In this document: one piece after another, positions 1 through 64,000 of the stretch | Layout of the letters: every line of letters starts with the position of its first letter | Position numbering within the stretch: the stretch's first letter is position 1 | Source: an uncultured Chitinophagaceae bacterium | GTDB lineage: Bacteria; Bacteroidota; Bacteroidia; Chitinophagales; Chitinophagaceae | Direction of reading: 5' to 3' | NCBI GenBank assembly: GCA_903895845.1 | Contig: CAITVK010000096.1 | Span: 1 to 64,000 of the forward strand | Length of the DNA: 64,000 nt | Notes under the pieces: model-generated | Databases searched by the model: none | Seen by the model: the letters and a program-made list of their open reading frames with translations, nothing else | What the model was told of the DNA's origin: nothing | Translations under genes and position numbers: made by a program

Positions 1-210
1 CTTCCGACACGTGTAGATGGTGCGTTCCAAACTAAGAACCCTCTTCCGACACGTGTAGATGGTGTGTTCCAAACTAAGAACCCTCTTCCGACACGTGTAG
101 ATGGTGCGTTCCAAACCAAGAGCCCTGTTCCGACACGTGTAGATGGTGTGTTCCAAACTAAGAACCCTCTTCCGACACGTGTAGATGGTGCGTTCCAAAC
201 TAAGAACCCT
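1..210. repeat. 42-nt tandem array (two 21-nt half units), cut by the window edge
   Basis: Five 42-nt units follow each other without gaps, with a few substitutions. Each unit has two diverged 21-nt halves, one with GACACGTGTAGATGG and one with TTCCAAACTAAGAACCCT; both begin near TTCC, which suggests an old 21-nt dimer. The first half contains the 8-bp palindrome ACACGTGT. The array continues to the left of the window. The period is a multiple of three, so one frame stays open by itself (a 14-residue repeat), which is not evidence for a protein. Confidence 0.9.
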
Positions 211-517
211 GTCTGGTGGTTTTATTTACGCCTATTTACTCCCGTGTTTACACGGAGTTTTGCATTTTCTGTATTATTTATTGAATCTTTTACCTCATCT
301 TTGGAAACGGATAGGTGAATAGAGTTGCGTTGACGCAACTAGTAGGTGACCACAACTATTTTTTTTAATTGATTTAATAGTAATAGGTTAAGAGAAAATA
401 CGCTAGTTTGTGAGGTTTAAAAAATGAGCCTATTAGAGAGCTAGCAGAAATTTTATAACATTTCAAGATTCTAGAACATTCTAAAATAATTTTTTGTACA
501 AGGTAAATATTAAAAAC
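211..517. other. Non-coding stretch with a small perfect hairpin
   Basis: No convincing gene is seen. An 8-bp perfect inverted repeat (AGTTGCGT, two bases, ACGCAACT) lies at 323-340. It is not followed directly by a T tract, so it is not a clear terminator. The rest is AT-rich sequence leading to the damaged gene at 518. Confidence 0.5.
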
Positions 518-909
518 ATGAAAGAACAAGAAACTGAAACTACACAAGGTCTAATATCTGATTCAGATAAGGAGGTCAGACCTATTGTATAAAAAAAATG
601 GTTGACCTCATTGATAAACTATATTATAATTTCAGCATTTACTAACTTTATTTTTTTGGGTACACAGGAAAATCCCAAGTTATTACACATATCGGAGGCG
701 GGGTTGTTTCAAAAATAGAACTTGTCAAAACCTTGTTTATATGTTTTTTTATTTTCGTTCCAATTATAGGATTTATTTTAGGCACAATTACTACATACTT
801 ACCTTTTAAAAATGCTACCTATTCAGAAAAATATTTACCAATTTCTTTACTTACTATTTTAGCTATTGAAGTAATAATGATGCTAATTAGAATTGCAGTT
901 TTGGTTTAA
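518..909 (+). pseudogene. Broken small membrane-protein gene
   Basis: An ATG at 518 opens a frame that stops after 24 codons (TAA at 590-592, beside an A8 run). The same frame then continues to a TAG at 716, including a hydrophobic stretch (residues near NYIIISAFTNFIFLG). From about 694 another frame is open to TAA 907-909 and encodes two hydrophobic segments separated by a short polar loop (FICFFIFVPIIGFILGT and ISLLTILAIEVIMMLI). The pattern fits one membrane protein of about 130 residues with a nonsense mutation and a frameshift; sequencing error at the A8 run cannot be excluded. The family is not recognised. Its stop codon abuts the attC-like element at 910, as with the other two genes that carry this element. 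Confidence 0.55.
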
Positions 910-1039
910 CTGCTACCAACAAAAGTATTTAGGAAAGGGGCTTGCGAAAGTAATTAAGAGATAATACTTTCTTTTAGAAGTTGTTTGGAAAGGAACATTC
1001 TTTTCAAGCACCTTCCCGAACACTTATTCGTTGGTGGCA
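910..1039 (+). repeat. attC-like imperfect palindrome, copy A
   Basis: Arms at about 911-944 (starting TGCTACCAACAAAAGT) and 1005-1039 (ending TTCGTTGGTGGCA) are imperfect reverse complements, roughly 26 of 35 positions matching, with outer ACCAAC/GTTGGT. A smaller hairpin, AAAGTA (947-952) with TACTTT (965-970), sits inside. It begins immediately after the stop codon at 909. Related elements follow genes at 1755 and 19287. Size (~130 nt), position and AAC/GTT ends resemble integron attC sites, but the strict GTTRRRY core is not matched, so the name is an inference. Confidence 0.6.
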
Positions 1040-1061
1040 ATGCTTTTACACATCCTGCCAA

Positions 1062-1093
1062 TTTGAAAGCAATAGAGAAAACCTTTAAATTTG
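1062..1093 (+). promoter_or_regulatory. Bacteroidota-type promoter for the two-gene cassette
   Basis: TTTG at 1062-1065 and TAAATTTG at 1086-1093 are separated by 20 nt, matching the Bacteroidota -33/-7 consensus (TTTG, ~19-21 nt, TAnnTTTG). The ATG of the first cassette gene is 18 nt downstream. It lies after the attC-like copy A, so the cassette would carry its own promoter. Confidence 0.65.
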
Positions 1094-1111
1094 CGTCAAT
1101 AAAAAAGAGAA

Positions 1112-1369
1112 ATGGGACAAATAATAAATATTGATGAAATAAAAGCGCTGTATCCAGACGAATGGGTATTGCTTGGCAATCCAATTATGGACGACAGCAA
1201 ACTTGATGTGCTTTCAGGCATCCCATTGTTTCACAGTAAAGACAAAAAGGAAGTTTGTTACTTGGGTAGGGATAAAACCTCAAACTTTGAGAAAATAACT
1301 TTAATATATACGGGTGCTTTCAAATCAACAAGGAAAATAACAGGCATTTTTAATCGCATTACAAAATGA
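1112..1369 (+). CDS. Small unknown protein, partner of the retropepsin-like protease
   Basis: This 85-residue protein has no signal peptide or membrane segment and is probably cytoplasmic. I do not recognise a named family. The start is an ATG 18 nt after a good promoter. The stop codon overlaps the start of the next gene (ATGA at 1366-1369), so the two are translationally coupled and probably act together. The pair sits between two copies of an attC-like element, the usual place for integron-cassette cargo. Function is unknown; an accessory or inhibitor role for the protease is only an inference from the coupling. Confidence 0.75.
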   Translation: MGQIINIDEIKALYPDEWVLLGNPIMDDSKLDVLSGIPLFHSKDKKEVCYLGRDKTSNFEKITLIYTGAFKSTRKITGIFNRITK

Positions 1370-1755
1370 CCTATAAATTTAGACGAGAATCCGAAAGCGG
1401 GCTAATACTTGTAAATATTGAAATTGACGACAGGTATGAACTGAAAATGATTTTAGATACAGGAGCAACAAATATTACTATCGACAGTAATGCCTTGTAT
1501 CTTTTAGGATATGACCTTAAAGACAACATTGGGACAGTTGAAATTGAGACTGCAAACGGAATTATTGAGACAGAAATTTTTGAGGTTAATGTATTTTCTT
1601 CTCTCGGTTTGACAAAAGAGAAATTTCAGGTTCAGGTTTATGACTTCTTAGCTCACGGTATCTATTCAGATTATAATGGACTACTTGGAATTGACTTTCT
1701 TGAAGGAATCAAATTCTGTATTGATACAAGGGAAAATACAATTTCAATTTCCTGA
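1366..1755 (+). CDS. Retropepsin-like (clan AA) aspartic protease family protein
   Basis: The 129-residue protein has the clan AA active-site motif LDTGAT (catalytic Asp near residue 31) inside a beta-rich context, and a later GLLGIDFLEG segment typical of the second conserved region of this fold. Members work as homodimers, each giving one Asp. There is no signal peptide, so it should act in the cytoplasm, unlike most secreted bacterial aspartic peptidases. It overlaps the upstream 85-residue gene by 4 nt and shares its promoter. An attC-like element (copy B) starts about 8 nt after the stop. Substrate and role are unknown. Confidence 0.8.
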   Translation: MTYKFRRESESGLILVNIEIDDRYELKMILDTGATNITIDSNALYLLGYDLKDNIGTVEIETANGIIETEIFEVNVFSSLGLTKEKFQVQVYDFLAHGIYSDYNGLLGIDFLEGIKFCIDTRENTISIS

Positions 1756-1763
1756 CTTTAGCA

Positions 1764-1892
1764 CTGCCCACCAACAAAAGTGTTTAGTAAATATAAAGGA
1801 CGGAAGTAATTCAGCAATTATGCTTTATTTAAGCACTAGCTGAGCAGAACATTCCTTTCAAGCACCTTCCCAAACACCTGTTCTTTAGATGC
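1764..1892 (+). repeat. attC-like imperfect palindrome, copy B
   Basis: Begins about 8 nt after the protease stop codon. It shares CCAACAAAAGTGTTTAG, GAAGTAATTCAGCAAT and CAAGCACCTTCCC with copies A and/or C. The arms around GTGTTTAGTAA (1780-1790) and the 3' part (about 1853-1892) are imperfect reverse complements. An internal TCAGC/GCTGA pair (1811-1815, 1839-1843) adds a nested hairpin. Its length is like copy A. Its right end diverges from GTTGG. Confidence 0.55.
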
Positions 1893-2044
1893 TGTTTTTT
1901 GCACAACACCTTCTGCCAAAAAATGGTTCCTCTTTATTTACAAAACAAAAATCAGATAGATTCTCCCAGTACCTTATGTGTAAACGCTTTGTTTAATTTT
2001 TGTGCTTGAAGGAGGTTTGGTAAACGAAAGGTTTTCATTTCCCC

Positions 2045-2052
2045 TATCTTCG
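2045..2052 (+). promoter_or_regulatory. Candidate -7 element of the nusB operon
   Basis: TATCTTCG lies 28 nt before the nusB ATG and fits the Bacteroidota -7 element TAnnTTtG with one change. A TTG sits upstream, but at a longer than usual spacing (~25 nt). The same word occurs at 61751-61758, ~22 nt before another start codon. Confidence 0.4.
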
Positions 2053-2080
2053 CCGCCGTAGACATAAAGCTCTTTATTGA

Positions 2081-3010
2081 ATGATAAGCAGAAGGAACAT
2101 TAGGGTAAAAGTAATGCAACTGTTGTATATGATGGATGCCTCCAACGGAGAAACTGCCATCAAGACACCTGTTGTAGAGTTGCAAAAAAGTTTTGATAGT
2201 ACAAGAGATTTATTCGTTTACTTACTTTACTTTCTAACAGAAGTTGCAAAGTATGCCGAGACTGATTCAGTCAAAAAATCTAGTAAACACTTGCCCACAG
2301 AGGCAGACTTAAATGTAAATACAAAGCTTTCGGGCAATCATGTTCTTTGGCAGCTATTGGAAGACGCCTCTTTTGTGAAAGCATTGGAGCGACTGAAACC
2401 AAAGCGTTTTGTAAATGAAGACTTGTTGAAACGTGCTTATAACAAGCTTCTGGAAAGTTCGGAATATCAGTTATACATCTTGGAAAAGAGCCGTGATAAA
2501 AACACTGAAAAGAATATTATCAGGTTCATATTCACGGATATCTTGTTGCCTGATGAAGTTTTTACCTCTCACCTGGAGGAACACTTTAATAACTGGGACG
2601 ATGACTGCGAAATGTTGGATCAACTGGTTAATAATTATATCTCTAAACCTGTTGCGTATAACTTTCAGGAAGTGATTTCACCAGACAAATGGGAATTTGC
2701 AAAATCACTTCTCATCACCACCTACAATAAGCGCGAATACCTGCTGGATACCATCAAGCCTAAACTGCAAAACTGGGATTCGGAAAGGATTGCATCTATC
2801 GATCTGGTGTTGATGAAGATGGGGATTGCGGAGTTTTTATATTTTGATACTATCCCAACCAAAGTAACCATCAATGAATATATTGATATTGCGAAGGAAT
2901 ATAGTACCGAGCAGAGCGGACACTTTGTAAACGGCATTCTGGATAGTATTCATAAAGAACTGTTGGCAGCTGGAAAGCTCAACAAAATAGATTTTAAACA
3001 AGCGAGATAA
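2081..3010 (+). CDS. nusB: Transcription antitermination factor NusB
   Basis: NusB binds boxA RNA with S10 (NusE) and supports rRNA antitermination. The N-terminus (SRRNIRVKVMQLLYMMD) matches the NusB family and the conserved all-alpha core is at about residues 185-300 (WDSERIASIDLVLMKMGIAE, then EYIDIAKEYS and a final NGILD). At 309 residues it is about twice the E. coli length, with a long insertion before the core; this long form is normal for Bacteroidota. It is the first gene of a run with the DUF1573 lipoprotein and yajC (gaps 36 and 29 nt), ending in a terminator at 3916. Start chosen at the ATG preceded by the -7 candidate. Confidence 0.93.
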   Translation: MISRRNIRVKVMQLLYMMDASNGETAIKTPVVELQKSFDSTRDLFVYLLYFLTEVAKYAETDSVKKSSKHLPTEADLNVNTKLSGNHVLWQLLEDASFVKALERLKPKRFVNEDLLKRAYNKLLESSEYQLYILEKSRDKNTEKNIIRFIFTDILLPDEVFTSHLEEHFNNWDDDCEMLDQLVNNYISKPVAYNFQEVISPDKWEFAKSLLITTYNKREYLLDTIKPKLQNWDSERIASIDLVLMKMGIAEFLYFDTIPTKVTINEYIDIAKEYSTEQSGHFVNGILDSIHKELLAAGKLNKIDFKQAR

Positions 3011-3046
3011 AATTCAGGTTATTAATTGTATTAAACACATAAAACA

Positions 3047-3520
3047 ATGAAAACACTATTATCTATCTTATCATTATCGGTCTTATTGCTGGCATTGTCT
3101 TCTTGTAAGGATAGTGCAAACGAAGTTTTACAAAAGAAAGCAGAGTCCGACACGGCTAATTACACAACGGTGCAATGGCTTGATACGTTGGTGAGCATTG
3201 GAACCATCAACATGGGCGAGAAGGCGCAAGTGAAGTTCAGATGCAAGAACACAGGTACTAAACCACTGATTATTACCAATGCAAGACCAGGTTGTGGTTG
3301 CACAGTGGCAGATTTTACCAAAGAACCTATTGCACCGGGTGGCGAAGGATGGGTGACTGGTGCATTTGACAGCAAGAAAATACATGGCGGTGGAGATATT
3401 CATAAAACAATCATCGTGTCTACCAACACCAGTAATGGAACAGAGAAATTTCTTGTGTTCACAGGGTTTGTAAATGGCGCACCGGGCGATAAGATAGTGT
3501 TGCCGAAAGAGAAAAAGTAA
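3047..3520 (+). CDS. DUF1573 domain lipoprotein
   Basis: A 157-residue lipoprotein: signal peptide to a lipobox (LALSSC, Cys ~20), then one DUF1573 immunoglobulin-like domain (about 45-150) with the family signature ITNARPGCGCTVADF and a PGGEGWVTGAFDS strand pair. DUF1573 proteins are abundant in Bacteroidota and placed at the cell surface or periplasm; their biochemical role is not known. The position between nusB and yajC is a conserved neighbourhood in the phylum and marks it as a core gene rather than accessory. Confidence 0.9.
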   Translation: MKTLLSILSLSVLLLALSSCKDSANEVLQKKAESDTANYTTVQWLDTLVSIGTINMGEKAQVKFRCKNTGTKPLIITNARPGCGCTVADFTKEPIAPGGEGWVTGAFDSKKIHGGGDIHKTIIVSTNTSNGTEKFLVFTGFVNGAPGDKIVLPKEKK

Positions 3521-3549
3521 ATTAATAATTAAACAATAAAACAAAAAAG

Positions 3550-3894
3550 ATGACACTTTTAAATGTAATGTTAATGGCAGGTGGAGATCCTAAACAAGGA
3601 GGCTCAATTCAGTTGGTGTTGATGGGAGGAATTATACTGGTATTCTGGTTCTTTATGATCAGACCACAGGCTCAAAAAGCAAAAGAACAAAAGAAGTTTA
3701 TAGATGAGTTGCAAAAGGGAGCAAAGATTGTTACCAATGCTGGCATACATGCAACTATCTACAAGATAAATGAAGATGGGACTTTGCAAATTGAAGTAAA
3801 TCCAGGTAGTTACTTGAAGATTGAAAAGAGTGCCATCAGTATGGATATGACAGTTGCAATAAACAAACCGGCTACAGTGACTGTTGCTAAATAA
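3550..3894 (+). CDS. yajC: Preprotein translocase accessory subunit YajC
   Basis: YajC is the small inner-membrane protein that associates with SecDF at the Sec translocon. The 114-residue protein has one transmembrane helix (about 22-38, LVLMGGIILVFWFFMIRP) directly followed by the diagnostic RPQAQKAKEQKKF and a small cytoplasmic beta domain with GAKIVTNAGIHATI. It is the last gene of the nusB operon, with a strong terminator 22 nt after its stop. Confidence 0.95.
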   Translation: MTLLNVMLMAGGDPKQGGSIQLVLMGGIILVFWFFMIRPQAQKAKEQKKFIDELQKGAKIVTNAGIHATIYKINEDGTLQIEVNPGSYLKIEKSAISMDMTVAINKPATVTVAK

Positions 3895-3915
3895 GATTTG
3901 GTGTAAGACCATCGG

Positions 3916-3950
3916 AAATCCCAAATTGCATGATGTAATTTGGGATTTTT
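3916..3950 (+). terminator. Rho-independent terminator after yajC
   Basis: Perfect 12-bp stem AAATCCCAAATT (3916-3927) with AATTTGGGATTT (3937-3948), 9-nt loop, running into a T-rich tail. It separates the nusB-yajC operon from coaE. Confidence 0.85.
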
Positions 3951-4005
3951 GTTTGAATGAAGATAAGTTGGACTTTTGTTGAGCTTGTAACAGTAATCTA
4001 TTAGT

Positions 4006-4602
4006 ATGATAAAAGTAGGACTCACAGGTGGGATAGGTAGCGGCAAGAGTACCGTGGCACAGGTATTTAAAACGCTTGGCATACCTGTGTTTGATGCTGA
4101 CATTGTTGCCAAAAGAATTATGGAGGAAGACAAAGTGCTTGTAGCTTCAATTAAAAAAGCATTTGGCGAGGAGTCTTATATTGGAGATAAACTGAACAGG
4201 AAATACATAGCTGATATTGTTTTTAAAGATAAGTATCAACTTGAGCTACTGAATAATCTAACACATCCCGCCACCATCAAAGCTGCAGAAGAGTGGATGG
4301 CAACACAAACAAGCCCTTATTGCATTAAAGAAGCCGCTCTCCTGTTTGAAGCGGGTACAGCAGGCAATCTGGATATTATCATTGGTGTACAAGCCCCCGA
4401 TGCTTTACGCATCAAAAGAGTGATGCACCGCGATGATATTTCCCGTCAGGAGGTACTGAACAGAATGGGAAAGCAAATAGAACAAGACATTAAAATGAGA
4501 CTCTGCGATTATGTGATTATCAATGATGAACAACGGCTCTTGATACCGCAAGTGTTGGAATTGCACAACAAATTCACCTCGGATACAACTCATAACTTAT
4601 AA
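4006..4602 (+). CDS. coaE: Dephospho-CoA kinase
   Basis: CoaE phosphorylates the 3'-hydroxyl of dephospho-CoA, the last step of CoA synthesis, in the cytoplasm. The 198-residue length is typical. The P-loop GLTGGIGSGKST is at residues 6-17, followed by the conserved GIPVFDAD (DxD) motif, the THP segment (LTHPATIKAAEEW), and the lid-region arginines in RVMHRDDISRQEVLNRM. The last codons (TTHNL, stop) are formed from a 7-nt repeat array that continues into the intergenic gap, so the natural C-terminus has probably been altered by the repeat. Confidence 0.95.
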   Translation: MIKVGLTGGIGSGKSTVAQVFKTLGIPVFDADIVAKRIMEEDKVLVASIKKAFGEESYIGDKLNRKYIADIVFKDKYQLELLNNLTHPATIKAAEEWMATQTSPYCIKEAALLFEAGTAGNLDIIIGVQAPDALRIKRVMHRDDISRQEVLNRMGKQIEQDIKMRLCDYVIINDEQRLLIPQVLELHNKFTSDTTHNL

Positions 4603-4619
4603 TTCATAACTCATAACTT
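4588..4619 (+). repeat. 7-nt phased repeat at the coaE 3' end
   Basis: CTCATAA, CTTATAA, TTCATAA, CTCATAA, CTT follow one another in exact 7-nt register. The run starts inside the last coaE codons, supplies its TAA stop, and fills the 21-nt gap to the next gene. Confidence 0.8.
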
Positions 4620-4623
4620 CCTT

Positions 4624-5973
4624 TTGAAGCATTCTTTTAAAATAACACTTAGCATTGCCATCCCCCTCATCTTAGGCAACCTCACACAGGTAGCTTATGG
4701 CTTGATAGATACCGCAATGATTGGTTCTTTGGGCTACAAACAGTTGGCTGCCGCATCGCTTGTAGTGAATGTAATTGCCATACCACTGGTAGTAGGCATT
4801 GGATTGATTATGTCGGTAACTCCTCTGGTGGCAATTGCCAATGGACAAAACAATCATCAAAAAGCTTCGCATATTTTGTTCAATGGCTGGATGCTTAGCA
4901 TCGTATCCGGAATTGCACTGGCAGTAATTGTACACCTTGTCTCGGTATTTCTTCCTCAGATGGGACAAGACCCGGAGGTTGCCGCATTAGCCAAGAACTA
5001 TATGATTATCATGGGATATTCGCTCATCCCGATGATGATATTCTCTGCATGTAAAAACTTCTCCGATGGTTTGCAATATACCCAAACAGCCATGACGTTG
5101 TCTTTGCTCTCCTTGCCACTAAATGCGTTTTTGTGTTGGCTATTCATCTACGGACATTGTGGTTTACCAGCGATGGGCATCAGTGGTGCAGGACTTGCTA
5201 CGCTCATTTCCCGTTTGCTTCTGGCAATCGCAATGATTGTAGTGGTGACAAAGCACAAAGTATTTGAGCCATTTATCAGCCACAGAAAGGAGGCCTGGCA
5301 ACTACGTTCTGCTACTATCAAAGAGATGTTGGGTATTGGCATCCCTAGTAGTTTGCAATATAGTATGGAGTCGGGGGCATTCTCCGTTTCTGGAATAATG
5401 GTAGGATGGCTGGGGGCTGTTCCACAAGCGGCACATCAGATAGCCCTCAACTGTGCCTCTACTACTTTTATGGTCGCACTAGGATTTTCTATGGCTGGCT
5501 CCATCCGCATAAGTGATGCCTATGGTAAAGGGGAACTCAATCAACTGAAACTTGTGGGAAGGTCTACTGCACTTACAGGGTTGGTGTATGGTATATTGGC
5601 CGCCCTTTTTATGGTATTATTGGGAGATTATCTGCCTTATGTATTTACTCGCGATACAGTTGTAATCCCTACTGCCAAAATGTTGCTGGTATTTGCAGCC
5701 ATATTTCAGGTTTCCGATGCTACACAAGCAATTGGGGTAGGGCTTTGCCGTGGTGTAAAGGATGTGGTCAGACCAACCATTTACGTGGCAATTGCCTATT
5801 GGGGCATTGGTATTCCTGTAGGGTATCTGCTTGCCTTTCCAATGCACTTAGGCGTTACAGGCATCTGGACGGGCTTTGTAACAGGATTAACTTTCTCCGC
5901 TGTATTATTGAATTATCGGTTCTTTAAGACCTTAAAGAAATTGTCTTTTAATAAAGTGAGTAGCGAATTGTAA
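4624..5973 (+). CDS. MATE family multidrug/organic cation efflux transporter
   Basis: A 449-residue inner-membrane protein with about 12 hydrophobic helices and the MATE pattern: helix 1 SIAIPLILGNLTQVAYGLID followed by TAMIGSLG, and a second half beginning MLGIGIPSSLQYSMESG. MATE exporters use H+ or Na+ gradients to expel cationic drugs and metabolites. The start is a TTG at 4624; no in-frame ATG occurs before helix 1, and the TTG gives the usual short cytoplasmic leader. It lies 21 nt after coaE and may be cotranscribed. Substrate cannot be told from sequence. Confidence 0.9.
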   Translation: MKHSFKITLSIAIPLILGNLTQVAYGLIDTAMIGSLGYKQLAAASLVVNVIAIPLVVGIGLIMSVTPLVAIANGQNNHQKASHILFNGWMLSIVSGIALAVIVHLVSVFLPQMGQDPEVAALAKNYMIIMGYSLIPMMIFSACKNFSDGLQYTQTAMTLSLLSLPLNAFLCWLFIYGHCGLPAMGISGAGLATLISRLLLAIAMIVVVTKHKVFEPFISHRKEAWQLRSATIKEMLGIGIPSSLQYSMESGAFSVSGIMVGWLGAVPQAAHQIALNCASTTFMVALGFSMAGSIRISDAYGKGELNQLKLVGRSTALTGLVYGILAALFMVLLGDYLPYVFTRDTVVIPTAKMLLVFAAIFQVSDATQAIGVGLCRGVKDVVRPTIYVAIAYWGIGIPVGYLLAFPMHLGVTGIWTGFVTGLTFSAVLLNYRFFKTLKKLSFNKVSSEL

Positions 5974-6003
5974 TTCACTACTCACTACTCCCCCACTCAC
6001 TTC
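5972..6003. repeat. 7-nt phased repeat between convergent genes
   Basis: The 30-nt gap between two convergent stop codons reads TTCACTA, CTCACTA, CTCCCCC, ACTCACT: the same 7-nt periodicity as the coaE-end array with a different word. Confidence 0.6.
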
Positions 6004-6915
6004 CTAGAACGAATAAGACAAATGTGCCATTGCTTTCATCTTGAGTTCTGTCTGTCCTTCTGCAAAGTCCTGATTGGCTGGTAACTGTACATTTACCCCA
6101 AATCCTATTGCTTTATAACTTAATTCTACACCTGCAATCGCTGTCACCAAATGGCTGCCAGTAAATTGCACCTTTTCTCCTTGCAACTTGTTAGAACCCG
6201 TATGTTCATAACCTAACCCAACATTGGGTGAAATAGCATAATGATGACTTCCTAAGTGGTAAAATGCCAATAAGTTACTGGAGAACTTGTTACCATATTG
6301 ATACTTGTCATTGTTTTCTGTATTCATCTTATAGTTGGCAGATACATTCACGCCAAACCTGCCATACTGTAAGTTGTATTGCCCATTCAAGATAAAATCT
6401 GTACTACCGGTACCCAATTGCGCATTGATATCCGACAGCGTCGTAGAACTGTCAGCAAGATCTACCTTAAAAGTACCAGTGGGTATCTTCAACCCTCCAC
6501 CAATCCAGAGTTGTTGTTTGATGGCTTTGTTATTATTAAGCGGAGTGATGCTTTGCCAGATATTGTATTGTGCCATCACCGAAATATCCCCCAAGCCATT
6601 GGTGTTGGTGATGCCATCATCATCTATTTGTTTGTTGATATAATAAGGTACAAATGCCATCACGCGCAACTTCCTGTTAATGTTGTAACCACCCCAAAGC
6701 TCAATGGAGTTGTAGTAATTGTTGCTATGTTGGGTAATATCACTGGCCAACTGCGTATGATAATCGGAATAGTTATACCTGAATCCAAAGAACTTACTCT
6801 TAAAGTCGGGCATCAGTCCCATGTAGAGATTGCCACCGCCACAACCACAGATAGGGCAGGCAAAACTGTTAACGGTTATTACTAATGCAAGTATTGCTAT
6901 AATTATTTTTTTCAT
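6004..6915 (-). CDS. Outer-membrane beta-barrel protein with N-terminal CPICGCGGG motif
   Basis: A 303-residue exported protein: signal peptide (cut near residue 19), then CPICGCGGGN at the mature N-terminus, then alternating hydrophobic strands with periodic aromatic residues ending in LSYSF, as expected for an outer-membrane barrel. It resembles the transporter-like proteins of the MetA-pathway/phenol-degradation family often annotated simply as transporter. The four-cysteine motif at the very start of the mature protein suggests metal binding, and the cysteine-rich neighbour at 7201 on the same strand points the same way (copper or another soft metal), but this is inference. Confidence 0.75.
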   Translation of the reverse strand: MKKIIIAILALVITVNSFACPICGCGGGNLYMGLMPDFKSKFFGFRYNYSDYHTQLASDITQHSNNYYNSIELWGGYNINRKLRVMAFVPYYINKQIDDDGITNTNGLGDISVMAQYNIWQSITPLNNNKAIKQQLWIGGGLKIPTGTFKVDLADSSTTLSDINAQLGTGSTDFILNGQYNLQYGRFGVNVSANYKMNTENNDKYQYGNKFSSNLLAFYHLGSHHYAISPNVGLGYEHTGSNKLQGEKVQFTGSHLVTAIAGVELSYKAIGFGVNVQLPANQDFAEGQTELKMKAMAHLSYSF

Positions 6916-6980
6916 TGATAGATTAATTTATTTGTGTTAAGAATGATGATTATCCTTTGTTTTCTAATGTTTACCCTGTT

Positions 6981-7182
6981 GGTGTCATTGAAGGTCAATT
7001 CATGCGCATTGAACACCGACTCTATGCCAATGAAAGCCAATTCAATTCAATCGTAATGAACGCCAACTCGGTCGCATTGAACACCAATCCGATGCCAATG
7101 AACGTCAATGCGGTCGTAATGAAGGCCAATTCACTCGCAATGATTACCAACGAGATTCCAATGAACCCCCATCCGATACTTT
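6981..7182. repeat. 21-nt phased degenerate array
   Basis: The core word (A/T)(A/T)TGAA recurs at 6987, 7008, 7029, 7055, 7076, 7097, 7118, 7139 and 7160 (one degenerate), every step 21 nt except one of 26. Units look like GTCGCATTGAACACCAATCC, with short CATTG/CAATG symmetry. Sequence identity between units is low, so the phase is better conserved than the bases. Confidence 0.8.
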
Positions 7183-7200
7183 GAACCTTTTGAAGCAGAA

Positions 7201-7575
7201 TCAGGAAATCACATCCGGAGGATGATAAGTAGAAGTATTGTACTGTTGAAGATGGAAGTGTTGGATATTGGCTAGTAATAATAAATCAATCGTAGTGATA
7301 GTTCTATTGAAGGATAAGGAACTAAATGTATCATTAAACACCTCTACCTTATATTTAATAGGCGCCTTAGCCTCAGTACTGTTATCTGCATCCTTTTGAA
7401 GTTGTTTGCCCAAATAACATTTACCCTGACAGCAACTATGAACCTTCTTTCTATTGATACATAAGTTCTTGGCAATATAAGTTTGGTTGCACTTAAACGC
7501 AATAATAACAGCCCACTGCTGAAAGCAGAAAACCATCATTAATGTGATTAATAGTAACGACCGAACAAACTTCAT
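7201..7575 (-). CDS. Cysteine-rich small exported protein, probable metal-homeostasis factor
   Basis: The 124-residue protein has an N-terminal hydrophobic segment (residues 5-27) followed by CNQTYIAKNLCINRK and HSCCQGKCYLGKQLQK. The INRK...C-GKCYL pattern belongs to a Bacteroidota family of small membrane-anchored proteins that I recall next to copper-handling genes; the family has no firm function. The C-terminal part holds HFHLQQYNTSTYHPPD, also possible metal ligands. The barrel protein with a CPICGC motif lies downstream on the same strand, with only a 21-nt phased array between them, so the two may form one unit. Confidence 0.7.
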   Translation of the reverse strand: MKFVRSLLLITLMMVFCFQQWAVIIAFKCNQTYIAKNLCINRKKVHSCCQGKCYLGKQLQKDADNSTEAKAPIKYKVEVFNDTFSSLSFNRTITTIDLLLLANIQHFHLQQYNTSTYHPPDVIS

Positions 7576-7580
7576 AGTGG

Positions 7581-7588
7581 CAAAAATA
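7581..7588 (-). promoter_or_regulatory. Candidate -7 element just before the cysteine-rich gene
   Basis: TATTTTTG on the minus strand matches TAnnTTTG and ends only 5 nt before the ATG at 7575. If used, transcription would begin at or next to the start codon, giving a leaderless or nearly leaderless mRNA. No clear -33 TTTG is seen at the expected distance. Confidence 0.35.
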
Positions 7589-7600
7589 GGAGAATTGTTT

Positions 7601-7670
7601 ATGAGTTATGAGTTATAAATTATAAGTCTAAGCAATCTGCCTTAACTTATAACTTATAACTCATAACTCC
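7601..7670. repeat. Inverted pair of 7-nt phased repeats (long hairpin)
   Basis: The left part (GAGTTAT, GAGTTAT, AAATTAT, AAGTC) and right part (CTTATAA, CTTATAA, CTCATAA, CTCC) both keep a 7-nt register and are near reverse complements, giving an imperfect stem of roughly 25 bp around a short loop near 7631-7640. It lies directly between the stop codon of the lyase-like gene and the upstream region of the cysteine-rich gene. Confidence 0.75.
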
Positions 7671-10600
7671 TTATTGCTTCCCCGCTTCATACAGTCTCTT
7701 CACTTCTTCGGGTTGTAACAATCTGTCGAACAATTGGAAGTTATCAATGATGGCTGGGTGACCAACAAAGAAATCCAACGCATCGGTAGCAATATCTTTC
7801 GATCCAATTCCCTTAGCAACTTGTTCGCCATTAAGGTATAGTCCTGCTTCATTTTCATTGATGCTGAGCACCACAAACTGCCACTGACCGGCTGCTACTT
7901 TTCCCCCTGATAATCTAGTAGGCCCTGCACGCAACGATCCATTGTTTATCTCGCAAGAGACAGTCTTGTAACTCTTGCCAAAGGCGGTATATCCTTCCTT
8001 ACTGAATAGTTTACCATTCTTTTCATCTGTCTTAAACCAAATAGCAATCGTCAATGCATTCTCCCGCATCTTAAGGTCGTATAGTTTAAAGGCTGCTTTT
8101 ATTGCCGGTCGGGAAACATTTACATCTACCAATCTAGCAGTTTCTGTTTCCACCGCTTGCGAAGACAATGCCTTATTACTGTGCATTCCTGCTGCTACAG
8201 ATGAGGTAGGTGCTATCCATATTTTGTAAGAAGCATCTAAAGGATAATCGCCCATCATGCCGTCCCATTTGCTTAAATCGACCTTGCCCAAAGAGCCTGC
8301 TTCGGGTATCTTCACCAACTTAACCTCCATCTTAGCAGGAAGAGTAACTGCTTTTCCATCACTGAATACTGATGCATTGATGGTGGTAGTTTTATTCAAA
8401 GTAAATGGTGCGGTATAAACTGGTGAACTAGCATTAGGAAGTGTTCCATCTAAGGTATAATGTATCTCTGCTTTCTTATCTCCTTTAAAGTCGAGAGCAA
8501 ACTTGGTGGAGTTATAGATTTCGTACAAGGTCAATGCTGTTGGTTTTCCTTCGGGAAGGATAGAAACCAGAGAAGGTCTGGAAAGATTATCGCCATTAAG
8601 GGAAACGGTTTGTCCATCGGGAAATACAACCTTACAAGTAGGTTCACTTGGGCCATAACGAAGAGAAATGGTGTGCCAGCCTTGGTCTAAACTAACATTT
8701 CCATTCAAATAGCGACCATAAACACCACGCTGAGCGATGATTTGATTATCTAACCTTACCTGATTCTGGCAACTTGCCTGCAACGCACCCAATGGGCCTG
8801 ACTCACCATTACGCATAGGTAATTTGAAGGTGTAAACGCCTGCCATTGGTGCATAGAAATATGCATTATACACCCTTACGGTATTGCGACTACTGGTAGC
8901 TTCCATGATGGTAGTACGCTCACTGTGAATAGGGGTAGCGTTATCTATATCCAAGAAGTCATTATTTCTACGCTTGCCTGAACGGTCATATACATTCAAA
9001 TCAAGACCGGGTTCTAGTAGAGGTATCTCTTTAGGAGATTGAACTATAATAGAACTACCGTTTGGTAAAGGATTGAAAATTTTATCTTGCAAAGTGTAAC
9101 CTAATTCATCGTCTTTCAACTCGTCGTTATATACAGACTGAAACTCGCCTCCATTAATTGCATAAGTAACTTCCAACGGCATAGGGTCAAGACTATTTAT
9201 ATTCCAAAATAAAGGATCACAAACCACAAGGTTTAGGTAATGCCAACCTTTCTCTAAGGATGCTTCCCCTTTGCGATGTGCTTGGTTTTGATGGAATACA
9301 CCTGTTGCTTCTATCACCGTTTGTTTGCCTAACTCAAACAATACGGGTCCGCAAGAATTTATATCAAAGGTATAAACGCCCTTCTCTTTTGCATAGAAGT
9401 AACCACTAAAGCGATAGAAGCCCTTGCATTGCTCTTCTAATGGATGGGTGGGAGTAACCTCAGGTAAATCAAAGCCATTAGTTTGCTTCACTACAATTTG
9501 CTTCTCTTTGCTCACATCAGGCATCATAATTCTTTTGGCATCGAAGAAACCTTTGTCATTATAAAGCTTTGTATTTATTTCATAAACCCTTGCAGTTAAA
9601 GCCCCTTGTTGTCCTTTCAATTCTTTGGTTATTCCTGCCTCTGCTGGTGTAGCAACAAACTTAGCAGTTAATGTTTCACTCTCTTGTGTACCTGCCGACC
9701 AAGTAGCATCTATAGTTTTAGCTTTAAGGGTACAACTGTTCTTTACTTTAATATCCCTTTCATAAAAAGGAGAAGTAGCAGTAGGTTCTGTACCATCCAA
9801 TGTGTAATGAATCTGTGCTGGGGCTGCCACCCTTTGCAGTTGTACATTTATACTATCACAAACCAAATAGGTAGGCACTTTGTCTGCATTGCGGGTGTAG
9901 CGTAAATCATTCTGATTAAAGGTTTCTCCTCTTACAATCAGGTTAGGTCTTGTTGGTTTAGCCATACTAGCTTCTGCTGCCTTGCCATTTCTTTTCAGCT
10001 CAAATACAGTACGTCCGCCATCGGTGGTAGTATAGTTATAAACGTCCTTCTGGTTCTTAAACTCCACCGTCAACTGTGTTCTATCCCTGTTCCAGGTTGT
10101 TTTAGGCACTTCCTCTCCGTATTTATACGGATATACCAACACTTTAAACTCTGGCGAGACTGCCCTTGCAGGAATAGTGACCAACGCATAACCTTCAAAC
10201 TTTTCCAGCTTTGGTACCGGGAAACCATAATCTGTCTTGCGCCACAATACCCTTATCAAACACAAAGGATCGCCCTTCTTCAACAACAACTTACCGGTCT
10301 TGGCATCTTTTGCAATATCCCCCTTCGCCAACACAATATCATCCATCCGGTTGTCGGAAGGTTCTGTATTCTGAAACTGTACTTCGGGCGTAGCCACATC
10401 CGCCAACACCGCATCTACGGGTACGGATATATTCCAATCGAACTGGTGCAACTGGTTATCTTTCTTGGCATCGTCAATTACCAATACATAAGGATTATCT
10501 CCTTTGGCAACCTGCACTGTTCTGTAGGCCTGCTCCATTGTATTCCAAGGTCTGTATCCTTCTACGAGCCTTGTCTCGGCACTCCACGGACCATAATCGG

Positions 10601-12320
10601 TATGTGCAAAGCCATCATTATAACGAATCGTACCGGGATGAAAAGCTACCTGAATGTTCCTGTCTAAATCGAAATTGCCCTCTGCAAACGGGGCGTAATA
10701 AGGAATCTTAGCCGAAGGAAACGCCAACGGATGCACCTGCATACTCTTATAAAACGAATAGCCATTTTTGCCATCACCCACAGCCACAACGCCCGTTGCT
10801 GTTTCGTGGATGCCCAACCATGTACCGGGTGCAGGTGGCCAATGGCAACCCTTACCATCAACGGTAATCATATTCTGTAAGAAAGTAGCTTTGGTAGCCA
10901 ACATGTTATTATCCTGAATCCAGTTTACACCATCTTTCCAAAGGGTAAGCCTGTTGTTTTCAGAGCCCTCGTGACCACCATAAAAGAAGTCCTGCTTACA
11001 TACAAATCCCACGTGTAAATCCTCTTTTTTCCAGCTATTACGCACATCCACATAGCCACGCATACTGTCCTGCCAAGTGGTAGGAAGATGCAGACGATTG
11101 ATGTTCTCCTGTTCCGTCCAATCAATCTTTTTACCATTATTCACGATGCCATCATCGGCATATAACAACAATAGTTCATTGCAAATACCAACAGGATTAG
11201 GCCATTTAGCATTGGGATCTGTAAGGAATGGATGCGTGGAGAAGGTGGATTGATACAAGAAATCGATGGATTCATCTTTAGGGTGATAATAGTGCATCAT
11301 CCAAATTACGTGGAAGGCAGAAGCGCGCATCTCATCACGGATATGCCATACGCCGTCTTCCCAACGGATGGCTGCCCTGAAAAAGTTCATCTTGGCTTGC
11401 AAGTGGTCGTGCATCAACAAGTTCTTTTGACGCAGCCCAACCGCTGTGAAAGCTGCAATATTCAACCAACCCTTGATAGATTCATAGCACATGCCATCCT
11501 TATCCAAATACCAGCTTAGCATAGAATTAGCCTTATGGCAAGCGAGGTCAAACAGCTTCTGGTCGAAACCTTTCTGACCTTCTATCAACAGCATCAAACG
11601 TATATATTCCATCCCAAAACCTTCATGATTATTAATCATCATGTGGTCGGGCACAATCATAAAGTTAGAGATACGGTGCTTGCAGATGCGGGCAATAATA
11701 TCATTGGCAGCCTGTTGTTCTTCGGGTGTCATCCAGTCGTGCAGGTAATCATAATCCAACAAATCCCATATCTCACTAGGCGGATCGGGGTTGCCAGAAG
11801 CCACCACCGAACGTTCAGCAGACCAAAGGTTGTCCCTGTCCGATTGTTTATCTAAGGCAGTAATCTTCGGGTCGAGGCTTTTAATCTTCGCCACCAACTC
11901 CTTTGCCAGCTGCTTCCCTAGCGCATCATTTTTGGTTACCAATGCATAAAAAGCACTCTTGCTATTCGTTACCCGTTGCCACATGCTGCGAAAAGCGAGA
12001 GGGGCTTTATCGCCCAAAGCCACCTTATTACGGATAGCATCCACATCTTTTGGGGTGAGCAATACGCGAGGATAAACACCAGGAGCAGGCACTTCTGAAA
12101 GACGACTCTTATCGAAAGTTGGGTCGTTAAAAGTAAGCTTTACCTCCGGCGACTTAGGCCAGAAGTTATTGGTAATAGCATCTTCGTAAGGTAAAACACC
12201 TCTAGGCTTCCAGGTAGGTTCCTGATAATAGGAATGGGTTTGTGCGGAAGCATTCCATTGCGATAAAACAAGAGAAACAAGTAGGGCAGCAATCAATTTG
12301 TGTGGTGTCATAAAAGCCAT
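7671..12320 (-). CDS. Large secreted heparinase/alginate-lyase-like protein with PA14, CHB_HEX_C and LamG modules
   Basis: A 1549-residue exported protein with a signal peptide (to about residue 26). Residues ~60-480 resemble the alpha/alpha-toroid of chondroitin AC/alginate lyases, with NNHEGFGMEYIR and YESIKGWLN as likely active-site segments. Residues ~480-830 fit the beta-sandwich of heparinase II/III-like proteins. Then come a beta-hexosaminidase C-terminal-like module (IHYTLDGTEPTATSPFY), two PA14-like regions (about 960-1100 and 1130-1250), a second IHYTLDGTLP module, and a C-terminal concanavalin/LamG domain (about 1400-1549). No T9SS sorting domain follows. The likely role is degradation of an acidic polysaccharide; the substrate is not predictable. 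No SusCD genes are adjacent. Confidence 0.8.
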   Translation of the reverse strand: MAFMTPHKLIAALLVSLVLSQWNASAQTHSYYQEPTWKPRGVLPYEDAITNNFWPKSPEVKLTFNDPTFDKSRLSEVPAPGVYPRVLLTPKDVDAIRNKVALGDKAPLAFRSMWQRVTNSKSAFYALVTKNDALGKQLAKELVAKIKSLDPKITALDKQSDRDNLWSAERSVVASGNPDPPSEIWDLLDYDYLHDWMTPEEQQAANDIIARICKHRISNFMIVPDHMMINNHEGFGMEYIRLMLLIEGQKGFDQKLFDLACHKANSMLSWYLDKDGMCYESIKGWLNIAAFTAVGLRQKNLLMHDHLQAKMNFFRAAIRWEDGVWHIRDEMRASAFHVIWMMHYYHPKDESIDFLYQSTFSTHPFLTDPNAKWPNPVGICNELLLLYADDGIVNNGKKIDWTEQENINRLHLPTTWQDSMRGYVDVRNSWKKEDLHVGFVCKQDFFYGGHEGSENNRLTLWKDGVNWIQDNNMLATKATFLQNMITVDGKGCHWPPAPGTWLGIHETATGVVAVGDGKNGYSFYKSMQVHPLAFPSAKIPYYAPFAEGNFDLDRNIQVAFHPGTIRYNDGFAHTDYGPWSAETRLVEGYRPWNTMEQAYRTVQVAKGDNPYVLVIDDAKKDNQLHQFDWNISVPVDAVLADVATPEVQFQNTEPSDNRMDDIVLAKGDIAKDAKTGKLLLKKGDPLCLIRVLWRKTDYGFPVPKLEKFEGYALVTIPARAVSPEFKVLVYPYKYGEEVPKTTWNRDRTQLTVEFKNQKDVYNYTTTDGGRTVFELKRNGKAAEASMAKPTRPNLIVRGETFNQNDLRYTRNADKVPTYLVCDSINVQLQRVAAPAQIHYTLDGTEPTATSPFYERDIKVKNSCTLKAKTIDATWSAGTQESETLTAKFVATPAEAGITKELKGQQGALTARVYEINTKLYNDKGFFDAKRIMMPDVSKEKQIVVKQTNGFDLPEVTPTHPLEEQCKGFYRFSGYFYAKEKGVYTFDINSCGPVLFELGKQTVIEATGVFHQNQAHRKGEASLEKGWHYLNLVVCDPLFWNINSLDPMPLEVTYAINGGEFQSVYNDELKDDELGYTLQDKIFNPLPNGSSIIVQSPKEIPLLEPGLDLNVYDRSGKRRNNDFLDIDNATPIHSERTTIMEATSSRNTVRVYNAYFYAPMAGVYTFKLPMRNGESGPLGALQASCQNQVRLDNQIIAQRGVYGRYLNGNVSLDQGWHTISLRYGPSEPTCKVVFPDGQTVSLNGDNLSRPSLVSILPEGKPTALTLYEIYNSTKFALDFKGDKKAEIHYTLDGTLPNASSPVYTAPFTLNKTTTINASVFSDGKAVTLPAKMEVKLVKIPEAGSLGKVDLSKWDGMMGDYPLDASYKIWIAPTSSVAAGMHSNKALSSQAVETETARLVDVNVSRPAIKAAFKLYDLKMRENALTIAIWFKTDEKNGKLFSKEGYTAFGKSYKTVSCEINNGSLRAGPTRLSGGKVAAGQWQFVVLSINENEAGLYLNGEQVAKGIGSKDIATDALDFFVGHPAIIDNFQLFDRLLQPEEVKRLYEAGKQ

Positions 12321-12670
12321 CGTTATAAAAAAATAAATAATTTAACCCCGGAGTACCCTAAGAATGAAACACAAAGAACATAATATTTTAACTTCTTGTG
12401 TCTCTTTGTGAAAACCATTGTGTTCTTTGTGGTTAATCTCCAACTTGCAAATAGACTGTAAAGTGCAGAAGGGTTTAAAGGAGAAAGTCCAATTTACTGT
12501 GCTTGATGTTGCAACATACTTCTTTATATTCCAATATTTTATTTAAAGCAGCGACTTTGAGGGGAATAAAAACAAAAAATCCCCTTGAAGTACTTGCACT
12601 TCAAAGGGATTCTATATCTTATTTTCTATTGTCAAATCGAAATATTATAAATATCCGACTATTGATGATT
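12321..12670. other. Non-coding gap with a 21/7-nt phased pair
   Basis: No gene is seen. At about 12392-12434 two 21-nt units can be aligned (TTGTGTCTCTTTGTG and ATTGTGTTCTTTGTGG), again in 7-nt register. The remainder contains the dnaJ terminator and AT-rich sequence. Confidence 0.5.
12577..12612 (-). terminator. Terminator downstream of dnaJ
   Basis: Read on the minus strand, AATCCCTTTGAAGT (12611-12598) pairs with ACTTCAAGGGGATT (12591-12578) with a single mismatch and a 6-nt loop, and is followed by a T6 tract. The stem ends about 60 nt after the dnaJ stop codon. Confidence 0.75.
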
Positions 12671-13831
12671 CTAATTAAAAGCTTCTTTTACTCTTTCAAA
12701 GAAACTCTTATTGTTTTTGTCTGGCCTTGGTTTGAAATTACTGCTTGCATTTAGCTTTTCAAGCATTGCCTTCTCATCGCTATTCAAATCTTGCGGCGTC
12801 CAAACATTTACATAAACTAACTGGTCTCCTTTAGTATATCCTTGTACCTCTGGGAAACCCTTGCCTTTAAGCCTGAATATCTTACCGCTTTGTGTACCTG
12901 CGGGAATTTTAATCTTGGCGCGTCCGTCAATAGTTGGGACTTCAACGCTGGTACCAAATACTGCATCTGGGAAAGAAATGTACAAGTCGTAAGCAACATT
13001 CAGCCCATCCCTATGTAATTCTTGGTGAGATTCTTCTTCTATCTGAATAATCAAATCGCCATTGGCTCCTCCCCTTTCTCCTGCATTTCCTTTGCCACTC
13101 ATGCTCAGTTGCATACCTTCTTGTACTCCTGCGGGGATATCTATGCTTATTTCTTCTTCACCATACACCCTTCCTTCACCACGACAAGAAGTACATTTTG
13201 CTGTAACTGTTTGTCCTTCACCATTACAAGTAGGACAAGCTGTAACGGTTTGCATCTGCCCTAGGAAAGTATTCGTAACTCTTTTTACTTGTCCGCTACC
13301 GTGACAAGTTTGGCAGGTTTGTACACTGTTTTTATCTTTTGCACCACTACCACTACACGTATTACAGACAACATTCTTTTTTACTTTAACCTTCTTTGTA
13401 ACGCCTGTTGCAATTTCCTCTAGAGTAAGTTTCATCTTGATGCGGAGGTTACTACCGCGTTGACCTCTTGCCCTCGCTCCACCACCACGGCTACCACCTC
13501 TTCCACCACCGAAGAAACTTCCAAAAGCATCATCGCCGAAGATGTCACCAAACTGACTGAAAATATCATCCATATTGGATGCTCCACGGGCACCACCGCC
13601 AGTTCCGGGACCGAAAGCCTGATGTCCGAAACGATCGTATTTGGCTTTTTTGTCGGCATCACTTAATATCTCATAAGCTTCTGCAGCTTCCTTAAACTTT
13701 TCTTCGGAGGCTTTGTCGCCAGGGTTTCTGTCGGGGTGATATTGCATCGCCACTTTGCGGTATGCCTTTTTTATTTCATCCGCAGAAGCAGTTTTGGAAA
13801 CCCCCAATATTTCGTAGTAATCTCTCTTCAT
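12671..13831 (-). CDS. dnaJ: Chaperone DnaJ
   Basis: DnaJ (Hsp40) delivers substrates to DnaK and stimulates its ATPase. The 386-residue protein has every classical part: J domain with HPD (residues ~33-35, QYHPDRNPG), a Gly/Phe-rich linker (~75-125), four zinc-finger repeats ([32 protein letters not shown]; about 150-215), and a C-terminal substrate-binding region. It follows grpE by 94 nt on the same strand, the usual Bacteroidota pairing; dnaK is not in the window. Confidence 0.97.
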
Positions 13832-13925
13832 AAAAAAAATATGTTTAATAATTGAGCAGGCCTAAAGTTGACTGCTGCTAGTTAACTTTACCAGAATCCA
13901 GCAACCAGTAACTTGCATCCTGTTC

Positions 13926-14474
13926 TTAATTCCCTACCACTACTTTTGCAAATCGCACTATTTTATCGTTCAGGTAGTAGCCTTTCATCACCTCGTCCAA
14001 TACTTTTCCTTTTAATTTCTCGGTAGGAGCAGGTATCTCAGTAATGGCCTCATGCTTTTCTGCATCAAATTCTGTGTGGATGCTCTCCATCGCCTTCACT
14101 CCTTTTCCGTGAAGTGTGCTTCTTATTTTATTGAAAACAAGTTGAATCCCTTCTTTTTGCACAGCAATATCTGCATTAGATTGTAGTTGTTTCTCTGCAC
14201 GATCGCAATCATCCAATACATCCAATAAACTAACTACGATGTCTTTTCCAGCAGTTTGAATCAATTCCAATCGTTCTTTTGCCGTTCGTCTTCTAAAGTT
14301 GTCAAACTCAGCCATCAAGCGTAAGTATTTATCCTTTTGCTCAGATAACTCAGCCGTCAGTTTTTCTACTTCACTCACTTCTGCACCATTTGTAGAGGCT
14401 GCATTTTCGTCAGTATTGTTCTCTAAAGTTTCGTTTATTGTGTCGTTTTTTTCAAGTATTTCTTTCTCTTCCAT
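13926..14474 (-). CDS. grpE: Nucleotide exchange factor GrpE
   Basis: GrpE releases ADP from DnaK. The 182-residue protein has an acidic, low-complexity N-terminus (~1-35), a long coiled-coil helix (LTAELSEQKDKYLRLMAEFD), the conserved NFRRRTAKE segment, and the C-terminal beta domain ending VVVG. It is the promoter-proximal gene of the grpE-dnaJ unit. An inverted repeat 37-69 nt upstream may take part in heat-shock control. Confidence 0.95.
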   Translation of the reverse strand: MEEKEILEKNDTINETLENNTDENAASTNGAEVSEVEKLTAELSEQKDKYLRLMAEFDNFRRRTAKERLELIQTAGKDIVVSLLDVLDDCDRAEKQLQSNADIAVQKEGIQLVFNKIRSTLHGKGVKAMESIHTEFDAEKHEAITEIPAPTEKLKGKVLDEVMKGYYLNDKIVRFAKVVVGN

Positions 14475-14510
14475 AATAATTAATATTGAGTGGGTGCTTG
14501 TTCAATTTGT

Positions 14511-14543
14511 CTGCCAATAAAATAAAAGGGGTAAAATTGGCAG
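14511..14543 (-). promoter_or_regulatory. Inverted repeat upstream of grpE
   Basis: CTGCCAAT (14511-14518) and ATTGGCAG (14536-14543) form a perfect 8-bp inverted repeat with a 17-nt spacer, 37-69 nt before the grpE start. It is not the CIRCE element. A role as operator for heat-shock control is an inference from position only. Confidence 0.4.
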
Positions 14544-14651
14544 TCTCTTTTAATATTTAAACACATAAAGGCATGGTGTCCAAGTAACCATAGCCTTTGT
14601 TTATGCTATTTATTCTGCTTAGTCACTGCTGTTATTAATCGAAGCCTTGCA

Positions 14652-15431
14652 TTATATCTCCAGATCTTTATCCTTTTGTGGATGATAAAACAGTACCCTT
14701 ATCAAGAATGGCACTAAGAAAACGCCAATAGTAAATGCAGAGGTCATCCAATCGGCTTCTTTGCTTTCGAGGAATTGACTGATAGAAGATTCAGGGAAAT
14801 AATGTACCGGAATTGATAGTAAAAGCTTGATTCCAAGTATGCCTATAACGACAAAAGCGCAGGTTTCCAGAAACGGGTAACGCTCCATCAGGGAAACAAA
14901 TATCTGCGCCACAAACCTCATTGCCAGGATACCTATAAAAACGCCCAACCAGATGAGTAAGATGTTGTTGGAAAAGGCTACGGCAGCAAATACATTGTCT
15001 ATAGAAAAAGCTACATCCATCAATTCAACTAAAATGATGGTAGACCAGAAGTTGCCAATAGTTCCCGTAATCTTTTTGTATAGCCACTTGTCCTCCTTTT
15101 TAATGGTTGTTTCTTCCTCTTCCTTCATTTTATCTTGCCACCAATCCCATACAAGATACACCAGATATAAGCCACCTAGTGGTTTCAGATACCAGAACTT
15201 AACTAAGAAAGAGGCCAGCAACAATGCAATACCCCTAAAGATATACGCCCCGATGATGCCATATTTCAGTGCGCGTTTGCGCTTTCTTTTTGGCAAATCC
15301 ATCACCATAGTTGCCAGTACAGCAGCGTTGTCAACAGAGAGAAGGCTTTCTATAATAATCAGGTTGCCCACTATCAACAGGGCACTCAGGGGATGCTCTA
15401 TTATTTCTTGAAGCAGTTGTTGTAATGCCAT
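14652..15431 (-). CDS. TerC family integral membrane protein
   Basis: A 259-residue protein with about seven hydrophobic helices and the TerC hallmark acidic residues within membrane segments: ESLLSVDNAAVLA near residue 28 and ELMDVAFSIDNVFA near residue 140, the duplicated helix-with-SxDN pattern of the family. TerC-type proteins are linked to metal export (manganese in recent work) and tellurite resistance. It follows the HAD gene by 9 nt on the same strand, so the two are almost certainly cotranscribed. Confidence 0.88.
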   Translation of the reverse strand: MALQQLLQEIIEHPLSALLIVGNLIIIESLLSVDNAAVLATMVMDLPKRKRKRALKYGIIGAYIFRGIALLLASFLVKFWYLKPLGGLYLVYLVWDWWQDKMKEEEETTIKKEDKWLYKKITGTIGNFWSTIILVELMDVAFSIDNVFAAVAFSNNILLIWLGVFIGILAMRFVAQIFVSLMERYPFLETCAFVVIGILGIKLLLSIPVHYFPESSISQFLESKEADWMTSAFTIGVFLVPFLIRVLFYHPQKDKDLEI

Positions 15432-15440
15432 TATGTTGTT

Positions 15441-16136
15441 CTATTGATAATCATTAAATACAGTAACAACGGTCTCTCCCGGCAAGAGTAACCGACCTGT
15501 AATTCCGAAGTTGGTTGCACCCCATAAATCGGCAATGGGATTGTCGCCTATATGCAGTATTTCTCCTTTAGTAATTGGTTTTAGTTTTGAAACTTCGCTA
15601 TATAATTGTTCATACACCTTTATATTAGGTTTCGAGTAACCCATTTCATCGGAGTATAACTGAAAGCTGAGGTATTTATCTATTCCCAAATGCGCCAATA
15701 ACCTTTTTAGAAAAGGGCTTTTTGTAAATGCAGTATTGCAAAGCAGACTTAATGTATGGCCTTTATTTACCAATCGCTCAAACAGCTGAGGCGTATTTTC
15801 ATCTAGTAAAGTAGGATGATACTCAAAGAATAATTTCTCTGTTTCATCAATAAATTCTTGTAGATATTGAATGTTTATCTTTTTGATATCTATATCCAGA
15901 TGACTTAGGAATATCAGCCAGAGTTCGTAAGGGTCTAAATTGCCGCCTGTAATCTCGTTGATACCATTAAATAGATTATCGAACCTGTTGTAAGTTTCAT
16001 CTACAAAGACTGGATCTTTATCGATACCAAAGAATTCAATCATCAATCGATTTCTCTTTTGTTTGTATGCTGGATTGGATTGGATAAGTGTTAACCACAA
16101 ATCAAAAGATATATGACTGAATTTTTGATACTCCAT
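15441..16136 (-). CDS. HAD superfamily hydrolase
   Basis: The 231-residue cytoplasmic protein shows HAD motifs: motif I FDLWLTL near residue 12 (nucleophile Asp, as in haloacid-dehalogenase-type members where the second Asp can vary), motif II in LLCNTA, motif III in YSKPN, and motif IV HIGDNPIADLWGA. A helical cap lies between motifs I and II. It could be a small-metabolite phosphatase; substrate is unknown. A TATTTTCG -7-like element sits at 16169-16176 on its strand. Operon with the TerC gene. Confidence 0.85.
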   Translation of the reverse strand: MEYQKFSHISFDLWLTLIQSNPAYKQKRNRLMIEFFGIDKDPVFVDETYNRFDNLFNGINEITGGNLDPYELWLIFLSHLDIDIKKINIQYLQEFIDETEKLFFEYHPTLLDENTPQLFERLVNKGHTLSLLCNTAFTKSPFLKRLLAHLGIDKYLSFQLYSDEMGYSKPNIKVYEQLYSEVSKLKPITKGEILHIGDNPIADLWGATNFGITGRLLLPGETVVTVFNDYQ

Positions 16137-16251
16137 TAAGCTATTAATTTATTAGTACGGTAAGACTGCGAAAATATAGGTTTTAAAAGTTTTAAACAGC
16201 ATGGTGACCAATAAAATCTTAAACAAAGAACAAAGTCGTGCGCATTTTACA

Positions 16252-16292
16252 ATTAAGTATTAATCGCTAATCATTATCCATAATTCACTATC
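16252..16292 (+). repeat. Degenerate 7-nt phased repeat upstream of the glutaminase-like gene
   Basis: TAATCGC, TAATCAT, TATCCAT, AATTCAC, TATCTTA keep a 7-nt register with drifting sequence. TATCTTAG within it (16289-16296) also resembles a -7 element 5-12 nt before the ATG. Confidence 0.45.
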
Positions 16293-16300
16293 TTAGTCCC

Positions 16301-16939
16301 ATGTACGGGCAAGACGAAAAAACATACTTCGATTATGAACTCTCAGATGATGTCTATCTGAACAATGCCCTCACATTGGATCAAGCGAATGCCATCTTCA
16401 ATTTCTTTCAAAATCATTGGTTATTTAAATGGGCAGATGCACACAATGATTGCGAGGACCGCGCCAATGCCATCTGCATCCTGTTGGATCAATGGAATAT
16501 TCCCAATTACAAAGGATGGGTATTTAGCGGTTACTTCCTCAAGGGCGAGCAAGGCACACTCATCAATGCCTGGAATTATCATGTGGCTGCCGCAGTACCC
16601 GTAAACATAGACAATATCATTTACCTCTTTATGATCGACCCAGCCACGCTTTCACAAGCAGAAACCATTGGCTATTGGGCAAATAATGTAACAGAGTTCC
16701 CGTATAGTTATTATCTGATAAAGTATGGCAACTATTATATTTTTCCTGCGGAATTTATTCAGCGTGACAACTGGCATTGGCGTGACCAAGAGAATCATCG
16801 GTGGACGATTGAAGGATTGGCGGGCATCAATGGCGTGGCTCCCGATGGCGAATTTTACATCAATGCAAACAGGAAACTTATTGAGCGAACGCGGATAGAA
16901 TTCAATAAACTAAAGTATGGCGGCTCTCCTTTTAGGTAA
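16301..16939 (+). CDS. Protein-glutaminase-like deamidase
   Basis: Protein glutaminases deamidate glutamine side chains in proteins using a Cys-His-Asp triad within a transglutaminase-like fold. This 212-residue protein has NDCEDRANAICILL (Cys51), WNYHVAA (His94) and FMIDP (Asp113); the spacing of 43 and 19 residues is close to that in the Chryseobacterium enzyme (about 41 and 20). Unlike that secreted, pro-peptide-bearing enzyme, this one has no signal peptide or pro-region, so it may act inside the cell or leave by another route. The start is the ATG at 16301. It is a single gene, convergent with recQ. Confidence 0.75.
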   Translation: MYGQDEKTYFDYELSDDVYLNNALTLDQANAIFNFFQNHWLFKWADAHNDCEDRANAICILLDQWNIPNYKGWVFSGYFLKGEQGTLINAWNYHVAAAVPVNIDNIIYLFMIDPATLSQAETIGYWANNVTEFPYSYYLIKYGNYYIFPAEFIQRDNWHWRDQENHRWTIEGLAGINGVAPDGEFYINANRKLIERTRIEFNKLKYGGSPFR

Positions 16940-16944
16940 ACAGC

Positions 16945-17043
16945 GTCATTTCGACCCTAGGAGAAATCTCATCGAATCAGACAAGCACTTATTAATAAAA
17001 TAGCCAATAAACTAAAATTAGATTTCTCCTATCGTCGAAATGA
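16945..17043. repeat. REP-like inverted repeat between convergent genes
   Basis: The left arm (16945-16970, GTCATTTCGACcctAGGAG followed by AAATC) and right arm (17020-17043, AGATTTCTCCTatcGTCG then AAATGA) are near-perfect reverse complements around a ~49-nt loop. Elements with GTCATTTCGA and AGAAATCT words recur in many Bacteroidota genomes between convergent genes. It may act as a bidirectional terminator for the glutaminase-like gene and recQ. Confidence 0.75.
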
Positions 17044-17087
17044 AGTTCAGACTGTACGAGAAACCTAACGCTGCTATTATTCCGCTA

Positions 17088-18992
17088 TTATCTTTTTGTT
17101 ATCATTCCATTATCATCTATCACAATCTTGCTTTGATCTTGCAACAACTGCAACACTTCCCAGACCTTATCTGTTGACAGCAACCTAACACTTTCCAACA
17201 ATCCTTTTACAGACTGACTGCCAGTTTGCAAGTAATCAAACACTGCTGTCTGGATGGTATCCACTTCATTAGTCGAGGTATTTTTCTTCTTTTTGTTCAG
17301 ACAAGTATCACATATCCCACAAGGTTTTGAGTCTTTGTCACCAAAGTAAAATGCAATAAACTGTCCCCGGCATTGATTGATCAATGATATATAAGCAAGC
17401 ATTTTGTCTACCCTTTCCTTATACAAGCGCTTTCGTTCGGCATACGCTTGGTGATTGATAATCAGATAGTTTGCAGGGGCTCTGTTTAATAGCAACTGAA
17501 TCTGTGGTGTTTCCTTTCTTGGAAAGAAATTGATGATGCCAAATGAGCGCAACTGTATCAGTTTCTCTTCCACCATCGCCTCCGTCATCCGCAACTTTCT
17601 GGCTATCTGTTTCTCCGAAATGCTGGTATAATTATCATAAACGCCTGCATAGCTGCGCAATAAACATTTAACAACAATATCCAGCTGAGGATGGGCGAAC
17701 TCAAAGTCTTCCAGCACCGCTTTCTGGGCAGTAAACATCACCCTCGTGGGAAGAAATACATTTTCATTAAAAGCAAGATGCCCCTCTTGTTGCAATACGC
17801 CCAAAGTGGCAAGAACAAGCTGTGTTTTGAACTTAAAGTTCTTTGCAAATGTGCTGATGTCAAAGTCATAAAACATCCCCTCGCCCGAGCCTACCGGGAT
17901 ATTCAGATAGTCCGCCAATGCCTGATATACTTTCTTTATCTCATCAAAAGAAGGGAAACGCACATCGGGCATCGCCTCCAACTTCACAATTTCATAGTCA
18001 TCATACAACAATACGGCATACGATTTCTTGCCATCCCTGCCCGCTCGCCCTGCTTCCTGATAATAACTTTCCACACAATCAGGCACGTCAAAGTGCATCA
18101 CCGTGCGCACATCTGGCTTATCAATTCCCATCCCAAACGCATTGGTACAAACAATTACACGAATCTTATTATTTACCCAAGCTTGCTGTTTACTATTGCG
18201 TTCCTCCTGCGAAAGCCCTGCATGATAATAATCTGCCGCAATGTTCTGAAGCTGTAAAAGATTGGCAATTTCCCTTGTCTGATTCCTGCTTCTACAATAG
18301 ATAATGCTGCATCCCGGCACATTCTTCAATATTTCCGCAGCTTTATTTATCTTACTATCCACCGCAAAGGCGGAGTAAGAAAGATTGGCTCTTTCAAAGC
18401 TTTGCCTAAAAACAACAGCGTTCCTCAGCTTCAGTTTATCAACAATATCCTCCTGCACCAACGGCGTTGCAGATGCCGTGAGGGCAATCATCGGCACCTG
18501 TTTCAGTTCATACTTAATGTTTGCGATGCGCAGATAGGGCTGCCGGAAATCGTATCCCCACTGACTCACACAATGCGCTTCATCCACTGCAATCAGGCAG
18601 CAGTTCAATTGAATAAGATACGCTCTGAAGAGGTTTGTTTCCAGCCTTTCGGGCGATAGATAAAGGAATTTATATTCACCAGCAATCACTTCCTCCAACA
18701 CATCCTGCACTTCTGTCTGCGTTAAGCCGCCATGCAAGAAAACGGCAGGGATACCCTTGTTAATCAGATTTTCTACCTGATCCTTCATCAAGGCAATCAA
18801 TGGCGAGATAACAATACACACTCCATCCATCAGCATGGCGGGCACCTGAAAGCAGATGGATTTGCCGCCGCCCGTAGGCAACAATGCCAGCACATCTCTT
18901 TTCTTCAGCACGGCATCAATAATTTCAGCCTGATTACCCCTGAAATCATTGTGCTGCCAATATTTTTTCAGTATCTGTTGCGGAGAAGACAA
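17088..18992 (-). CDS. recQ: ATP-dependent DNA helicase RecQ
   Basis: RecQ unwinds DNA 3' to 5' in recombination and replication repair. In order: zero-domain with HNDFRGNQAEII (~15-25), Walker A LLPTGGGKS (~37-45), DEAH box VDEAHCVSQWG (~137), SATP motif, motif V/VI with YYQEAGRAGRDG (~310-322), and the RQC zinc site using CRGQFIAFYFG and CGICDTC (~530-560). Length 634 is usual, but the end shows only a short winged-helix-like segment and no obvious HRDC domain. Several Bacteroidota carry more than one RecQ, so the symbol refers to the family. Confidence 0.93.
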   Translation of the reverse strand: MSSPQQILKKYWQHNDFRGNQAEIIDAVLKKRDVLALLPTGGGKSICFQVPAMLMDGVCIVISPLIALMKDQVENLINKGIPAVFLHGGLTQTEVQDVLEEVIAGEYKFLYLSPERLETNLFRAYLIQLNCCLIAVDEAHCVSQWGYDFRQPYLRIANIKYELKQVPMIALTASATPLVQEDIVDKLKLRNAVVFRQSFERANLSYSAFAVDSKINKAAEILKNVPGCSIIYCRSRNQTREIANLLQLQNIAADYYHAGLSQEERNSKQQAWVNNKIRVIVCTNAFGMGIDKPDVRTVMHFDVPDCVESYYQEAGRAGRDGKKSYAVLLYDDYEIVKLEAMPDVRFPSFDEIKKVYQALADYLNIPVGSGEGMFYDFDISTFAKNFKFKTQLVLATLGVLQQEGHLAFNENVFLPTRVMFTAQKAVLEDFEFAHPQLDIVVKCLLRSYAGVYDNYTSISEKQIARKLRMTEAMVEEKLIQLRSFGIINFFPRKETPQIQLLLNRAPANYLIINHQAYAERKRLYKERVDKMLAYISLINQCRGQFIAFYFGDKDSKPCGICDTCLNKKKKNTSTNEVDTIQTAVFDYLQTGSQSVKGLLESVRLLSTDKVWEVLQLLQDQSKIVIDDNGMITKR

Positions 18993-19164
18993 GTTGCTAT
19001 TATTAATAGATGAATTGATGTAACGGGTAAAAATAAGGCTTGAACTGTATTAACAAACTAAAAGCAACTGTCAATTGAAGAATTAATGTTTGCAACAGCG
19101 CATTTGACAGAATGATATGATAATTTATAAGAAAGTGATGCGATAATGGCAATTAGCGAATGAG

Positions 19165-19183
19165 TTTTTTTTTTGGGGGGGGG
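19165..19183. repeat. T10-G9 homopolymer junction
   Basis: Ten T followed directly by nine G lies at the outer end of attC-like copy C, between recQ and the small secreted protein gene. Such tracts are prone to slippage and to sequencing error. Confidence 0.8.
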
Positions 19184-19281
19184 CTTAACAAGAATACTCC
19201 TTCGATACTACTACTAAAAGAAAGCACTATTGCTGAATTTCTTCCCTCCACAAGCACTTTACTAAACACTTTTGTTGGCAG
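19184..19281 (-). repeat. attC-like element, copy C
   Basis: On the minus strand it begins 5 nt after the stop codon of the gene at 19287 with CTGCCAACAAAAGTGTTTAG, then GAAATTCAGCAATAGTGC and TTTCTTTTAG, aligned with copies A and B at 910 and 1764. It ends with GTTAAGC, which does match the integron core GTTRRRY, immediately before the C9/A10 tract. It is shorter (~98 nt) and its outer arms pair less well than in copy A. Confidence 0.5.
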
Positions 19282-19286
19282 TTGTA

Positions 19287-19862
19287 CTATTTTTTAAGTA
19301 ATCGTTTAAAGATGTACTTATTGTCTATTAGAAGGTTACCGTCTATAGTCAACTCTACTCTCATATGTAAATACTCCTTGTCAGGTGCATTTACATACTT
19401 GTCAGCCTCGTAAACTTTGTGAACCACACCATTGTCTGATGTATAAATCGAAACAGGTTTCTTTTTGCTAATATCTGAATCGTCTAACGCAATTTGGGGA
19501 CAATAGTCACAGTAAAGTAGCTTGAGATATATTGTATCCTTTCCGTTAATATTCTTAATTATTCCCTTATAATAATAAAAACCACCGTCAGAAGATGAAT
19601 AAGACTCTTTACCATTTCTAAATGACACAGGAATTTTGTCTGCCCTAACAGAGTCATTTTTAATTTCCAAGGTTGTTTCGTGATACCATTGTGATTTTGG
19701 TTCGAAGTCGTCACCATAATACCTCTTTTTGCCCTTTTCATCAGTCCACTCGTCAATCCTTAATAACCCTACGAATGTTCCATCGATTTTATTTTGTCCA
19801 AAAGTCTTTATAGTTGTACTCAGTACAATACAAAAAAATATTATTGAATAAAGTTTTACCAT
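19287..19862 (-). CDS. Small exported protein of unknown function
   Basis: An exported protein of 191 residues from the ATG at 19862 (a TTG eight codons upstream is less likely, since the signal peptide MVKLYSIIFFCIVLSTTI starts at the ATG). The mature part is polar with alternating strands (KIDGTFVGLLRIDEWTD, YYKGIIKN) and a CDYC motif near the middle. I do not recognise a family; it might be a single-domain periplasmic or outer-membrane-associated protein. The attC-like element directly after its stop codon suggests it arrived as a cassette. Confidence 0.7.
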   Translation of the reverse strand: MVKLYSIIFFCIVLSTTIKTFGQNKIDGTFVGLLRIDEWTDEKGKKRYYGDDFEPKSQWYHETTLEIKNDSVRADKIPVSFRNGKESYSSSDGGFYYYKGIIKNINGKDTIYLKLLYCDYCPQIALDDSDISKKKPVSIYTSDNGVVHKVYEADKYVNAPDKEYLHMRVELTIDGNLLIDNKYIFKRLLKK

Positions 19863-20167
19863 AAATAGGTTTTGTATAGCCACCAACTCTTAAATAGACG
19901 AAGGTTTGTTATCAAAGCTTAATATTAACAATAACCTTCAAACCCTTAACCCACATCATTTCAGTAACAAATATAATTTTTGCAAAGATTATATCTTTCC
20001 TTTCCCTTTATTGGTCTTTCCCATTGCCAATGTAGTGTGTTCTTCACCAACAACAATCAACACAACGGTTGTTTAATCAATTAATCCTCTACAAATATAT
20101 ACTTCACCCTTCATTGTTATCAATCAAAGAGACGAAGCAATGCGATTAACCTCTACTAACTACCCTT
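19863..20167. other. Non-coding gap
   Basis: No gene or strong signal is seen. AT-rich sequence lies between the small secreted protein's start and the palindromic array. Confidence 0.5.
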
Positions 20168-20533
20168 TTTTACGCAAACACTAGTCTTTGCACCCCAAAC
20201 ACTAGTGTTTGCACTCTAAACACTAGTGTTTGCACCCTAAACACTAGCGTTTGAACTCTAAACACTAGTGTTTGCACTCTAAACACTAGTGTTTGCACTC
20301 TAAACAGTAGTGTTTGCACCCTAAACAGTAGTGTTTGCACCCTAAACATTAGTGTTTGCACCCTAAACACTAATGTTTGCACTCTAAACACTACTGTTTG
20401 CAATCTAAACACTACTGTTTGCACCCCAAACACATGTGTTTGAACCCTAAACACTAGTGTTTGCACTCTAAACACTACTGTTTGCACCCTAAACACTAGT
20501 GTTTGGACCTTAAACCGTAGTGTTTGCGTAAAA
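20168..20533. repeat. 17-unit 21-nt palindromic array bounded by a 12-bp inverted repeat
   Basis: Seventeen contiguous 21-nt units (20177-20533) of the type AACACTAGTGTTTGCACTCT. Most units carry the 14-bp palindrome AAACACTAGTGTTT or a one-base variant. The array edges are a perfect 12-bp inverted repeat, TTTTACGCAAAC (20168-20179) and GTTTGCGTAAAA (20522-20533). The long frame on the minus strand (a repeated FRVQTLV heptad) follows from the 21-nt period and has no start context that supports translation. Confidence 0.92.
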
Positions 20534-20744
20534 GAGTGTGTATTTTGCTTTTGCAAATGATGGGAGTACGACTTGTTATATACAAACAAAGGAGAAAAGG
20601 CATCAATGTAGGAAGTATTTGGTGGGGAGTGGAGGGTTGTTAAAGTTCCTTTGGGATGATGCTACCAAAATATTTGGAACCATAAGGCATTTTCATCCCT
20701 TGTTTCCCCTTAATAACTTATAACTATTCCATCTTGTAAATTGA

Positions 20745-20752
20745 TATATTTG
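20745..20752 (+). promoter_or_regulatory. Candidate -7 element of pheT
   Basis: TATATTTG matches TAnnTTTG and lies 20 nt before the pheT ATG. No good TTTG is seen at the standard -33 position, so this is moderate evidence only. Confidence 0.45.
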
Positions 20753-20772
20753 CACCTCATTAATTGCTACGA

Positions 20773-23193
20773 ATGACTATCAGTTATAATTGGTTACAGG
20801 AATATTTGCCCGAAATAGTAGAACCCGAGAAGCTATCCAAAATACTTACCAGCATTGGTTTGGAGGTAGAAAGCATGGAGAAATACCAAAGCGTAAAGGG
20901 AGGATTGGATGGCTTGCTGATTGGCGAAGTACTCACCTGCGAACAACACCCCAATGCAGATAAATTGAGATTGACAACTGTTGATACCGGCGCTGCCGAA
21001 CCACTCAAAATTGTTTGCGGTGCTGCCAATGTTGCCGTTGGTCAAAAGGTAGTAGTGGCAACGGTTGGTACAACAATCCACCCCATTTCTGGCGATCCAT
21101 TAACGATGCGTGTTGCCAAAATAAGAGGCGAAGAAAGCTTCGGGATGATTTGTGCCGAAGATGAAATTGGAATCGGTACCAGCCACGAAGGAATATTGGT
21201 GTTGCCTCAAGATACAAAAGTGGGTACGCCTGCGGCCGAATACTTTAAACCATACAACGACATCATCTACGAAATAGGGCTTACCCCCAATCGGATGGAT
21301 GCAATGAGTCATCTGGGTGTTGCCAAAGATGTATTTGCCTATCTGGCGCATCATCACAAGAGCAAGGGAAAAGTGAAGAGCCCCTTTGTAAATACCTTTA
21401 AGATAGAAAATAAGAACTTGCCAGTCACTGTATCGGTAGAAGATGCAGAAGCCTGTCCGAGATATGCTGGTGTAAGTATTACTGGATTAACAGTGAAAGA
21501 ATCGCCAGAATGGCTCAAGAACAAACTGAAAGCCATTGGTCAGAGAAGCATCAATAATGTAGTGGACATTACCAACTTCATCCTGAATGAAACAGGACAA
21601 CCCCTTCACGCATTTGATGCCGACAAGATAGAAAGGAAAAGTATTATTGTAAAGAAGGCAGAACCCGATACCGTATTTACCACCCTGGATGAGAAAGAAA
21701 GGAAGTTGTTTGCCGAAGATTTATTGATATGCGATGGCAATAGAGCGCCCATGTGCATTGCAGGTGTATTTGGCGGATTGAATAGCGGCGTATCGGCCAC
21801 TACCACAAACATATTTCTGGAGAGTGCCTGCTTTGCTTCATCAGGCATCCGGAAAACATCGTTGAAGCATGGATTGAGGACAGATGCTGCCACAAGATTC
21901 GAAAAGGGCGTTGACATCTCTAATGCCGTAAACGTATTGAAACGTGCTGCGCTATTGATAAAGGAAGTAGCCGGTGGCGAAATCAGCAGCGATATCATTG
22001 ATGTTTATCCTGCGCCAAAGGAGAAAACGCTGGTATCCTTGAAGTATCAATACCTGAAGAAATTGAGTGGTAAAAACTATCATCCAGATACAGTAATGAA
22101 GATTCTGGTTGCATTGGGTTTTGAAATAAATAGGGAAGGCATCGATGAAATATCTGTTGCAGTGCCGTTTAGCAAACCCGACATCAGCCTTCCTGCTGAC
22201 TTGGTAGAAGAAATTATCCGTATAGATGGATTGGATAATATAGAGATTCCTACCACCATCACTATTTCGCCGTCAGTGAATGCATTGGGTGCAAAAGAAG
22301 CATTGAAAGACAAGATTGCCACTTATCTGATAGGGCAAGGTTTCAATGAAATTGTAACCAATTCAATTACCAACAGCAAATACTTTGGTGAGGAAGTATT
22401 GAACGGCACCGTAAAGATGATGAATAACCTGAGTGCCGATCTGGATGTATTGCGTCCTTCTATGTTGGAGACGGGGTTGGAATGTATTGCCTACAACAAC
22501 AACCGAAAGAACAACAACCTGCAACTGTTTGAATATGGAAAGACCTATCATACCAAGGGCGTAGGTTCTTATTGGGAAGATGAACACCTGGCTTTGTACA
22601 TCACTGGCGACAACCACGAAGATACCTGGCAAGAGAAAGCAAAGACGGTTGATTTCTATCGGGCAAAAGGTATTGTAGACGCAATATTGGTTTTGTCTGG
22701 ATTAGATAAAATAAGATATACCAGGGACGAGGAAACAGGAAAGATAAACGTTAGCAGTGCCAAGCAAAACATTGCCGGTATCTCTATCGTAGATGCGGCT
22801 ACCCTGAAGTCTTTCAGCATCAAGCAGGCCGTGTATTTTATAGACATCAACTATACAGCCCTACAACAACAAGTTGCAAAGACAAAGATTGTTTATAAAG
22901 AAGTACCTAAGTTTCCGGCTGTTCAGAGAGACCTGTCGTTGGTGGTTGCTGCCGACACTACCTACAATGTGTTGGAAACAGTGGTAAAAAAGGCTAATTT
23001 AGTCAAGTTGCAATCTATGCGTTTGTTCGATGTATTTGAAAGCGATAAATTAGGGGCAGGTAAAAAGTCTATGGCTGTTAACTTTACCTTCCTTGACGAA
23101 GAAAAAACGTTGACAGACAAAGAGACAGATGCCATGATGAGCAGGATCATTCAGTCTTTTGAAAAGGAACTGAATGCAGAAATAAGAAAATAA
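20773..23193 (+). CDS. pheT: Phenylalanine--tRNA ligase beta subunit
   Basis: PheT pairs with PheS to charge tRNA-Phe. The 806-residue protein (ATG at 20773, giving MTISYNWLQEYLPE) has the N-terminal EMAP-like tRNA-binding domain (~40-150), B3/B4 editing domain (~210-390), B5 domain (~400-475), the catalytic-like core (~480-690), and the C-terminal ferredoxin-fold anticodon-binding domain starting VPKFPAVQRDLSLVV (~710-806). pheS is not beside it, which is common in Bacteroidota. Two cell-division genes follow on the same strand. Confidence 0.96.
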   Translation: MTISYNWLQEYLPEIVEPEKLSKILTSIGLEVESMEKYQSVKGGLDGLLIGEVLTCEQHPNADKLRLTTVDTGAAEPLKIVCGAANVAVGQKVVVATVGTTIHPISGDPLTMRVAKIRGEESFGMICAEDEIGIGTSHEGILVLPQDTKVGTPAAEYFKPYNDIIYEIGLTPNRMDAMSHLGVAKDVFAYLAHHHKSKGKVKSPFVNTFKIENKNLPVTVSVEDAEACPRYAGVSITGLTVKESPEWLKNKLKAIGQRSINNVVDITNFILNETGQPLHAFDADKIERKSIIVKKAEPDTVFTTLDEKERKLFAEDLLICDGNRAPMCIAGVFGGLNSGVSATTTNIFLESACFASSGIRKTSLKHGLRTDAATRFEKGVDISNAVNVLKRAALLIKEVAGGEISSDIIDVYPAPKEKTLVSLKYQYLKKLSGKNYHPDTVMKILVALGFEINREGIDEISVAVPFSKPDISLPADLVEEIIRIDGLDNIEIPTTITISPSVNALGAKEALKDKIATYLIGQGFNEIVTNSITNSKYFGEEVLNGTVKMMNNLSADLDVLRPSMLETGLECIAYNNNRKNNNLQLFEYGKTYHTKGVGSYWEDEHLALYITGDNHEDTWQEKAKTVDFYRAKGIVDAILVLSGLDKIRYTRDEETGKINVSSAKQNIAGISIVDAATLKSFSIKQAVYFIDINYTALQQQVAKTKIVYKEVPKFPAVQRDLSLVVAADTTYNVLETVVKKANLVKLQSMRLFDVFESDKLGAGKKSMAVNFTFLDEEKTLTDKETDAMMSRIIQSFEKELNAEIRK

Positions 23194-23280
23194 TTGACAA
23201 TTGATAATTGATATTCGTCTTGTATTTTACCCGTCGTTCATTATCAATTATCAATTTTTAATTATCAATTATAAAAAGTT
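23192..23280. repeat. Inverted pair of 7-nt phased repeats
   Basis: AATTGAC, AATTGAT, AATTGAT (from 23192) and TTATCAA, TTATCAA, TTTTTAA, TTATCAA, TTATAAA (to 23280) both hold a 7-nt register and are largely reverse complements around a ~25-nt loop. They begin at the pheT stop codon and end 11 nt before the next start. Confidence 0.75.
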
Positions 23281-23290
23281 ATCAACTATT

Positions 23291-23578
23291 ATGAGTGTAC
23301 TTAGTAATCAATTATTGCAGTTACAGCAAAAGCAACAGCTACTCTTGAAGCAATTTGCACAGCTTAAAAGAGAGAATTTACAATTGAAGAAAGCACTATC
23401 CAAGAGGGATATCCAGTTGAAAAATACGGAAGAAAGCATGAAGGATCTACAACATAACCTTGATATAGTGAAGCTGAGTAAAGGTGTACTTGATGACAAG
23501 GATAAGAAGGAACTGGGTAAGCGCCTCACAGATTACATAAAGGAGATAGACAGGTGTTTGCTGATTTTGAATACGTAA
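23291..23578 (+). CDS. Small coiled-coil protein upstream of ZapA (ZapB-like candidate)
   Basis: A 95-residue, fully helical protein starting at ATG 23291. Residues ~5-65 form a Gln/Leu/Lys-rich coiled coil (LLQLQQKQQLLLKQF, LKRENLQLKKALSKRD), and the C-terminus (LGKRLTDYIKEIDRCL) is a second helix. The same arrangement, a short coiled-coil gene between pheT and zapA, recurs in Bacteroidota. By analogy with ZapA-ZapB in E. coli it may be a Z-ring partner, but there is no sequence proof. Confidence 0.75.
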   Translation: MSVLSNQLLQLQQKQQLLLKQFAQLKRENLQLKKALSKRDIQLKNTEESMKDLQHNLDIVKLSKGVLDDKDKKELGKRLTDYIKEIDRCLLILNT

Positions 23579-23684
23579 GGAAAAGGAATAAGAGCCGGCA
23601 GAAGCGGATATCAACAGTACACGTTCATTCACCTGCAATCAACATCCCCCAAATAACGACAACCACTAGTTAATATTAATAATA

Positions 23685-24014
23685 ATGGAAGAAAACGATA
23701 GTTTATTGCCCGTAAACATAGCGATTGCCGACAGGACCTATCGCCTGAAGGTGAAGCCAGAAGACGAGGAAGTACTGCGCAAGACAGTTAAGATTATCAA
23801 CGAGAAAATTGTTGAATACAAGACCTTGTTTGCAGGAAAGGATATGCAGGACTATGTGAGTATGGTATTGATATGGCTGGCAACAGAGGAAACAAAAACG
23901 GCTGAACACATTGTAGACATTCAGAATGCAGTAGATAAAATTACACTTCTTGAAAACCAATTGGATAAGGTATTGGTTAAAGAAGAAGACAATCAGGAAG
24001 AAATAACTAATTAA
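23685..24014 (+). CDS. zapA: Cell division protein ZapA
   Basis: ZapA bundles FtsZ filaments at the division site. The 109-residue protein has the N-terminal beta-rich domain (LPVNIAIADRTYRLKVKPED, then EEVLRKTVKIINEKI) and a C-terminal coiled coil (about 65-100, ending in an acidic tail). It follows the coiled-coil gene by 106 nt and precedes the aminotransferase by only 11 nt, so it is probably cotranscribed with the latter. Confidence 0.88.
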   Translation: MEENDSLLPVNIAIADRTYRLKVKPEDEEVLRKTVKIINEKIVEYKTLFAGKDMQDYVSMVLIWLATEETKTAEHIVDIQNAVDKITLLENQLDKVLVKEEDNQEEITN

Positions 24015-24025
24015 AATAGAAGTAT

Positions 24026-25243
24026 ATGCCAGGCTTTGAATTATTTGGAGAAGAAGAGAGAAAGCACATCAACGATGTAATGGATACGGGAATCATTATG
24101 CGTTATGGTTTTGAAGGGCCACGCAAAGGCGTATTCAAATCGTTGGAGCTAGAAAAAAAGATAACAGAAGTATTTGGTTGCAACTATGCACAGCTTACCA
24201 GTAGTGGCACTGCTGCCCTTACTACGGCTATGGCAGCTTTGGGAATAGGCTTTGGCGATGAAATCATCATGCCTTCCTTCACGTTTGTTGCAAGCTTCGA
24301 AGCTGTATTAAGCGTTGGTGCCATACCTGTATTGGTTGATATAGACGAAACACTGACTTTAAACCCCGATGCAGTAAGGGCTGCAATTACACCAAAAACA
24401 AAGTGTGTGATGCCCGTACACATGTGCGGCAGCATGGCAGACCTAGATGCCTTGAAAACAATATGCAAGGAACATAATTTGTTGTTATTGGAAGATGCTT
24501 GTCAGGCAATTGGTGGTAGCTACAAGGGCAAATCTTTGGGAACCATTGGTGATGCAGGTACATTCAGCTTCGACTTTGTAAAAACAATCACTTGTGGCGA
24601 AGGTGGCGTTGTGATGACAAGCAATAAAGAGGTATATGAAAAATGTGATGGCTACACCGATCACGGGCACGACCATAAAGGCGTAGACCGTGGGGCCGAC
24701 CTACACCCTTTTATTGGATACAATTATCGTATCAGTGAGCTGCATGCCGCATTAGGATTGGCGCAGATAGGCAAATTGCAGACCATCTTATCAATCCAAA
24801 AAAGAAATAACCTTATACTTAGAAGCTATCTGGAACAAATACCCGAAATAACTTTCCGCTTAACACCAGATGCGCAAGGAGACAGTTACTCTTTTATTAG
24901 TTGGTTCTTGCCAACAGAATCACTAATAAATGTTGCCATAGACGAATTGAAGGAACAAGGCATTTTTGCTGGCAATTTCTATTGGTACAACAACAACTGG
25001 CACTACATCAGAAAGTGGCAACACCTTAAGGATGTACAGAGCCTCAACAACATCAGCGAAGCACAAAGGGCTGCTTTGCATAAGCTACAAACGCAAGACT
25101 TTTCTGCGAGTGATGCCGTAATGAATCGTTGTATTTCTACAGCTATCAGCCTTGCATGGACCGAAGAACAAGTGCATGACAAGGGAGCAAAGATGGCTGC
25201 CGCCATCAAGAAGGCAATTGCCAAGGAAAGTGTGGAGGTATAG
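24026..25243 (+). CDS. DegT/DnrJ/EryC1/StrS family PLP-dependent aminotransferase
   Basis: Members transfer an amino group to keto-sugars, or in some cases act as dehydratases, in making surface sugars and antibiotics. The 405-residue protein shows LTSSGTAALTTAMAALGIG (PLP phosphate), PSFTFVASFEAVL, LLLLEDACQAIGGSYKG (Asp contacting PLP), and FDFVKTITCGEGGVV with the Schiff-base Lys around residue 187. A final ~110 residues form the small domain. No sugar-nucleotide genes lie nearby; in other Bacteroidota rny commonly follows zapA here, so this placement is unusual. Confidence 0.9.
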   Translation: MPGFELFGEEERKHINDVMDTGIIMRYGFEGPRKGVFKSLELEKKITEVFGCNYAQLTSSGTAALTTAMAALGIGFGDEIIMPSFTFVASFEAVLSVGAIPVLVDIDETLTLNPDAVRAAITPKTKCVMPVHMCGSMADLDALKTICKEHNLLLLEDACQAIGGSYKGKSLGTIGDAGTFSFDFVKTITCGEGGVVMTSNKEVYEKCDGYTDHGHDHKGVDRGADLHPFIGYNYRISELHAALGLAQIGKLQTILSIQKRNNLILRSYLEQIPEITFRLTPDAQGDSYSFISWFLPTESLINVAIDELKEQGIFAGNFYWYNNNWHYIRKWQHLKDVQSLNNISEAQRAALHKLQTQDFSASDAVMNRCISTAISLAWTEEQVHDKGAKMAAAIKKAIAKESVEV

Positions 25244-25454
25244 ATACTCTATTGTACTGAATTCTAAAATACTACGACTGGGGGGGCTTTTTTGTTTCAG
25301 TAATACTGACTATATCTCCTTTATTAACAGCTAGAATGCCCACAAGGACTTTGTTAGGGAATAGGATTTCAAGAAACTATATTATACGCTCTCAAAGTAA
25401 AACTCTTTGCAATAAACACTTTCTTTATTATTGTTGCAACTGAATAATATGTTT

Positions 25455-25904
25455 ATGAAAAAAGGGATTCTTTTTTTACTTGTCGTAACAGTATTAATAA
25501 TTAATGGTTGCAAAGCGCCTCAAGCATTTGAATATCGGGATGTGAAACACATTCAATTAAAACATCTTGGTTTAAGCAAAACTGCAGTAACCCTTGACTT
25601 GTCTTATTATAATCCCAATAACTTTAGTGTAACATTGAAAAAAATAGACTGTGAAGTTTTTCTTAACCAAAGTTATATTGGTAAATATCAATTGGACACA
25701 ACCATGCATATTGAAGGCAAATCTGTGTTTGTATTACCCGTTGCGGTAGAATTTAATGTGGGTGATGTCCTAAAAAGAGGCACTTCTATTCTATTAAATA
25801 AAGAAGCACTTATTGGCGTAAAGGGTACTACAAGAGTAGGCAAAATGGGTATTTACAGGAATGTACCTATTCAATACGAAACAAAATATAAACTCCCTCT
25901 TTAG
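25455..25904 (+). CDS. LEA14-like (LEA type 2) lipoprotein
   Basis: A lipoprotein of about 149 residues from the ATG at 25455 (an ATG two codons upstream is possible). Signal peptide MKKGILFLLVVTVLIINGC with the lipobox Cys at ~19. The rest is one LEA-14/WHy-type beta-sandwich with the typical LDLSYYNPNNFSVTLKKID segment. Such proteins are common, small surface lipoproteins with stress-linked but undefined roles. Its stop codon overlaps the convergent HAD gene by 4 nt. Confidence 0.82.
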   Translation: MKKGILFLLVVTVLIINGCKAPQAFEYRDVKHIQLKHLGLSKTAVTLDLSYYNPNNFSVTLKKIDCEVFLNQSYIGKYQLDTTMHIEGKSVFVLPVAVEFNVGDVLKRGTSILLNKEALIGVKGTTRVGKMGIYRNVPIQYETKYKLPL

Positions 25905-26572
25905 GGGTTTGCCAGCAAGTCAATGTACAATCGAGAATCAGTATAATCATCAATAAAAAACAATACATTACTGTACGCTGAAAATTCCTCTTCACTGTGC
26001 ATAGTCTTTATAACTACGCATTTCATTCCTGCATTAGCTGCGGACTCCACCCCTTTTGGCGCATCCTCAAATACAATACAATCTTTGGGTTCAACACTTA
26101 ACTGACTAACCACTTTCAAAAAGGTTTCCGGATCGGGCTTACTCGTTATTACATCATCGGCACTAACGATAGATTTAAAATATTCTCTCAAATAAAGACC
26201 ATCCAATATAAAATCTATGTTAAACATAATAGCTGCCGACCCAATTCCCATATCAACTCCTTGCTCCAAAGCTTTATCTGCAAATGATTGAAATCCCTCA
26301 ATACATTTCATCAATGGTTTGTATGCTGCCTGATATAGCCGTTCTTTTTCCAAAGACAATGCTGCCATTTCCATTTTAGTAAACCTATCCTTTCCAAATA
26401 TCCTCACAAGTAGTTCTTCATTCTTGCCATACATCTGCATTTTTACTTCTTCAAAGCTTAGCCCAGCTTTCAGATGGTTGTTTATCATGCTTTCCCAAGC
26501 AATGGCGTGGTAGCCCATATCGTCTATAATTGTTCCATTCAAATCAAAAATAAATGCCCGTGGTATTGTCAT
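25901..26572 (-). CDS. HAD hydrolase, beta-phosphoglucomutase-like
   Basis: The 223-residue cytoplasmic protein has motif I FDLNGTIIDDMGYH (residues ~8-21; the DxNGTIxD form is typical of the beta-phosphoglucomutase/phosphatase branch), a helical cap, motif II GIGSAA, motif III SKPDPETF and motif IV IVFEDAPKGVESAANAGM. It is either a sugar-phosphate mutase or a phosphatase; the AsnGly in motif I resembles Bacteroidota phosphatases. It is monocistronic, convergent with the lipoprotein gene. Confidence 0.88.
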   Translation of the reverse strand: MTIPRAFIFDLNGTIIDDMGYHAIAWESMINNHLKAGLSFEEVKMQMYGKNEELLVRIFGKDRFTKMEMAALSLEKERLYQAAYKPLMKCIEGFQSFADKALEQGVDMGIGSAAIMFNIDFILDGLYLREYFKSIVSADDVITSKPDPETFLKVVSQLSVEPKDCIVFEDAPKGVESAANAGMKCVVIKTMHSEEEFSAYSNVLFFIDDYTDSRLYIDLLANP

Positions 26573-26702
26573 AGTTTATCCTATTTTAAGGCTATAAAAA
26601 TAGGGGAATTACACGGTGAATAAACACAGAAAGGTTTATACATCAAGAATACAGACATCCCAATTGGCACAAGTGTTATTCTTAATAAGCGCCTAAATGA
26701 AC

Positions 26703-26843
26703 CTATTTTATCAACGGCATGTGTTTGTCTTTGCTTTCATAAATAATCCAAATCAGCATCACACTAAGAATAACGGCAAGCAGAAGTCCGGCCTTGTCAT
26801 CAAAAATATTTGTAAGAAATACCATTACCCGGAAAATTATCAT
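26703..26843 (-). CDS. Tiny membrane protein (46 residues)
   Basis: On the minus strand an ATG at 26843 is preceded by AAGGAGGGGGCA, a stronger ribosome-binding site than most genes here have. The frame encodes a 46-residue protein with one hydrophobic helix (AGLLLAVILSVMLIWIIYE, about residues 19-37) and a basic tail (SKDKHMPLIK). The family is not recognised. The preceding frame ends in TGA overlapping this ATG and encodes another hydrophobic piece (GLYNLLLLGLLLIVVQ) without a good start, perhaps a degraded upstream partner. Confidence 0.5.
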   Translation of the reverse strand: MIIFRVMVFLTNIFDDKAGLLLAVILSVMLIWIIYESKDKHMPLIK

Positions 26844-27289
26844 TGCCCCCTCCTTGTCATTTGTACGACTATTAGTAACAAGCCTAATAACAGCAAGTTG
26901 TATAACCCAATAAAAGCAACCTACAGTACATTAATTTACCCACCACCCATCTCTTAAATTGTACAAAAAGGTCATTTAAAATAGCAATCCATAAACATAT
27001 AATTCCCTGACACGAATAATATTCAGTTTTTTGTTTGTACGGTAACCGAAGCATAAAAACAGTAACTAGCAGTTGGAAACGTTACCGAAATCAAAACTAA
27101 AACGTTGTAGTATATTTAATAATCAATTACATAGAAATACTTCTCTTTACTACATACTTTCGTAAGAACACAATAAAAAATTAAGGACTGCTTGCTTTTT
27201 GCTATATGATTAAGCTTAAAAAAACGTCTGATTATTTATAAGGGTGATATACCACTCATACACAAAAGCGCTTGCGTAATTGCCATTTT
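26844..27289. other. Upstream region of the first giant T9SS gene
   Basis: No complete gene is seen. 26844-26930 (minus) holds a hydrophobic reading-frame remnant. Two AACGTT centres lie at 27078-27083 and 27101-27106 (separate entry). TACTTTCG at 27155-27162 could be a -7 element, leaving a ~125-nt leader before the ATG at 27290. Confidence 0.45.
27076..27106 (+). promoter_or_regulatory. Candidate LacI-type operators
   Basis: GGAAACGTTACC (27076-27087) is a near-perfect 12-bp palindrome centred on CG, the symmetry expected of LacI-family operators. A second AAACGTTG centre lies 23 nt downstream. A similar palindrome lies upstream of the other giant T9SS gene (59237-59248). Confidence 0.35.
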
Positions 27290-30200
27290 ATGAAAAAGAT
27301 ATTTACAAATTTTGCGTGCTCAAAAAGTGTCCCTACACGCACATGGCTTCTTGTTATAATTTTTTTGTTTTTTAGTGTAAGTTTATTTGCTACTACTGGA
27401 ACATTCTCATGGACAGGCGGTGGTGCTAATAATAATTGGAGCAATACTTCAAACTGGTCTGTTACAAGTGGTTCTGGTACTTATCCGGGTGCTGGTACAA
27501 ATGATGTAGTACAATTTACAAATGTTACTGCTACAGTTACTGTAGATGTAACGCCAGCAACGTTAGCAAGTATTACTTTTTATGGTTCTACTGTTCAATT
27601 TGTAGGAACCGTTGCTACCACACAAACAACTACTTCTAGCGGAATAGCTAGTGGCAATACAACAGTTACTTTAAGCGCTGCGAATGCTTCCATTGCAGCA
27701 AATCAGCAGGTTGCTATTACTTCTGGCACAGGTACTATACCTCAGTATGCTTCAGTAGTTACTTATACGAGTGGTGGGCCAACAATTGCACTTAGCAATG
27801 CACCTACAGCTAGCAACTCTGCTGCTACAACACTTACTTTTTATAATGTTGCTCCCACAATAACAACTACCAACTGTTATTTTACCAACAACAACACAGT
27901 TATTTTGGGTGGCGCATTTACGGTAAGCACATCACTTGATTTCTCTAATAGTACAGGTGCTGGGTCTAAGTTATATTTACCTAATACACAATATTTAACC
28001 GTAGGTGGATTGGCGGGTATGAGTACAACAAATGTATTTAGTGGGTCTGCGAATCCTCAACTGAAGTTTTCTGGCTCAACAGGTACTGCGTATTTTGACG
28101 CCGCTGCACCAAGTTTCTTTGGCCTGTATGTAAATAATAGCATTACCGCAACACTAGGCAATAGCGTAACTACAGCAAGGTTGAGTTATGGAACCTTTTC
28201 TAAAATTGTGCTGACAAATTCAGGAACCATTCTCTCTCATACTTTTGGTGGAACGAGTACTTATAGTGGCTTGGGTATTGATGCAAGTGCATCAGGCACT
28301 GGTATTCAGTTTGTAGGAACCTTTGCTTTGCCCAGTAATTATTTTGCTAATACAACCGTGAATACCCTGACCATGAATAAGGCTAGTAACTATGTAACAT
28401 TAGCTCAAAATCTATCAGTAACAAATCTAAATTTAACTGCTGGTTTGTTAGATAACTCAACTAATACAGTAACAGTTGCAAATGGTGGTACTATACAAAA
28501 GGGGGCGGGAAACCTAAAAGTTGCACCAATGTATGGTACTACTTCATCGGATAAAATAAATGTAACGTACACCGCTAGTGTGTCTACCGGGTTGGAGTTG
28601 CAAGGAACAACCGGAAGTGTGGGAACAGTAACTGTGAATGATGGGGTTACAACTACACTATCTAATAGTGGCATAAATAACGTTACCCCTACAACTGCTT
28701 TTCCTACGTCTTCAAATAATTATACTAGTCCTTCAATTATTTTTGGTGCTCCTTCAACAGGTGGTGTTACAGCCACTGGTACTGTAATTACTAGTGGTAG
28801 CGGAGCTACTAGAAACATTGTAGGTATCATTATTACAAATCCTGGTTCGGGTTATACATCTGCTCCAACTTGTACAATTTCAGATGGTACAGGACCTACA
28901 ATATCTTCATTTACAATTGGATTAAATTCAACCAACCCTTCTGTAACCAATGTAACAATAGGAAGCGGAACATCTGGAGTACTCACATATCCCAACTCCA
29001 CAAATGCCGTAACCCTAAATATTACGAGTGGGGTTACTGTTAATGTGGGTGCATCATTTAATTGTGGTACCCAATCTGGTACTGTAACCCATTTATTAAA
29101 TGTTGGTGGAAGCATTACTAACAGTGGAACATTTAACCTTTATAATGCAGCAACAGGCTACGTAGATGCAAATTTGAATGGGGGTAACACTCAAACATTA
29201 ACAGGAACTTTTACTTTTAATAATCTAACAATTTCAAATGCAAATGCAAACCTTGCAGCCTCTGCGGCAATTACAACAAAGGCTGCTTTAATTGTTGCGG
29301 CAAACTTTACCCAACCTGTAAATTCAACTATTAGTTCTTTCAGTCTTACTGTTAATTCGAATAAAACTTTTACCATATCTGGCACTTCTGCTAGTTCATT
29401 AAGTACAGCAAGCGCAACCAATGCAGTTTTTACGCTAAGTACTAGTAACGGTACAGTAAATAATAACGGAACGATAACTGTGAATGGTTGGATGACTAGC
29501 AACATCACGAGTGTATCTAGTGTTTACAGTGGAAGTGGCACCATTACTTTTAATAATTATTCTGTTTTTCAACAAGCGGTATCTGAAGGCACAATACCTA
29601 CAGCAACATGGAATACAGGTTCAACCTTGTACTTTACTGGTACAGCAGGTACTGCACCTACAATTCCTGCTTCTACCTATGCTAATATAATATGGAATTG
29701 TGCAAGTCAGAGTACTTCTACCGGTATGGTATTGAACCCTACCTCTATCAGTGGCGCATTGGTAGTTTTAAACACAAATACCAAAACACTTACATTGTCT
29801 ACTACAAGTACTGCCAGCACTACTATTAATGTAGGAAGCATTACTGTGGGAAGCGGTACGGGAGGGTACTCTTTTAATGGTGCTAGTATTACAACAGCAG
29901 CAGCTACTAGTTTGGTATTCTATAGTACCAATACCTCAGCCCCTACCATCTCTGTTAGTGGTGATATTAATGTTCAAGGGTACAATGCTACAGGAACTGC
30001 TACTTTAAGTAATACAAATGCTTGTACCTTAAATGCTCAAGGAAACTTTACTTTAGCTCCCAGCAATAGTACATTCACTTCTACCAATACTACTGTCAAT
30101 TTTAATGGTACTTCAGGCACACTGCAAACAATCTCAGGTACAATCACTTTTGCGGGTCTAACTATTAGTAATACTACTGCTTCGGTGGTAGTAGGAAGTG

Positions 30201-33200
30201 GTGGACTGACAATAGCATCCGGAAATACTTTGACTATAAGTAACAGTGCAGTTTTAGATATGGCATCTTATACACTAACAGTTTCTACTATAACAACTTC
30301 AGGGTCTGGCACATTAAAAACACAGAATACAAGTGCAACACCTATAACAACAGGAAAAACTTGGTCTTTTAATGTAATCTATAATAATCTTACAGGTGCA
30401 CAAACGGTAATGGCTGGCACGTACAACGGAGGGTTAACCATGAGTAATACCAGCGGTATTAATACGGCTTCTGGAAGTTTAGTACTTGCAAATGTTCCAC
30501 TTACGCTGAACTCAGGAAGTACTTTAGACTTAGGGGCATCTTACTCTATCTCAGTATCAAACACAACAGGTAATATAGGTTCCACGGGCAGTGGTACACT
30601 TAAAACAGGGAATATAAATTCTCCTACTTATAAATTAACTAGTGGTTTAACTTGGGGAGGAACAGTTGTTTACTACATACTTGGCAACCCTCGTATAGTT
30701 CCAGGTAGTTACACAAACCTTACAGTTGATAATGCTACCAGTGGGGTTACAGGTCATGCAATTAACTGGGGCAATGGAGTTGCTTCAAATGAAACAATTA
30801 GCATCTCAGGTATTTTTAGTATAGATAATATTACATCTTTTACTGCGTACTCCAATAATGTTCAGTTTACAGGTAGTAATCAATCAGTCGTGTCACTTTA
30901 CGGCTCATATCCTACCAATAATATTTCCTTTTATAACCTTGATATAAGTGGAGCAACAGGTTTTACTTTTCCTTCTGGTACAACTAACATATCAAATACA
31001 TTTATCCCAGGTACAAACACCTCCGATTATGCTACTCAGGGAACAATCAATTTCAACAACCTTACCGGAGGGCAAACAATACCTGCATTTACCTATTATA
31101 GCCTTGCTTTTGGTAACACAAGTGGTACACAAACTGCTAGTGGGGCAATTGTTGTGAAGAGTAATCTTACCCTGCCAACAAGTACAGGTGTATTTGATGT
31201 TTCTGCTAGCAATTATCCAGTATCTATCGGTGGAAACTGGGTATCTAGTGTGAGTTCAAGTTTTAACGCAGAAAGTGGAACGGTAACTTTTAATGGTACT
31301 GGCACACAAACAATTTCTGGAACAAATACCTTTTACAATTTAACTGATGTAACTGGTGGTGCAACATTGACCTTAACAGCTGGAACTACACAAACAATAA
31401 CCAATATACTTACATTAACAGGTGCATTAGGCAATTTATTAAACTTCAAATCGAGTACTTCAGCTGTTGCTTATATCACATTAACAAATTATGCCAATAC
31501 AGCTATTAGTTATTGCAATATCACTTATATAACAAATAATTCAACTACGGTTAATGCTGCAAGCTCTACAAATGGAGGAAACAATACGAACATCAAGTTC
31601 AACAATGTTTGGATAGGAGGTACTTCAGGCTCTTGGAATACCGCAACCAATTGGGGATCGGGTACTGTACCAACAAGTGGAGATGATGTTATATTTGATA
31701 ATAGTATTGCAGGAAATACTAGTCCAACAGTAAGCTTTACATCTAATCCTGTTGCAGGATCACTTACATTTAATAATAGCAATGTGACTTTCACTTACAA
31801 TGCTACTCTTACTGCTCCTTTAACTGTTTCTGGGAGCGTAACACTAAATGGATCTGTAGTATCGATGGGTACAGGAACTTCCTTAACTACCCCAAGTACT
31901 TCTGTAGCTAATAATGGAATTGGGTTGCAAGTGGGTGCATCTAGCATAGCTGGTACTCTTACATTAGCAAGTACTAACGTGGGAAGTGTTATCTATTCTA
32001 GATTATACTTATGTAACTACCAATCAAGTACAGCCACCACAAACACTCTTTATGGCCCTGTTGCAATGGATGCTAATGACTATTTGGGTGAAGCCACAAC
32101 AGGTATTGCGCCAGCACTTGTTTACGCTTATGCTCCTACAACGATTGGATCATCTACTTTTTATTTTGACCCTAATTTGCAGACCCCCTTGTTTAAGTTG
32201 ACGAGTTCTGGTGCAAAACAAACCTTGGCTTTGGGCAGTAATTTATATACTTCTAGGGTTGTTTTAGGGTCTTCGAATTTGAATACAGCAAGTAACCCTG
32301 CCATTAATTTAAATGGGAACATCCTTACAATTGGTACAGGAACTTCAACTTACACGGCGGGTACTATCAATGCAAACATAGGTCAGATCAGCTTTGATAA
32401 TACTATCGCTCCAAGTATTGGATATGCTTTATTCACCCCATCTACTGTAAATTCATTGGTTGATTCTTGCGCAGGATTGACTTTGGCTTTTTCTCAGCCT
32501 TTAACTATTACAAATCTTTATTTGAAAACAGGTGCATTAGATAATTCAACTAATAATATTACCATTCCTATTGGAGGAAATGTTTACGCTTATGGAGGCA
32601 CGTTGAATGCTGCTCCTGCTTTTGCAGGAACAGCAAATGTTACTGTGAATGCATCTTGTACAGCTGGCAATGAATTGCAGGGAACAGGAGGTTCTGTTGG
32701 TGCTTTAAACGTTAATACAGGTACTTATACACTAGCCTCCACCTCGAGTGTGGCTTCTGTAAACATCGCTAATGGGGCAACTCTAAGTTATCCTAATTCA
32801 GGTACAGCCATCACCCTAACAGTAACTGGTGATGTGGCAACTAATACTAGTGGTACTTTGACTGCTGGCACTCAAACTAGTGCCGTGTTACATCAATTAG
32901 TTTTAGGTGGCAATGTAACCGGAAGTGGGACTTTAAGTTTAACCGGTAGTGGGACTACTAAGGCAGTTGATGTTACTTTTAATAATGCTTCTTCTAGTAC
33001 TATCACTTCAGGAACATTAAGTTTTAACAGTGTAACTTTAAATAAATCTACTGGAATCACATTGGGAGGTTCTGGATCTATTGCTAATAACCTTACACTC
33101 GCTAATGGAACGCTCACAGTTGGGGCGAATACATTGACTTTGGCTGGGGTAGCTCCTAGTTTAACTTCAGGCAATATAGATGCTAGTAATAGTAGTGCCA

Positions 33201-36200
33201 CGGTTTTATTTACAAATACTACTTCTATAACATTGCCAGCTGGTCTGTTTACGGACAACATAAACAACTTTACGGTTAATGGTGCTGGTCGTGTTGTGTT
33301 GGGAGAAGCATTGACAATTAGTGGAAACCTTATCTTGACTACAGGTGCATTGGATATTTCTTCTTCCAATTACGCCATCAGTCTTGGTGGTAATCTTATA
33401 ATCACAGGGGGAAACCTTATTCCAAGAAGCGGTACAGTGACATTGAATGGTAGTGGAACTCAGACTATCTCATCAGGGCTAACCTTTAATTCGTTGTATG
33501 TATATAATGGAAGTGTTGTTATTCCAGCATTATTAACAGCATCCAATATCACAATAGGAGATGGAACACATACAATGAGTCTTACACAACCTACAGCAAC
33601 ACTTGTTTCAGTTACAAATGCATTTGCGGTATCTTCAAGTGCAAATTACACCATTGCAGCTGGCACAGGTTCTTCGGTTTCTGCAGGAACTAATAATGCT
33701 GTTCTTAATTTTAATTCGGCAAATGGAACTATTACTAATAACGGAACCATAGCCATAAATGGATGGTTTACGAACGGCAATCAAAATAGTACTACTGCTA
33801 CAACTCTTGCTGGCAGTGGAACTTGGACTATTGGTAGTCAGGGTGTATATAATCACAATACAATAAACGGAACTATCCCAACTATGACATCTTGGGTTGC
33901 AGGTTCAACTTTATATTATACTGGTACACATGGGGCAAATACGCTAGCTGCTGGAACCAATCAATCATTTAGAAAAGTTATATATAACTGTCCTACCAAC
34001 CCTTCATCTGCCAATTATTTTAATCCAAGTGCAATCCTTGATACACTTTATATTGTGAATTCTGGAACTGCTACCCCAAGAACCTTCCAAATTGAGAATA
34101 GTGTTTCAACAGTGAGTATTGGGACACTAATTGTAGGTACTGGTGCAGGCTCTTATTATTTCAACGGTGGAATATCAAGTAGTAATCCAGTTGTTGTTTC
34201 CTTAGGTACAACAACTGCACCTACAATAACTGTTGCTCGTGATGTAACTGTTCAAGGGAATAGTAGTATTAATACCGCCACTTTAACTACTTCTTCAGGT
34301 AGCTCTATATTAAATTTAGGTGGTAATTTAAATGTAGGCTCAAATGCATACTTTACAACTACAAATATTACTGTCAACCTAGACGGTTCTGGTACAAGTT
34401 CAACACCTCAAACCATAACATCTTCGGGACAAACATTTACTGCCTTAACAGTAAGCAATGCAACCTATGCCACACTTGCAAACACTATAGCAGTTATGGG
34501 GTCACTTACTTTAACATCTGGCACATTAAACGATGGAGGAAACACTGTTACTGTTAATGGAAGCATCACGGGTGCTGGTACACATACTGGTTCTGGTCAA
34601 TTGATAATTACTGGTGGAACAGCTACACATTACATTGGTAGTAGCTCAGGTACTATTAATCTTGGTAATGTACAGATAAACAGTAGTTCTTATATCTTGG
34701 GCTTAGCAGGCAATGCAGTAATTAATGGAACAATGACACTTACTGCTGGATTGTTTAATATATATAGTTACAATCTAACCCTCGCTAATGCTCCTGTTGG
34801 CTATACTTCTAGCAGTTATATTTATCATTACTCCACGGGTAATGGTACACTCACCATTAATAATGTAGGTTCAGGGTCTACAGTTTTCCCTGTAGGCATT
34901 TCTGCCAACTATGTACCTATTACTTTTACTGGAACCACAAATTCTCCTAATGTTACAGTAGGTTTTGGTTTAACATTAACTAACGCCCCACTCAATGCCA
35001 GTAATATCGTAAATGTTCAATGGTCTATTCTTTCTAGTACAGCAAGTTCGACAACTCCAACATTTCAATACAGTAGTAACAATCAAGCTAGTGGATATCT
35101 TCCTACTAGTACAATAGTAGTAGGAGCATACTCTGGCAGTGCATATTCAGAAAATCTATTAGGCGTTATTTCTGGCAGTAGCCCATATACTGTTTCAACA
35201 ACATCTGCTATTGCGCTTACAACAAGCTTAGCAAGTTTATATGCTATAGGCAATCAGTATTCTTTTGCTCCTGGAGCTCCATCTCCATCTATTACCTATT
35301 TAACAGGAGGGAACAATCAAGCCACAATCGGCTTTTCTGCAGTTACTAATGGCTCTAGTATCATTACTAATGGATATTCTGTAACACCCTACATAGGGGG
35401 TGTAGCTCAAACAACTATAACAGGAATCAATAGTAGTCCTTATATAGTTACTGGGTTAACAAATGGTACTACCTATACTTTCAAGGTGAGTGCAACCAAC
35501 AGTGTTGGAACAGGAACTAGTGCATTATCTAATTCAGTAACAATTGCGGTACCTACAATTTACGATTCCATTTTGACTAACAGAACAGCAGCTATTCAAT
35601 TAAATACCCCTTCTATAGCAACTAGCTTAATTTCTGCAACTTATGGATACATCAACGGAGGAATACTTAGTGATTCTACATTTAGTTCATTAGGGGAACC
35701 TCCTACTTTAACTAGTCCCAATAAAGATTTATATTACTTCAACTACCTTAGTCTTATTCAGAATATGGCTGAGGTATACACTTACAATTATACTTACATT
35801 AAAAATGGTGTAAATGAAACTGGATATAATAATCCTGCAGTATTGGCAGCTATCAAACAAACACTTACTTGGTGGTTACAACGTGTGCCTTACTATACTT
35901 GCAACAACTGGCATTATGCAACTATTACTTACCCTTTAAACTTAGGTAATGTGTTGGTATTGATGCGTGGTATTGGTGTTAATGTAGATACAACAGGATG
36001 GGGAGCAATTGAGAAGAATGCTATTAACTTAGTTTATGCTAATCCTGAAACTCCAAATACAGGGTTGATTGCAAATGGATATTTATCTCCATCTACGAAT
36101 ACGGGTGACAATAGAACAAATATCAGTGATTACTGGTTGGACTGGGGTTGCTTGACCAAAAATGTAAATAGCAATGGTTGGGATGTAGTAGATACTGCCA

Positions 36201-39200
36201 TCAATGAATTATATACCACAATGGACTATACACAGAGTTTGCCCGATGGATATAAACAAGATAATTCCTTTATGCAGCATTATGCCCAAGATTATACGCA
36301 ACAATATGGTGGTGGATGGGCTTATGACATTTTAGCTTTTGGGAACTATTTGAAAAATACATCAAAAGCAATGACCCAGACCAAATTGGATTTGATGTAT
36401 AATTATGTTCACAATTCTTATTATGCATCTGCAAGAGGTATTTATAAAGATTTCAATTTGAACGGAAGGGAGATTAGTATTCCAAATAATAATTTGGTGG
36501 ATAGCACCATTGCTGAAATGGGGGCGCTTGTGGATCCCACTCCATCTCACATCTCCGATTATAAAACTGACTTGGCAAATTGTGAAACTTCAAACCCTAA
36601 TTATGTTGGGGATACAATCCATACCCATTATTTTGTTTCGGATTACACCTTGCACAAACGACCAAATTACAACTTCTCGGTTCGTTCTGTATCTACACGA
36701 ACCAACATGGATGAATCGTTAAATACCCAAAATTTATTGGGTACGTTCTTGGCGCAAGGAGCTACTTCAATTATGGTTCACGGCAATGAAAATAATAATT
36801 CATTTGCCAACTGGAATTGGAATTATGTTCCAGGTGTTACTACGAGTGATTCCTTGGATGGCTCCGGCAATTCTGCTACTCAACAAAATCCTAACTATGG
36901 TCAATATGATACAGGCTATACCCGATTTGTTGGTGGTGTTAGCGATGGAAAGTATGGGGCTTCTACACTGTCTTTGAGTTATGACCACGTCACTGGCAAT
37001 AAATCTTGGTTCTTCTTTGATAGTGCGGTTGTTTGTTTAGGTGCCAACATTCAAAGTGCCAAAACAGGAATGAACACCGTGACAAGTGTAAATCAACAAT
37101 TAATCAACGGACCTATTTATTACAACAATAGTGCAGGTGGTTCTTATACAACCTTTACTGCGCCAACAGATGCAAATCCTGCCACCGTTTCAGGAACAAA
37201 TATTTACAGTGTGTTCCACGATAGTATTGGTTACTTCTTCCCCACGGGTAATAATGTTACGATCAAACAGGATAGTGTTTATGGAGACTGGTATAACATT
37301 GATAATTTGTATATCTCATCTATACCAGATACAACAGATATGTTCCAGTTGTCTATCAACCACGGTGTAGCTCCTTCCAACGGAAGTTACCAATATATAG
37401 TTGCTCCGGGGATTTCTTATTCAACAATGCAAACTTACAATCCACTTAACACAATAAACATTCTTGCAAATACAAAATATGTTCAAGCAGTTAAACACAA
37501 TGGGTTGAATATGATGCAAGTGATTTTTGATTCTGCTACAAGCATTACAGACCCAACATCTGGCATTACAGTAAAAGTGAACCAGCCTTGTGCGTTGATG
37601 CTTAGTAATATGAATCAAAACCCATTAACAGTTACAGTCTCAGATCCTACTCAGTTACTATCAACCCTCACTGTTACTATGTCGTATAGTAGTAATACTT
37701 CTCAATTTAATTTGGTCACAGAAACATTGCCTTCTGGCTATTTTGTGGGCTCTTCGGTTAGTTTCACAGTAGATTCTACTTCTGCTAATTCTAATTTATG
37801 GATAGGAGCTACAAGCACTAGTTACAATACTGCAAGCAATTGGCAGAGTGGAGTAGTACCATCCTCTGGTGCTAACATAACAATTGCTTCTGGTGCAACT
37901 TACTATCCTGTGTTAAACAGTAGTGCTGCGACTACACTTAATAATCTTACCCTCACAAGTGGGTCTTTCACAGTAAATAGTACCGATACTTTGAAGGTGA
38001 GGGGTGCTATTAACAATACAAGTGGAACAGTTACTGTAAATGGTACTGTTTCTTATTCAGGTACTACTGCTCAAACTATTGCGGCAAACACGTTTGCTAG
38101 TAATACTGTAAACAATATAAGTATTAATAATACTTCTGGAGTGACATTGGCGGGTGCGCTATATGTTGCTGGCACCGTCTATTCAACTTCTGGAACACTT
38201 AACAGTAATGGCAACCTTACTTTGCTATCTACAAGTACAGGTACTGCAAGAATGGATCAGATAGCTGGTGGTATTGCTGGTGATGTTACCGTGCAACGTT
38301 ACATTACAGCCAAGACTGCCCGTAAGTATAGTTACATAGGTAGCCCGGTAACGGCTAGCGTACGCAATAGCTGGCAACAACAAATTTATGTAACTGGTGC
38401 GGGTACTGGCGGTGTGCCTTGTGGTACGACTAATGGTGATGGTGGCAGCAACGACAAATACAACAGCAATGGGTTTGATGTAACTCAAAACAGTGCGGCT
38501 TCTATCTACAAATACAATGCAACTCTGGTTAATGGTAGCAGGTATGTAGGTATTGCCAATACTGAGTCTACCAATCTGTCGCCAGGAACTGGGTATTGTG
38601 TAAATATCCGTGGCAATAGAAACAGTAATACAGTAAACTGTGTAAACCAATTGGAGTCGAATACCCCGGCAGCACCAGAAGCAGTGACTCTAAGTGCAAC
38701 TGGTCCGGTAACTACTGGTGACCTTTCTGTTACGCTGAACAATCCTTCTGTGTATGCCTTTACTTTGTTGGCAAATCCTTATCCTTGCCAGATTAGTTTC
38801 AGTGCTTTTCAGGCAAGCAACAGCAATATCAACAACAATATGTGGACCTATAGTCCATTCGGAAACAACAATTACACCACCTACTCTAATGGTATTATTG
38901 CAAATGGTGCATCTAGCTATGATAATACCTCTGGCAACTATATTGCAAGTGGACAGGCATTTTTTGTGCAAGCCAATGCGCCTGGTTCTGTTACTTTCCA
39001 CGAAAGCCACAAGACAAATGGGGCATTGCCTGGTACGCAATATTTTGGGACTGACGTAAACAGAATAATAAGGATAGGATTGAAAGATAACAGCGAAACA
39101 AGTCTGTTGGATGAGATTGTTGTTCGTTACAACAGCAATGGTTCCGACGTGTACACCCAAGGTTGGGATGCAAGTTCATTAAGCAGTGGTAGCCAGATTC

Positions 39201-40030
39201 TAGCTTCGTTAAAAGGCACAAAACGGTTAGCTATTGCCACTCACGGAGAGGTCTTAACCACAGATACAACCAAATTGTACATTAAGAGTAGTGCTGTTGG
39301 TTCTTTCAAGTTGTCTTTCAGCGATTTCAAGGATTTAGATAATACGCAGTCCATTACACTGATAGATAAGTTCTTGAACACCACACAAGACATGAGAGCA
39401 AATCAGGTATATGCCTTCAATGTAACGAGTGATACTACGAGTATGGGGTACAATCGCTTTGCAGTCGTTGTGGGTGCAGCAAGTACATTGCCAGTCAACT
39501 TTACCAGTATCTCTGCTACCAAGGAAGGAGAAAAGGTCAATGTGAGATGGTCAATTGCCAATGAAGTAAACATTGCCAGTTATGAGGTAGAAAGAAGCAC
39601 CAATGGTACTTCCTTCAGTACTGTCACCAACAAGAAAGCGGTAGGTACAACTAGCTACGCTATCGAAGATGCAAGCATCCCAGCAATAGCTACTACTTTG
39701 TACTACCGCATCAAGGCAATTGGTACAGATGGCACTACCAGGTACAGTGCAATTGCCAAACTCATCACTCATAATTCATCACTCAGCACTATTGCTGTCT
39801 ATCCAAACCCAGTCAAGAGCAAGCTGAACATCAGCTTGGGTGCTGCAAGCGGCAATTACGATGTACGCATCACGTCTGTTGCAGGCAAGGAAGTAATTGG
39901 TAAGTCAGCGGTTACAGTTACGGATGGCAAACTTAGCTTGGATGCCAGCAGCCTAGCAGCAGGTGTCTATGTAGTTGAGTTGACTGACAAAGAGGGCAAT
40001 AAGTACCAAGAGAAGTTCATTAAAGAATAG
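27290..40030 (+). CDS. Giant T9SS-secreted protein with a family 8 polysaccharide lyase domain
   Basis: About 4246 residues from the ATG at 27290 (a TTG 18 nt upstream is less likely). Signal peptide (~1-35), then ~2600 residues of Ser/Thr/Asn/Gly-rich beta-solenoid-like repeats, with tryptophan modules such as FSWTGGGANNNW and WNTATNWGSGTVP. A fibronectin type III domain follows (~2660-2750). Residues ~2760-3495 match polysaccharide lyase family 8 (hyaluronate/chondroitin/xanthan lyases): NNWHYATITYP, DNSFMQHY with a later YGGGWAYD, SARGIYKD, and NWNYVPGVTT. A further WNTA-type module and repeats lead to the C-terminal ~75-residue T9SS type A sorting domain (YPNPVKSKLNISLG to EKFIKE). Likely a cell-surface or released polymer-degrading adhesin. 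Confidence 0.88.
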   Translation: MKKIFTNFACSKSVPTRTWLLVIIFLFFSVSLFATTGTFSWTGGGANNNWSNTSNWSVTSGSGTYPGAGTNDVVQFTNVTATVTVDVTPATLASITFYGSTVQFVGTVATTQTTTSSGIASGNTTVTLSAANASIAANQQVAITSGTGTIPQYASVVTYTSGGPTIALSNAPTASNSAATTLTFYNVAPTITTTNCYFTNNNTVILGGAFTVSTSLDFSNSTGAGSKLYLPNTQYLTVGGLAGMSTTNVFSGSANPQLKFSGSTGTAYFDAAAPSFFGLYVNNSITATLGNSVTTARLSYGTFSKIVLTNSGTILSHTFGGTSTYSGLGIDASASGTGIQFVGTFALPSNYFANTTVNTLTMNKASNYVTLAQNLSVTNLNLTAGLLDNSTNTVTVANGGTIQKGAGNLKVAPMYGTTSSDKINVTYTASVSTGLELQGTTGSVGTVTVNDGVTTTLSNSGINNVTPTTAFPTSSNNYTSPSIIFGAPSTGGVTATGTVITSGSGATRNIVGIIITNPGSGYTSAPTCTISDGTGPTISSFTIGLNSTNPSVTNVTIGSGTSGVLTYPNSTNAVTLNITSGVTVNVGASFNCGTQSGTVTHLLNVGGSITNSGTFNLYNAATGYVDANLNGGNTQTLTGTFTFNNLTISNANANLAASAAITTKAALIVAANFTQPVNSTISSFSLTVNSNKTFTISGTSASSLSTASATNAVFTLSTSNGTVNNNGTITVNGWMTSNITSVSSVYSGSGTITFNNYSVFQQAVSEGTIPTATWNTGSTLYFTGTAGTAPTIPASTYANIIWNCASQSTSTGMVLNPTSISGALVVLNTNTKTLTLSTTSTASTTINVGSITVGSGTGGYSFNGASITTAAATSLVFYSTNTSAPTISVSGDINVQGYNATGTATLSNTNACTLNAQGNFTLAPSNSTFTSTNTTVNFNGTSGTLQTISGTITFAGLTISNTTASVVVGSGGLTIASGNTLTISNSAVLDMASYTLTVSTITTSGSGTLKTQNTSATPITTGKTWSFNVIYNNLTGAQTVMAGTYNGGLTMSNTSGINTASGSLVLANVPLTLNSGSTLDLGASYSISVSNTTGNIGSTGSGTLKTGNINSPTYKLTSGLTWGGTVVYYILGNPRIVPGSYTNLTVDNATSGVTGHAINWGNGVASNETISISGIFSIDNITSFTAYSNNVQFTGSNQSVVSLYGSYPTNNISFYNLDISGATGFTFPSGTTNISNTFIPGTNTSDYATQGTINFNNLTGGQTIPAFTYYSLAFGNTSGTQTASGAIVVKSNLTLPTSTGVFDVSASNYPVSIGGNWVSSVSSSFNAESGTVTFNGTGTQTISGTNTFYNLTDVTGGATLTLTAGTTQTITNILTLTGALGNLLNFKSSTSAVAYITLTNYANTAISYCNITYITNNSTTVNAASSTNGGNNTNIKFNNVWIGGTSGSWNTATNWGSGTVPTSGDDVIFDNSIAGNTSPTVSFTSNPVAGSLTFNNSNVTFTYNATLTAPLTVSGSVTLNGSVVSMGTGTSLTTPSTSVANNGIGLQVGASSIAGTLTLASTNVGSVIYSRLYLCNYQSSTATTNTLYGPVAMDANDYLGEATTGIAPALVYAYAPTTIGSSTFYFDPNLQTPLFKLTSSGAKQTLALGSNLYTSRVVLGSSNLNTASNPAINLNGNILTIGTGTSTYTAGTINANIGQISFDNTIAPSIGYALFTPSTVNSLVDSCAGLTLAFSQPLTITNLYLKTGALDNSTNNITIPIGGNVYAYGGTLNAAPAFAGTANVTVNASCTAGNELQGTGGSVGALNVNTGTYTLASTSSVASVNIANGATLSYPNSGTAITLTVTGDVATNTSGTLTAGTQTSAVLHQLVLGGNVTGSGTLSLTGSGTTKAVDVTFNNASSSTITSGTLSFNSVTLNKSTGITLGGSGSIANNLTLANGTLTVGANTLTLAGVAPSLTSGNIDASNSSATVLFTNTTSITLPAGLFTDNINNFTVNGAGRVVLGEALTISGNLILTTGALDISSSNYAISLGGNLIITGGNLIPRSGTVTLNGSGTQTISSGLTFNSLYVYNGSVVIPALLTASNITIGDGTHTMSLTQPTATLVSVTNAFAVSSSANYTIAAGTGSSVSAGTNNAVLNFNSANGTITNNGTIAINGWFTNGNQNSTTATTLAGSGTWTIGSQGVYNHNTINGTIPTMTSWVAGSTLYYTGTHGANTLAAGTNQSFRKVIYNCPTNPSSANYFNPSAILDTLYIVNSGTATPRTFQIENSVSTVSIGTLIVGTGAGSYYFNGGISSSNPVVVSLGTTTAPTITVARDVTVQGNSSINTATLTTSSGSSILNLGGNLNVGSNAYFTTTNITVNLDGSGTSSTPQTITSSGQTFTALTVSNATYATLANTIAVMGSLTLTSGTLNDGGNTVTVNGSITGAGTHTGSGQLIITGGTATHYIGSSSGTINLGNVQINSSSYILGLAGNAVINGTMTLTAGLFNIYSYNLTLANAPVGYTSSSYIYHYSTGNGTLTINNVGSGSTVFPVGISANYVPITFTGTTNSPNVTVGFGLTLTNAPLNASNIVNVQWSILSSTASSTTPTFQYSSNNQASGYLPTSTIVVGAYSGSAYSENLLGVISGSSPYTVSTTSAIALTTSLASLYAIGNQYSFAPGAPSPSITYLTGGNNQATIGFSAVTNGSSIITNGYSVTPYIGGVAQTTITGINSSPYIVTGLTNGTTYTFKVSATNSVGTGTSALSNSVTIAVPTIYDSILTNRTAAIQLNTPSIATSLISATYGYINGGILSDSTFSSLGEPPTLTSPNKDLYYFNYLSLIQNMAEVYTYNYTYIKNGVNETGYNNPAVLAAIKQTLTWWLQRVPYYTCNNWHYATITYPLNLGNVLVLMRGIGVNVDTTGWGAIEKNAINLVYANPETPNTGLIANGYLSPSTNTGDNRTNISDYWLDWGCLTKNVNSNGWDVVDTAINELYTTMDYTQSLPDGYKQDNSFMQHYAQDYTQQYGGGWAYDILAFGNYLKNTSKAMTQTKLDLMYNYVHNSYYASARGIYKDFNLNGREISIPNNNLVDSTIAEMGALVDPTPSHISDYKTDLANCETSNPNYVGDTIHTHYFVSDYTLHKRPNYNFSVRSVSTRTNMDESLNTQNLLGTFLAQGATSIMVHGNENNNSFANWNWNYVPGVTTSDSLDGSGNSATQQNPNYGQYDTGYTRFVGGVSDGKYGASTLSLSYDHVTGNKSWFFFDSAVVCLGANIQSAKTGMNTVTSVNQQLINGPIYYNNSAGGSYTTFTAPTDANPATVSGTNIYSVFHDSIGYFFPTGNNVTIKQDSVYGDWYNIDNLYISSIPDTTDMFQLSINHGVAPSNGSYQYIVAPGISYSTMQTYNPLNTINILANTKYVQAVKHNGLNMMQVIFDSATSITDPTSGITVKVNQPCALMLSNMNQNPLTVTVSDPTQLLSTLTVTMSYSSNTSQFNLVTETLPSGYFVGSSVSFTVDSTSANSNLWIGATSTSYNTASNWQSGVVPSSGANITIASGATYYPVLNSSAATTLNNLTLTSGSFTVNSTDTLKVRGAINNTSGTVTVNGTVSYSGTTAQTIAANTFASNTVNNISINNTSGVTLAGALYVAGTVYSTSGTLNSNGNLTLLSTSTGTARMDQIAGGIAGDVTVQRYITAKTARKYSYIGSPVTASVRNSWQQQIYVTGAGTGGVPCGTTNGDGGSNDKYNSNGFDVTQNSAASIYKYNATLVNGSRYVGIANTESTNLSPGTGYCVNIRGNRNSNTVNCVNQLESNTPAAPEAVTLSATGPVTTGDLSVTLNNPSVYAFTLLANPYPCQISFSAFQASNSNINNNMWTYSPFGNNNYTTYSNGIIANGASSYDNTSGNYIASGQAFFVQANAPGSVTFHESHKTNGALPGTQYFGTDVNRIIRIGLKDNSETSLLDEIVVRYNSNGSDVYTQGWDASSLSSGSQILASLKGTKRLAIATHGEVLTTDTTKLYIKSSAVGSFKLSFSDFKDLDNTQSITLIDKFLNTTQDMRANQVYAFNVTSDTTSMGYNRFAVVVGAASTLPVNFTSISATKEGEKVNVRWSIANEVNIASYEVERSTNGTSFSTVTNKKAVGTTSYAIEDASIPAIATTLYYRIKAIGTDGTTRYSAIAKLITHNSSLSTIAVYPNPVKSKLNISLGAASGNYDVRITSVAGKEVIGKSAVTVTDGKLSLDASSLAAGVYVVELTDKEGNKYQEKFIKE
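39759..39788 (+). repeat. 7-nt phased repeat inside the giant gene, just before the sorting domain
   Basis: CTCATCA, CTCATAA, TTCATCA, CTCAGCA run in exact 7-nt register and encode the KLITHNSSLSTI linker immediately ahead of the T9SS sorting domain (AVYPNPVKSK). The words closely match the intergenic array at 4588-4619. Confidence 0.75.
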
Positions 40031-40054
40031 TGATTGGTTACGCATTCTGAGTAG

Positions 40055-40075
40055 TACGTTATACGTAATACGTTA
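40055..40075 (+). repeat. Short 7-nt phased repeat after the giant gene
   Basis: TACGTTA, TACGTAA, TACGTTA: three units in 7-nt register, self-complementary around TACGTA, 25 nt after the stop codon. Confidence 0.5.
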
Positions 40076-40088
40076 CAGATTCTAAATA

Positions 40089-40128
40089 AAAAAGTGCAGT
40101 TCTACCTTGTGTGGAACTGCACTTTTTG
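40089..40128 (+). terminator. Terminator after the giant T9SS gene
   Basis: AAAAAGTGCAGTTC (40089-40102) pairs perfectly with GAACTGCACTTTTT (40114-40127) around an 11-nt loop: a 14-bp stem with an A-rich 5' and T-rich 3' edge, so it could work in both directions. Confidence 0.85.
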
Positions 40129-40198
40129 TTTGGGAGTTTATTTTCGAATAATCATGAGAGGGTAATCTCGTTGATTTCTACTCATAATTCAATATTGC

Positions 40199-40633
40199 TT
40201 ATTTATACTTCCGTTTCTTTTCCTCTCTAAATTCAAGTTGTTCTATCAATGATTCTGGCGTTGGATTGTCGGTAATACTCACAGCGGCATAAAACAAAAC
40301 AAGATAAATTACAAGTGATACCGATAGCTCATCCCACAATATCCAATATCCCCAGATACTATAAACGACAGCCTGTTTGGGGTTAGAAGCCTCATATATT
40401 ATCTGCAAAGCTTCCCCTTCCTCCAATTGTCTTAAAGGATAAGCAGCCCTTACTGAATATTTAGTCGTCCCAATAGAAAAGTTAGCAAACGGAATACTTG
40501 CCTGCGTCGCAGAATCTTTTGCATAATGAATTGTTGCATCCGTAACCTCTCCATCAAAATAATCCGGCTGCCTTGCAAAAACTACGAAGCAACCATAAAG
40601 TGCAAAGAATATTACCGTGATGGTTTTATACAT
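40199..40633 (-). CDS. DUF3592-like membrane protein
   Basis: A 144-residue protein with a hydrophobic helix at residues ~3-20 and another at ~103-120 (LSVSLVIYLVLFYAAVSI), enclosing an extracytoplasmic beta-rich segment (GEVTDATIHYA, then KYSVRAAYPL and EGEALQIIYEASNP). The layout, two helices around a small beta domain with a Y-P and NP-containing end, resembles DUF3592. The function of that family is unknown. The tail is strongly charged (REEKKRKYK). Confidence 0.65.
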   Translation of the reverse strand: MYKTITVIFFALYGCFVVFARQPDYFDGEVTDATIHYAKDSATQASIPFANFSIGTTKYSVRAAYPLRQLEEGEALQIIYEASNPKQAVVYSIWGYWILWDELSVSLVIYLVLFYAAVSITDNPTPESLIEQLEFREEKKRKYK

Positions 40634-40660
40634 AGTTTTTAGTTATTGTGCTGATTTACT

Positions 40661-40770
40661 CCAATGTTAGCTGTCTTTTCCTAAAAGCTGACAGATGTTG
40701 AGCATAAGCTGTCAGCTTTCGTCTATTGTTAGCTGACTTTGCTTCAATGTTAGCTGGCTAAGCTGTTATA
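40661..40770. repeat. Degenerate ~21-nt phased AGCTG repeat
   Basis: AGCTG recurs at 40669, 40686, 40707, 40731 and 40752: steps of 17, 21, 24 and 21 nt. Variants include TGTTAGCTG(T/A/G)C and AAGCTGTCAGCT, the last holding local dyad symmetry. It sits between the DUF3592-like gene and the smc stop codon. This is a weaker array than the others. Confidence 0.6.
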
Positions 40771-40793
40771 TCCCCCTTTAGGGTTAGGGGTGC

Positions 40794-43700
40794 TTAATTC
40801 AAACTCCTAAAATCCACCGGCACCAGCTTACTTACCCCAGGTTCCTGCATCGTCACACCATATATTACATCCACAGCACCCATTGTTTGTTTATTATGTG
40901 TAACAATGATGAACTGCGAGTTATCACTAAACTTCTTGATCATCTGTGTGAACTTGCCCACGTTCGCATCATCCAATGGTGCATCCACCTCATCCAGAAT
41001 ACAGAAGGGCGCAGGTTTAATCAGGTAGATCGCAAACAATAGCGCTGTTGCCGTTAAGGTCTTTTCTCCACCACTCAACTGAGTGATAGAGGAAGGACGC
41101 TTGCCTTTTGGCTTCGCAATAATCTCAATACCAGTTTCTGCCAGATTCTCAGGGTTCACTAATATCATATCTGCCGTATCTTCTTCCGTAAACAATGCTT
41201 TAAACACCTTTTGGAAGTTGTCGCGCACCTTATTAAAGGTATCCAAGAAAAGTTGATTAGCCGTAGATTCCACTTCTTGTATTGTTTGCAATAAGCTGTC
41301 TTTCGCACTCACCAAATCATTCTTTTGTTCCAAAATGAAGTCATATCTTTTCTTCATTTCTGTATAAGCTTCAATGGCGGTAGGGTTTATTTCACCCATA
41401 TTCTCAATCCGCTTACGTAATCTATCGCTCGTGCTTTGCAGTTCAGCTAATGGCGTTTCAGTTTCACGAGCTTCTTTCAAGATGGTATCCAAGTCAATTT
41501 TAAACTCTACTTGCAAGCGTTCTTTCATCCCAGCAAGTTGAAGTTTCAATTCGTTCAGCCTGTCTTTTACTTCGTTGAGTGCATTGTCAAGCAACTCTTT
41601 ACTCTTTACTTTTTGCTTTAACGTTGCTTCTTTCCCATTCAATTCATTCCTTAAAGCATAAAATGCTTGATCCGCTTCATTCAGCTTCTTCTCTTCTTCT
41701 TCTTTTGTTCTCAACAAAGTCAGCAACACCGTTTCGCAGGCCGCCAATGCTTGTTCCCCTTCCAATATATTAATGGCTGCATCTCCCAATTGTTTCGTGT
41801 TATCTTCAATCTGCGTATGCAAATCATTCAATTGCTTCTGCTTGAATGTCAGTTCTTGTTGCAAAGCCGTTAGCTTACTTTGCTGTCTTGTCAACTGCAA
41901 ATTGCTTTCATTGTATTGTGCAGATGCCGTCTGATAATCCCTTTCAGCTAGCTTATAATCTCCTTCAACCAATTGTAAATCGGCAGCCGTTTGTTGCAAT
42001 TGTTTGTTCAATGTCAGCAGACTTTCTCTTGTTGCAGCTATCGATTCTTGCTCATCTTCCAAACGCTCTTGCAGGTCTTCCAACCGTTGTTGGGAAGTCG
42101 CTTGTGCCGCCTGTGTATTTTCTATTTTATTCTTGGCAGCAAACACTTGGTTTGTCAACTGACTGATTTCATTCTCTGTCTGCTTGATAGCATTTTCTTT
42201 CAATTGCTGATTAAACACCAACACTTTGTCAGACAACGTTTTTATCTCTGCCTTCAACGATTGCACGATTGTATCTTGCTGCGCAATCTCCTCATTTAGT
42301 TTCTCTAAATTCTTCGCACGACCAATCTTTTTCCCTTCAAATAAGCCAACGCTTCCACCTTTTAGTGTGTATTGACCTTGCACATACTTCCCGCTCTTTT
42401 CTAGTACAATCGTATCTGCCGTTGCACTTTCAAAAGCAGCGTCATCTTCCGCAATAAATACATTACCCAACAAGTATGCTGCAAGCTCTTTATACTGCGC
42501 ATCCACTTCTATCACGTCTAATGCTTTGGTAGAATTGGTTGGCTGATTGATGGATGCATTGGTAGCAACTATCTTATCCAACAAAAAGAAATTCGCCTTT
42601 CCTTTCTTGTTGTTATCCAACAAACGGATAGCTTCCATTCCCTCTGCCAGATTATTCACTACGTAATAATTCAGGTAAGGCTCCAATACATTTTCTACTG
42701 CTGCCCTATACTTCTCATTCACATAAATAATGTCCGATAGGATAGGGGCCGCATTGTTCCAATTGGGGTTTTTATGCAAAAACTTAATACTCTCCGGATA
42801 ACCTTCCATTGAATCTACCAAGCTTTTCAACAAAGCATATTCATTGCGTTTGCTGTCTAGTTTTCTGTTTTCATCAGCTAGTTTACTGCGCAAGCCTTCT
42901 AAATCCTGCTGAGAATTAAAGATGTTTTGCTTCGCCGATTCGTGTGCTTCTTGTAACTCAGCCAATTCACTGCGCTTCTCCGTCAATAGCTCTTCCTTTT
43001 CTACCAATTCAGCTTCCAATTGCTTTAGGATATAACTCCTGTTTTGCTGTTCATCCTGTAACTGCGTAGTTGAACGTTGTATGTTATTGATGGAAGTATC
43101 TGCAATTGCTACTTTCTTTTCTGCATCAAACTGATTACGTTGAATGCTTTGATATTGACTACGCAAAGCATCCAATCCAGTTCTTTTGTCATCAAATATT
43201 TCGCGCTTCTCATCAACAGATTGCTTGGCTGCGGCTACTTCCAGTTGTAAGTTCTGCAACTCAGTTGTTTGCTCGCCCACTTGTCTTTGCGTATATTGAA
43301 TGCTGTCTGCCAGATTCTTCAACTGACCTTCTGCCTTCGACAAAAAGTCTTTCAATCCACCTTCTTTTTCTTTCAGGTATTTTAGTTTCTGAACAGCAAG
43401 GTTCTTTTCATTCTCTTTCGACTTCAACGTCTGTTGAAAATTATTAAACGCCACTTGCTTATCGTGTAGTTCTTTTTCTTTCTCAATCAAACCTACCTTT
43501 TCTTGTTCCAAAGCTGCTTCCTCTGTTGCAATTTCTGCATCCAGACGCGCCTTTTTATCCATTTCCGACTCTTGCTGCTCGTTCAATTCTTTGTACGTGA
43601 TATTGAATCCTTCCAACGCAGCCTTGGCAAGTTCTACGGCAACCGCTTTATACTCTTTCTTAACCTCAATATACTTCTCTGCTTTCTTTGCCTGACCTTC

Positions 43701-44315
43701 CAATATCTTCAACTGGTTGCTGATTTCAAACAACAAATCTTCTATCCTCGCCAAGTCAAGTTCGGTCGCATCCAGTTTGTTTTTCGCTTCTTTCTTTCTT
43801 GTTTTATAAATCGTAATACCAGCCGCTTGTTCCAACATCCTGCGACGGCTATTTTCTTTGTCACGGATAATATCGTCCACCATCCCCAATTCGATGATAG
43901 CATAGCTGTCGGTACTAATACCGGTATCCAGAAATAAGTTGTGAATATCTTTTAGGCGGCAGGTAACATCGTTCAGTTTGTATTCGCTCTCTCCATTTTT
44001 AAAGAAACGACGGGTAACGGTAATCGTACTGAATTCGGTGGGAAGCAGGTTGCGGGTGTTTTCGAAAGTAAGGCTCACTTCGGCAAGACCACTGGCACTA
44101 CGGCTTTTAGAGCCATTGAACACCAATGCACTTTGGTTTTCGCTGCGCAATGCGCTGATTTTCTGTTCGCCAATCACCCAGCGGATACTATCAATGATAT
44201 TGCTTTTGCCACAGCCATTAGGCCCGATAATACCCGTGATACCTTCATCAAAACTCAACACTGTCTTATCAGCAAAGCTCTTGAATCCCTTAATTTCTAA
44301 ACTTTTTAACCGCAT
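40794..44315 (-). CDS. smc: Chromosome segregation protein SMC
   Basis: SMC forms the ring-shaped condensin complex with ScpA/ScpB. The 1173-residue length is normal. N-terminal ATPase half with Walker A GPNGCGKSNIIDSIRW (~residues 32-47), long coiled coil (~170-500), hinge (~510-670), second coiled coil (~680-1010), and C-terminal half with signature TQLSGGEKTLTATALLFA and Walker B FCILDEVDAPLDD. A TATGTTCG -7-like element lies upstream (44350-44357 on its strand). scpA/scpB are not adjacent. Confidence 0.97.
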   Translation of the reverse strand: MRLKSLEIKGFKSFADKTVLSFDEGITGIIGPNGCGKSNIIDSIRWVIGEQKISALRSENQSALVFNGSKSRSASGLAEVSLTFENTRNLLPTEFSTITVTRRFFKNGESEYKLNDVTCRLKDIHNLFLDTGISTDSYAIIELGMVDDIIRDKENSRRRMLEQAAGITIYKTRKKEAKNKLDATELDLARIEDLLFEISNQLKILEGQAKKAEKYIEVKKEYKAVAVELAKAALEGFNITYKELNEQQESEMDKKARLDAEIATEEAALEQEKVGLIEKEKELHDKQVAFNNFQQTLKSKENEKNLAVQKLKYLKEKEGGLKDFLSKAEGQLKNLADSIQYTQRQVGEQTTELQNLQLEVAAAKQSVDEKREIFDDKRTGLDALRSQYQSIQRNQFDAEKKVAIADTSINNIQRSTTQLQDEQQNRSYILKQLEAELVEKEELLTEKRSELAELQEAHESAKQNIFNSQQDLEGLRSKLADENRKLDSKRNEYALLKSLVDSMEGYPESIKFLHKNPNWNNAAPILSDIIYVNEKYRAAVENVLEPYLNYYVVNNLAEGMEAIRLLDNNKKGKANFFLLDKIVATNASINQPTNSTKALDVIEVDAQYKELAAYLLGNVFIAEDDAAFESATADTIVLEKSGKYVQGQYTLKGGSVGLFEGKKIGRAKNLEKLNEEIAQQDTIVQSLKAEIKTLSDKVLVFNQQLKENAIKQTENEISQLTNQVFAAKNKIENTQAAQATSQQRLEDLQERLEDEQESIAATRESLLTLNKQLQQTAADLQLVEGDYKLAERDYQTASAQYNESNLQLTRQQSKLTALQQELTFKQKQLNDLHTQIEDNTKQLGDAAINILEGEQALAACETVLLTLLRTKEEEEKKLNEADQAFYALRNELNGKEATLKQKVKSKELLDNALNEVKDRLNELKLQLAGMKERLQVEFKIDLDTILKEARETETPLAELQSTSDRLRKRIENMGEINPTAIEAYTEMKKRYDFILEQKNDLVSAKDSLLQTIQEVESTANQLFLDTFNKVRDNFQKVFKALFTEEDTADMILVNPENLAETGIEIIAKPKGKRPSSITQLSGGEKTLTATALLFAIYLIKPAPFCILDEVDAPLDDANVGKFTQMIKKFSDNSQFIIVTHNKQTMGAVDVIYGVTMQEPGVSKLVPVDFRSLN

Positions 44316-44461
44316 AATCTTCCAGTTTAACCCGAATTAGTTGGGTTTGCGAACATACATCACAAATAAACAATAGAAACACGATAAAGAAGGGTGTGGA
44401 GAAATAGTGGGAAACGTAGGGGGAGTGTTATTTTGTTATACTTTTACTTAAAAGCAAATAA

Positions 44462-44719
44462 ATGACAATTATAAATTCATTAAAAAAACATTTTGACAAT
44501 AAAAAGAATGTAGAAAATGCTGATGAACTTTCAGTGAGTATGCAAAATGAAATTATTCGCTTAGCAGAAGATAAGCTACAAAAGCCACTCTCGAATGAAA
44601 TTAAAAGCAATATTTGTAATCGAGGATGGGGTTATATGGGACTTGAAGGGATTATTGATTATGTGAAATATCTTGACGGAGAGGAGCTTGAAAACTATTT
44701 ACAAAACTTAAATGAATGA
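44462..44719 (+). CDS. Small soluble protein of unknown function
   Basis: An 85-residue, mostly helical and charged protein beginning at ATG 44462, with a central SNICNRGWGYMGLEGIIDYV segment. It has no signal or membrane segment and no family I recognise. It lies 45 nt before a small membrane-protein gene on the same strand, divergent from smc. The codon use and AT richness look like the accessory small genes of this window. Confidence 0.55.
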   Translation: MTIINSLKKHFDNKKNVENADELSVSMQNEIIRLAEDKLQKPLSNEIKSNICNRGWGYMGLEGIIDYVKYLDGEELENYLQNLNE

Positions 44720-44763
44720 CGTAAATCTGTTAGTTATTGTATTAATTATTTTCAATCATACTG

Positions 44764-44973
44764 ATGCTACATCTTTTTTTAAAACTTATTCTCGTTATAA
44801 TCTCACTTACTCTTATCAACCTTTTTATTGCTAGGCAGGTATATATTTATCAAGTCAAGAAAAATAAGTATAACGCTAAATTATGGGCTATCAACACCTT
44901 TATTGTAATTTTCATACTTGGATTAATAATGGCGATTTGGTTTCTTTTATCTAACATCCCAGGTATTTGTTAA
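44764..44973 (+). CDS. Small two-helix membrane protein
   Basis: A 69-residue protein starting at ATG 44764 with two hydrophobic helices (LFLKLILVIISLTLINLFIA at ~4-23 and a second at ~43-64), joined by a basic loop (YQVKKNKYNAKLW). The family is not recognised. It could form a unit with the 85-residue gene 45 nt upstream. Confidence 0.55.
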   Translation: MLHLFLKLILVIISLTLINLFIARQVYIYQVKKNKYNAKLWAINTFIVIFILGLIMAIWFLLSNIPGIC

Positions 44974-45003
44974 TGATTTATATGAATAAACGAATACCCT
45001 CTC

Positions 45004-45075
45004 AAGCAAGTATTCCGATAGCATCACTTGTGTGTGTATTAGTTAAACCAGTTTCTAACTGAAATTCTAGTTGCT
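45004..45075. repeat. Imperfect direct repeat, copy 1
   Basis: Shares CAAGTAT, TCACTTGT and AACTGAAATTCTA in the same order with 45353-45423 (roughly 70% identity with small gaps). The two copies lie ~349 nt apart and flank the 50-residue gene on the minus strand. Confidence 0.6.
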
Positions 45076-45105
45076 AAGACCAAAAATTGTTTTGGTTTAT
45101 AAACT

Positions 45106-45258
45106 CTAGGAGGAACGTTGTTTCTTGTTCTTTTGTGTACTCAGTTTCTTTAATTTTTCCACTTGTTTTTTTGCAGCTACTAAGGAAACGGGCGGCTGTT
45201 TGGATACTATTTCCATACCTAGTTTCGCCATTTCCTGAAATGATATGTTGTAGTTCAT
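45106..45258 (-). CDS. Tiny basic protein (50 residues)
   Basis: On the minus strand, ATG at 45258 to TAG at 45106-45108 encodes 50 residues: an amphipathic start (MNYNISFQEMAKLGMEIV), a VSKQPPVSLVAAKK middle and a very basic tail (KKLSTQKNKKQRSS). The amino-acid make-up is protein-like and the frame is not explained by repeats. The strongly basic end suggests nucleic-acid or membrane contact, but no family is recognised. It lies between two imperfect direct repeats. Confidence 0.5.
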   Translation of the reverse strand: MNYNISFQEMAKLGMEIVSKQPPVSLVAAKKQVEKLKKLSTQKNKKQRSS

Positions 45259-45604
45259 ATTTAATAGTATTGACGATAATATAAATTTTTAATTATCAAA
45301 CCCTGTGTGGGACAAATATAGCAAAGTAATCAGTTTAAAAGGAGTCCACTCCCACAAGTATTGCTTCAGTGTCACTTGTCTCTACTGGTCAACCCATTTT
45401 CCAACTGAAATTCTATTTATTGATGCCATTCTATTACAATGAATATGTATTGATAAAAGGAAAATGCAAAACGAAAAAAGTCACTTCCTCTCTTTTTCTT
45501 TCTGAGTTACTAACAAGCTTTCCTAGTTGTGTAGTTTTTTATTGTGATAACGTTCATGACTATCTTACTTTGTTCGGAAACCAATCGAGAATATGGTTAG
45601 AAAG
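45259..45604. other. Non-coding stretch containing direct repeat copy 2
   Basis: No convincing gene. Copy 2 of the imperfect direct repeat is at 45353-45423. A plus-strand open frame at 45369-45638 starts inside that repeat and runs into the 21-nt array, and its composition is not convincing. Confidence 0.45.
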
Positions 45605-45815
45605 CCAGAAAAGCGAGTTTTTCTTTAAAGGAATATAGTTTTTCTTAGAAAGAAAAGTTAGAAACTAACAAAGAATGGAAGTTTTATTAGAAAGAATCAG
45701 AGGAAACTAATAAAGAAAATAAGCTTTCTCTTGTGGAATTAGTTTTTCTTTAAAAGAAAAACAAGAAACTAACAAAGAAACATTGGAAACTAACAAAGAA
45801 AAACTGCAAAAACCT
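45605..45815. repeat. 21-nt phased A-rich array with inverted halves
   Basis: AGTTTTTCTT(T/A) occurs at 45616 and 45637 (step 21) and 45741. GAAACTAA(C/T)AAAGAA occurs at 45661, 45703 (step 42), 45765 and 45786 (step 21), with a degenerate unit at 45682. The two words are partly reverse-complementary (AAAGAAAAACT), so the array reads as an inverted pair. GTTAGAAACTAAC is a small palindrome in it. Confidence 0.7.
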
Positions 45816-46034
45816 AGGTTTAATGTCGAAGTTTAGCATGGTTCTGTCATGCCTCGCGGTTACTAACCGGAATCTTATTAAGGCTGCCACTAATCGCTCT
45901 TCCACCATCAGTCTTTCATCAACATCACTTCAGCATACCAGCCTTACCAATAAAACATCCCATTTCTCCATCCATTTTAGAACTTTACCCTATACTTTTG
46001 TTATTAGTTGGTAGGCTTATTTAATTGATTGAAA
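45816..46034. other. Short non-coding gap before the exonuclease gene
   Basis: Nothing specific is seen. An open frame at 45823-46014 is Ser/Thr-rich and lacks family or start support. Confidence 0.4.
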
Positions 46035-47360
46035 ATGTTTGCAATTGTTGATATAGAAACAACAGGAGGACATGCTGGTGCCAATAATATTACCGAAATT
46101 GCCATCGTGCTGCACAATGGGCAGGAAGTGGAAGGTAAGTTTTCGACATTGGTGAACCCTGGCATGCCTATCCAGAAATATGTGCAGGCACTTACGGGTA
46201 TAACAGATTCTATGGTGGCATCTGCCCCCATATTTGAACACCTGGCACCTAACATTTATAACCTGCTGAAAGACCGGATATTTATTGCCCACAACGTTAA
46301 CTTCGACTATAGTTTTGTAAAACATGAACTGGCTGCTGCGGGATTTGAATTAACTACTCAAAAGCTTTGTACCATCCGCCTGGCAAAGAAGATATTTCCT
46401 AACCTTCCCAAATATGGATTGGGTACTGTGTGCAGGGAATTGAATATTACAATAACAGACAGGCATCGTGCTACCGGAGACGCCTTGGCAACTGCTGAAC
46501 TATTTGGCTTATTGGTGAAACACGATAATAGTGGTGAACTGGAGAAAATGATGAAGAAAAAGGCTAATCGCTACCTTCCCCCTCACGTGAACATTGAAGA
46601 AGTGGAGAACCTGCCTACCGTGCCTGGCATCTATTACTTTAAAAACAAAGCTGGCAAAGTGGTGTATGTGGGCAAGGCAAAGAACATTAAGAAAAGGGTA
46701 ATCTCTCATTTCTCCAACAACAAACCAAGCAAACAAAAGCAGGATTTTTTGCGGGAGATTCACCAGATAAGTCATACCGTTTGTGATAGTGAACTTATAG
46801 CTTCGGTATTGGAAAGTATTGAGATAAAACGCCTTTGGCCTGCATTCAACAAGAGTCAAAAGCATTATGAGCATCAATATGGGATTTTTATGTTTGAAGA
46901 TGCGATGGGCTATATCCGTTTGGGTGTGGACAAGAAAAGAAAGTTGCTGCAACCGTTACTTTCATTCAGTTTGTTGGCAGAAGCAAACAGTACCTTGTGG
47001 CAGTGGGTGCGGGAACATCATCTTCACCCAGCCTTGTGCTTTCTGGATAAAACGAATAAAACGCTGGACGGATTGCCGACGGTAGCGGAACACAATGCCA
47101 TAATCAATGAGATAATACAATCGGCAAAAGAAGAAAAGAAGACTTTTGTGATAAAGGAAACAGGGAATCATTATATACTGGTAGAAGATGGTCGCTTTTA
47201 TGGAATGGGCAAGATAGACCACGAGCTATTTGTTGCCCAACCACAACAACTGAAAAAGATGCTTTCCCCTTATCCAGAAAATGAAGTAATTAGAAGTATG
47301 ATTAAAACTTACACGGCACGATACCCTATGCGGGTAATTTATCTGAACAATAATGCCTGA
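46035..47360 (+). CDS. DnaQ-like 3'-5' exonuclease fused to a UvrC-type GIY-YIG domain
   Basis: A 441-residue cytoplasmic protein (ATG 46035; a TTG 6 nt upstream is possible). Residues ~1-165 are a DEDDh exonuclease: IVDIETTGG (Exo I), HNVNFDYSFVKHEL (Exo II) and HRATGDALATAELF (Exo III). Residues ~195-280 are a GIY-YIG domain: VPGIYYFKNKAGKVVYVGKA followed by KNIKKRVISHF, with a later ELIASVLESIEIK helix like the N-terminal part of UvrC. This fusion is known as the exonuclease/Cho-like repair protein of Bacteroidota, probably acting in nucleotide excision repair or DNA end clean-up. Confidence 0.9.
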   Translation: MFAIVDIETTGGHAGANNITEIAIVLHNGQEVEGKFSTLVNPGMPIQKYVQALTGITDSMVASAPIFEHLAPNIYNLLKDRIFIAHNVNFDYSFVKHELAAAGFELTTQKLCTIRLAKKIFPNLPKYGLGTVCRELNITITDRHRATGDALATAELFGLLVKHDNSGELEKMMKKKANRYLPPHVNIEEVENLPTVPGIYYFKNKAGKVVYVGKAKNIKKRVISHFSNNKPSKQKQDFLREIHQISHTVCDSELIASVLESIEIKRLWPAFNKSQKHYEHQYGIFMFEDAMGYIRLGVDKKRKLLQPLLSFSLLAEANSTLWQWVREHHLHPALCFLDKTNKTLDGLPTVAEHNAIINEIIQSAKEEKKTFVIKETGNHYILVEDGRFYGMGKIDHELFVAQPQQLKKMLSPYPENEVIRSMIKTYTARYPMRVIYLNNNA

Positions 47361-48563
47361 TTAAAACCCATTAATTCCAGTAACATTGGTTGTAATTACG
47401 TTGGTCCCGTTTTTGGCAGGCAGTTTATTGATAACTACATTCTTGAAGGTTACCCCATTGGCATAACTCATAGTCATCCCTTTTTTGGCAGTAATATTGA
47501 CGTTTGTAAATACAATATTCTGAATAATACTGTTGGCCAATCCATTGATGATTCCTGCGTTTGCAGAACCAGTTGCCGTAAGGTTATTGATGAAAAAGTT
47601 GGCAACTGCCGGTATCTTTGGAGGGGTAGTAACTACATTCTGGTAATCGAAAGTTGAATAAATAGGATTAGTTACATTTGTCATAGTTATGTTGGAGTAA
47701 TAGACATTATAAACCAACCCACCCTCTCCTGGCCCAGATTTTATCCGGATGCCGCTTGTAGTTCCGTTGAAAGTACAACCATCAACTTTCAAATTACAAT
47801 AACCTCCATAAGTTTGACTACCAATTGAGAGCCCATGCCCAATACCAAAAAAACAATTTTGAACAGTAATGTCTTGGGTCTGATACGCATTAACAATGCC
47901 ACTGGCTTTAATAGCTATATTATCGTCTCCATCACTGATGGAGCAATTTGTTATTAATACATTCACACAATCTGAGGGGTCAATTCCGTCGGTATTTTTT
48001 GCTAAAGCATCCAATGTATTAATGGTTACATGGTCTATAACAACATTTGTACTATTATTTGGAACTATATGGAAAGTTGGTGAATTTTGAAGTGTCAAAC
48101 TATCTATAGTAAGGTTAGTTACATTGGATAAAGTTATCAATCTTGGCCTGCTCAAGCTACTATTAGCAGCAAATGCTACCCACCAAGGTTTTCCGCTTCC
48201 ATCAATAGTACCACCACCTGTGAGTCTTACATTTGTAAGTGTGCCAGAATTAGTAATTAAGTCTTTCAGCTTATTCCCAACAAACCAGTCAGTCATAATT
48301 GGGCTTCCTAATAGGATTGCACCGCTATCAATCCTAAGTGTAATGTTACTTTTCATACTAATTGATGCAGTTCTATAAGTGCCAACAGTAAGCCTTACCG
48401 TTCCACCACCTGTTGAATTGCAGTAATCAATTGCCCCCTGGATATTTGCAGTTTGAAGGGTGGTATCTCCTGCAAGAATTGTAAGCGTAGAATCGTTGGC
48501 AATAATCTTGCTTGTACATAAAACCCCCATTAAAACCAAAAGATAAAAGAAGCGTTTTTTCAT
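47361..48563 (-). CDS. Glycoside hydrolase family 28 protein (polygalacturonase-like)
   Basis: GH28 enzymes cut galacturonan and related pectic chains by inverting hydrolysis in a right-handed beta-helix. The 400-residue protein has a signal peptide (~1-22) and all family motifs: NTDGIDP (~190), DGDDNIAIKA (~212), GHGLSIGS (~245) and RIKSGPG (~277). The catalytic Asp residues and the His are present, so it should be active. No T9SS or lipobox is seen, suggesting periplasmic location. It fits the polysaccharide theme of the two giant proteins and the lyase-like protein. Confidence 0.9.
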   Translation of the reverse strand: MKKRFFYLLVLMGVLCTSKIIANDSTLTILAGDTTLQTANIQGAIDYCNSTGGGTVRLTVGTYRTASISMKSNITLRIDSGAILLGSPIMTDWFVGNKLKDLITNSGTLTNVRLTGGGTIDGSGKPWWVAFAANSSLSRPRLITLSNVTNLTIDSLTLQNSPTFHIVPNNSTNVVIDHVTINTLDALAKNTDGIDPSDCVNVLITNCSISDGDDNIAIKASGIVNAYQTQDITVQNCFFGIGHGLSIGSQTYGGYCNLKVDGCTFNGTTSGIRIKSGPGEGGLVYNVYYSNITMTNVTNPIYSTFDYQNVVTTPPKIPAVANFFINNLTATGSANAGIINGLANSIIQNIVFTNVNITAKKGMTMSYANGVTFKNVVINKLPAKNGTNVITTNVTGINGF

Positions 48564-48802
48564 TAATCAAATAATTGAGACTACACTAAGGATGAATGAT
48601 AAGCCAAAGGAAATTATACCTAGAAGCAATAAGCCGCAAGTATAGAAGAAGGATTGAACAAACAGTTTAACTCCTTATTTATTCTACTTTAAACCGCGCA
48701 AAGAAGATGCTTCGGAAAGTATGTTCTATCATGAGACACCTTCTATTGGAAAGGTAATCTTTACAGAGATTTAAAGTTACCACATGAGGATACTAAACCT
48801 TC

Positions 48803-49057
48803 CTACTCAACGATAGTACGTTTATTTTTCATCCTCTTTGCCGCATAGCCAATACCACTGGCAGCTAGTATCAGACTCATGCCACCATCAAAGGGAACCA
48901 CAGGCCCGCCATCGCCACCAACGCCTTCACTGGGACTACCTGGTCCGCCAATGCCCGGATCATCTGCCGGAGACTGTGCCTTGGAGATGGTTGTTACACA
49001 AATACTTACCAGAAGGATAAAACCAAGCGTGCGGAGTGCCTTAACTGTTTGTTGCAT
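48803..49057 (-). CDS. Small exported PID-CTERM-like protein
   Basis: An 84-residue protein: signal peptide to SKAQS (~28), a Gly/Pro/Asp-rich mature stretch (PGIGGPGSPSEGVGGDGG), then VPFDGGMSLILAASGIGYAA and a basic end KRMKNKR. A short P-x-DGG motif, one hydrophobic helix and a basic tail is the arrangement of the PID-CTERM protein-sorting tail of Bacteroidota, thought to be processed by an exosortase-like enzyme. Here PFDGG replaces PIDGG. The mature part would be only about 25-30 residues long. No exosortase gene is in the window. Confidence 0.65.
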   Translation of the reverse strand: MQQTVKALRTLGFILLVSICVTTISKAQSPADDPGIGGPGSPSEGVGGDGGPVVPFDGGMSLILAASGIGYAAKRMKNKRTIVE

Positions 49058-49202
49058 ACTATTTTGTATTAAAAGTGTTTATTGATTGATTGACTAACCA
49101 CTGTTATTCATCCAAAAGCAATTCTTTTCTTTATTCTTTATTGATGAATGAATCTATTTTTTATTGATTGAAAGAACCATTGCCCAACCCCGAAATGTAT
49201 TT

Positions 49203-49748
49203 GTACCAATACCGATGCGCCCGACACAGAAAATCTTCGAATTCATGTAGTCGGTTAGATGACTGACACAGCGAATCTTCGAATTTGTACAGTCGGCCAG
49301 ATGACCGACACAGCAAATCTTTAAATTCATGTAGTCAGTTAGATGACCGACATAAAAAATCTTCGAACTCATGTAGTCGGTTAGATGACCGACACAGCGA
49401 ATCTTCAAATTTATGTAGTCAGTTAAATGACCGACACGGCAAATTTTTGTATTTGCCCTAGCACAAGAACTCGTGACACAGCAAATCTTCGAATTTGCCC
49501 TAGCACAAGAACTCGTGTTACAGCAAATCTTCGAATTTGCCCTAGCACGAGAACTCGTGACACAGCAAATCTTCTAATTCGCCCTGACACGAGAACTCGT
49601 GACACAGCAAATCTTCGAATTCGCCATAGCACGAGAACTCGTGTTACAGCAAATCTTCGAATTCACCCTGACACAAGAACTCGTGTTACAGCAAATCTTC
49701 GAATTCGCCCTAGCACGAGAACTCGTGTTATAGCAAATCTTTTTCCTC
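49203..49748. repeat. 26-unit modular 21-nt array with alternating and swapped half units
   Basis: Contiguous 21-nt units alternate X-Y-X-Y. X (13 copies) is based on ACAGCAAATCTTCGAATT. Y exists in two unrelated types: Y1 based on GTAGTCGGTTAGATGACCG (six copies, 49203-49433, the first degenerate) and Y2 based on CTAGCACGAGAACTCGTG (seven copies, 49455-49727). Y1 contains GTCGGT/ACCGAC and Y2 contains CACGAG/CTCGTG inverted repeats. The X unit stays the same across the switch at 49434-49455. No translation signal is seen for the open frames created by the period. Confidence 0.93.
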
Positions 49749-49849
49749 GTCCTTCCGATCACTCAAATAACTTCTAAAATTCATCTAAAAACCAAGGACA
49801 CCGTTATCATATATCCATCAACACCGATAATCATTTCAATTATCAATTA
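49749..49849. repeat. Gap with a 7-nt phased repeat at the end of the second giant gene
   Basis: At about 49831-49868 the words TCAATTA, TCAATTA, CTAATTT, TCAACTA, TCAAGCT hold a 7-nt register and run across the stop codon of the giant gene on the minus strand (stop at 49850-49852). The rest of the gap shows nothing. Confidence 0.6.
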
Positions 49850-52800
49850 CTAATTTTCAACTATCAAGCTACTTTGATGAACCACTTGCTTGCTGTTTGC
49901 TTCGCTGATGCTCACATTGTACACTCCCGCAGCCAATGCGCTATTGATGCTGATGGCGTGTGTTGCACTTCCACCCGTATGACTGATTGTTTGTGCAATC
50001 ACCCTTTGTCCCAACGCATTGTAGATGCTGACCGTGTATTTTCCTGCAACCACATTATCCAAAGACATATTAAGGGTCTTGCCTGTTAGTGGGTTAGGAT
50101 ACAAGGCATAAGTCGTAAGTCTTAAGTCATAAGTCACTTTAGCAACGTTGCTGTAAGAGATGCTACCTGCCGAGCTTATTGCCTTGATGCGGTAGTAAGT
50201 AGTTGTGGTTACACTGTTGTCAGTTGAAGTATAACTGGCAGTTGCCGTATTTTTAGCAGTAACCTGACCGATTGCTGTGAAGCTCTTGGCATCGGTAGAT
50301 TTCTCTACTTCATAAGAAGCTACATTCTTCTCCCCTACTGTGTTCCAGGTGATGGTTGCTGTCTTATTGCTCAGGCTTGCATTGGCAACGATACTATTTA
50401 CTGGCAATGCACTTGGTGCAAACAGGATAGTGAATCGGTTGCTGAAACTAGCAGCCTTCGCTGTATCAACAGTGAAATCTACTGTGGAAGTTCCTGTGCC
50501 CAATGCCTTGGTAGTATTCTTGAAAGCATCATACAACAATGGTTCGAACCCGTTATTGGCATAGGCAGAAGCATCAATACTCAAGCGATAAGCTGTTGCA
50601 GTAGGATTAGAAATCTTCAGTGCAATGGCGTCACTTGCAGTCGCAGGCAATCTTCCATCAATACTTAAATTCTTGCCTTTATCGCTGATTGCTAAATTAT
50701 CCGTAGTACTACTGAACTTGATGGCATCTTGAGGACCATAGGCTTTGTTGCCAAAGTCTGACCTGAAGGCTACTGCTGCCCCATCTACCATATCGTAAGT
50801 TGTTGCACCAGTAGTTTGTTTTAACAAGCTTACATAAATCTTACTCAACTGAGCAGCACCAAAGACAGAAGTCTTAGTAGTAGAAGCCACTTTAGCATTC
50901 TCTTTGAATAACACTTGTGGGTTTGAACCAATTGTCTGAACAAATACGGCTTGTCCAGCTTGAATATTACCCAATACAGTTGTCGTGCCGTAAGTCTTAT
51001 TACCGCCACCTACAGTATCATAAGTAGTTGCAGACGGGATAGTTGCAGTACCAGTTAAAGCATTATAGGCCAAGTATCTGCCTGTTGCTCCGTAAGTAGG
51101 ATCCAAGTACCAATAACTGCCATTAATGTTTGAGGTTGCAGCACCACCTGATGTTGAATAAACAGAGCTCCATTGTACAGGACATACATAAGGATTAGCT
51201 ACTAAACTAAAGCCTCCTACTGTAGTATTCAAGCCAACTGTATTATCGCCTCCTGTGACTGTATTTGTTACACCACCATTTGCAAGCGTTCTGTAAGTGA
51301 CATCACCAGTTACTAACTGACCAGTTGCACGAAGCGTAGTGGCATTGAACATAGCCAAACCAGACTGTGTGTTAGTGACAGGTGACGTATACAAATTAGC
51401 ACTTCTGTCGCCACGAATCAACAACCTATAGCCTGTGAATGGATTAAGGTTAGTGCTCGTAGTATTAGTTAATGCTTTAAAATGGCCATAGATAGGAATA
51501 GGGTTCGTATACAAAGGATCATAGGTATAATCTTGTGTATTTAAACCAGCAATAGCTGCATAATCAAAGCCATTAGCATCTAACTTACCAGCATTAGTAG
51601 CATCCGCAGTATTTGAACCTGTTATAAAGATACCATAACCTGGTTTTGGATTAGAATTTACATTTGTTGCACCCTCCTGCCAGTTTGCATTGATAGTACC
51701 TGCACCATACACTTCAGGAGCCATATCGCGATAACCACGGAAGCCCTTAGGGATGTAACGCTCAACGGTTACATTGCCACTGATTGCCCCCTTGTTTGTA
51801 ACACCATCTATTGCGGCGAGGGTACCTGTATTAGCAAGACTGATTGACTTCAAAGTAACATTACCATTGGTGGTCAATGTGCCATTTTGCAAGTTCAACA
51901 ATCCTGTTATACCCAAACTGTTACCAGCACCAGTTGTCACAGTTGCACCATTGCTATTGTTCAGTGTAAAGTTGCCTATAATACCATTTCCGCTGACAGT
52001 TTGGGCAGCAGTACCAGACAGGATGATTGTTCCTGCACCAGAGACAGTTCCATTGTTAGTAAAGCCATATAATACATTTAGATTAGCGCTATTGGCAACA
52101 GTTGCACCAGAAGCGATGCTTAAAGCAGGAATTGTTGTTGCGGAGGTGATGCTAACGTTAGCACCACTGTTTACGCTGATTACTGTATTAGCTAATGTAG
52201 TTGCAAAAGTTCCAGAATTTGTAAATGTTTGTACACCGCTTCCTTTGAAAACGATTGCATTACTATCTGTTGCAGGTGTATTGGTTGTGATAGTGCCCGC
52301 ATTGTTGAAGCTGCCACCAAGTAGATTAATCACACATGAAGAAGCACCAGCACCCTTGTTTAAATAGAAAGAGCTACCAGAAGTCATGGAGAAATTACCA
52401 CCCAGGTTGTAGATAGCATATCCTTTGTTGGTGCTACCATTTGTATATACTTGTGAATTACCACTGATACTAAAGTTGCCTCCTATGCTAATGGTGTTTG
52501 AAGCAGCAGCCGCCATTCCAAGGAATCTAAGGACATTAGACCCTGTACTACTAATGGTTAGATTACCATTGATAGTCGTGTTTCCGAATATCGGTCCAGC
52601 AGGAACTGATTGTGAAGGACAGTTCCAAGTAACATTATAGAATGTTGAACCTGAAAAAGTAGGTGACGTAGTAGAGATTGCATTTAGCAATAATGTACTT
52701 CCAGTACCCCAAGTAGCGAAAGGAATTGTTCCTCCATTGATATTATGTTCATACGTACTTCCTGCGCCAGTAACATTTAAGACACCAGTAACAGTGTTGT

Positions 52801-55800
52801 TAGTAGCGGTGACTGTACCAGAATTTTTAAAGTATCCATATACATTTAAGGTCGCAGTGGCATTACTTATGTTTATTGAACCACCTGCTGCCACTGTACA
52901 GCTAGCTGTGGATGCAATAGTAAGGGTTCCTTTAGGGGAGATAATCAAACTTCCCGTGGAGGCAGTGCCCGTACCAATAGTAAGTGTAGATGTTCCACTT
53001 ATAGTTACCGCAGCATTATTGGTACTATCCCCAATAGTCAGTATTGTTCCTGAACCAGAGAAGGTAGTAGATGTTCCTACGTAATTACCTATACCATTCT
53101 TTAGATTGTAAGTTGCATTAGAACCAGTAAAATTAGCAGGATGCATACCAGTTCCATCTGGATTGTCGCCCCAGTTATTTACATTAGACACATCACTGTT
53201 AGCCACATTAAAGTAGATAGGATTGGTGATTGTCTGAACTCCACCAGCAGCAACAGTACCGGTTGTATTTTCATTTAATACATAAGCTAATGCACCAGAC
53301 GTAATTGCATTTGCAGTAATTGTGTGTCCTAATACTGCACTGGTATTGGATACGTCAGTTGTAATCCAGAAATATCCTTTTGAGCCATTGGCAACAGTTT
53401 GAGTAAATGAAGAGAATACAATAGGGCTTGTTGAAAGTGCAGAACTCACCGTAGCCAAAAGGTTGGCTGTACTGAAAGTACTTGATGAGGTATAGTACAA
53501 CTTAAAATTAGTTAACTCTGTAGCTCCAACAGTGGCGGTAATAGGGACACTCAGGCTTGTGAGTGTAACAGCGCTACCACTTGGTGTGATATAGAAGTTT
53601 GTGAGTGCGTTGTTTGTAGATCCTGGGAAAATGTTACCGACGGCAACTGGACTGAATCCTACTAAAGAAACTGATGCAGTAGCAGCAACTGTAATGATGC
53701 CAGACTTAGAAGCAGCAGGTGTACCATCTGTTGTTACGGTATATCCATAATTACCTGCAACGGTAGCTTTGCCAGAAATTGTTACTACATTATTTACTAA
53801 ATCTACTGAAACAGATAACCCTGTAGGAACGGTAGTACTAGATGCTGTACCTGTCCATGAAACTGATGCAGTACTTGCAGAGCCACTGAAGTCGTAAGTG
53901 ATGTCGGTGATTGATGTAGTTGTGTTAGCTGTTTGTCCATCGGTTCCTACAGCACTAGAAAGAGCCAGTGTCGCAGCACTTGGAGGTCCTACAGTAAAGA
54001 TAGATGGACTAGTAATAGACGTGTTATTGAGGGTAGTTGTGTAATTTGGATTACTACCACTGGTACTACTATTATCCAAAGCAGTTCCCCATGAAGAGCC
54101 AGAATAACTATAGACCATACCTGCTTTCTGAGAAAGGCCTACATTGTCAGTACCACTAATCCAAGTGAAAGCTATTACAGAAGAAGTTGATGTTACGCCA
54201 CCAATAGTCCACATTGCTTTTAAGCTATTGGTTAATGCAGGTGATATTGCTGCTACTTTAACTGTAGGCGTTTCTGCTGTTGGCGTGATGGTTACTGGAT
54301 TGTAACTGCCAGTACTGTATCCTACAGGGAAAGTGTACGGACTACTGAATGTACTTGTTGAAGTAACATAGCCAGAACCATTTGTCAATATATGATTTGC
54401 TACACCCAATGTTCCTGAAACCGCATGTGCAGAAGACAATGCCAGGTTATTACTTCCCAATGATAACTGACCACTAGTAAGCGCTAAAGTACCATTAACC
54501 GAAGCATTACTTCCTAAAACGACTCCGTTAGAAGAGTTAATAGTCAAGTTATTTAAGACAGTTGCTGTAGAAGGTATCTCTAGACCTGTAGTGATTGCTG
54601 AAGCGTTTTGGGTATAAATAACATTTACTGTTGTACCAAAATTTGGCGTGGATGCGATTGTACCGCCTGAGCGAGAGATTGTTGCACCATTGCCCAATGT
54701 TAAAACAGTACTGTTAGCCAAGGCACCTGATGTCAATATTAAAGTACCTGAAACAGTTGTTGCACCACTTAGGGTAACACCAGCACTATTGTTAATAGTT
54801 AGGTTTGCAGCATTAGTCAATAATGCCCCAGTTGTTTGTGCACTACTTCCACTGAAAACGTAATTGGCAGCAGGGTCTAGCGTAATTGTACTTGTTGTTG
54901 GCAAGTTGCCGTTGATACCAGTTCCACTTGTTGTTTGTAGAGTAGCACCAGCATTCAAATTAAATTTGTAAGGAGTTGCGATTGTATTTGCTCCAATATT
55001 TAATGTTTCTCCACTTGGCACAGTCACGTTTACATTTGTAAATGCACCTGCAGTTGCTGAGTTGGTATAAGTATGTATTGTACTACCTTGGAATGTGATT
55101 GTATTCACCAATCCCAAACCAGTAGTTCCTGCTGTAATTGTTCCTCCGGTAACATTCAGGTTACCTGTAATAAACAATGTAGTAGGTGTTGTTTGAGAAG
55201 AACCACCCGTATTGAAGTAAAATGTTCCAGCAGAAAGATTAAAGTCACCCCCTATGTAAACATTTGCAACGCCTGTTCCACTACTTCCACTTACGCTTAC
55301 TTGTGCATTAGCGCCACTGATTGTAAGACTTCCGCTAATGGTTGTTGTTGTTGTACCACTGATACCATAGAACCTAACCGGTTGATTATTTGAATTATTA
55401 ACCGTAAAACTTCCTGCAAGGGTTTTACCAGCCCAGCTAAATGCAAGCGCCGTATTTTGATTGGCGGAGTTCCATGTTACATTATAAAATGGCAATGGAG
55501 TAGGACTTAAGTTCGGCGGCAGGTTAGCAGTTACACCACTCACCAACAAAGTTGATCCTGTACTCCAAGTAGCTGCAACTGGTACAGCTGCATTTGCAAT
55601 GGCAGTAGGGTTACCGCCCACTTCATAGGTTCCATTCACAACAAAGTTTGCTACGGCCGTATTATCGGTAATAGCACCATAGTTTGTTAAAGTACCACTG
55701 ATTGTCAAAGTTGCATTGGCTGCAACGGTCAATATGGTGTTTGTAGCAACATTATAAGAAGCAAGCGTTCCAATGGTGAGTACTTTTGAAGCTGCAATGG

Positions 55801-58800
55801 AAAGCCCGGCAGCATTTGTTCCATCACCAATAGTAAATGTTGTACCAAGACCAGAGAATGCGATACTAGTTCCAACTGTATTAGCAGAGCCATTGTATAG
55901 GTTATAAGTTACATTGGCAACAGTAAAGCTCGATGGGTGTGTACCACTACCATCCGGATTTGTGCCCCAATTGTTTAAGTTAGATATATCACTATTCAAT
56001 ACATTATAATAAGTGGGATATACCAATGTAAGTGTACCGCCTGCTGCCACGCTACCAGAATTTGTGACAGTGTTTCCAAATGTAAGGTTACTACCACTGA
56101 TAGAAGCTGCAGAGATTGTGTGTGTAGAAGTTGCTGAGGCAGAAAAGTCCACTGTTACCCAGAAGTAGCCTGTTGAGCCACTACCTATCGCTTGAGAAAA
56201 AGAGGGAAACACAATAGGAGATGTTGCCAATCCACTTGTTGCCGTTGACAACAAGGTAGGTGAAGTAAAACTGCTATTTGTTGTATAATAAAGTTTATAG
56301 TTAGTCAAATCACCTGCTACCAATCCACCGCCTGCTGTAATTGGCAAACTGAGTCCTGTTACAGAGCTACTTGCATTTGCAACAGCAATTGAGAAGTTCG
56401 TAAGTGAAACACTAGTAGTTCCATTGAACACATTGGCATTACCTACAGAACTAATTGCAGAAATTGTAACTGCAGGAGTGGCCGTAATAGTTAATGTACC
56501 TGTTGCAGTTGCTGCAGGAGAACCTCCAACAGTTGTAACAGTATATCCATAACTACCCGCAACCGATGCAGTACCAGAGATACTGACGCTACTACTTGTA
56601 TTTACAGTAATACCAGTTGGCGGCGTACTGCTTCCACTTGTACCTGTCCACGTAACAGACGCCCCGGTTGCAGCACCTCCCCAAGAATAAGTAATGGTAG
56701 TAATAGCAGAAGCAGTATTAGTGGTTTGAGCATCTGTGCCAGTTGCACTTGTCAAGCTGACGGTAGGGGTTGCATTTGGACCAACGCCGAACGTACTTGT
56801 ATTAGAAATAGTAACTCCTGTTAAGGTGGTGGTATAACTAGGTGAAGCCCCTCCTGTGCTACTGCCTGAAATCGATGACCACGCAGAACCATTGTAGCTG
56901 TACAAAATCATCCCTGCTTGAAAGGTACCAGAAATATCAGTTGAACTATTCCAAGGAAATGCAAGCGTAGTAGATGAGGAGGTAAGACCACCAATTGTCC
57001 ACATGGCTTTAGTACTCACTGTAGCAGACAAAGTGGGGCTAATTGACTTAACTAAAACGCTTGGAGTCTCATTATTGGGTGTAATGGCAACGGGGTTATA
57101 GTTGCTTCCATCATACCCAACAGGGAAAGTGTAGGAAGTACTAAATGCAGTAGTGGTTGTAACTACCCCTGTGCCATTTGTAACAATATGTTTAGACGTA
57201 CTCGGTGTCCCCGCCACTGGATTGGCATTGTTAAGTGTAAGGTTATTATTTCCTATTGTAAGGTTTCCGCCAAGGGTCAAGGTGCCATTTACAGTCGCGG
57301 CTGCATTAAGGGTTACGCCATTGGTGGAAGTAACATTCAAATTGTTTAAAACACTAGTACTAGTGGGCAACTCAACTCCCGTTATGATAGCAGAAGCGTT
57401 TTGCCCGTAGGTAACATTCACTGAAGTACCAAAAGTTGGTGCAGCAGAGATAGTTCCACCCAAGCGGGTAATGGTTGCACTATTGCCCAACGTGAAAGAT
57501 AGACTGTTTAAATTAAACGCCCCTGCTGTCAAAGAAATGGCACTGCTTACAGTCGTTGCTTGAGAGAGAGTTACCCCAGCAGTGTTGTTAACTGTCAACC
57601 CATTTATTGTTGCAGGCATCAATGCACCTGTTACTTGAGCACTCGAACCGTTGAAACTATAGTTTGCCCCTGTAGAAAGCGATGGAACTGAAGTTGAACC
57701 GAAGCTAGCGTTATTAGCGATACCTCCTGTGTTTGCAGTCTGCAAGGTTGCACCCGAATTAAGCGTGAACCCAATACCATTCGGAATAACAGAAGTACCC
57801 ACATCAAGTGTAGAACCACTGTTTACAGTAAAGTTAACGCTTGTAGATGTAGCACTGAAAATCGTTCCCGTGTTGCTATATGTTTGTGTGCCAGACTTAT
57901 TGAAAGTAAATGTGTAAGTACTCCTACCAGTAAATGGAGATGCAGAAATAGTACTGTTATTACCTGTGATAGTTCCAACATTGCTCAAGTTACCACTTAG
58001 TGTAATATTTGTATTTGTTGAAGCAGCGCCAGAAGTCGAGTTTGCACCACCGCCATTTAGATTAAAAGTTCCACCAGCTGCAGTAGCAAGATTTCCTTTA
58101 ATAATGATATTATAAGTCCCAAAAGCAGATCCGCTTCCATTAGTGCTTAATATAGCTTTTAGGCTGGTAGTAGTACTGTTTATGTTAGCTGGAGTAGTAT
58201 CCCCCACAACAACACTACCATTAATTGTAAAATTGTAAGTGCTACCATTTGTAACGGAAGTCATACGTATCTGTTGGTTGTTTGTGCTTTTCACCCACAA
58301 AGTCCCATTTATTGTCATAGATGTAGTTGATGTATTCCACCACTGTATAGTGCCCGATTGAGCTTGGCAATCCCATGTTAGATTATAAAACGATTGAGTC
58401 ATCCCACCAGGATTAGCTGCAGCTTGTGAGGTTACATAACAAGTTGAACCTGTGCCCCAAGTTACTGTTGGAATGGTTCCACCAGCGGTGTTATGTTGAT
58501 AGAGACCATTCACAGTACACATTGTGGCTGTAAGCCCAGTAACAGTACCTCCACTAGAACAGACAAGTGTACCATTAATTTGTACAGATCCTGCCCCATC
58601 ACCAGCATTTGCAGCTAATGTTCCTGAAACAGTGAGTGTTGAACCTGTTGCCACAGTTAATGCGCCACTAGTACCAACAACTGAATTCCCAACTGTTAGC
58701 GTAAAAGTAGCGCTCACTGTCAACCCCGCAGCTGTAGTACCATCACCAATAACCAACGTAACAGGGGCAGAACTACTTGAACTTGCAAAAGCAACTGTTG

Positions 58801-59176
58801 CACCTACAATATTAGTTGTACCATTATAAACCCTAAAAATGTCGCCCGAAGTAGTGAAATTTGAAGGATGCCCTGTTCCTGTACTACCATCTGTATTGGT
58901 ACCCCAATTGTTTACATTAGAAATATCCGAATTGGCGACATTGTAATAGATCGTTGCATTGGCAGCGAACCCGAATAAAAATAAGGATAGCAATGTCAGA
59001 AACATTAGCTTTTTAAAGCCATTGCTAGCATTATTCACTTTTTTCAATTCAGATAAGTCGCCCATGGGCGTAGCAGAGAGAGGCAATTTGTGCATTTTCA
59101 TATAGTGCGTGTTGTTGATTAAAAGGTTAAGGGAATACCCAAATGGCAACTGAAAATCGTGTATCATTTTCTTCAT
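49850..59176 (-). CDS. Giant T9SS-secreted protein built of three large repeats
   Basis: A 3108-residue protein. The hydrophobic signal segment lies unusually far in (~56-75, LMFLTLLSLFLFGFAANA), so the true start may be a later Met (MKMHKLPLS at ~27). Three modules begin at residues ~76, ~1050 and ~1985 with (Y/F)NVxNSDxSNxNNWGxNxDG and continue into solenoid-like Thr/Ser/Asn-rich repeats. Modules 1 and 2 also hold Ig-like domains and a FWVTxDxS segment like sialidase/BNR-associated N-terminal domains. C-terminal region: an ERYIPKGFRGYRD domain, fibronectin-like VASYEVEKSTDAKSFTAIGQ, and a T9SS type A sorting domain (YPNPLTGKTLNMSL to LIVEN). No catalytic domain is seen; probably an adhesin or surface-layer protein. 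Confidence 0.88.
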   Translation of the reverse strand: MKKMIHDFQLPFGYSLNLLINNTHYMKMHKLPLSATPMGDLSELKKVNNASNGFKKLMFLTLLSLFLFGFAANATIYYNVANSDISNVNNWGTNTDGSTGTGHPSNFTTSGDIFRVYNGTTNIVGATVAFASSSSSAPVTLVIGDGTTAAGLTVSATFTLTVGNSVVGTSGALTVATGSTLTVSGTLAANAGDGAGSVQINGTLVCSSGGTVTGLTATMCTVNGLYQHNTAGGTIPTVTWGTGSTCYVTSQAAANPGGMTQSFYNLTWDCQAQSGTIQWWNTSTTSMTINGTLWVKSTNNQQIRMTSVTNGSTYNFTINGSVVVGDTTPANINSTTTSLKAILSTNGSGSAFGTYNIIIKGNLATAAGGTFNLNGGGANSTSGAASTNTNITLSGNLSNVGTITGNNSTISASPFTGRSTYTFTFNKSGTQTYSNTGTIFSATSTSVNFTVNSGSTLDVGTSVIPNGIGFTLNSGATLQTANTGGIANNASFGSTSVPSLSTGANYSFNGSSAQVTGALMPATINGLTVNNTAGVTLSQATTVSSAISLTAGAFNLNSLSFTLGNSATITRLGGTISAAPTFGTSVNVTYGQNASAIITGVELPTSTSVLNNLNVTSTNGVTLNAAATVNGTLTLGGNLTIGNNNLTLNNANPVAGTPSTSKHIVTNGTGVVTTTTAFSTSYTFPVGYDGSNYNPVAITPNNETPSVLVKSISPTLSATVSTKAMWTIGGLTSSSTTLAFPWNSSTDISGTFQAGMILYSYNGSAWSSISGSSTGGASPSYTTTLTGVTISNTSTFGVGPNATPTVSLTSATGTDAQTTNTASAITTITYSWGGAATGASVTWTGTSGSSTPPTGITVNTSSSVSISGTASVAGSYGYTVTTVGGSPAATATGTLTITATPAVTISAISSVGNANVFNGTTSVSLTNFSIAVANASSSVTGLSLPITAGGGLVAGDLTNYKLYYTTNSSFTSPTLLSTATSGLATSPIVFPSFSQAIGSGSTGYFWVTVDFSASATSTHTISAASISGSNLTFGNTVTNSGSVAAGGTLTLVYPTYYNVLNSDISNLNNWGTNPDGSGTHPSSFTVANVTYNLYNGSANTVGTSIAFSGLGTTFTIGDGTNAAGLSIAASKVLTIGTLASYNVATNTILTVAANATLTISGTLTNYGAITDNTAVANFVVNGTYEVGGNPTAIANAAVPVAATWSTGSTLLVSGVTANLPPNLSPTPLPFYNVTWNSANQNTALAFSWAGKTLAGSFTVNNSNNQPVRFYGISGTTTTTISGSLTISGANAQVSVSGSSGTGVANVYIGGDFNLSAGTFYFNTGGSSQTTPTTLFITGNLNVTGGTITAGTTGLGLVNTITFQGSTIHTYTNSATAGAFTNVNVTVPSGETLNIGANTIATPYKFNLNAGATLQTTSGTGINGNLPTTSTITLDPAANYVFSGSSAQTTGALLTNAANLTINNSAGVTLSGATTVSGTLILTSGALANSTVLTLGNGATISRSGGTIASTPNFGTTVNVIYTQNASAITTGLEIPSTATVLNNLTINSSNGVVLGSNASVNGTLALTSGQLSLGSNNLALSSAHAVSGTLGVANHILTNGSGYVTSTSTFSSPYTFPVGYSTGSYNPVTITPTAETPTVKVAAISPALTNSLKAMWTIGGVTSTSSVIAFTWISGTDNVGLSQKAGMVYSYSGSSWGTALDNSSTSGSNPNYTTTLNNTSITSPSIFTVGPPSAATLALSSAVGTDGQTANTTTSITDITYDFSGSASTASVSWTGTASSTTVPTGLSVSVDLVNNVVTISGKATVAGNYGYTVTTDGTPAASKSGIITVAATASVSLVGFSPVAVGNIFPGSTNNALTNFYITPSGSAVTLTSLSVPITATVGATELTNFKLYYTSSSTFSTANLLATVSSALSTSPIVFSSFTQTVANGSKGYFWITTDVSNTSAVLGHTITANAITSGALAYVLNENTTGTVAAGGVQTITNPIYFNVANSDVSNVNNWGDNPDGTGMHPANFTGSNATYNLKNGIGNYVGTSTTFSGSGTILTIGDSTNNAAVTISGTSTLTIGTGTASTGSLIISPKGTLTIASTASCTVAAGGSINISNATATLNVYGYFKNSGTVTATNNTVTGVLNVTGAGSTYEHNINGGTIPFATWGTGSTLLLNAISTTSPTFSGSTFYNVTWNCPSQSVPAGPIFGNTTINGNLTISSTGSNVLRFLGMAAAASNTISIGGNFSISGNSQVYTNGSTNKGYAIYNLGGNFSMTSGSSFYLNKGAGASSCVINLLGGSFNNAGTITTNTPATDSNAIVFKGSGVQTFTNSGTFATTLANTVISVNSGANVSITSATTIPALSIASGATVANSANLNVLYGFTNNGTVSGAGTIILSGTAAQTVSGNGIIGNFTLNNSNGATVTTGAGNSLGITGLLNLQNGTLTTNGNVTLKSISLANTGTLAAIDGVTNKGAISGNVTVERYIPKGFRGYRDMAPEVYGAGTINANWQEGATNVNSNPKPGYGIFITGSNTADATNAGKLDANGFDYAAIAGLNTQDYTYDPLYTNPIPIYGHFKALTNTTSTNLNPFTGYRLLIRGDRSANLYTSPVTNTQSGLAMFNATTLRATGQLVTGDVTYRTLANGGVTNTVTGGDNTVGLNTTVGGFSLVANPYVCPVQWSSVYSTSGGAATSNINGSYWYLDPTYGATGRYLAYNALTGTATIPSATTYDTVGGGNKTYGTTTVLGNIQAGQAVFVQTIGSNPQVLFKENAKVASTTKTSVFGAAQLSKIYVSLLKQTTGATTYDMVDGAAVAFRSDFGNKAYGPQDAIKFSSTTDNLAISDKGKNLSIDGRLPATASDAIALKISNPTATAYRLSIDASAYANNGFEPLLYDAFKNTTKALGTGTSTVDFTVDTAKAASFSNRFTILFAPSALPVNSIVANASLSNKTATITWNTVGEKNVASYEVEKSTDAKSFTAIGQVTAKNTATASYTSTDNSVTTTTYYRIKAISSAGSISYSNVAKVTYDLRLTTYALYPNPLTGKTLNMSLDNVVAGKYTVSIYNALGQRVIAQTISHTGGSATHAISINSALAAGVYNVSISEANSKQVVHQSSLIVEN
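50107..50138 (-). repeat. 7-nt phased repeat inside the second giant gene, just before the sorting domain
   Basis: On the plus strand TAAGTCG, TAAGTCT, TAAGTCA, TAAGTCA run in exact 7-nt register. On the coding strand they encode VTYDLRLTTYA, the linker directly before the T9SS sorting domain (LYPNPLTG). The first giant gene has the same feature at the same domain boundary. Confidence 0.8.
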
Positions 59177-59236
59177 ATAGTGTGCATTTCGTTATGTTAG
59201 ATTATTTGCGTTAAATCTTTCTGGCATTGAAAACCG

Positions 59237-59248
59237 ATAACGTTAACG
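59237..59248. promoter_or_regulatory. Candidate LacI-type operator
   Basis: ATAACGTTAACG-type sequence with an AACGTT centre (TAACGTTA is a perfect 8-bp palindrome), 61 nt before the giant gene's start. It resembles GGAAACGTTACC upstream of the other giant T9SS gene; both are followed on the plus strand by GA(A)A(G/T)CAAAACT, so similarity extends past the palindrome. Confidence 0.35.
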
Positions 59249-59280
59249 AAAGCAAAACTATCTACACGAAAGCCACATAC

Positions 59281-59320
59281 CGTCCTGCCCTATCCTGCAC
59301 CATCCTGCACCATCCTGCTA
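59281..59320. repeat. Four-unit 10-nt tandem repeat
   Basis: CGTCCTGCCC, TATCCTGCAC, CATCCTGCAC, CATCCTGCTA in exact 10-nt register, upstream of the second giant gene. Confidence 0.85.
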
Positions 59321-59615
59321 TAATATTAAATTAATTTCATTTGCAAGAAATATAGTTGCTGCAATTAATAGAATGCTTAGTTGAACGAAATTATTCGTCA
59401 TTAAAATAACAACTTATTCTAAGAACAGTAAGAGAGGAACAATAAGTGATAACAGAATGTGGATTAAAACGTTGGGTAACACGAAGGTATCTATTATTAG
59501 CTAGGCTTTTTGGTATGCCTGCCATTATAATACCCGTCATCTTTTTAGGAACAATAGCGACTAGTTTTAAGAGTATCGTCAGGTAAACATCCTCTATAGC
59601 ATCTAGTCTAAAAAC

Positions 59616-59648
59616 AAAAAAGCTGCACTGAAAACAGTGCAGCTTTTT
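59616..59648 (-). terminator. Terminator of the rpsF-rpsR-rplI operon
   Basis: AAAAAGCTGCACTG (59617-59630) pairs perfectly with CAGTGCAGCTTTTT (59635-59648), 14-bp stem, AAAA loop; on the minus strand it is followed by a T-rich tract. It ends 20 nt after the rplI stop. Confidence 0.9.
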
Positions 59649-59667
59649 GATAGTATCCAGTAAGTTC

Positions 59668-60114
59668 TTATTCAGATATTACTTCAAACTCAACTTCAGT
59701 AACGTGTCCGCCACCGAAATCGATACTTGCTTTGTAAGTACCCAATTCTTTTACTTCATCCAACAAGGTGATACGTTTGCGGTCTACTTCGTAACCCTTT
59801 TGGTCGCGTATTGCTCTTGCAATCTGCAAAGAGGTAACACTACCGAAGATTTTACCAGAAGTACCCGTTTTTGCACCCAATTTCAAAGGAGAAGCAGTGA
59901 TAACTTCTATTACTTGCTTGATTTCAGCAAGCATAGCCGCTTCTTTCTTCGACTTTACCTTAAGGGTTTCTTCCAATTTCTTCAAATTGGTTGGTGTACC
60001 TTCAATAGCAAACTTTTGAGGAATCAAATAGTTTCTAGCATAGCCATTCTTAACGGTTACTAATTCGTTTTTACCGCCTAAGTTGTCTACGTCTTGTATT
60101 AATATTACTTGCAT
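59668..60114 (-). CDS. rplI: 50S ribosomal protein L9
   Basis: L9 binds 23S rRNA near the L1 stalk. The 148-residue protein has the N-terminal domain with VILIQDVDNLGGKNELVTVK and GYARNYLIPQKFA, a central long helix (~42-75) and the C-terminal domain with IFGSVTSLQIARAI. Length and layout are normal. It is the last gene of the rpsF-rpsR-rplI operon. Confidence 0.97.
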   Translation of the reverse strand: MQVILIQDVDNLGGKNELVTVKNGYARNYLIPQKFAIEGTPTNLKKLEETLKVKSKKEAAMLAEIKQVIEVITASPLKLGAKTGTSGKIFGSVTSLQIARAIRDQKGYEVDRKRITLLDEVKELGTYKASIDFGGGHVTEVEFEVISE

Positions 60115-60197
60115 AATCTGTGTTGTTAGTCCCCTGTTGCCCAGCGTTATGCTGTCTCCCGATCGGTGTCGGGATTAGGGAAGGTTACTAAAATTGT

Positions 60198-60461
60198 TTA
60201 TTTCATTAAATCTGTTACATAAGGTAACAAAGCCATCTGGCGTGCTTTCTTGATAGCATCACCAACTTTACGTTGGTATTTCAAAGAGTTACCGCTTAGA
60301 CGACGTGGCAAAATTTTACCTTGTTCGTTCAAGAACTTCTTCAAGAAATCTACGTCTTTGTAATCAACGTACTTGATACCGTATTTTTTGAAACGACAGA
60401 ATTTTTTCTTTTGTTTCTCTTGCTTTACCTGGGTAAGGTATTTAATATCGCTCTTTGCCAT
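60198..60461 (-). CDS. rpsR: 30S ribosomal protein S18
   Basis: S18 sits with S6 in the platform of the 30S subunit. The 87-residue protein has [20 protein letters not shown], then [20 protein letters not shown] and [19 protein letters not shown], all strongly conserved. It lies 2 nt after rpsF; ssb, which is found between them in many bacteria, is absent here. Confidence 0.97.
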
Positions 60462-60463
60462 AA

Positions 60464-60817
60464 TTATACAGTTGCTTTATCGAGGTTCTTAAATCCGCCA
60501 TTTCTCTTTACGTAGTTGTACTCAACGGCGTTTTTGTCGAGTTTCGTAATTACGTGACGCATAATTTGCTCGTCACGAAGGATTTGTACTTTCAACTTTT
60601 CGTTGAAATCGCTTTGAGCTGTAAACTCAACTACCCAATAGATACCAGTTGTTTTTTTCTGGATCGGATAAGCCAAAGACTTCAATCCCCAAGGATTGCT
60701 GTGTACTACCTCACCACCTGCTTCTGCAACAAGGTCGGAGTACTTTTTTTGTGATGCCTTAAACTCTTCCTCTGAAAGGATTGGAGTAAAAATCACCATT
60801 AATTCGTAATTGTTCAT
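60464..60817 (-). CDS. rpsF: 30S ribosomal protein S6
   Basis: S6 forms a dimer with S18 on the 30S platform and can act in feedback control of its own operon. The 117-residue protein starts [17 protein letters not shown] and has the conserved [20 protein letters not shown] strand pair and a typical end ([20 protein letters not shown]). It is the first gene of the operon. Confidence 0.96.
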
Positions 60818-60907
60818 TAACTGAATTTTTAATTATAAAATGGGTTTCTCCCAGTGGACAATCCGAAATCGTATCGGAGAGAATCTGCCAAGACAGATTT
60901 GGGGCGG

Positions 60908-60964
60908 CAAAAGTAAGGGTAATGATTTGATTTATGATAGATTTTACCTCATCCCCGCAAAAAT
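60908..60964 (-). promoter_or_regulatory. Two tandem candidate -7 elements for the rpsF operon
   Basis: On the minus strand TACTTTTG (60915-60908) and TATTTTTG (60964-60957) both fit TAnnTTTG, 91 and 140 nt before the rpsF start. The upstream one has TTTTTTG about 24 nt further up, slightly longer than the usual spacing. A long 5' leader would fit S6:S18 autoregulation, but no leader structure was worked out. Confidence 0.4.
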
Positions 60965-61070
60965 AATACGATCAGTATACATTATTACCCAAAAAACAAC
61001 AAAAAAGGCATTGAGAAACGCTCTCAATGCCCACTTCATACTACCAACACAACCGTCCGTTATCCCCATC

Positions 61071-61631
61071 TTATTTAGGCATCAACACCGTATCTATCAC
61101 CTGTATCAACCCATTACTTTGGTTTACATCGGCTATTGTCACCACGCTAGTTCCACCTTTTTCGTCTGTTAAAACAAGTTTCTTCTTTTTCATTGTTGCC
61201 GTAAGCGTTCCGCCTTCAACAGTTTTTAGCTGCGCACTGCCATTCCCTTCAATTATCAATCTGGCAATATCTTTTGTATTATACTTTCCTGCTACGACAT
61301 GATAAGTGAGAATTTTGGTTAGCAAGGCCTTATTTTCTGGCTTTACCAACGTTTCTACCGTACCCTTCGGCAACTTATCAAATGCTGCATTGGTAGGCGC
61401 AAACACAGTGAAAGGACCTGCACTTTGCAACGTCCCAACCAGATCGGCAGCTTTTACGGCAGCCACCAAAGTGGTATGATCCTTACTGTTAACCGCGTTT
61501 TCTACAATGTTTTTGGACGGATACATGAGGGCACCACCTACTTCTACCGTTTTCTCCATTTTGCCTTGTGCCATCGTTGCATTCATTGCAAAGGCCGCCA
61601 TTACTAAAATTGCAATCTTTTTCATAACCAT
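61071..61631 (-). CDS. Secreted fasciclin (FAS1) domain protein
   Basis: FAS1 domains are adhesion modules. The 186-residue protein (MVMKK; the ATG two codons later is equally possible) has a signal peptide to MAQG (~22), then one FAS1 domain (~40-183) with the H1 motif FTVFAPTNAAFDKLP, the ILTYHVV segment, and H2-like VTIADVNQSNGLIQVIDTVLMP. It has no anchor or sorting signal, so it is probably periplasmic or released. It is monocistronic. Confidence 0.93.
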   Translation of the reverse strand: MVMKKIAILVMAAFAMNATMAQGKMEKTVEVGGALMYPSKNIVENAVNSKDHTTLVAAVKAADLVGTLQSAGPFTVFAPTNAAFDKLPKGTVETLVKPENKALLTKILTYHVVAGKYNTKDIARLIIEGNGSAQLKTVEGGTLTATMKKKKLVLTDEKGGTSVVTIADVNQSNGLIQVIDTVLMPK

Positions 61632-61780
61632 ATCATTTTATTTTATGCAATCACATACGACAAATTGAATCAACTGGTTTTGAAAGGCAACATTTTTTGC
61701 GTACTACCCATTTTCAACGATTCCTTTCCCAACGATAAGTGGAGTCTTCTTATCTTCGCCGGCACTACAAAAAAACATCG

Positions 61781-62182
61781 ATGCGGTACTTATTCATTTG
61801 TATACCCTTACTCTTCCTATCCTGTGGCAACATGAACTCCGACTATAAAAAGGCTGACAATGCACTTGATGCCGGCAGAGAATTTATAGATGGATGCTTG
61901 AAAGGGGATTTCTCAAAGGCAGCATTTTTCATGCTACCGGATGATACAAACAAAAAGTTTCTGGACGGATTGGAGAAACAATATCGGGAGAAAGGACGCG
62001 ATGGCAGACAACAATATAGAGAAGCTTCCATAAACATTGCAGGAATTGATAATCCAACGGAGACAGTTACAATTATTAACTATAGTAATTCTTACGATAA
62101 GGTAGCACATAAAATAAAGGTGGTACAACAAGATAATAAATGGATGGTAGACTTAAAATATACCTTCAACCCTAATTTATAG
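61781..62182 (+). CDS. Small lipoprotein, DUF4878/NTF2-like
   Basis: 133 residues from ATG 61781 (in-frame codons upstream lack a signal context). Signal peptide MRYLFICIPLLFLSC with lipobox Cys ~15. The rest fits a small cone-shaped NTF2/DUF4878-type domain: a helical start (ALDAGREFIDGCLKGDFSKA) and strands ending KVVQQDNKWMVDLKYTF. TATCTTCG at 61751-61758 is a candidate -7 element. Function unknown. Confidence 0.75.
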   Translation: MRYLFICIPLLFLSCGNMNSDYKKADNALDAGREFIDGCLKGDFSKAAFFMLPDDTNKKFLDGLEKQYREKGRDGRQQYREASINIAGIDNPTETVTIINYSNSYDKVAHKIKVVQQDNKWMVDLKYTFNPNL

Positions 62183-62268
62183 TTGTTGTGTGACAATAAA
62201 GTTGTTTATTGCAATCGTTTTCGAGTTCAGAGTTAAATCGTTTTCTTTAAATTAAAAATATACAAATT

Positions 62269-62817
62269 ATGATTACTACAAGCGTTCTACACCCTTGGCA
62301 TGGCGTTTCTCCTGGAGAAAATGCACCCCGAATTGTGACAGCAGTTATAGAAATCCCACAAGGAAGCCGCTGCAAATATGAAATAGACAAAGCTACCGGC
62401 TTATTGAAATTGGATCGGATTATCTATTCTTCGTTCCACTACCCTATCAATTATGGCTTTATTCCACAAACCTATGGTGGCGACAAAGATCCATTGGACA
62501 TATTGGTAATTACCTCATTGCCAGTAGTTCCGCTGACTATGATGGAAGCCAAGGTAATTGGTGTGATGCAGATGATTGACCAAGGTGAAGCTGATGACAA
62601 AATAATTGCTGTTGCCGCAAAAGACCCTACCGTAAATCACTATAACAACATAGAGGAGTTGCAACCACACTTTTTTGACGAGTTGAGGCATTTCTTTGAA
62701 GAATACAAAAAACTAGAGAAGAAAGCTGTGAAAGTGGAAGAGTTTGGCGATAAAACAAAGGCTATTTCGATTGTACAAGAGTCTATTGTTTACTACAAAG
62801 AAAATTTCCCACGATAG
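62269..62817 (+). CDS. ppa: Inorganic pyrophosphatase (family I)
   Basis: Hydrolyses pyrophosphate to drive biosynthesis; cytoplasmic and Mg2+-dependent. The 182-residue protein has the family I core: IEIPQGSRCKYEID, RIIYSSFHYPINYGFIP, the active-site signature GDKDPLDILV, and DDKIIAVAAKDP. The C-terminal helix (FFEEYKKLEKKAVKVEEF) is normal. It lies 7 nt before the TauE-like gene on the same strand and probably shares its transcript. Confidence 0.96.
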   Translation: MITTSVLHPWHGVSPGENAPRIVTAVIEIPQGSRCKYEIDKATGLLKLDRIIYSSFHYPINYGFIPQTYGGDKDPLDILVITSLPVVPLTMMEAKVIGVMQMIDQGEADDKIIAVAAKDPTVNHYNNIEELQPHFFDELRHFFEEYKKLEKKAVKVEEFGDKTKAISIVQESIVYYKENFPR

Positions 62818-62824
62818 ATTTAAA

Positions 62825-63256
62825 ATGACTAAGATGTCTATCACAACAATTATTATACTCATTATAATAGGAGTAGCTGCTGGTATTTTAAGTGGTCTGG
62901 TGGGTGTAGGTGGTGGCCTGATCATCGTGCCAGCCTTGGTTTACTTTGTTGCCTTCTCGCAAAAAGCTGCGCAAGGCACTTCGCTAGGAATCTTATTGTT
63001 ACCTGTGGGCATCCTGGCAGTATTACAATACTATCAAAAAGGATATGTAGACATTAAAGTGGTATTGATTGTTTCGGCGGGCTTTCTGATTGGTGGGTGG
63101 TTGGGCAGCAAACTGGCAGTTTCATTGCCTGTGGCAACAATAAAAAAGATATTTGCTATTTTTATGCTTCTAACCGCATTAAAGATGCTGTTTATGGATA
63201 AGCCAGTTGTCGAAAAAGAAGCATCCAAACAATCTCTGTCATCAGACTCTAAATAA
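62825..63256 (+). CDS. TauE/SafE family permease, half-size
   Basis: A 143-residue membrane protein from ATG 62825 with about four hydrophobic helices and the TauE/SafE hallmark AGILSGLVGVGGGLIIVPAL (~20-39) followed by KAAQGTSLGILLLPVG. Full-length members have about 250 residues and two such halves, so this is a half-size form that would work as a dimer. The family exports sulfite, sulfoacetate and related anions; the substrate is not clear here. It is probably cotranscribed with ppa. Confidence 0.88.
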   Translation: MTKMSITTIIILIIIGVAAGILSGLVGVGGGLIIVPALVYFVAFSQKAAQGTSLGILLLPVGILAVLQYYQKGYVDIKVVLIVSAGFLIGGWLGSKLAVSLPVATIKKIFAIFMLLTALKMLFMDKPVVEKEASKQSLSSDSK

Positions 63257-63317
63257 AATAAGCAAAGCATTTGGAACGTATCCATCGTACAACTACATTT
63301 GCAAAAAAATAAAAAGA

Positions 63318-63482
63318 ATGGAAGCATCAGTTGAAACAAAAAAATCTACGGTAAGACATTGGGTATCTTTTGTAATATGGATGGGAGTACTCGCTACTTT
63401 GATGGTTGTGTACCGTGAATTCTTTTGGTTAGCACTTCCTGGTGCAATTACTTCTTTTGCAAGGGGAATGGATTTACTTTAG
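63318..63482 (+). CDS. Small single-helix membrane protein
   Basis: A 54-residue protein from ATG 63318, preceded by AAAAAGA. Residues ~14-33 form one hydrophobic helix (VSFVIWMGVLATLMVVYREF), followed by a WLALPGAITSFARGMD end. The family is not recognised by name, though similar short proteins are common in Bacteroidota. It lies 62 nt after the TauE-like gene and before a strong terminator, so it may be the last gene of the ppa unit. Confidence 0.7.
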   Translation: MEASVETKKSTVRHWVSFVIWMGVLATLMVVYREFFWLALPGAITSFARGMDLL

Positions 63483-63502
63483 ATTAACATACACATAAAA
63501 TT

Positions 63503-63542
63503 TAACAATAAGAGCAGGCGATGTCGCCTGCTCTTATTGTTA
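63503..63542. terminator. Strong bidirectional terminator
   Basis: TAACAATAAGAGCAGGCGA (63503-63521) is a perfect reverse complement of 63524-63542: 19 bp, loop ATGT after opening of the apical pair. It follows the small membrane-protein gene. Length and the A/T flanks suggest termination in both directions. Confidence 0.85.
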
Positions 63543-63670
63543 ACCCCAACCCAACTTAATACCCTTGTAAGATACCACATTGACCACTATTCCTTCACAA
63601 ACCCTACTCCACTCACTTTTCCATCAGTTATTTTAAGCCATAAAACTTATTTGTACCTTTTTTTAAAACC

Positions 63671-63706
63671 AAAAAATGCAGCCCCACCCCACGTAAGACT
63701 GCACTG
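63671..63706 (-). terminator. Terminator of the truncated right-edge gene
   Basis: On the minus strand GCAGTC (63702-63697) pairs with GGCTGC (63683-63678) around a 13-nt loop, followed by T6. It is ~80 nt after the stop of the gene at 63783. Confidence 0.55.
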
Positions 63707-63782
63707 TATGCTATGCTTGATCCTGGCTTTGACTCTTCGTTATTTTTTCCTCAATTTCTTTGCCCCATAGCCATCCACAAGC

Positions 63783-64000
63783 TTAGAATGTATTCGCTCC
63801 TGCATATTTCAGATCAACTAAATTATCACTTGTATAATTACCTAAAGCAGACCAATCTCTACCTGAATCGGTACTTCTATATATTACTCCATTATCTCCA
63901 ACTGCAACACCAACGCTCCCCTTAAAAGCAAGTTGCCTTATGTTGCCACTCACGTTTATAAATGTCCAGCCATTTGATTGAGAATATGAACTCAATTCTA
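63783..64000 (-). CDS. YCF48/BNR-like repeat protein, 3' part only
   Basis: Only the C-terminal ~72 residues are in the window; the gene runs past the right edge. The visible part (GWTFINVSGNIRQLAFKG, VGVAVGDNGVIYRSTDSG and RDWSALGNYTSDNLVDLKYA) has one BNR-type Asp box (STDSGRDW) and a beta-propeller strand pattern like YCF48/photosystem II assembly-factor-like or sialidase-type repeats. No T9SS sorting domain is present at the C-terminus, which ends ANTF. Confidence 0.7.
   Translation of the reverse strand, partial: ELSSYSQSNGWTFINVSGNIRQLAFKGSVGVAVGDNGVIYRSTDSGRDWSALGNYTSDNLVDLKYAGANTF

Follow-up and report, generated by a model that had tools for sequence, protein, structure and literature searches.

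Satellite-like intergenic arrays of unlike sequence and common 21-nt period in an uncultured freshwater bacterium

Introduction

Why should six runs of repeats that share no sequence, all lying between genes in one stretch of bacterial DNA, have the same repeat length? The window, i.e., the whole stretch analyzed (C96, positions 1-64000; 64,000 nt from an uncultured freshwater bacterium), raised this question when a preliminary description reported six arrays repeating at 21 or 42 nt, most units of which were said to hold a short palindrome. All six were present where described (Table 1), as were the palindromes named. Compared with 2000 dinucleotide shuffles each, every array reached p ≤ 0.0025 for any lag tried; the lags ran from 10 to at most 89, over a narrower range in the shortest array.

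Table 1. Repeat arrays of the window, with self-identity at the lag given and its probability over all lags tried.
Position	Strand	Array	TRF	Lag (nt)	Identity	p (any lag)
1-210	.	42-nt unit, 5 copies	94% match	42	0.94	0.0005
6981-7182	.	diverged 21-nt array, ~9 units		21	0.57	0.0005
20168-20533	.	21-nt array, 16.8 copies, unit AAACACTAGTGTTTGCACCCT	detected	21	0.86	0.0005
40661-40770	.	decayed ~21-nt array, AGCTGNCAGCT-like units		21	0.52	0.0025
45605-45815	.	decayed 21/42-nt array		42	0.50	0.0010
49203-49748	.	42-nt array, ~12 double units	detected	42	0.79	0.0005

Results and discussion

Array structure and period

The unit of the 1-210 array, which is cut by the contig end, consisted of two unlike 21-nt halves, with ACACGTGT in one and GTTC-8-GAAC in the other. 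The double unit of 49203-49748 carried AAAT-6-ATTT in its first half and CACGAG-AA-CTCGTG in its second, in the same dyad phase. The array at 20168-20533 is located in a divergent intergenic region upstream of pheT and terminates in an inverted repeat (TTTTACGC/GCGTAAAA). Directly downstream of smc, 40661-40770 scored highest at lag 62, with another peak at 45, while 45605-45815, which has units in both orientations (GTTTTTCTT and AAGAAAAAC) and a GTTAGAAACTAAC dyad, showed side peaks at lags 83 and 62; these off-21 peaks indicate phase shifts inside both arrays. Heptamer microsatellites were rejected as an explanation because period 7 did not rank among the leading lags when the six arrays were scanned.

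A genome scan for an excess at 21 and 42 nt, the check proposed in the preliminary description, revealed a sharp peak at these lags in a sample of 577.8 kb (14%) of the 4.01-Mb genome. The sample comprised the window and 38 further stretches, including C39, C50, and the rest of C96, which were picked for an earlier match or as neighbors. At a threshold of at least 62% self-identity over 84 nt (lags 8 to 109), lags 21, 42, 63, 84, and 105 yielded 28, 33, 25, 26, and 17 matches, respectively; 129 of 145 matches fell at multiples of 21 and the other 16 were spread over 97 lags, counts in which one array may appear repeatedly. Lags 20, 22, 31, and 52 gave 1, 0, 0, and 0 matches, the three-turn (31-32) and five-turn (52-53) lags were empty in this sample, and block-shuffled DNA produced no match at the eight lags tried. 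The observation of a common period thus holds and exceeds what was first reported, with approximately 37 non-heptamer arrays in 578 kb (a list of 39 minus two heptamer runs). When gaps of 0-30 nt were allowed, 54 of the 55 GGTGNNNNCACC site pairs from 13 genomes had a spacing of 21 or 42 nt, as did 29 of 29 CCAAGNNCTTGG pairs; since nearly all of these pairs sit in ~20 arrays already known to have that period, the main inference is that such pairs do not occur at other spacings.

Dyad symmetry

Measured against column permutation, dyads were in excess in 25 of 59 arrays (p ≤ 0.01 in 18), and the remaining 34 had no significant dyad. The 59 arrays are 58 distinct ones, L126 and L186 containing one array twice, and arrays with lag-7 identity above 0.5 or lag-14 identity above 0.55 had been removed beforehand. 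The claim that most units hold a palindrome therefore held up, in a statistical sense, for roughly 40-50% of arrays (20 of 39; 25 of 59) and not for the remainder. In the window, 20168-20533 (dyad 0.91) and 49203-49748 passed the test (p = 0.003 each), whereas 1-210 (p = 0.083) and 45605-45815 (p = 0.085) did not reach significance and 6981-7182 gave no dyad signal (p = 0.70).

The preliminary description had also proposed that phase is conserved where sequence is not, and for dyads this was supported. Among 12 arrays with unlike halves, the phase of the dyad axes ranked 1, 1, 1, 1, 2, 3, 10, 16, 18, 29, 41, and 42 of 42 shifts; six of the 12 fell within the best three (p = 8e-5, with a cutoff chosen post hoc), as did five of the eight arrays whose halves were at most 25% alike (p = 9e-5). 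The phase between the two halves ranked 2 of 42 in 49203-49748 and 3 of 42 in 1-210. A common dyad phase hence recurs in unlike half-units more often than expected. The accompanying statement that the arrays have no common sequence was correct for the six in the window; genome-wide, array families recur at several loci.

Symmetry was highest (0.81-0.83) at 5-6 nt from the axis and weak at the center (0.54), a profile that matches the expectation for half-sites about one turn apart and is also compatible with a hairpin whose loop has 4 nt. Symmetric double changes were observed in two families. GGTG..CACC was replaced by GGGG..CCCC in eight units of one array (L254), in which an internal 2-nt phase shift puts four units 2 nt off; once L254 was excluded, the TGGTG family showed no symmetric change at this position. 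CCAAG..CTTGG was replaced by CCGAG..CTCGG at two loci (L269, 9 of 9 units; L270, 7 of 10), and many units of this family retained a single half-site. Across 26 dyad groups pooled from several genomes, no common base pattern was found around the axis beyond a mild preference for A (0.51 vs. 0.34, 6 nt from the axis). Because no motif is common to all families, one sequence-specific protein cannot read every array.

Position relative to genes

None of 39 arrays lay inside a called gene, a count that is weak alone because open reading frames consisting of more than 35% array had been dropped beforehand. The idea that 21 nt stands for seven codons found no support, as variation did not cluster at a single codon position (p < 0.05 in 4 of 55 arrays, p < 0.01 in none). 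Protein-coding heptapeptide repeats are accordingly very improbable: the unit is divisible by three, but neither the position of the arrays nor the codon test agrees with this reading, and units of 41 or 62 nt occur in some arrays.

The arrays were found in tandem (22), divergent (8), and convergent (2) contexts, with seven of the 39 at stretch ends, compared to 144 tandem, 43 divergent, and 24 convergent intergenic regions of at least 100 nt. These counts showed no clear preference, and promoter or terminator elements were rejected on this basis; nor did array placement in the 39-array list depend on gene orientation. A function as transcribed repeats that form hairpin chains or pair with other RNAs, which has been suggested for Bacillus satellites, is improbable as well. 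The dyads could form hairpins, transcription of 52-nt arrays in B. coagulans is reported by Subirana and Messeguer (PMC8161180, PMC8625621), and the ratio of G.T to A.C mismatches was lopsided in 3 of 19 single arrays (p < 0.05; ~1 expected). However, dyad mismatches in the transcribed sense were 37 G.T and 35 A.C when pooled, i.e., no excess of G.U over A.C and no sign of RNA pairing; folding energy did not differ between sense and antisense strands (20 arrays, p = 0.65), Rfam gave no match in the window, and no transcribed orientation was preferred.

Occurrence in related genomes

Same-genus genomes carried such arrays; together with the peak at 21 and 42 nt in the 14% sample, this means that neither outcome named as refuting in the preliminary description was found. 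No arrays turned up in the stretches compared from 12 further genomes within the family or order, the stretches of this comparison summing to 366.7 and 400 kb; two distant MAGs did carry them. Between close species, arrays varied, changed, or vanished. In G010, the ortholog of 6981-7182 is flanked by conserved sequence and has ~4 units by visual count, and no array was found in G010, G001, or G003 at the place corresponding to 40661-40770. At the intergenic site L011:10550-10797, where the present genome has one array, G001 contains an unrelated 21-nt array and G010 none, and a 277-nt segment with the array at L013:12181-12408 is missing from G010 and G003. Relatives of 49203-49748 occur at G010:C99, G010:C190, and G001:C33. 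C39:995-1226 is a relative of 20168-20533 with flanks homologous over ~100-240 bp; the other families share little outside the array, so that no common element is defined. A mobile element with target duplication was rejected, no end duplication being visible by eye around the 277-nt segment.

Array alignments contained 0.029 indel events per mismatch vs. 0.014-0.020 in orthologous, largely coding alignments. Indels were thus not depleted, which leaves active reading or maintenance of the spacing, and likewise strong purifying selection on phase, without support. Carriage by phages or plasmids was rejected, since 20100-20600 was unmatched in phages and 49203-49748 in plasmids. Three motif scans of viral contigs returned six stretches, one, and none; the seven stretches differ in their repeat spacers, were judged unrelated by eye, and have a G+C of 0.43-0.62 compared to 0.40 here.

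Comparison with known repeats

Several known systems resemble the arrays in part. Iterons, direct repeats of ~17-22 bp bound by plasmid Rep proteins, are likewise phased near two helical turns and sometimes have partial dyads, but they sit at one origin, whereas here many arrays are dispersed over chromosomal intergenic regions; no Rep domain was found in the 18 window proteins scanned, a subset of the window's open reading frames. REP/BIME elements are short intergenic palindromes in many copies that group into families by sequence and lack a tandem period fixed at 21 nt; the many-copy intergenic palindromes are alike, but in the present arrays it is the period, not the sequence, that stays constant. 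CRISPR-like arrays have repeats of at least 23 nt with unique spacers and were rejected, because the whole unit is merely 21 nt and its spacer of ~7-9 nt is partly conserved within families. Borg repeats, in the portion of the source considered, are also intergenic arrays, nearly all unique in sequence and varying in unit number, with 20-21 nt units in one example; unlike the arrays here, they are perfect, A-rich, and about half in genes, and they differ in unit length (18, 20, 21, and 36 nt in one example; PMC9879509).

The preliminary description knew of no named family that fits, but the tandem repeats of Subirana and Messeguer (2020, 2021) do. Bacterial repeats of constant size (20-21 nt; range 20-23) and variable sequence are in print (PMC8161180), so this kind of array is known. 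As considered here in part, that source describes the same non-coding position, several unrelated families per species, a constant length of 20-21 nt, and partial conservation between strains, the last for a 52-nt class, and its authors also point to two helical turns; its detailed cases are Bacillus, and Bacteroidota are absent from the portion considered. A probable difference is that most arrays of a species contain a characteristic short sequence there, whereas none was seen here around the dyad axis of the 26 pooled groups and the recurring feature is the fixed-phase dyad. The present genome shows the constant unit size (the 129 of 145 lag matches), unrelated families (26 dyad groups when several genomes are pooled), and non-coding position (the 39 and 55 arrays above) of that class, and is a strong example of a published yet unexplained kind of repeat in which arrays differ in sequence and mostly keep a 21/42-base period. 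Relative to the class, the common dyad phase and the in-place turnover look new. Exact-term searches for 21-nt arrays or for Bacteroidetes returned no paper, and among the papers listed by a further search none concerned this genus by title or abstract; such results are little guide to what is in print.

Protein binding or amplification

Our tentative preference is for satellite-like arrays of sites for a putative dimeric DNA-binding protein, set two helical turns apart. Each unit often appears to hold a dyad of ~14 bp followed by a spacer of ~7 bp, which would place dyad axes every 21 bp on one face of the DNA, and each array would be a runway for cooperative binding. Instead of a single protein, a family of related ones with differing half-site preferences may be involved. 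Instead of controlling one gene, the arrays would most likely have an architectural or silencing-type role in the nucleoid. Arrays change length in 21-nt steps, become homogenized at each locus, presumably seed copies elsewhere, and, from one close species to another, are lost and replaced. Counted for protein binding were the comb at multiples of 21, the empty three- and five-turn lags, the spacing of the site pairs, the dyads, their common phase and symmetry profile, the symmetric changes, and the balanced G.T and A.C mismatches. Counted against it were the 34 of 59 arrays without a dyad, the few symmetric events, the lack of a common motif, the turnover, the undepleted indels, the single half-sites of the CCAAG family, the hairpin-compatible profile, and the absence of a gene-orientation preference. 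The stronger form appears unlikely: throughout the lineage, dyad phase at a distance of exactly two helical turns would be read by a dimeric protein that is relaxed in its sequence preference; if such a spacing code were true, array geometry would be kept while sequence drifts by symmetric changes or is replaced in place.

Nearly as likely as protein-bound sites are functionless satellites, duplicated in 21-nt steps without benefit by a replication or repair process of this lineage. Arrays would arise, become homogenized, spread, and disappear. Small single-stranded hairpins may help in the duplication, with arm-to-arm template switching that makes and perfects the dyads; such copying would yield symmetric changes, and hairpins would yield the symmetry profile. 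The fast turnover at L011 and of the L013 segment, array indels at least as frequent per mismatch as in other orthologous sequence, indifference to gene orientation, and exclusion from called genes are consistent with amplification. The near absence of lengths 20, 22, 31, and 52 argues against it, and same-phase dyads in unlike halves require an extra assumption. We know of no slippage or repair process that gives one 21-nt unit length for any sequence. The interpretation first offered for the window is therefore partly supported, in its dyad-phase part; a named class exists, and active spacing and codons are unsupported.

Although bacterial satellites of constant size were published some years ago, their mechanism has lacked a point of attack, and this genus provides one: a density of ~37 arrays in 578 kb, sites filled, empty, or refilled in close species, and a common dyad phase. 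With these features, protein-bound architecture vs. 21-nt amplification becomes testable. Heptamers formed a separate class: of 82 arrays detected by TRF, 17 had their best period at 7 or 14.

Periodicity of the arrays

All six window arrays that had been described as repeating at 21 or 42 nt were recovered by lag analysis, each significant with any lag permitted (p 0.0005 to 0.0025; 2000 dinucleotide shuffles each), and 5/6 were detected by Tandem Repeats Finder (TRF) at a score of at least 40. The anticipated excess at 21-nt multiples was present in a 577.8-kb sample of the genome (4.01 Mb in 138 contigs; the window lies on C96). With a lag match defined as a region whose self-identity across 84 nt reached 62% or more, and a single array allowed to count at several lags, lags 21, 42, 63, 84 and 105 (the comb) yielded 28, 33, 25, 26 and 17 matches, respectively, vs. 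16 in total at the 97 other lags between 8 and 109. Nine of these 16 fell at lags 41, 62, 65, 82-83 and 103-104 (units near 20.5-21.7 nt), four at lags 14 and 28 (heptamer-like) and three at 15, 20 and 24; block-shuffled DNA gave zero matches at the eight lags tried. The sample comprised the window and 38 stretches; an earlier hit or proximity to the window led to the choice of contigs C39 and C50 and the remaining part of C96, and the others were taken blind, by contig number or length.

A second count of this sample, using TRF at a low cutoff (score 50), gave a less clean picture: the best period among 82 arrays was 21, 42, 63 or 84 in 37, 41 or 61-65 in eight, 7 or 14 in 17, and another in 20 (17 shorter than 60 nt, the rest 71, 88 and 555 nt). 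Short heptamer repeats (AACTCAT, ATTATCA and AGTTATA among them) formed a class of their own in this genome.

Repeats and neighbouring features of the genome (window positions unless a stretch, L, is named)
Location	Feature	Observation
1-210	21/42-nt array	truncated by contig end
6981-7182	21/42-nt array	
20168-20533	21/42-nt array	
40661-40770	21/42-nt array	decayed, phase shifts within; absent from TRF list (score >=40, window)
45605-45815	21/42-nt array	decayed, phase shifts within; TRF picks up 52-nt part only
49203-49748	21/42-nt array	
4587-4618	heptamer repeats	
7643-7668	heptamer repeats	
23190-23272	heptamer repeats	
39760-39790	heptamer repeats	
50103-50136	heptamer repeats	
L010, L014, L017, L025, L038	heptamer repeats	outside window
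L040:10018-10572	tandem repeat, 153-nt unit	longest in sample not near a multiple of 21; possibly coding
19203-19281	~80-nt stretch	recurs four times in L022 (2500, 4115, 7144, 9024; 86-90% identity); may be a common C-terminal sorting domain
27272-40030	ORF of 4252 aa	no Pfam family match in first 1209 residues

The preliminary description knew of no named family that fits, but one does: the tandem repeats of constant size (20-21 nt, and 52 nt) and variable sequence reported from many bacterial groups by Subirana and Messeguer, with a function unknown according to these authors (PMC8161180). As far as the available text of that article goes, the present arrays agree in size, diversity and non-coding nature, whereas a dyad phase common to unlike units and replacement of arrays at the same site, both seen here, were not found described in it. 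Narrow searches returned no report on 21-nt arrays in Bacteroidetes, and no title or abstract among the literature matches listed concerned this genus.

Genomic position and turnover

None of the 39 arrays of the genome (two of them heptamer runs) lay inside called genes; before this count ORFs below 90 aa were discarded, as were those of more than 35% array, so that array-coded frames could not show up as genes. A codon-position test independent of gene calls gave no coding sign (4/55 arrays at p<0.05, 0/55 at 0.01). The 32 arrays flanked by genes on both sides were in tandem (22), divergent (8) or convergent (2) context, compared to 144, 43 and 24 available intergenic regions, respectively.

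Counted by eye, the array at 6981-7182 held approximately nine units, vs. approximately four in the related genome G010 with conserved flanks, and the array upstream of smc approximately 11 in G010 vs. seven in G001; the site downstream of smc was without an array in G010, G001 and G003. The array at L013:12181-12408 sits in a 277-nt segment missing from G010 and G003. At L011:10550-10797 the own genome carried a 42-nt array; in G001 this place was taken by a 21-nt array of unrelated sequence (AATAACAA/TTGTTATT dyads), and G010 had no array there. An orthologous site with flanks 92-96% identical carried mostly CCAAG..CTTGG in G010 and CCGAG..CTCGG in G001, the changing pair being A-T in 8/10 and G-C in 9/9 units, respectively. 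In contrast, G001:C151 and G010:C96 were 96% identical right across the array, with zero gaps. Array families recurred at several loci with mostly unrelated flanks: flanks were common to 3/8 loci in the TGGTG family and, among nine CCAAG loci, to two orthologous pairs.

Dyad symmetry and its phase

A short palindrome had been ascribed to most units, which stood for part of the arrays: by a column permutation control, a dyad was significant (p<=0.05) in 20/39 arrays of the genome and in 25/59 of a pooled trimmed set (0.01 reached in 18/59), while 34/59 had no significant dyad. Arrays below 95 nt, heptamer-like runs and same-sequence repeats were excluded from the pooled set beforehand; it holds one non-significant array twice (L126 and L186), leaving 58 distinct.

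In the 12 arrays with unlike 21-nt halves (lag-21 identity <0.5), the in-phase arrangement ranked 1, 1, 1, 1, 2, 3, 10, 16, 18, 29, 41 and 42 among 42 shifts. Six of the 12 were in the best three shifts (p=8e-5, the cutoff chosen after the ranks were known), four at rank 1 (p=1.4e-4), and with halves at most 25% alike, 5/8 were in the best three (p=9e-5). Symmetry in 26 groups peaked 5-6 nt off axis and was low at the centre; its drop beyond 7 is by construction, since the axis was picked on the inner 7 positions. Four arm positions of the TGGTG family paired in 92-95% of units, and the top covariation among 190 column pairs was a symmetric pair, due to eight units of the single array L254 and gone without it. 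The top covarying CCAAG pair was likewise symmetric, mainly from two loci, with pairing at two outer positions in just 54-58% of units because many units retain one half-site.

Origin of the constant spacing

Cooperative dimer binding would leave dyads two turns apart and half-sites approximately one turn apart, and the arrays are tentatively read here as protein arrays. Similar dyads would be produced by a small hairpin (4-nt loop). Mismatches in the transcribed sense were balanced (G.T 37 vs. A.C 35; 3/19 arrays individually lopsided) and folding did not differ between array strands, so that nothing indicates RNA. When the gap between two GGTGNNNNCACC sites was left free (0 to 30 nt, spacing 12-42; 13 genomes), the 55 forward matches had spacing 21 (49), 42 (five) or 15 (one, in G011), and the backward control pattern had three matches in the own genome and zero elsewhere; CCAAGNNCTTGG pairs were spaced by 21 (13/29) or 42 (16/29). 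Pairs at other spacings hardly occur, as read for families picked from arrays, which makes these pairs no independent test of the period. The pair at G003:C315 may lie inside a gene.

The suggestion that spacing is read or kept fared less well. Phase was not visibly guarded: indel events per mismatch came to 0.029 in arrays (68/2385), vs. 0.014 (12/866) in orthologous, largely coding alignments, or 0.020 including one array-bearing pair, and L254 had one internal 2-nt phase shift. Since, in addition, no motif common to all families was found in the 26 dyad groups, the constancy of the period may have been set at birth or amplification, not by later selection. A purely mutational 21-nt satellite process is only slightly less likely than the protein arrays.

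Distribution among genomes

Related genomes carried arrays as expected, with 21-nt-based arrays in stretches of 5/10 same-genus genomes (G004, G006, G007, G010 and G011; 366.7 kb in total); G004 had an additional 96-nt array of 22-nt units and G011 one of 87-nt units. The G012 stretches held 41-nt arrays, a heptamer run and further repeats with various periods, those of G001 a heptamer run only, and those of G003, G005 and G008 (15.7-16.6 kb each) no arrays; G001 and G003 have 21-nt arrays outside their sampled stretches. In these records the genus appears as uncultured, and relatives are titled Chitinophagaceae bacterium MAGs. No comb was found in 400 kb from 12 other-genus genomes, ten belonging to the family and two to the order; G015 had heptamer-typical lag-14/21 matches, G021 a single lag-8 match and G030 a 45-nt repeat.

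Among named loci from Bacteroidota (80 loci, 1.48 Mb), four had the full comb. L186 and L217 are MAGs of this genus (query-protein identity 86 and 84%); L186 and G004:C2 are one contig, as are probably L217 and G007:C4, so that these two add no independent cases. L162 (86%) matched at lag 42 alone, and the remaining loci had heptamers or assorted periods. L210 (Umea3_bin-1094) and L229 (Day2-2_bin-746) are distant uncultured Bacteroidetes MAGs (47 and 46%), in which the comb may represent repeated origin. Found by fit to a search pattern and without clear link to the present families, a 21-nt array (GGTGCAAGCACCCCGACAGAG) is common to the viral contigs L277 and L281, with DNA of 52-55% G+C.

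Follow-up and report, generated by a model that had tools for sequence, protein, structure and literature searches.

Why are tandem repeats whose length is constant but whose sequence changes retained in some bacteria? The question has been a puzzle since this class of repeats was first described, and the genome of an uncultured Chitinophagaceae bacterium presents a very dense case. We analyze one of its arrays, located upstream of pheT in a window of 64,000 nucleotides (contig CAITVK010000096.1, positions 1 to 64,000; "the window" denotes this whole stretch). We ask what kind of element the array is, which of its features are kept in relatives, and what might recognize it.

TRF reports a period of 21, 16.8 copies, 88% matches, 0% indels, and a score of 515 at 20176-20527, the top tandem-repeat score in the window. 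Counted in register, the array spans 20176..20532, with no strand assigned, and holds 17 units of 21 bp, each composed of a 14-bp core, AAA-S-A-S-W-W-S-T-S-TTT, and a 7-bp spacer, mostly GCACYCT. Six units carry AAACACTAGTGTTT exactly, 9 have one change, and 2 (units 13 and 17) have two. An earlier note, made from the letters of this DNA, had described 17 phased copies of a 21-nt unit, and this is confirmed; its wording that each unit is exact or a one-base variant suits 15 of the 17 and was slightly too strict. It had also reported array ends that are exact reverse complements. These are the 12-bp left cap TTTTACGCAAAC (20168..20179, plus strand) and right cap GTTTGCGTAAAA (20522..20533, plus strand), an inverted repeat with no outward extension beyond 20168-20179 / 20522-20533. 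The outward continuation of the right cap, ...GAGTGTGTATTTTG, matches GCGTAAAAGAGNGTATTCTTTG of related arrays. TTTTACGCAAAC is found 3 times in the 4.0-Mb genome, 2 of these being the array ends. The genome search for further copies of the 14-mer, which the note had proposed, returned 10 matches, all within this array or one sister array, and 0 for a reversed-pattern control; the assembly is a draft of 138 contigs, several of which end inside arrays, so copy numbers are uncertain and may be collapsed.

The neighbors of the array are recQ, an orphan gene, and pheT. The last of these (20773..23193, plus strand; NCBIfam TIGR00472, E 1.4e-227) has its ATG at 20773, 240 nt downstream of the array, as the note had stated. 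The orphan gene (19287..19859, minus strand) lies downstream of a putative divergent promoter and encodes a small protein with no match in Pfam or NCBIfam. Apart from the source genome, a homologue occurs in a single congener (35% identity), so the surroundings of the array are lineage-specific. The array itself sits between two divergent promoter-like sites, both directed outward and both recognized as consensus matches only. One is a Bacteroidetes-type -7 element, TATATTTG, at 20092..20099 on the minus strand, directed away from the array. The other, TATATTTG at 20745..20752 on the plus strand, is the presumed pheT promoter and stands beside a pheT start that is conserved in relatives.

The same intergenic region holds a hairpin motif, GCCnnTGTWGTGTGTTCTTCACCAACAA (20026..20053, plus strand), that recurs at scattered sites in six genomes of the genus. 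A dispersed module in the genus (window 20026-20053; L054-L057, L066-L068, L075, L076, L099) consists of inverted copies of CGCCGTTGTTGKGTGTTCTTCACCAACA. In several loci these copies flank a TACAAATATATA promoter-like core, often with an adjoining 21-, 41-, or 42-bp array, and the module resembles a MITE or an invertible promoter.

A second copy of the array, with 11 units, is present in the same genome at G000:C39. The two copies have both flanks in common, with no strand assigned: the left flank at 19930..20167 (about 240-242 bp, 81%, rising to 83% for the 179 bp nearest the array), part of which is also multi-copy in congeners, and the right flank at 20534..20631 (98 bp, 81%). In each copy a TATATTTG site, again a consensus match, is directed outward exactly 84 bp from the array; the gene downstream of it encodes a leucine-rich-repeat protein at C39 and the orphan protein at the pheT-side array. 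The end repeat of the sister array is imperfect. Relative to their flanks, both copies (n = 2) face the same way, which lends no support to the suggestion of a unit able to invert.

Two copies with 81% similar flanks are what a dispersed, non-autonomous mobile element (MITE-like) could leave behind, with the inverted caps as its ends, and this explanation also agrees with the 25-86 bp of common flank at several capped arrays of the congener G004 and with an adjoining orphan gene nearly unique to the source genome. However, the copied unit does not end at the caps, since homology continues past them by about 240 and 98 bp, and neither a target-site duplication nor an empty site could be established. 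We consider a mobile element quite improbable.

Two congeners carry arrays related to this one, G004 with five loci and G002 with a single locus; the unit pattern had no matches in other named genomes or in viral contigs. Related arrays with both ends readable carry the same end sequence on either side, outward GTGTTTGCGTAAAAGAGNGTATTCTTTG with variations, and inverted caps occur at the ends of related loci in three species. The inverted repeat that closes the array is thus a conserved cap. In several related arrays the inversion extends to the outermost units (AAACACTACGGTTT and AAACCGTAGTGTTT), giving the element an overall dyad. The view that the array is closed off like a defined element holds, given the inverted cap at related array ends in other species and the flanks shared with the sister.

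Within this family, half-sites are selectively conserved over the spacer. Across 56 distinct units from the six related arrays of the two other species, positions 1-3 (AAA) and 12-14 (TTT) carry 1.87-2.0 bits, whereas spacer positions 16-20 carry only 0.1-0.2 bits and are near random; the arrays were collected by similarity to the pheT-upstream array, which may favor units that keep the half-sites, and unit similarity also reflects descent. Covariation is absent from pairs 4-11, 5-10, and 6-9 (p 0.32, 0.99, 0.99) and present only at the central adjacent step 7-8 (p 0.0003). The arm pairs therefore speak against a hairpin, and the central step fits dyad-symmetric recognition of a duplex. Invariant half-sites together with uncompensated arms indicate that half-sites and spacing are kept, not a foldable stem. 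The unit that the earlier note called palindromic is a near-palindrome; a perfect palindrome is not the conserved feature, the AAA/TTT half-sites and their spacing being conserved instead. It is chiefly on this unit pattern of the family that we base the proposed recognition of duplex DNA.

The same units bear on two explanations that place the function in a product of the array. The first is a transcribed RNA element, either a hairpin array or a small RNA, for which the transcribed satellites of Bacillus coagulans offer a precedent (PMC8625621). The arms show no covariation, the nearby promoter-like sites are directed away from the array, and no Rfam family comes near its gathering score. Hairpin RNA was rejected on the missing covariation and the lack of an Rfam match near threshold, and a transcribed element appears very unlikely. 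The second is a protein-coding heptapeptide repeat, since one frame is open over the array (minus-strand ORF 20170-20589, with VQTLVFR repeats). Yet no frame stays open in 3 of 8 family arrays, the product has no Pfam match, the class includes 41- and 22-bp arrays, and open frames are by our own estimate about as frequent as chance for short units. As frames are not kept across the family, coding is refuted in practice, and we give it almost no credence.

The array is one of many in its genome. A sample of 856 kb, about 21% of the 4.0-Mb genome, yielded 73 tandem arrays with a minimum length of 60 bp; of these, 69 lie outside long ORFs and are counted as non-coding, a crude, ORF-based call. 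The period is 20-22, 41-43, or 62-63 bp in 67 of these 69, compared with 2 of 11 arrays in 2.09 Mb from Bacteroidota outside the genus (Fisher p 1e-8), where the control held 14 non-coding arrays and was reduced to 11 by leaving out a same-lineage locus. Density is about 8 arrays per 100 kb in the source genome and 0.7 in the controls; extrapolated, the whole genome would hold about 300-320 arrays. Two further sampled members of the genus have a similar period tendency. Indels are rare (14 versus 622 substitutions), and strongly palindromic 21-bp units amount to 31%, against 4% of background 21-mers. Arrays weakly avoid convergent gaps, on crude ORF-based gene calls: among those with both neighbors known in the first 456 kb, 1 of 28 lies between convergent genes, versus 12 of 113 large gaps.

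Sequence varies across these arrays. Among the 62 unit sequences are 45 of which no two have a 9-mer in common, and no motif is clearly common to the arrays of the source genome: counts at k=5-8 are near the shuffled null, except in one small family of four arrays. A common recognition motif across the genome was accordingly rejected. Inverted ends were likewise discarded as characteristic of the class, having turned up in 3 of 57 arrays (null 1.5%). The arrays have one dominant repeat length, sequences that are unrelated between families, and a non-coding location, and the array upstream of pheT is a member of the "constant repeat length, variable sequence" satellite class. A period that is nearly always 21 bases or a multiple of it, across differing sequences, suggests that the distance between units is important in its own right, with the DNA held by something at one point in every two turns.

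Subirana and Messeguer described constant-length, variable-sequence tandem repeats in Bacillus and other bacteria (PMC8161180; survey PMC6749651). These authors related the 20-21 nt class of Bacillus to two helix turns and proposed a polymerising-protein, nucleoid-protein, or RNA role (PMC8161180). The arrays studied here resemble the Bacillus satellites in having many non-coding families per genome, a length of about two turns, unrelated sequences between families, and a lineage-restricted distribution. They differ in their host, an uncultured Chitinophagaceae genus, in common double units of 42 bp (and 41), in an enriched palindromic subset, and in the inverted caps and dyad of the pheT-upstream array family. 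A short sequence in most repeats of a species, which is reported for Bacillus but is not strictly defining, has no counterpart here. The literature searched, with most subscription journals outside its scope, held no description of such repeats in Chitinophagaceae. What is new relative to the known, unexplained class is the lineage, the extreme density, the 42-bp doublets, and the capped dyad family.

Other repeat systems share single features with the array. BIMEs are palindromic repeats grouped with REP. REP units (PMC3733652 for REP families) are 20-40 bp long and occur in high copy. Both are, like the present arrays, palindromic, intergenic, and dispersed; here, however, the repeats follow one another in tandem every 21 bp, and it is the whole array that forms the unit. 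Partition centromeres of the parC/tubC type and iterons normally occupy one or few loci beside par or rep genes. They too consist of tandem sites in helical phase, theirs being bound by dimers. In contrast, the present family has two copies in a genome with several hundred arrays, and recQ, the orphan gene, and pheT are the neighbors instead of par genes. With about 8 class arrays per 100 kb and no common motif as well, the partition site proposed in the earlier note is unlikely. In phased A-tract upstream promoter DNA, as in this array, A/T tracts recur at intervals of 10-11 bp ahead of promoters; the tracts here are only 3 bp, and curvature is not maintained in related arrays.

Curvature deserves its own weighing, because phased A/T tracts could bend the DNA and the bend could be the function. 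Both this array and its sister rank with the most curved arrays (ENDS 2.27 and 2.19 versus a background 99th percentile of 1.33) and exceed column-shuffled units (p 0.026 and 0.040). Under the same full wedge model, however, the related G004 arrays are no more curved than column shuffles (p 0.18-0.49), the G002 array is only marginal (p 0.066), and the p values across 48 arrays do not depart from uniform. An apparent class-wide 10-bp AA/TT phasing, with z 3.3 against base shuffles, falls to only 1.4 against dinucleotide-preserving shuffles and was discarded. Curvature as a class-wide feature was rejected. It lies above shuffles in the array and sister and is not kept in the G004 homologues; intrinsic curvature as the function is improbable.

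The arrays could also be selfish or neutral satellites, functionless products of a mutational process of the genus that duplicates 21-bp steps whatever the sequence. Such a process agrees with unit sequences that are mostly unrelated and without a common motif, with the location of arrays in intergenic gaps, and with the orthologous regions upstream of pheT in congeners: G006 and G005/G012 carry arrays of unrelated sequence there, and several others carry none. Arrays at this position are about what the genome-wide density would give, and a conserved array at the pheT position was rejected. Neutrality is harder to reconcile with almost invariant half-sites beside a near-random spacer in 56 units, with conserved caps, and with the excess of palindromic 21-bp units over background. 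Neutral expansion of 21-bp steps is possible for the class as a whole or for other families; as the explanation of this locus we find it somewhat unlikely.

The best explanation, to which we assign a probability of about 0.42, is a non-coding element of the satellite class whose phased half-sites would form a protein-coated platform between divergent promoters. Each 21-bp family unit would offer two half-sites, AAAS and STTT, 11 then 10 bp apart; contacts would repeat on the same helix face every turn, over about 34 turns, with inverted caps marking the ends. A candidate dimeric or polymerising DNA-binding protein, of nucleoid or regulatory type, may coat the array, and the coated array could shape or insulate the DNA between the two promoters. 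The half-site data agree better with recognition of double-stranded half-sites along a single face of the helix than with an RNA hairpin, with coding, or with drift alone. Of the multi-site binding platform that the note had envisaged, the nucleoid type is retained as the best-supported mechanism, presumably in this form, and the partition type is not. The contrast built into the capped family (invariant half-sites, random spacer, fixed spacing) makes the idea of a phased protein platform testable on one DNA fragment.

The wider class has no common motif beyond small families, so one sequence-specific protein cannot serve all arrays. The genus may possess dedicated machinery: a protein able to polymerise on any repeat phased at two turns, or else an enzyme by which DNA is duplicated in 21-bp steps. 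Such a system would build and keep about 300 arrays of diverse sequence in intergenic regions that carry promoters, and a minority of these arrays would have specific inverted caps. We regard this as speculative and unlikely.

Several minor observations concern other repeats. Further arrays with 21/42-bp periods, mostly of unrelated sequence, lie in the window at 1-210, 6989-7166, 49221-49741, and 45753-45804 (the last short); the contig end truncates the one at 1-210, whose reverse complement stands at the start of contig C35. Within the source genome, some dispersed arrays form a small family with CCCTTGCTTGGTTCT in common (L107 9497, L116 17594, L120 8981, L313 13399). Intergenic heptamer-type repeats and inverted repeats (AACTCAT, ATTATCA, TTATAACTCATAACT) occur in the window at 4587-4618, 23240-23272, and 7600-7672, and a 4252-aa ORF beside the region (window 27272-40030) is low-complexity and repeat-rich, with surface-protein character. 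Upstream of pheT in two species, 41-bp arrays have similar units (CACAAATCTTTCC ... CTCGCCA), at L130 (G012, 774-1287, minus strand) and L133 (G005, 752-985), and are apparently an orthologous array that persisted.

Follow-up and report, generated by a model that had tools for sequence, protein, structure and literature searches.

Heptamer repeat arrays in the hinge ahead of T9SS sorting domains in an uncultured Chitinophagaceae bacterium

Heptamer Arrays at Two T9SS Hinges

Within the window (the whole 64,000-nt stretch of DNA analyzed, from contig CAITVK010000096.1), two genes for giant T9SS proteins carry a run of 7-nt units in the DNA encoding the linker, or hinge, directly ahead of YPNP, where the sorting domain begins. 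This raises the question of how such repeats come to occupy this position. The genes and their features are as follows:

27272–40030, + strand: gene for a 4252-aa T9SS cargo protein, with polysaccharide lyase family 8 domains at residues 2849–3467
39760–39790, + strand: heptamer array, unit ACTCATC, encoding the hinge LITHNSSLST ahead of YPNP (Tandem Repeats Finder: period 7, 4.4 copies)
39797–40027, + strand: T9SS type A sorting domain (TIGR04183/PF18962) of the 4252-aa protein
49850–59176, − strand: gene for a 3108-aa T9SS cargo protein, with a Pfam match to the sorting domain only
49886–50104, − strand: T9SS type A sorting domain of the 3108-aa protein
50103–50136, − strand: heptamer array, coding-strand unit ACTTATG, encoding the hinge VTYDLRLTTYA ahead of YPNP (Tandem Repeats Finder: period 7, 4.9 copies, AAGTCAT on the + strand)

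Both arrays are in frame and immediately ahead of YPNP (KLITHNSSLSTIAVYPNP; KVTYDLRLTTYALYPNP), and Tandem Repeats Finder places them a few bases from where a first-pass annotation had read four 7-nt units in each gene. Both proteins belong to T9SS type A, with TIGR04183 scores of 51.6 and 41.2 bits (cut-off 23) and additional matches to PF18962. The same annotation had taken the two proteins to be unrelated, but they are homologous: the C-terminal ~720 residues of the two can be aligned (30.9% across 808 columns), with 41% identity in the last ~180 residues.

Excess of Period 7 at T9SS Boundaries

This genome has 87 T9SS boundaries that can be read completely, and 12 of them reach a lag-7 segment score of at least 9, whereas each of the control lags (4, 5, 8, 10, 11, and 13) gives 0/87, and codon shuffling gives 0.05 array boundaries per round (maximum 2 in 300 rounds). 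The periodicity is thus a feature of a minority of T9SS genes, far above chance. In the array hinges, lags 7, 14, and 21 alone stand out. The 70 non-array hinges show no residual lag-7 signal, so that not every hinge went through an array stage; this rules out the idea that all hinges are decayed arrays.

The array-bearing hinges carry many different units. For 10 of the 12 arrays, the reverse strand would hold stops, and in the four whose coding-strand unit contains a stop, mismatches abolish it in frame. Array density at the hinges (12 arrays in 87 × 90 nt) exceeds that of intergenic DNA (~1 per kb), which is not predicted by simple relaxed constraint.

Arrays in Intergenic DNA and Inside Enzymes

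In a 1.2-Mb genome sample, picked around T9SS genes and known arrays and with ORFs called mechanically, longest first, period-7 arrays occur at ~1080/Mb in intergenic DNA vs. 39/Mb in coding DNA; the control lags give 47–80/Mb and 6–17/Mb, respectively. The 162 intergenic arrays (mean length 33 nt) comprise 43 canonical units, the commonest being AACTCAT (58 arrays). The likeness between hinge and intergenic arrays reported from the first reading extends to the units themselves: AATTATC, AAGTCGT, and AAGTCAT are common to both, and the hinge unit ACTCATC is one change away from AACTCAT. Intergenic arrays lie close to gene ends (median 13 nt from the stop), and are less frequent between divergent genes (0.25/kb) than elsewhere (1.4–1.55/kb); only part of them form inverted pairs. 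The window contains the following further arrays:

4587–4618, + strand: AACTCAT-family array holding the stop codon of coaE (4006–4602; family by PF01121)
7599–7627, strand not assigned: intergenic array, left arm of an inverted pair with 7643–7668
7643–7668, strand not assigned: intergenic array, right arm of the same pair
23240–23275, + strand: TTATCAA-family array at the 5′ end of a small ORF, probably ahead of the true start
40051–40073, strand not assigned: weak heptamer array 3′ of the stop codon that ends the 4252-aa gene, with a unit unlike that of the gene's hinge

The coaE reading frame does run into a repeat at its C-terminus, as first described, and at the coaE ends of orthologues the unit differs from species to species. 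Heptamer arrays also occur in frame, in loops or linkers, in proteins of the Formyl_trans, Aminotran_3, AAA_26, HSP70, and ABC_tran families. These enzymes lack a sorting domain, and thus the T9SS hinge is one occupied slot among several. Where compared, the enzyme slots that hold arrays vary across species: BioD slots differ in unit or have two units in a row, and 21-nt copies are unlike between two of the genomes (G004 and G006). For Fmt, 10 of 16 loci were readable with the anchors used.

Hinges of Constant Length Are Replaced as Blocks

Measured from YS to YPNP in the measurable rows, hinges with an array span 16–19 aa and those without 14–20 aa. Flanks were compared for 65 members (outlying loci omitted), 61 of which have both flanks long enough. 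Fourteen pairs share at least 84% identity in their flanks; eight of them have a hinge identity of ≥0.82 and six of ≤0.55, with none intermediate. In close-flank pairs the hinge is therefore either shared or entirely different, which indicates replacement as blocks. Completely different arrays are found bounded on both sides by flanks of 90–95% identity. For 18 of 46 members, the hinge is unlike that of the flank-nearest relative, and 12 of these mismatched hinges occur at least 85% intact on another member. The best case of a unit change is the pair C79/C120, for which a flank-matched donor was not found; the one other hinge with a clear TTATCAA array, that of C124, belongs to a different stalk family.

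The hinge is the least certain part of the structure model (pLDDT < 50 at residues 94–98). In RgpB of Porphyromonas gingivalis, as described in the linker account of PMC4804311, replacement of linker residues is silent, and lengthening of the linker alters anchoring.

Distribution Among Relatives

Within the genus, an array is present at 30 of 66 related boundaries; this is not a genus-wide rate, since the relatives were chosen by similarity to an array-bearing query (from 70 loci, two without a motif were left out). In other genera of the family, 0/24 boundaries reach a lag-7 score of 7 (one or two best-scoring domains per genome), a contrast that is modest by itself because the 24 best-scoring domains of the own genome yield arrays in just four. 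In G023, a genome of another family in which AACTCAT arrays are abundant (296 matches), none of the 30 best-scoring T9SS boundaries reaches a lag-7 score of 9. Permissiveness of the hinge alone is insufficient, given these results for the array-rich G023 and the other genera. A scan of GTDB contigs for two TTATCAA units followed by YPNP matched one record, in a search from which near genomes may be left out; an ACTTACN pattern matched 0/396 genomes of the order, which says little as it is without match in the own genome too. The genomes compared are draft assemblies, and assembly error is unlikely to have produced the mosaic hinges.

Origin of the Hinge Arrays

We consider it reasonably probable that permissive protein segments are filled by a heptamer-array process common to the genus, and that hinges pass between T9SS paralogues, probably through gene conversion over short tracts. 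The hinge, which links the last β-sandwich (the stalk) to the sorting domain, would be constrained in length and nearly free in sequence, and such relaxed constraint may be the reason for its occupancy. A DNA-level process in the genus would yield ~30-nt arrays of about four 7-nt units chromosome-wide, mostly just past gene ends; those without stops, or with in-frame stops removed by point changes, would come to lie in permissive stretches of coding DNA, and among those seen the T9SS hinge is the most often used. Large T9SS paralogue families would then swap hinges as blocks between conserved flanks, with short-tract gene conversion as the likely carrier, and this exchange would change the unit while stalk, sorting domain, and hinge length persist. 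It is also possible, although we put this only tentatively, that a dedicated process in the genus writes or moves ~30-nt arrays of changing unit, with gene ends, hinges, and loops as landing slots and linkers rewritten as blocks while their surroundings are kept; such arrays would represent a novel class of mobile or mutable repeat that codes for protein, and T9SS hinges would be their principal target in coding DNA.

The arrays might instead arise in place, by polymerase slippage or template switching that writes a 7-nt unit repeatedly into unconstrained DNA, with paralogues struck independently. Very different units at one position, the species-specific units at coaE ends, the differing or doubled units of BioD slots, and the unlike 21-nt copies are all consistent with this. 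However, the 12 displaced hinges are present almost unchanged on members whose flanks are less similar, and this holds across species, which points to exchange; moreover, writing an array de novo into 36 nt of coding sequence, with length and frame preserved, would have to pass through many silent intermediates. We therefore regard in-place writing as rather unlikely to account for the hinges.

The first-pass annotation had proposed that the arrays are recombination sites, or scars, from the joining of sorting domains to new cargo. The placement of arrays exactly at the domain boundary holds above chance, the coaE end is an example of a gene running into an array, and one real swap has its breakpoint at the YPNP codons: C109:21148 and C97:6130 have unrelated stalks and sorting domains with 91% amino-acid identity and near-identical DNA. 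A further protein (C67:49138) joins a C96-family stalk (63%) to a different domain (34%). Yet at the C109/C97 swap the two hinges have weak lag-7 scores only (7.5 and 8), and they are unlike each other. Stalks and sorting domains have been inherited together across array-bearing hinges: the distances measured for the near half of the stalk and the far half of the domain correlate at 0.63, about as well as those for the two stalk halves (0.67). The near-identical flanks around different arrays also speak against domain joining, as do the arrays in enzymes that lack such a domain. The domain is not bracketed by arrays: of the 12 array-bearing genes, a single one has an array in the 200 nt past its stop, and there the unit is different, which rules out an array-bounded recombination cassette. 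Swap triples are as frequent between sorting-domain halves (33/61 sequences) as across the hinge (29/61), with 1/61 within the stalk, so the triples do not single out the hinge, and its role as a general recombination junction, examined through these triples and the distance correlations, is rejected. As the general cause of the arrays, domain attachment is doubtful.

Phase-variable repeats are known in bacteria, and because the length of a 7-nt unit is not divisible by 3, adding or losing a unit would shift the frame and remove the sorting domain. A switch of this sort is nevertheless very unlikely here, given just about four imperfect units, the constant length of array-bearing hinges, and the absence of stops from all 89 sorting-domain matches in this genome. 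Chance, codon bias, or selection for a repetitive peptide can be practically dismissed: T, S, N, L, and Y are abundant in the hinges, but codon shuffles do not reproduce the arrays, peptide selection would raise multiples of 3 rather than a period of 7 nt, and both units and peptides vary among members.

Relationship to Known Repeats and Linkers

Heptamer repeats described elsewhere include TAACTGA arrays in Beggiatoaceae, Cyanobacteria, and some Bacteroidetes (MacGregor, 2015; PMC4679880, which also discusses phase-variable repeats) and GGGNATC repeats in Xanthomonas and Nostoc (Rehm, 2015; PMC4692102). The arrays studied here are heptameric simple sequence repeats (SSRs) in the same sense: the 7-nt period exceeds other periods in the 1.2-Mb sample and at the hinges, and they are mainly intergenic near gene ends. 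As far as those accounts describe them, the known arrays likewise consist of tandem 7-nt units in few copies, mainly intergenic, often overlapping or just following stop codons, with a minority in ORFs, where the TAACTGA cases lie mainly at protein ends (PMC4679880). The TAACTGA type has one favored unit, with related heptamers rare, unlike the range of units found here in one genome; further differences are that the present unit changes at homologous positions of paralogues and orthologues, and that one protein position, the T9SS hinge, is used repeatedly.

Rickettsia palindromic elements are repeat DNA in frame within unrelated conserved genes (reviewed in PMC10969869, on Ogata et al., 2000, 2002), as are the present arrays, some of which also have inverted arms. 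In that account, however, the elements form a conserved palindromic family of ~150 bp, in contrast to ~30-nt arrays of many unit sequences that leave the T9SS hinge length unchanged. The RgpB linker is similarly a disordered segment from an Ig-like domain to the sorting domain, in which length matters and sequence hardly does; repeat DNA does not figure in the linker account of PMC4804311, unlike at the hinges here.

Bacterial heptamer arrays have so far been noticed mostly as intergenic curiosities, whereas here a defined protein segment is rewritten repeatedly. Near-identical paralogues with different arrays form before-and-after pairs with conserved flanks as an internal control, and thus make array origin testable; dozens of different hinge sequences, all similar in length and set in the same scaffold, amount to a natural experiment on the T9SS linker. 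The arrays also account for odd peptides ahead of sorting domains, such as SIINYQL and LITHNSSL, and annotators should be aware that hinge peptides like SIINYQL need not be protein-level signals.

Heptamer Arrays at Sorting-Domain Boundaries

The two giant proteins of the window each contain a hinge, the short segment between the last beta-sandwich (stalk) and the T9SS type A sorting domain, which begins YPNP. In both, the hinge is encoded by an array (a tandem run of about four 7-nt units, ~30 nt), with the following locations and copy numbers (Tandem Repeats Finder):

27272-40030, forward strand, gene for a protein of 4252 aa
39760-39790, array in this gene, unit ACTCATC, 4.4 copies
49850-59176, reverse strand, gene for a protein of 3108 aa
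50103-50136, array in this gene, unit AAGTCAT, 4.9 copies

The arrays lie in frame before YPNP, as proposed in the first-pass annotation, and encode KLITHNSSLSTIAV-YPNP and KVTYDLRLTTYAL-YPNP. The proteins had been regarded as unrelated, but their C-terminal ends align (30.9% over 808 columns). Polysaccharide lyase family 8 domains are present in one of them; in the other, the sorting domain is the sole Pfam match. The SMC protein gene at 40794-44315 holds a heptamer-like array (41594-41619; AAAGAGT on the coding strand) that encodes KQKVKSKEL, and longer tandem arrays with 42-nt and 21-nt units occur in the window at 49221-49741, 20176-20527, and 1-210.

The assembly of this genome (G000; 4.01 Mb, 138 contigs, with the window as C96:1-64000) has 89 matches to the sorting-domain model TIGR04183. 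The surroundings of all 89, together with array loci, formed a DNA sample of 1.20 Mb, and 7-nt periodicity (lag-7 score) was scored over 90 nt around each domain start (75 nt upstream, 15 nt downstream; 87 complete boundaries). A lag-7 score of at least 9 was reached at 12 of the 87 boundaries, and at none for the control lags 4, 5, 8, 10, 11, and 13; when the codons of these 90-nt stretches were shuffled, a mean of 0.05 boundaries and a maximum of 2 reached it (300 rounds). All 12 arrays fall within 38 nt before to 2 nt after the domain start, with varied units (TTATCAA, ACTTACG, ACTTATG, ACGTACA, ACTCATC and variants, CACTCAC, ACAACTG, and CGGTTAA). The periodicity anticipated for T9SS genes of this genome is thus absent from most of them, yet the array-bearing minority is far beyond chance.

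The C-terminal 183 residues of the second window protein, spanning stalk, hinge, and domain, represent a large family of paralogues within the genus: used as query, they matched 12 to 134 times per genome in the 12 genus relatives searched and 0 to 10 times in seven genomes belonging to other families of this order. Among 70 loci scored in this way (68 readable), 32 of the 68 had a lag-7 score of at least 9, or 30 of 66 in the relatives once two loci of G000 are subtracted, a proportion that reflects selection by similarity and not a genus rate; no control lag reached 9 at any of the 68. In other genera of the family, none of 24 boundaries reached even 7 at lag 7. The hinge arrays are a real, recurrent feature of one genus. 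Intergenic heptamer arrays are already known (PMC4679880; PMC4692102), repeats inside ORFs having been placed by MacGregor mostly at protein ends (PMC4679880), and in-frame repeat elements are known in conserved genes of Rickettsia (PMC10969869); in the mainly open-access literature searched, no account of heptamer arrays at the T9SS hinge was found.

A Repertoire Shared With Intergenic DNA

Period-7 arrays are a genome-wide feature, with ~1080 per Mb in intergenic vs. 39 per Mb in coding DNA of the 1.2-Mb sample, where lags 4, 5, 8, 10, 11, and 13 gave 47-80 per Mb in intergenic DNA. The pattern ACTCATNACTCAT matched 112 places in G000, and its reversed pattern four. AACTCAT is the unit of 58 of 162 intergenic arrays, followed by AACTTAT (14), AATTATC (11), and AAGTCGT (8). 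Arrays lie at a median of 13 nt from a stop codon and are rare between divergent genes; near gene ends they often come as inverted pairs with one unit in both arms (neighbouring same-unit pairs in the sample were inverted in 15 cases and direct in none), and one such inverted intergenic pair occupies 7599-7668 of the window. The resemblance of hinge to intergenic arrays noted earlier is borne out: AATTATC, AAGTCGT, and AAGTCAT are common to both, and a single-base difference separates the hinge unit ACTCATC from the most frequent intergenic one, so that hinges draw on the intergenic heptamer repertoire. The opposite strand would carry stop codons in 10 of the 12 hinge arrays. In four (C96:49886 and those on contigs C116, C79, and C11), the array's own unit contains a stop; perfect versions would introduce in-frame stops, and the actual arrays are mismatched at those points.

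Replacement of Whole Hinges

Closely related paralogues can differ entirely in the hinge. In G000, the members on contigs C79 and C120 share 93% (stalk) and 95% (domain) DNA identity around hinges of ACAACTG and TTATCAA, and those on C56 and C43 share flanks of 92 and 94% around AACGTAC and ACCGNTN-like hinges; in the genome G006, loci L161 and L127 (flanks 95 and 90%) have AATTACC and ACTTTCG. Across 14 pairs with flanks at least 84% identical, hinge identity was at least 0.82 in eight and at most 0.55 in six, with none between; gradual drift would not yield two such separate classes. Of 61 members, 46 had a neighbour with flanks at least 75% identical; they shared its hinge in 24 cases, did not in 18, and were intermediate in four. 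In 12 of these 18 cases, a different member carried the hinge with at least 85% identity. We infer that paralogues exchange whole hinges, most simply via short gene-conversion tracts.

Why the Hinge

In a structure model of the window protein C-terminus (two-sequence alignment; mean pLDDT 77, pTM 0.50), two beta domains are predicted, and the array-coded hinge is the least certain stretch (pLDDT <50 at residues 94-98). The linker at the equivalent place in RgpB of P. gingivalis is described as disordered; its lengthening by insertion gave a soluble, non-glycosylated protein, and substitution of its residues gave a wild-type phenotype (PMC4804311). Our data likewise show a segment whose sequence is free and whose length is constrained, at 16-19 residues with an array and 14-20 without (measurable rows). 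This does not explain everything, since arrays are denser in hinges than between genes, and the genome G023 (same order, another family) is array-bearing (296 AACTCATAACTCAT matches), yet none of its 30 best boundaries scored 9 or more and one reached 7. The control pattern in reverse, TACTCAATACTCAA, matched 19 times in G408, a genome from another genus of the family, so that heptamer arrays with a distinct unit seem to exist in that genus.

A special role of arrays in attaching sorting domains to new cargo, as the first-pass annotation had suggested, is not supported as a general cause. Distances were correlated across the hinge (near stalk half vs. far domain half, 0.63) much as within the stalk (0.67). 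Correlations were lower for the domain half adjoining the hinge, at 0.40 against the near stalk half and 0.46 against the far domain half. Swap-like triples occurred across the hinge in 29 of 61 sequences and also within the domain in 33 of 61, so the hinge is not singled out. Nor do arrays bracket the sorting domain at the 12 array-bearing genes: an array lies behind the stop in one of them, and at 5 of 89 T9SS gene ends vs. 101 of 696 ORF ends. There is one real, recent domain swap: at C109:21148-21339 and C97:6130-6324, sorting domains of 91% amino-acid identity follow unrelated stalks, and DNA similarity begins at the YPNP codons, where the swap breaks. Sorting domains can thus be exchanged in G000, with an array at most a putative agent; the two hinges score only 7.5 and 8 at lag 7 and do not match each other.

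Other Array Sites

Inside ORFs, 41 arrays were scored, 12 of them at T9SS boundaries; several of the others sit at doubtful ORF starts or have low complexity, and the clear ones lie in real enzymes. In-frame arrays occur in proteins matching Formyl_trans, Aminotran_3, HSP70, and ABC_tran (C102:34681, C102:37048-37111, C105:4637, C47:34813, and C47:35549), as well as AAA_26; the ABC_tran case has inverted arms. We take the Formyl_trans, Aminotran_3, and AAA_26 proteins to be Fmt, BioA-like, and BioD-like. In Fmt, the array separates the first Pfam domain from the second (residues 183 and 234), in a stretch of 46 residues in four other-family genomes vs. 49-72 in six genus members (readable ones). 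The BioA slot has 36-76 residues in five members with arrays scoring at least 9, 48 in two with weak arrays, and 33-38 in three without.

Repeats in the BioD slot of different species
Genomes: content of the slot
G000 (C109:31637), G002: ACTCATC arrays
G010: two successive arrays with differing units
G004, G006: large block of AACCGTT/AACGGTT; 21-nt copies differ between the two
G001, G003: different repeat
G005, G007: no array

At the coaE end, the unit is AACTCAT in G000 and G001 and of AACCACT types in G003, G004, and G009, and the array is weak or lacking in G002, G006, and G007. The T9SS hinge thus resembles other permissive places, except that it is used more often. In G003 and G004, both arms of the array pair at coaE have one unit, unlike that of G000, and in the BioD-like loop (C109:31637 of G000; loci L205-L214) another repeat encodes SPYPPLGD.

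Follow-up and report, generated by a model that had tools for sequence, protein, structure and literature searches.

Short palindromic intergenic repeats of the REP, REPIN and BIME kind are dispersed singly, together with a RAYT transposase, and iterons are phased repeat sites at a replication origin. Type III toxin-antitoxin loci (ToxIN, CptIN, TenpIN) carry tandem repeats of 34–45 nt directly before a protein gene. The antitoxin of these loci is a repeat RNA (PMC8860590). In TIGR-Tas systems, arrays with a 36-nt functional unit lie beside a small protein gene; differing 8–12-nt spacers sit next to box C/D motifs, the protein has a Nop domain, and some clades have stem-loop arrays with variable palindromes (PMC12045711). 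Subirana and Messeguer described bacterial tandem repeats of constant size and variable sequence, 20–21 or 52 nt long, whose function is unknown; 20–21 nt corresponds to two helical turns (PMC8161180). The puzzle addressed here is why certain bacteria contain many tandem repeats that agree exactly in length and are unrelated in sequence, and the present case makes it testable.

The window analyzed, a whole stretch of 64,000 nt, comes from a Bacteroidete, whereas the repeats of PMC8161180 are from Bacillus. This freshwater Bacteroidetes group carries hundreds of intergenic tandem repeats that hold to a spacing of whole helix turns as their sequence is swapped piecemeal. The kind of array is already known: like the constant-size, variable-sequence repeats, these arrays are noncoding, have a fixed unit of about 21 nt, form several unrelated families per genome and are species-restricted. 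Unlike PMC8161180, in which a term search returned no mention of palindromes, hairpins or gene linkage, the arrays here have dyads with covariation, a constant and a variable half-unit, in-place replacement and a linked gene family, termed gene A. Four features are new as far as the literature was searched: swapping of half-units, covariation of the inner stem, replacement of arrays in place and linkage to gene A.

The window array is a 42-nt tandem array of the X family at 49221–49748, with 13 X, 5 Y1 and 7 Y2 half-units, copy numbers that may be wrong in draft MAGs such as the genomes used here. It was read on the (−) strand, the strand of the flanking genes, which was taken as sense. In the 21-nt register, the 13 X copies start at 49221, 49263 and onward to 49725 with 0 indels. 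Five 42-nt units form the Y1 block (49221–49430, (−) strand; Y1 halves within 49242–49430), and seven units form the Y2 block (49452–49741, (−) strand; Y2 halves within 49452–49724). The switch takes place in the junction unit (49431–49472, (−) strand), where an X variant, GCAAATttttgtATTTGC, stands between Y1 and Y2. A degenerate terminal unit at 49179–49220, reading TTGGTACAAATACATTT on the (−) strand, marks the array edge and is also found at the edge of the array on contig C121.

The consensus X halves of the two blocks are identical at 19 of 21 sites and have a stretch of 22 nt in common (GACACAGCAAATCTTCGAATTC), whereas consensus Y1 and Y2 agree at 5 of 21 sites, the chance level by shuffling (p = 0.50). 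Each Y unit of the window array matches its own type at 15–21 of 21 sites and the other type at 4–7. The first-pass annotation had claimed that X alternates with Y units that change from Y1 to an unrelated Y2 while X and the 42-nt register continue unbroken, and these values bear it out. The short inverted repeat it had noted in both Y types is also present, as GTCGGT-tagatg-ACCGAC in Y1 and CACGAG-aa-CTCGTG in Y2. Y1–Y2 intermediates, which would speak against a swap, were sought, and none occurs among the Y units of the window array. The Y2 block alone gives a TRF score of 436, and period and array length lie far outside chance.

The unit is better described as a 36-nt dyad, ATTTGC-N5-stem(6)-N2-stem(6)-N5-GCAAAT, followed by a 6-nt spacer. 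In these terms, X comprises the two conserved outer arms plus the spacer, and Y is the inner stem. With a period of 42 nt, a dyad at Y entails another at X, at a distance of 21 nt; the X and Y palindromes are therefore one property, not two. CRISPR arrays combine identical repeats with unique spacers, and the window array has no unique spacers. A coding repeat was rejected by inspection. Open reading frames on either strand cover parts of the array, but they do not stay in one frame from block to block, and gene-like open reading frames flank the array as a whole.

A search for X at other loci and in relatives found other combinations both in this genome and in congeners. Within this genome, X stands beside an inner sequence particular to each array on C121 (Y2 only), C13, C34, C55, C111 and the more diverged C41. 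More than 10 further Y types lie beside X in five or more congeners, and X itself (GCAAAT-N6-ATTTGC) is conserved genus-wide beside these different partners. A pattern search for two X palindromes 42 nt apart returned 25 contigs, nearly all from Chitinophagaceae MAGs. Slippage alone had been said to be unable to yield the pattern, and this is supported. The simplest account of the Y1/Y2 swap would be that two arrays exchanged parts within the 22-nt X stretch, in a direction that is not readable. Recombination within X, as proposed in the first-pass annotation, fits the C121 array, which is pure Y2 at an otherwise unrelated locus next to a member of the gene A family and has both ends in common with the window array ('AAAAAGATTTGCTATAACACGAGTTCTCGTG' and 'TCGGTrTTGGTACAAATACATTT'). 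The proposal stands only in part: recombination is not supported as the sole process, because inner stems of relatives also diverge by compensatory substitution.

On contig C116, the array is present a second time, together with the end of the gene that precedes it in sense and with the small gene, at about 90% identity to the segment 48827–50848 ((−) strand) of the window. This copy has the same Y1/Y2 junction and the same unusual X variant as the window array (contig C96), and the two arrays differ by gain or loss of whole 42-nt units. Since the same junction is present in a duplicate on a separate contig, it is not an assembly error, and it is either older than the duplication or was copied along with it. 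In the relative G010, the flanks on both sides of the array are the same at 74–77% identity, and only a third inner module is present, at both ends.

Compensatory change is visible in relatives, where the core GAGTTCTC is flanked by CAC/GTG, TAA/TTA or AGG/CCT. Array L070 switches from TCC..GGA to CAC..GTG, a second case of a switch inside one array. Across the genus, the inner stems of 21 array consensuses contain 73 Watson–Crick pairs out of 105, compared with 32.4 by shuffling (z 9.2, 18 pair types); sliding the partners by one or two columns in these 21 consensuses gave no pairing signal. The outer X arms hardly vary across the same consensuses, and the inner stem varies freely yet pairs. 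Y is therefore under a pairing constraint or subject to a pairing-restoring process. With compensatory substitution in relatives and exchange between arrays both at work, the turnover of Y consists of exchange plus paired drift. The alignments show, within one family, arrays with a constant X and a Y that has apparently been exchanged or drifts while self-complementary.

These observations led us to a proposal that we hold at about even probability: the arrays are helically phased, dyad-symmetric DNA elements that are rewritten by exchange through shared half-units, with a function that we infer. What is kept in the array class is the unit length, 21n nt or whole double turns of B-DNA (41–42 nt in one gene-linked subclass). 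About half of the arrays also keep dyad symmetry, whereas sequence can be replaced. Recombination, by unequal exchange or gene conversion, would follow when two arrays that have X in common pair within the 22-nt X stretch; 42-nt duplications and deletions would then spread the new unit. As DNA elements, the arrays may work in cis on a gene, in most cases from its 5′ region. A putative reader would recognize phased dyads or bends, not a fixed sequence, and candidates are a nucleoid or architectural protein or action via a supercoiling-dependent structure. A mutational mechanism could be the source of the fixed period instead of function, and quasi-palindrome correction can maintain dyads without selection. 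The case separates what is conserved (period, dyad, position) from what is not (sequence), and it catches replacement half done.

The genome-wide survey covered a sample of 1.22 Mb of the 4.01 Mb genome. Intergenic arrays occur at about 72 per Mb, nearly all with a period of 21, 42, 63 or 84 nt. Among 109 strong tandem arrays in this sample, 99 are intergenic, and 88 of the 99 fall within 1 nt of 21n; together with the several unrelated families in one genome, this places them in the 20–21-nt constant-size class. Intergenic autocorrelation is strongest at lags of 21, 42, 84 and 63, then 3, 4, 126 and 105. Dyads at p ≤ 0.05 were found in 36 of 73 exact-21n arrays against 3.7 expected, and about half of the arrays have no significant dyad. 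Sequence sharing among the 88 arrays is limited to 61 pairs, the remainder being unrelated, in several families and many singletons. Palindromy and phasing resemble those of REP/REPIN/BIME elements and iterons, but here many unrelated sequences occur per genome, and the arrays are not dispersed singly and presumably lack ties to a RAYT transposase or a replication origin.

The window contains three further arrays of this class, none with an assigned strand. A 21-nt array at 20176–20527, unrelated to the window array, consists of 16.8 copies of a perfect 14-nt palindrome, AAACACTAGTGTTT, and a 7-nt spacer (dyad z 3.1, p 0.015). Another unrelated array, at 1–210, has a period of 42 nt and two different 21-nt dyads (dyad z 1.8, p 0.05); it is cut by the start of the window, which is also the start of the contig. 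A degenerate 21/63-nt array is found at 6989–7166. Outside the genus, 21-nt arrays with palindromic-looking units were also seen in Verrucomicrobial MAGs (L087:3260-3683 and L088:226-592; CTTCTGCCGGAAGAACGCGAT and GCATTTGCGCTGCAAAC). Another Bacteroidetes MAG has a 42/84-nt array of alternating palindromes unrelated to X (L090:4882-5332; CAAGACAAGTGTCTTG and CATTCC..GGAATG).

The main rival explanation is that the arrays are neutral satellites that do nothing. A replication mechanism that steps by two helical turns, either slippage or hairpin-primed template switching, would make and rewrite 21n arrays in any noncoding DNA, and quasi-palindrome correction would supply the dyads. Array placement in this genome roughly tracks the amount of intergenic DNA, as that of neutral arrays would. 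Unrelated array sequences, common gains and losses of whole units and dyads that are equal on both strands also agree with neutrality. Against neutrality, the X arms hardly change even as flanks and Y diverge, and three other genera of the family have 0 arrays in 240 kb. With the bias toward gene A described below, we consider neutral satellites unlikely, but the strongest competitor to phased DNA elements. Congeners also carry such arrays (17–135 per Mb in samples of 7–160 kb), and genus members without gene A gave 0 and 1 arrays in small samples of 77 and 67 kb. Several other candidates were rejected. A terminator or 3′ UTR element does not fit because arrays are not concentrated at gene ends, with 6 of 83 between convergent genes and 25 of 83 between divergent genes. 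For a mobile element there was no match in plasmids or viral contigs, for captured viral sequence there was no exact viral match to three unit sequences, and for a known RNA there was no Rfam match at E ≤ 1.

Gene A is a multicopy family encoding a protein of about 319 aa (for example, L005:3522-4481, (+) strand, and homologues in alignment A2). Of 13 genus members, 11 have it, with 2–21 copies each, and its occurrence in the order is sporadic. In relatives, X-family arrays have two settings: a T9SS gene with a PID-CTERM-like small gene after it, or the position immediately before gene A. The window array belongs to the same sequence family as some gene A arrays. In this genome, all 7 gene A copies with upstream sequence have a 41–42-nt array before them. 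Such an array precedes gene A at 31 of 33 loci of the genus and G033, with a few weak or of other period (L231, L240). Elsewhere in the order, 17 of 29 loci have one before the gene (one of the 29, from G033, is already counted in the 33); the downstream control gave 1 of 29. The baseline in this genome is an array upstream of 83 of 813 genes (10%), or 76 of 305 when the count is restricted to genes with 250 nt or more of upstream spacer, a comparison in which the gene A loci are kin by descent and so not independent trials, with array sequences that are mostly unrelated. The excess upstream of gene A speaks against neutral satellites. Each gene A array has 3–9 units of 41–42 nt and lies 30–370 nt before the gene.

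Gene A copies on contigs C21 and C53 encode proteins of 88% identity and have 139-nt leaders of 95% identity, with unrelated arrays of period 41 in both. Since the flanks are conserved and the 41-nt arrays are unrelated, position and period were kept and sequence was replaced. This replacement is the whole-array version of the half-unit swap in the window. Whole arrays are thus shown to be replaceable in place between conserved flanks. A bolder reading, which we consider unlikely, is that gene A and its upstream 41–42-nt array form one undescribed genetic unit, sporadic over several families of the order. The array would be recognized by period and symmetry rather than sequence and would be periodically overwritten, and its wider footprint would be the 21n arrays across the genome, among them the window array. 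Gene A is nearly always preceded by an array, which allows period, symmetry and sequence to be varied separately in experiment.

Searches of Pfam, NCBIfam, PHROG and PADLOC returned no family of note for gene A, and no related sequence was found in PDB. The predicted structure has an N-terminal half with a bundle containing two helices of about 60 residues and a C-terminal beta-sandwich. The best fold matches of residues 223–319 are PirA and Ena appendages at Z about 10, and those of the N-terminal half are helical sensor and LemA-like bundles at Z below 10. Chance arrangements score in the same range, and therefore no family was assigned. On contig C53 of this genome (G000, C53:139263-139638), a 41-nt array of the same sequence as the array before gene A on C21 adjoins about 1.5 kb without a called gene, possibly a decayed gene A locus.

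The layout of gene A arrays resembles that of type III toxin-antitoxin loci, with the array directly upstream of a protein gene; in the window, the next gene encodes a PID-CTERM-like small protein. The arrays might then be transcribed as leader or 3′ UTR RNA of 36-nt hairpins, serving, for instance, to neutralize the neighboring protein as a repeat-RNA antitoxin or to set mRNA stability. Gene-A array units fold better than shuffled sequences (mean z −2.9), and inner stems covary, as RNA hairpins would. An RNA hairpin would, however, be expected to show more G–U than A–C mismatches on the transcribed strand. The wobble G–T to A–C ratio was 44:45 in X arrays, 49:35 in arrays near co-directional genes and 84:79 in 43 gene-A arrays, and both strands fold equally. 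The missing sense-strand G–U excess, the equal folding of strands and the many arrays between divergent genes argue, weakly, for dyads that are probably a property of DNA rather than RNA; neutral decay of copies would blur such a signal. Unlike in type III loci, unit sequence appears not to be tied to the protein, since 88% identical gene A proteins have unrelated units. Type III toxins are endoribonucleases of the ToxN/CptN/TenpN fold; comparison with toxin families gave no Pfam, NCBIfam or PHROG match of note for gene A and weak fold matches, its model lacks a clear match to a solved fold, and the units have no Rfam match. We judge an RNA hairpin array improbable. TIGR-Tas is likewise similar in having an array with a 36-nt unit beside a small protein gene. 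Unlike TIGR-Tas, the units here are near copies within an array, the only change being that between the Y1 and Y2 blocks, so that differing spacers are lacking. As to a Nop domain, 30 gene A members gave no Pfam match at E 0.01, and the modeled N-terminal half, a bundle of long helices, has no clear structural match.

The constancy of X could also reflect a sequence-specific operator array, in which a dimeric regulator binds GCAAAT-N6-ATTTGC repeatedly on one DNA face. In its favor, some 20 arrays of the genus have nearly invariant X arms, and 42 nt would hold the sites in helical phase. This reading is quite improbable: outside arrays the spaced motif shows no clear enrichment against a spacer of 7 as control, with several genomes at background, most arrays in the genome lack X, and near-identical gene A copies have unrelated units.

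In sense direction, the window array follows the gene for a 3108-aa secreted protein (49850–59176, (−) strand) with a T9SS type A sorting domain (Por_Secre_tail), the C-terminal part of which is duplicated on C116 together with the array. It precedes a gene (48803–49057, (−) strand) that starts 146 nt past the array and encodes an 84-aa small protein with a PID-CTERM-like sorting tail, which scores 23.1 bits against NF046080, under the 26-bit cutoff. The trio of a T9SS-sorted giant protein, an array and a short PID-CTERM-like protein recurs in relatives (L086, L078, L079).
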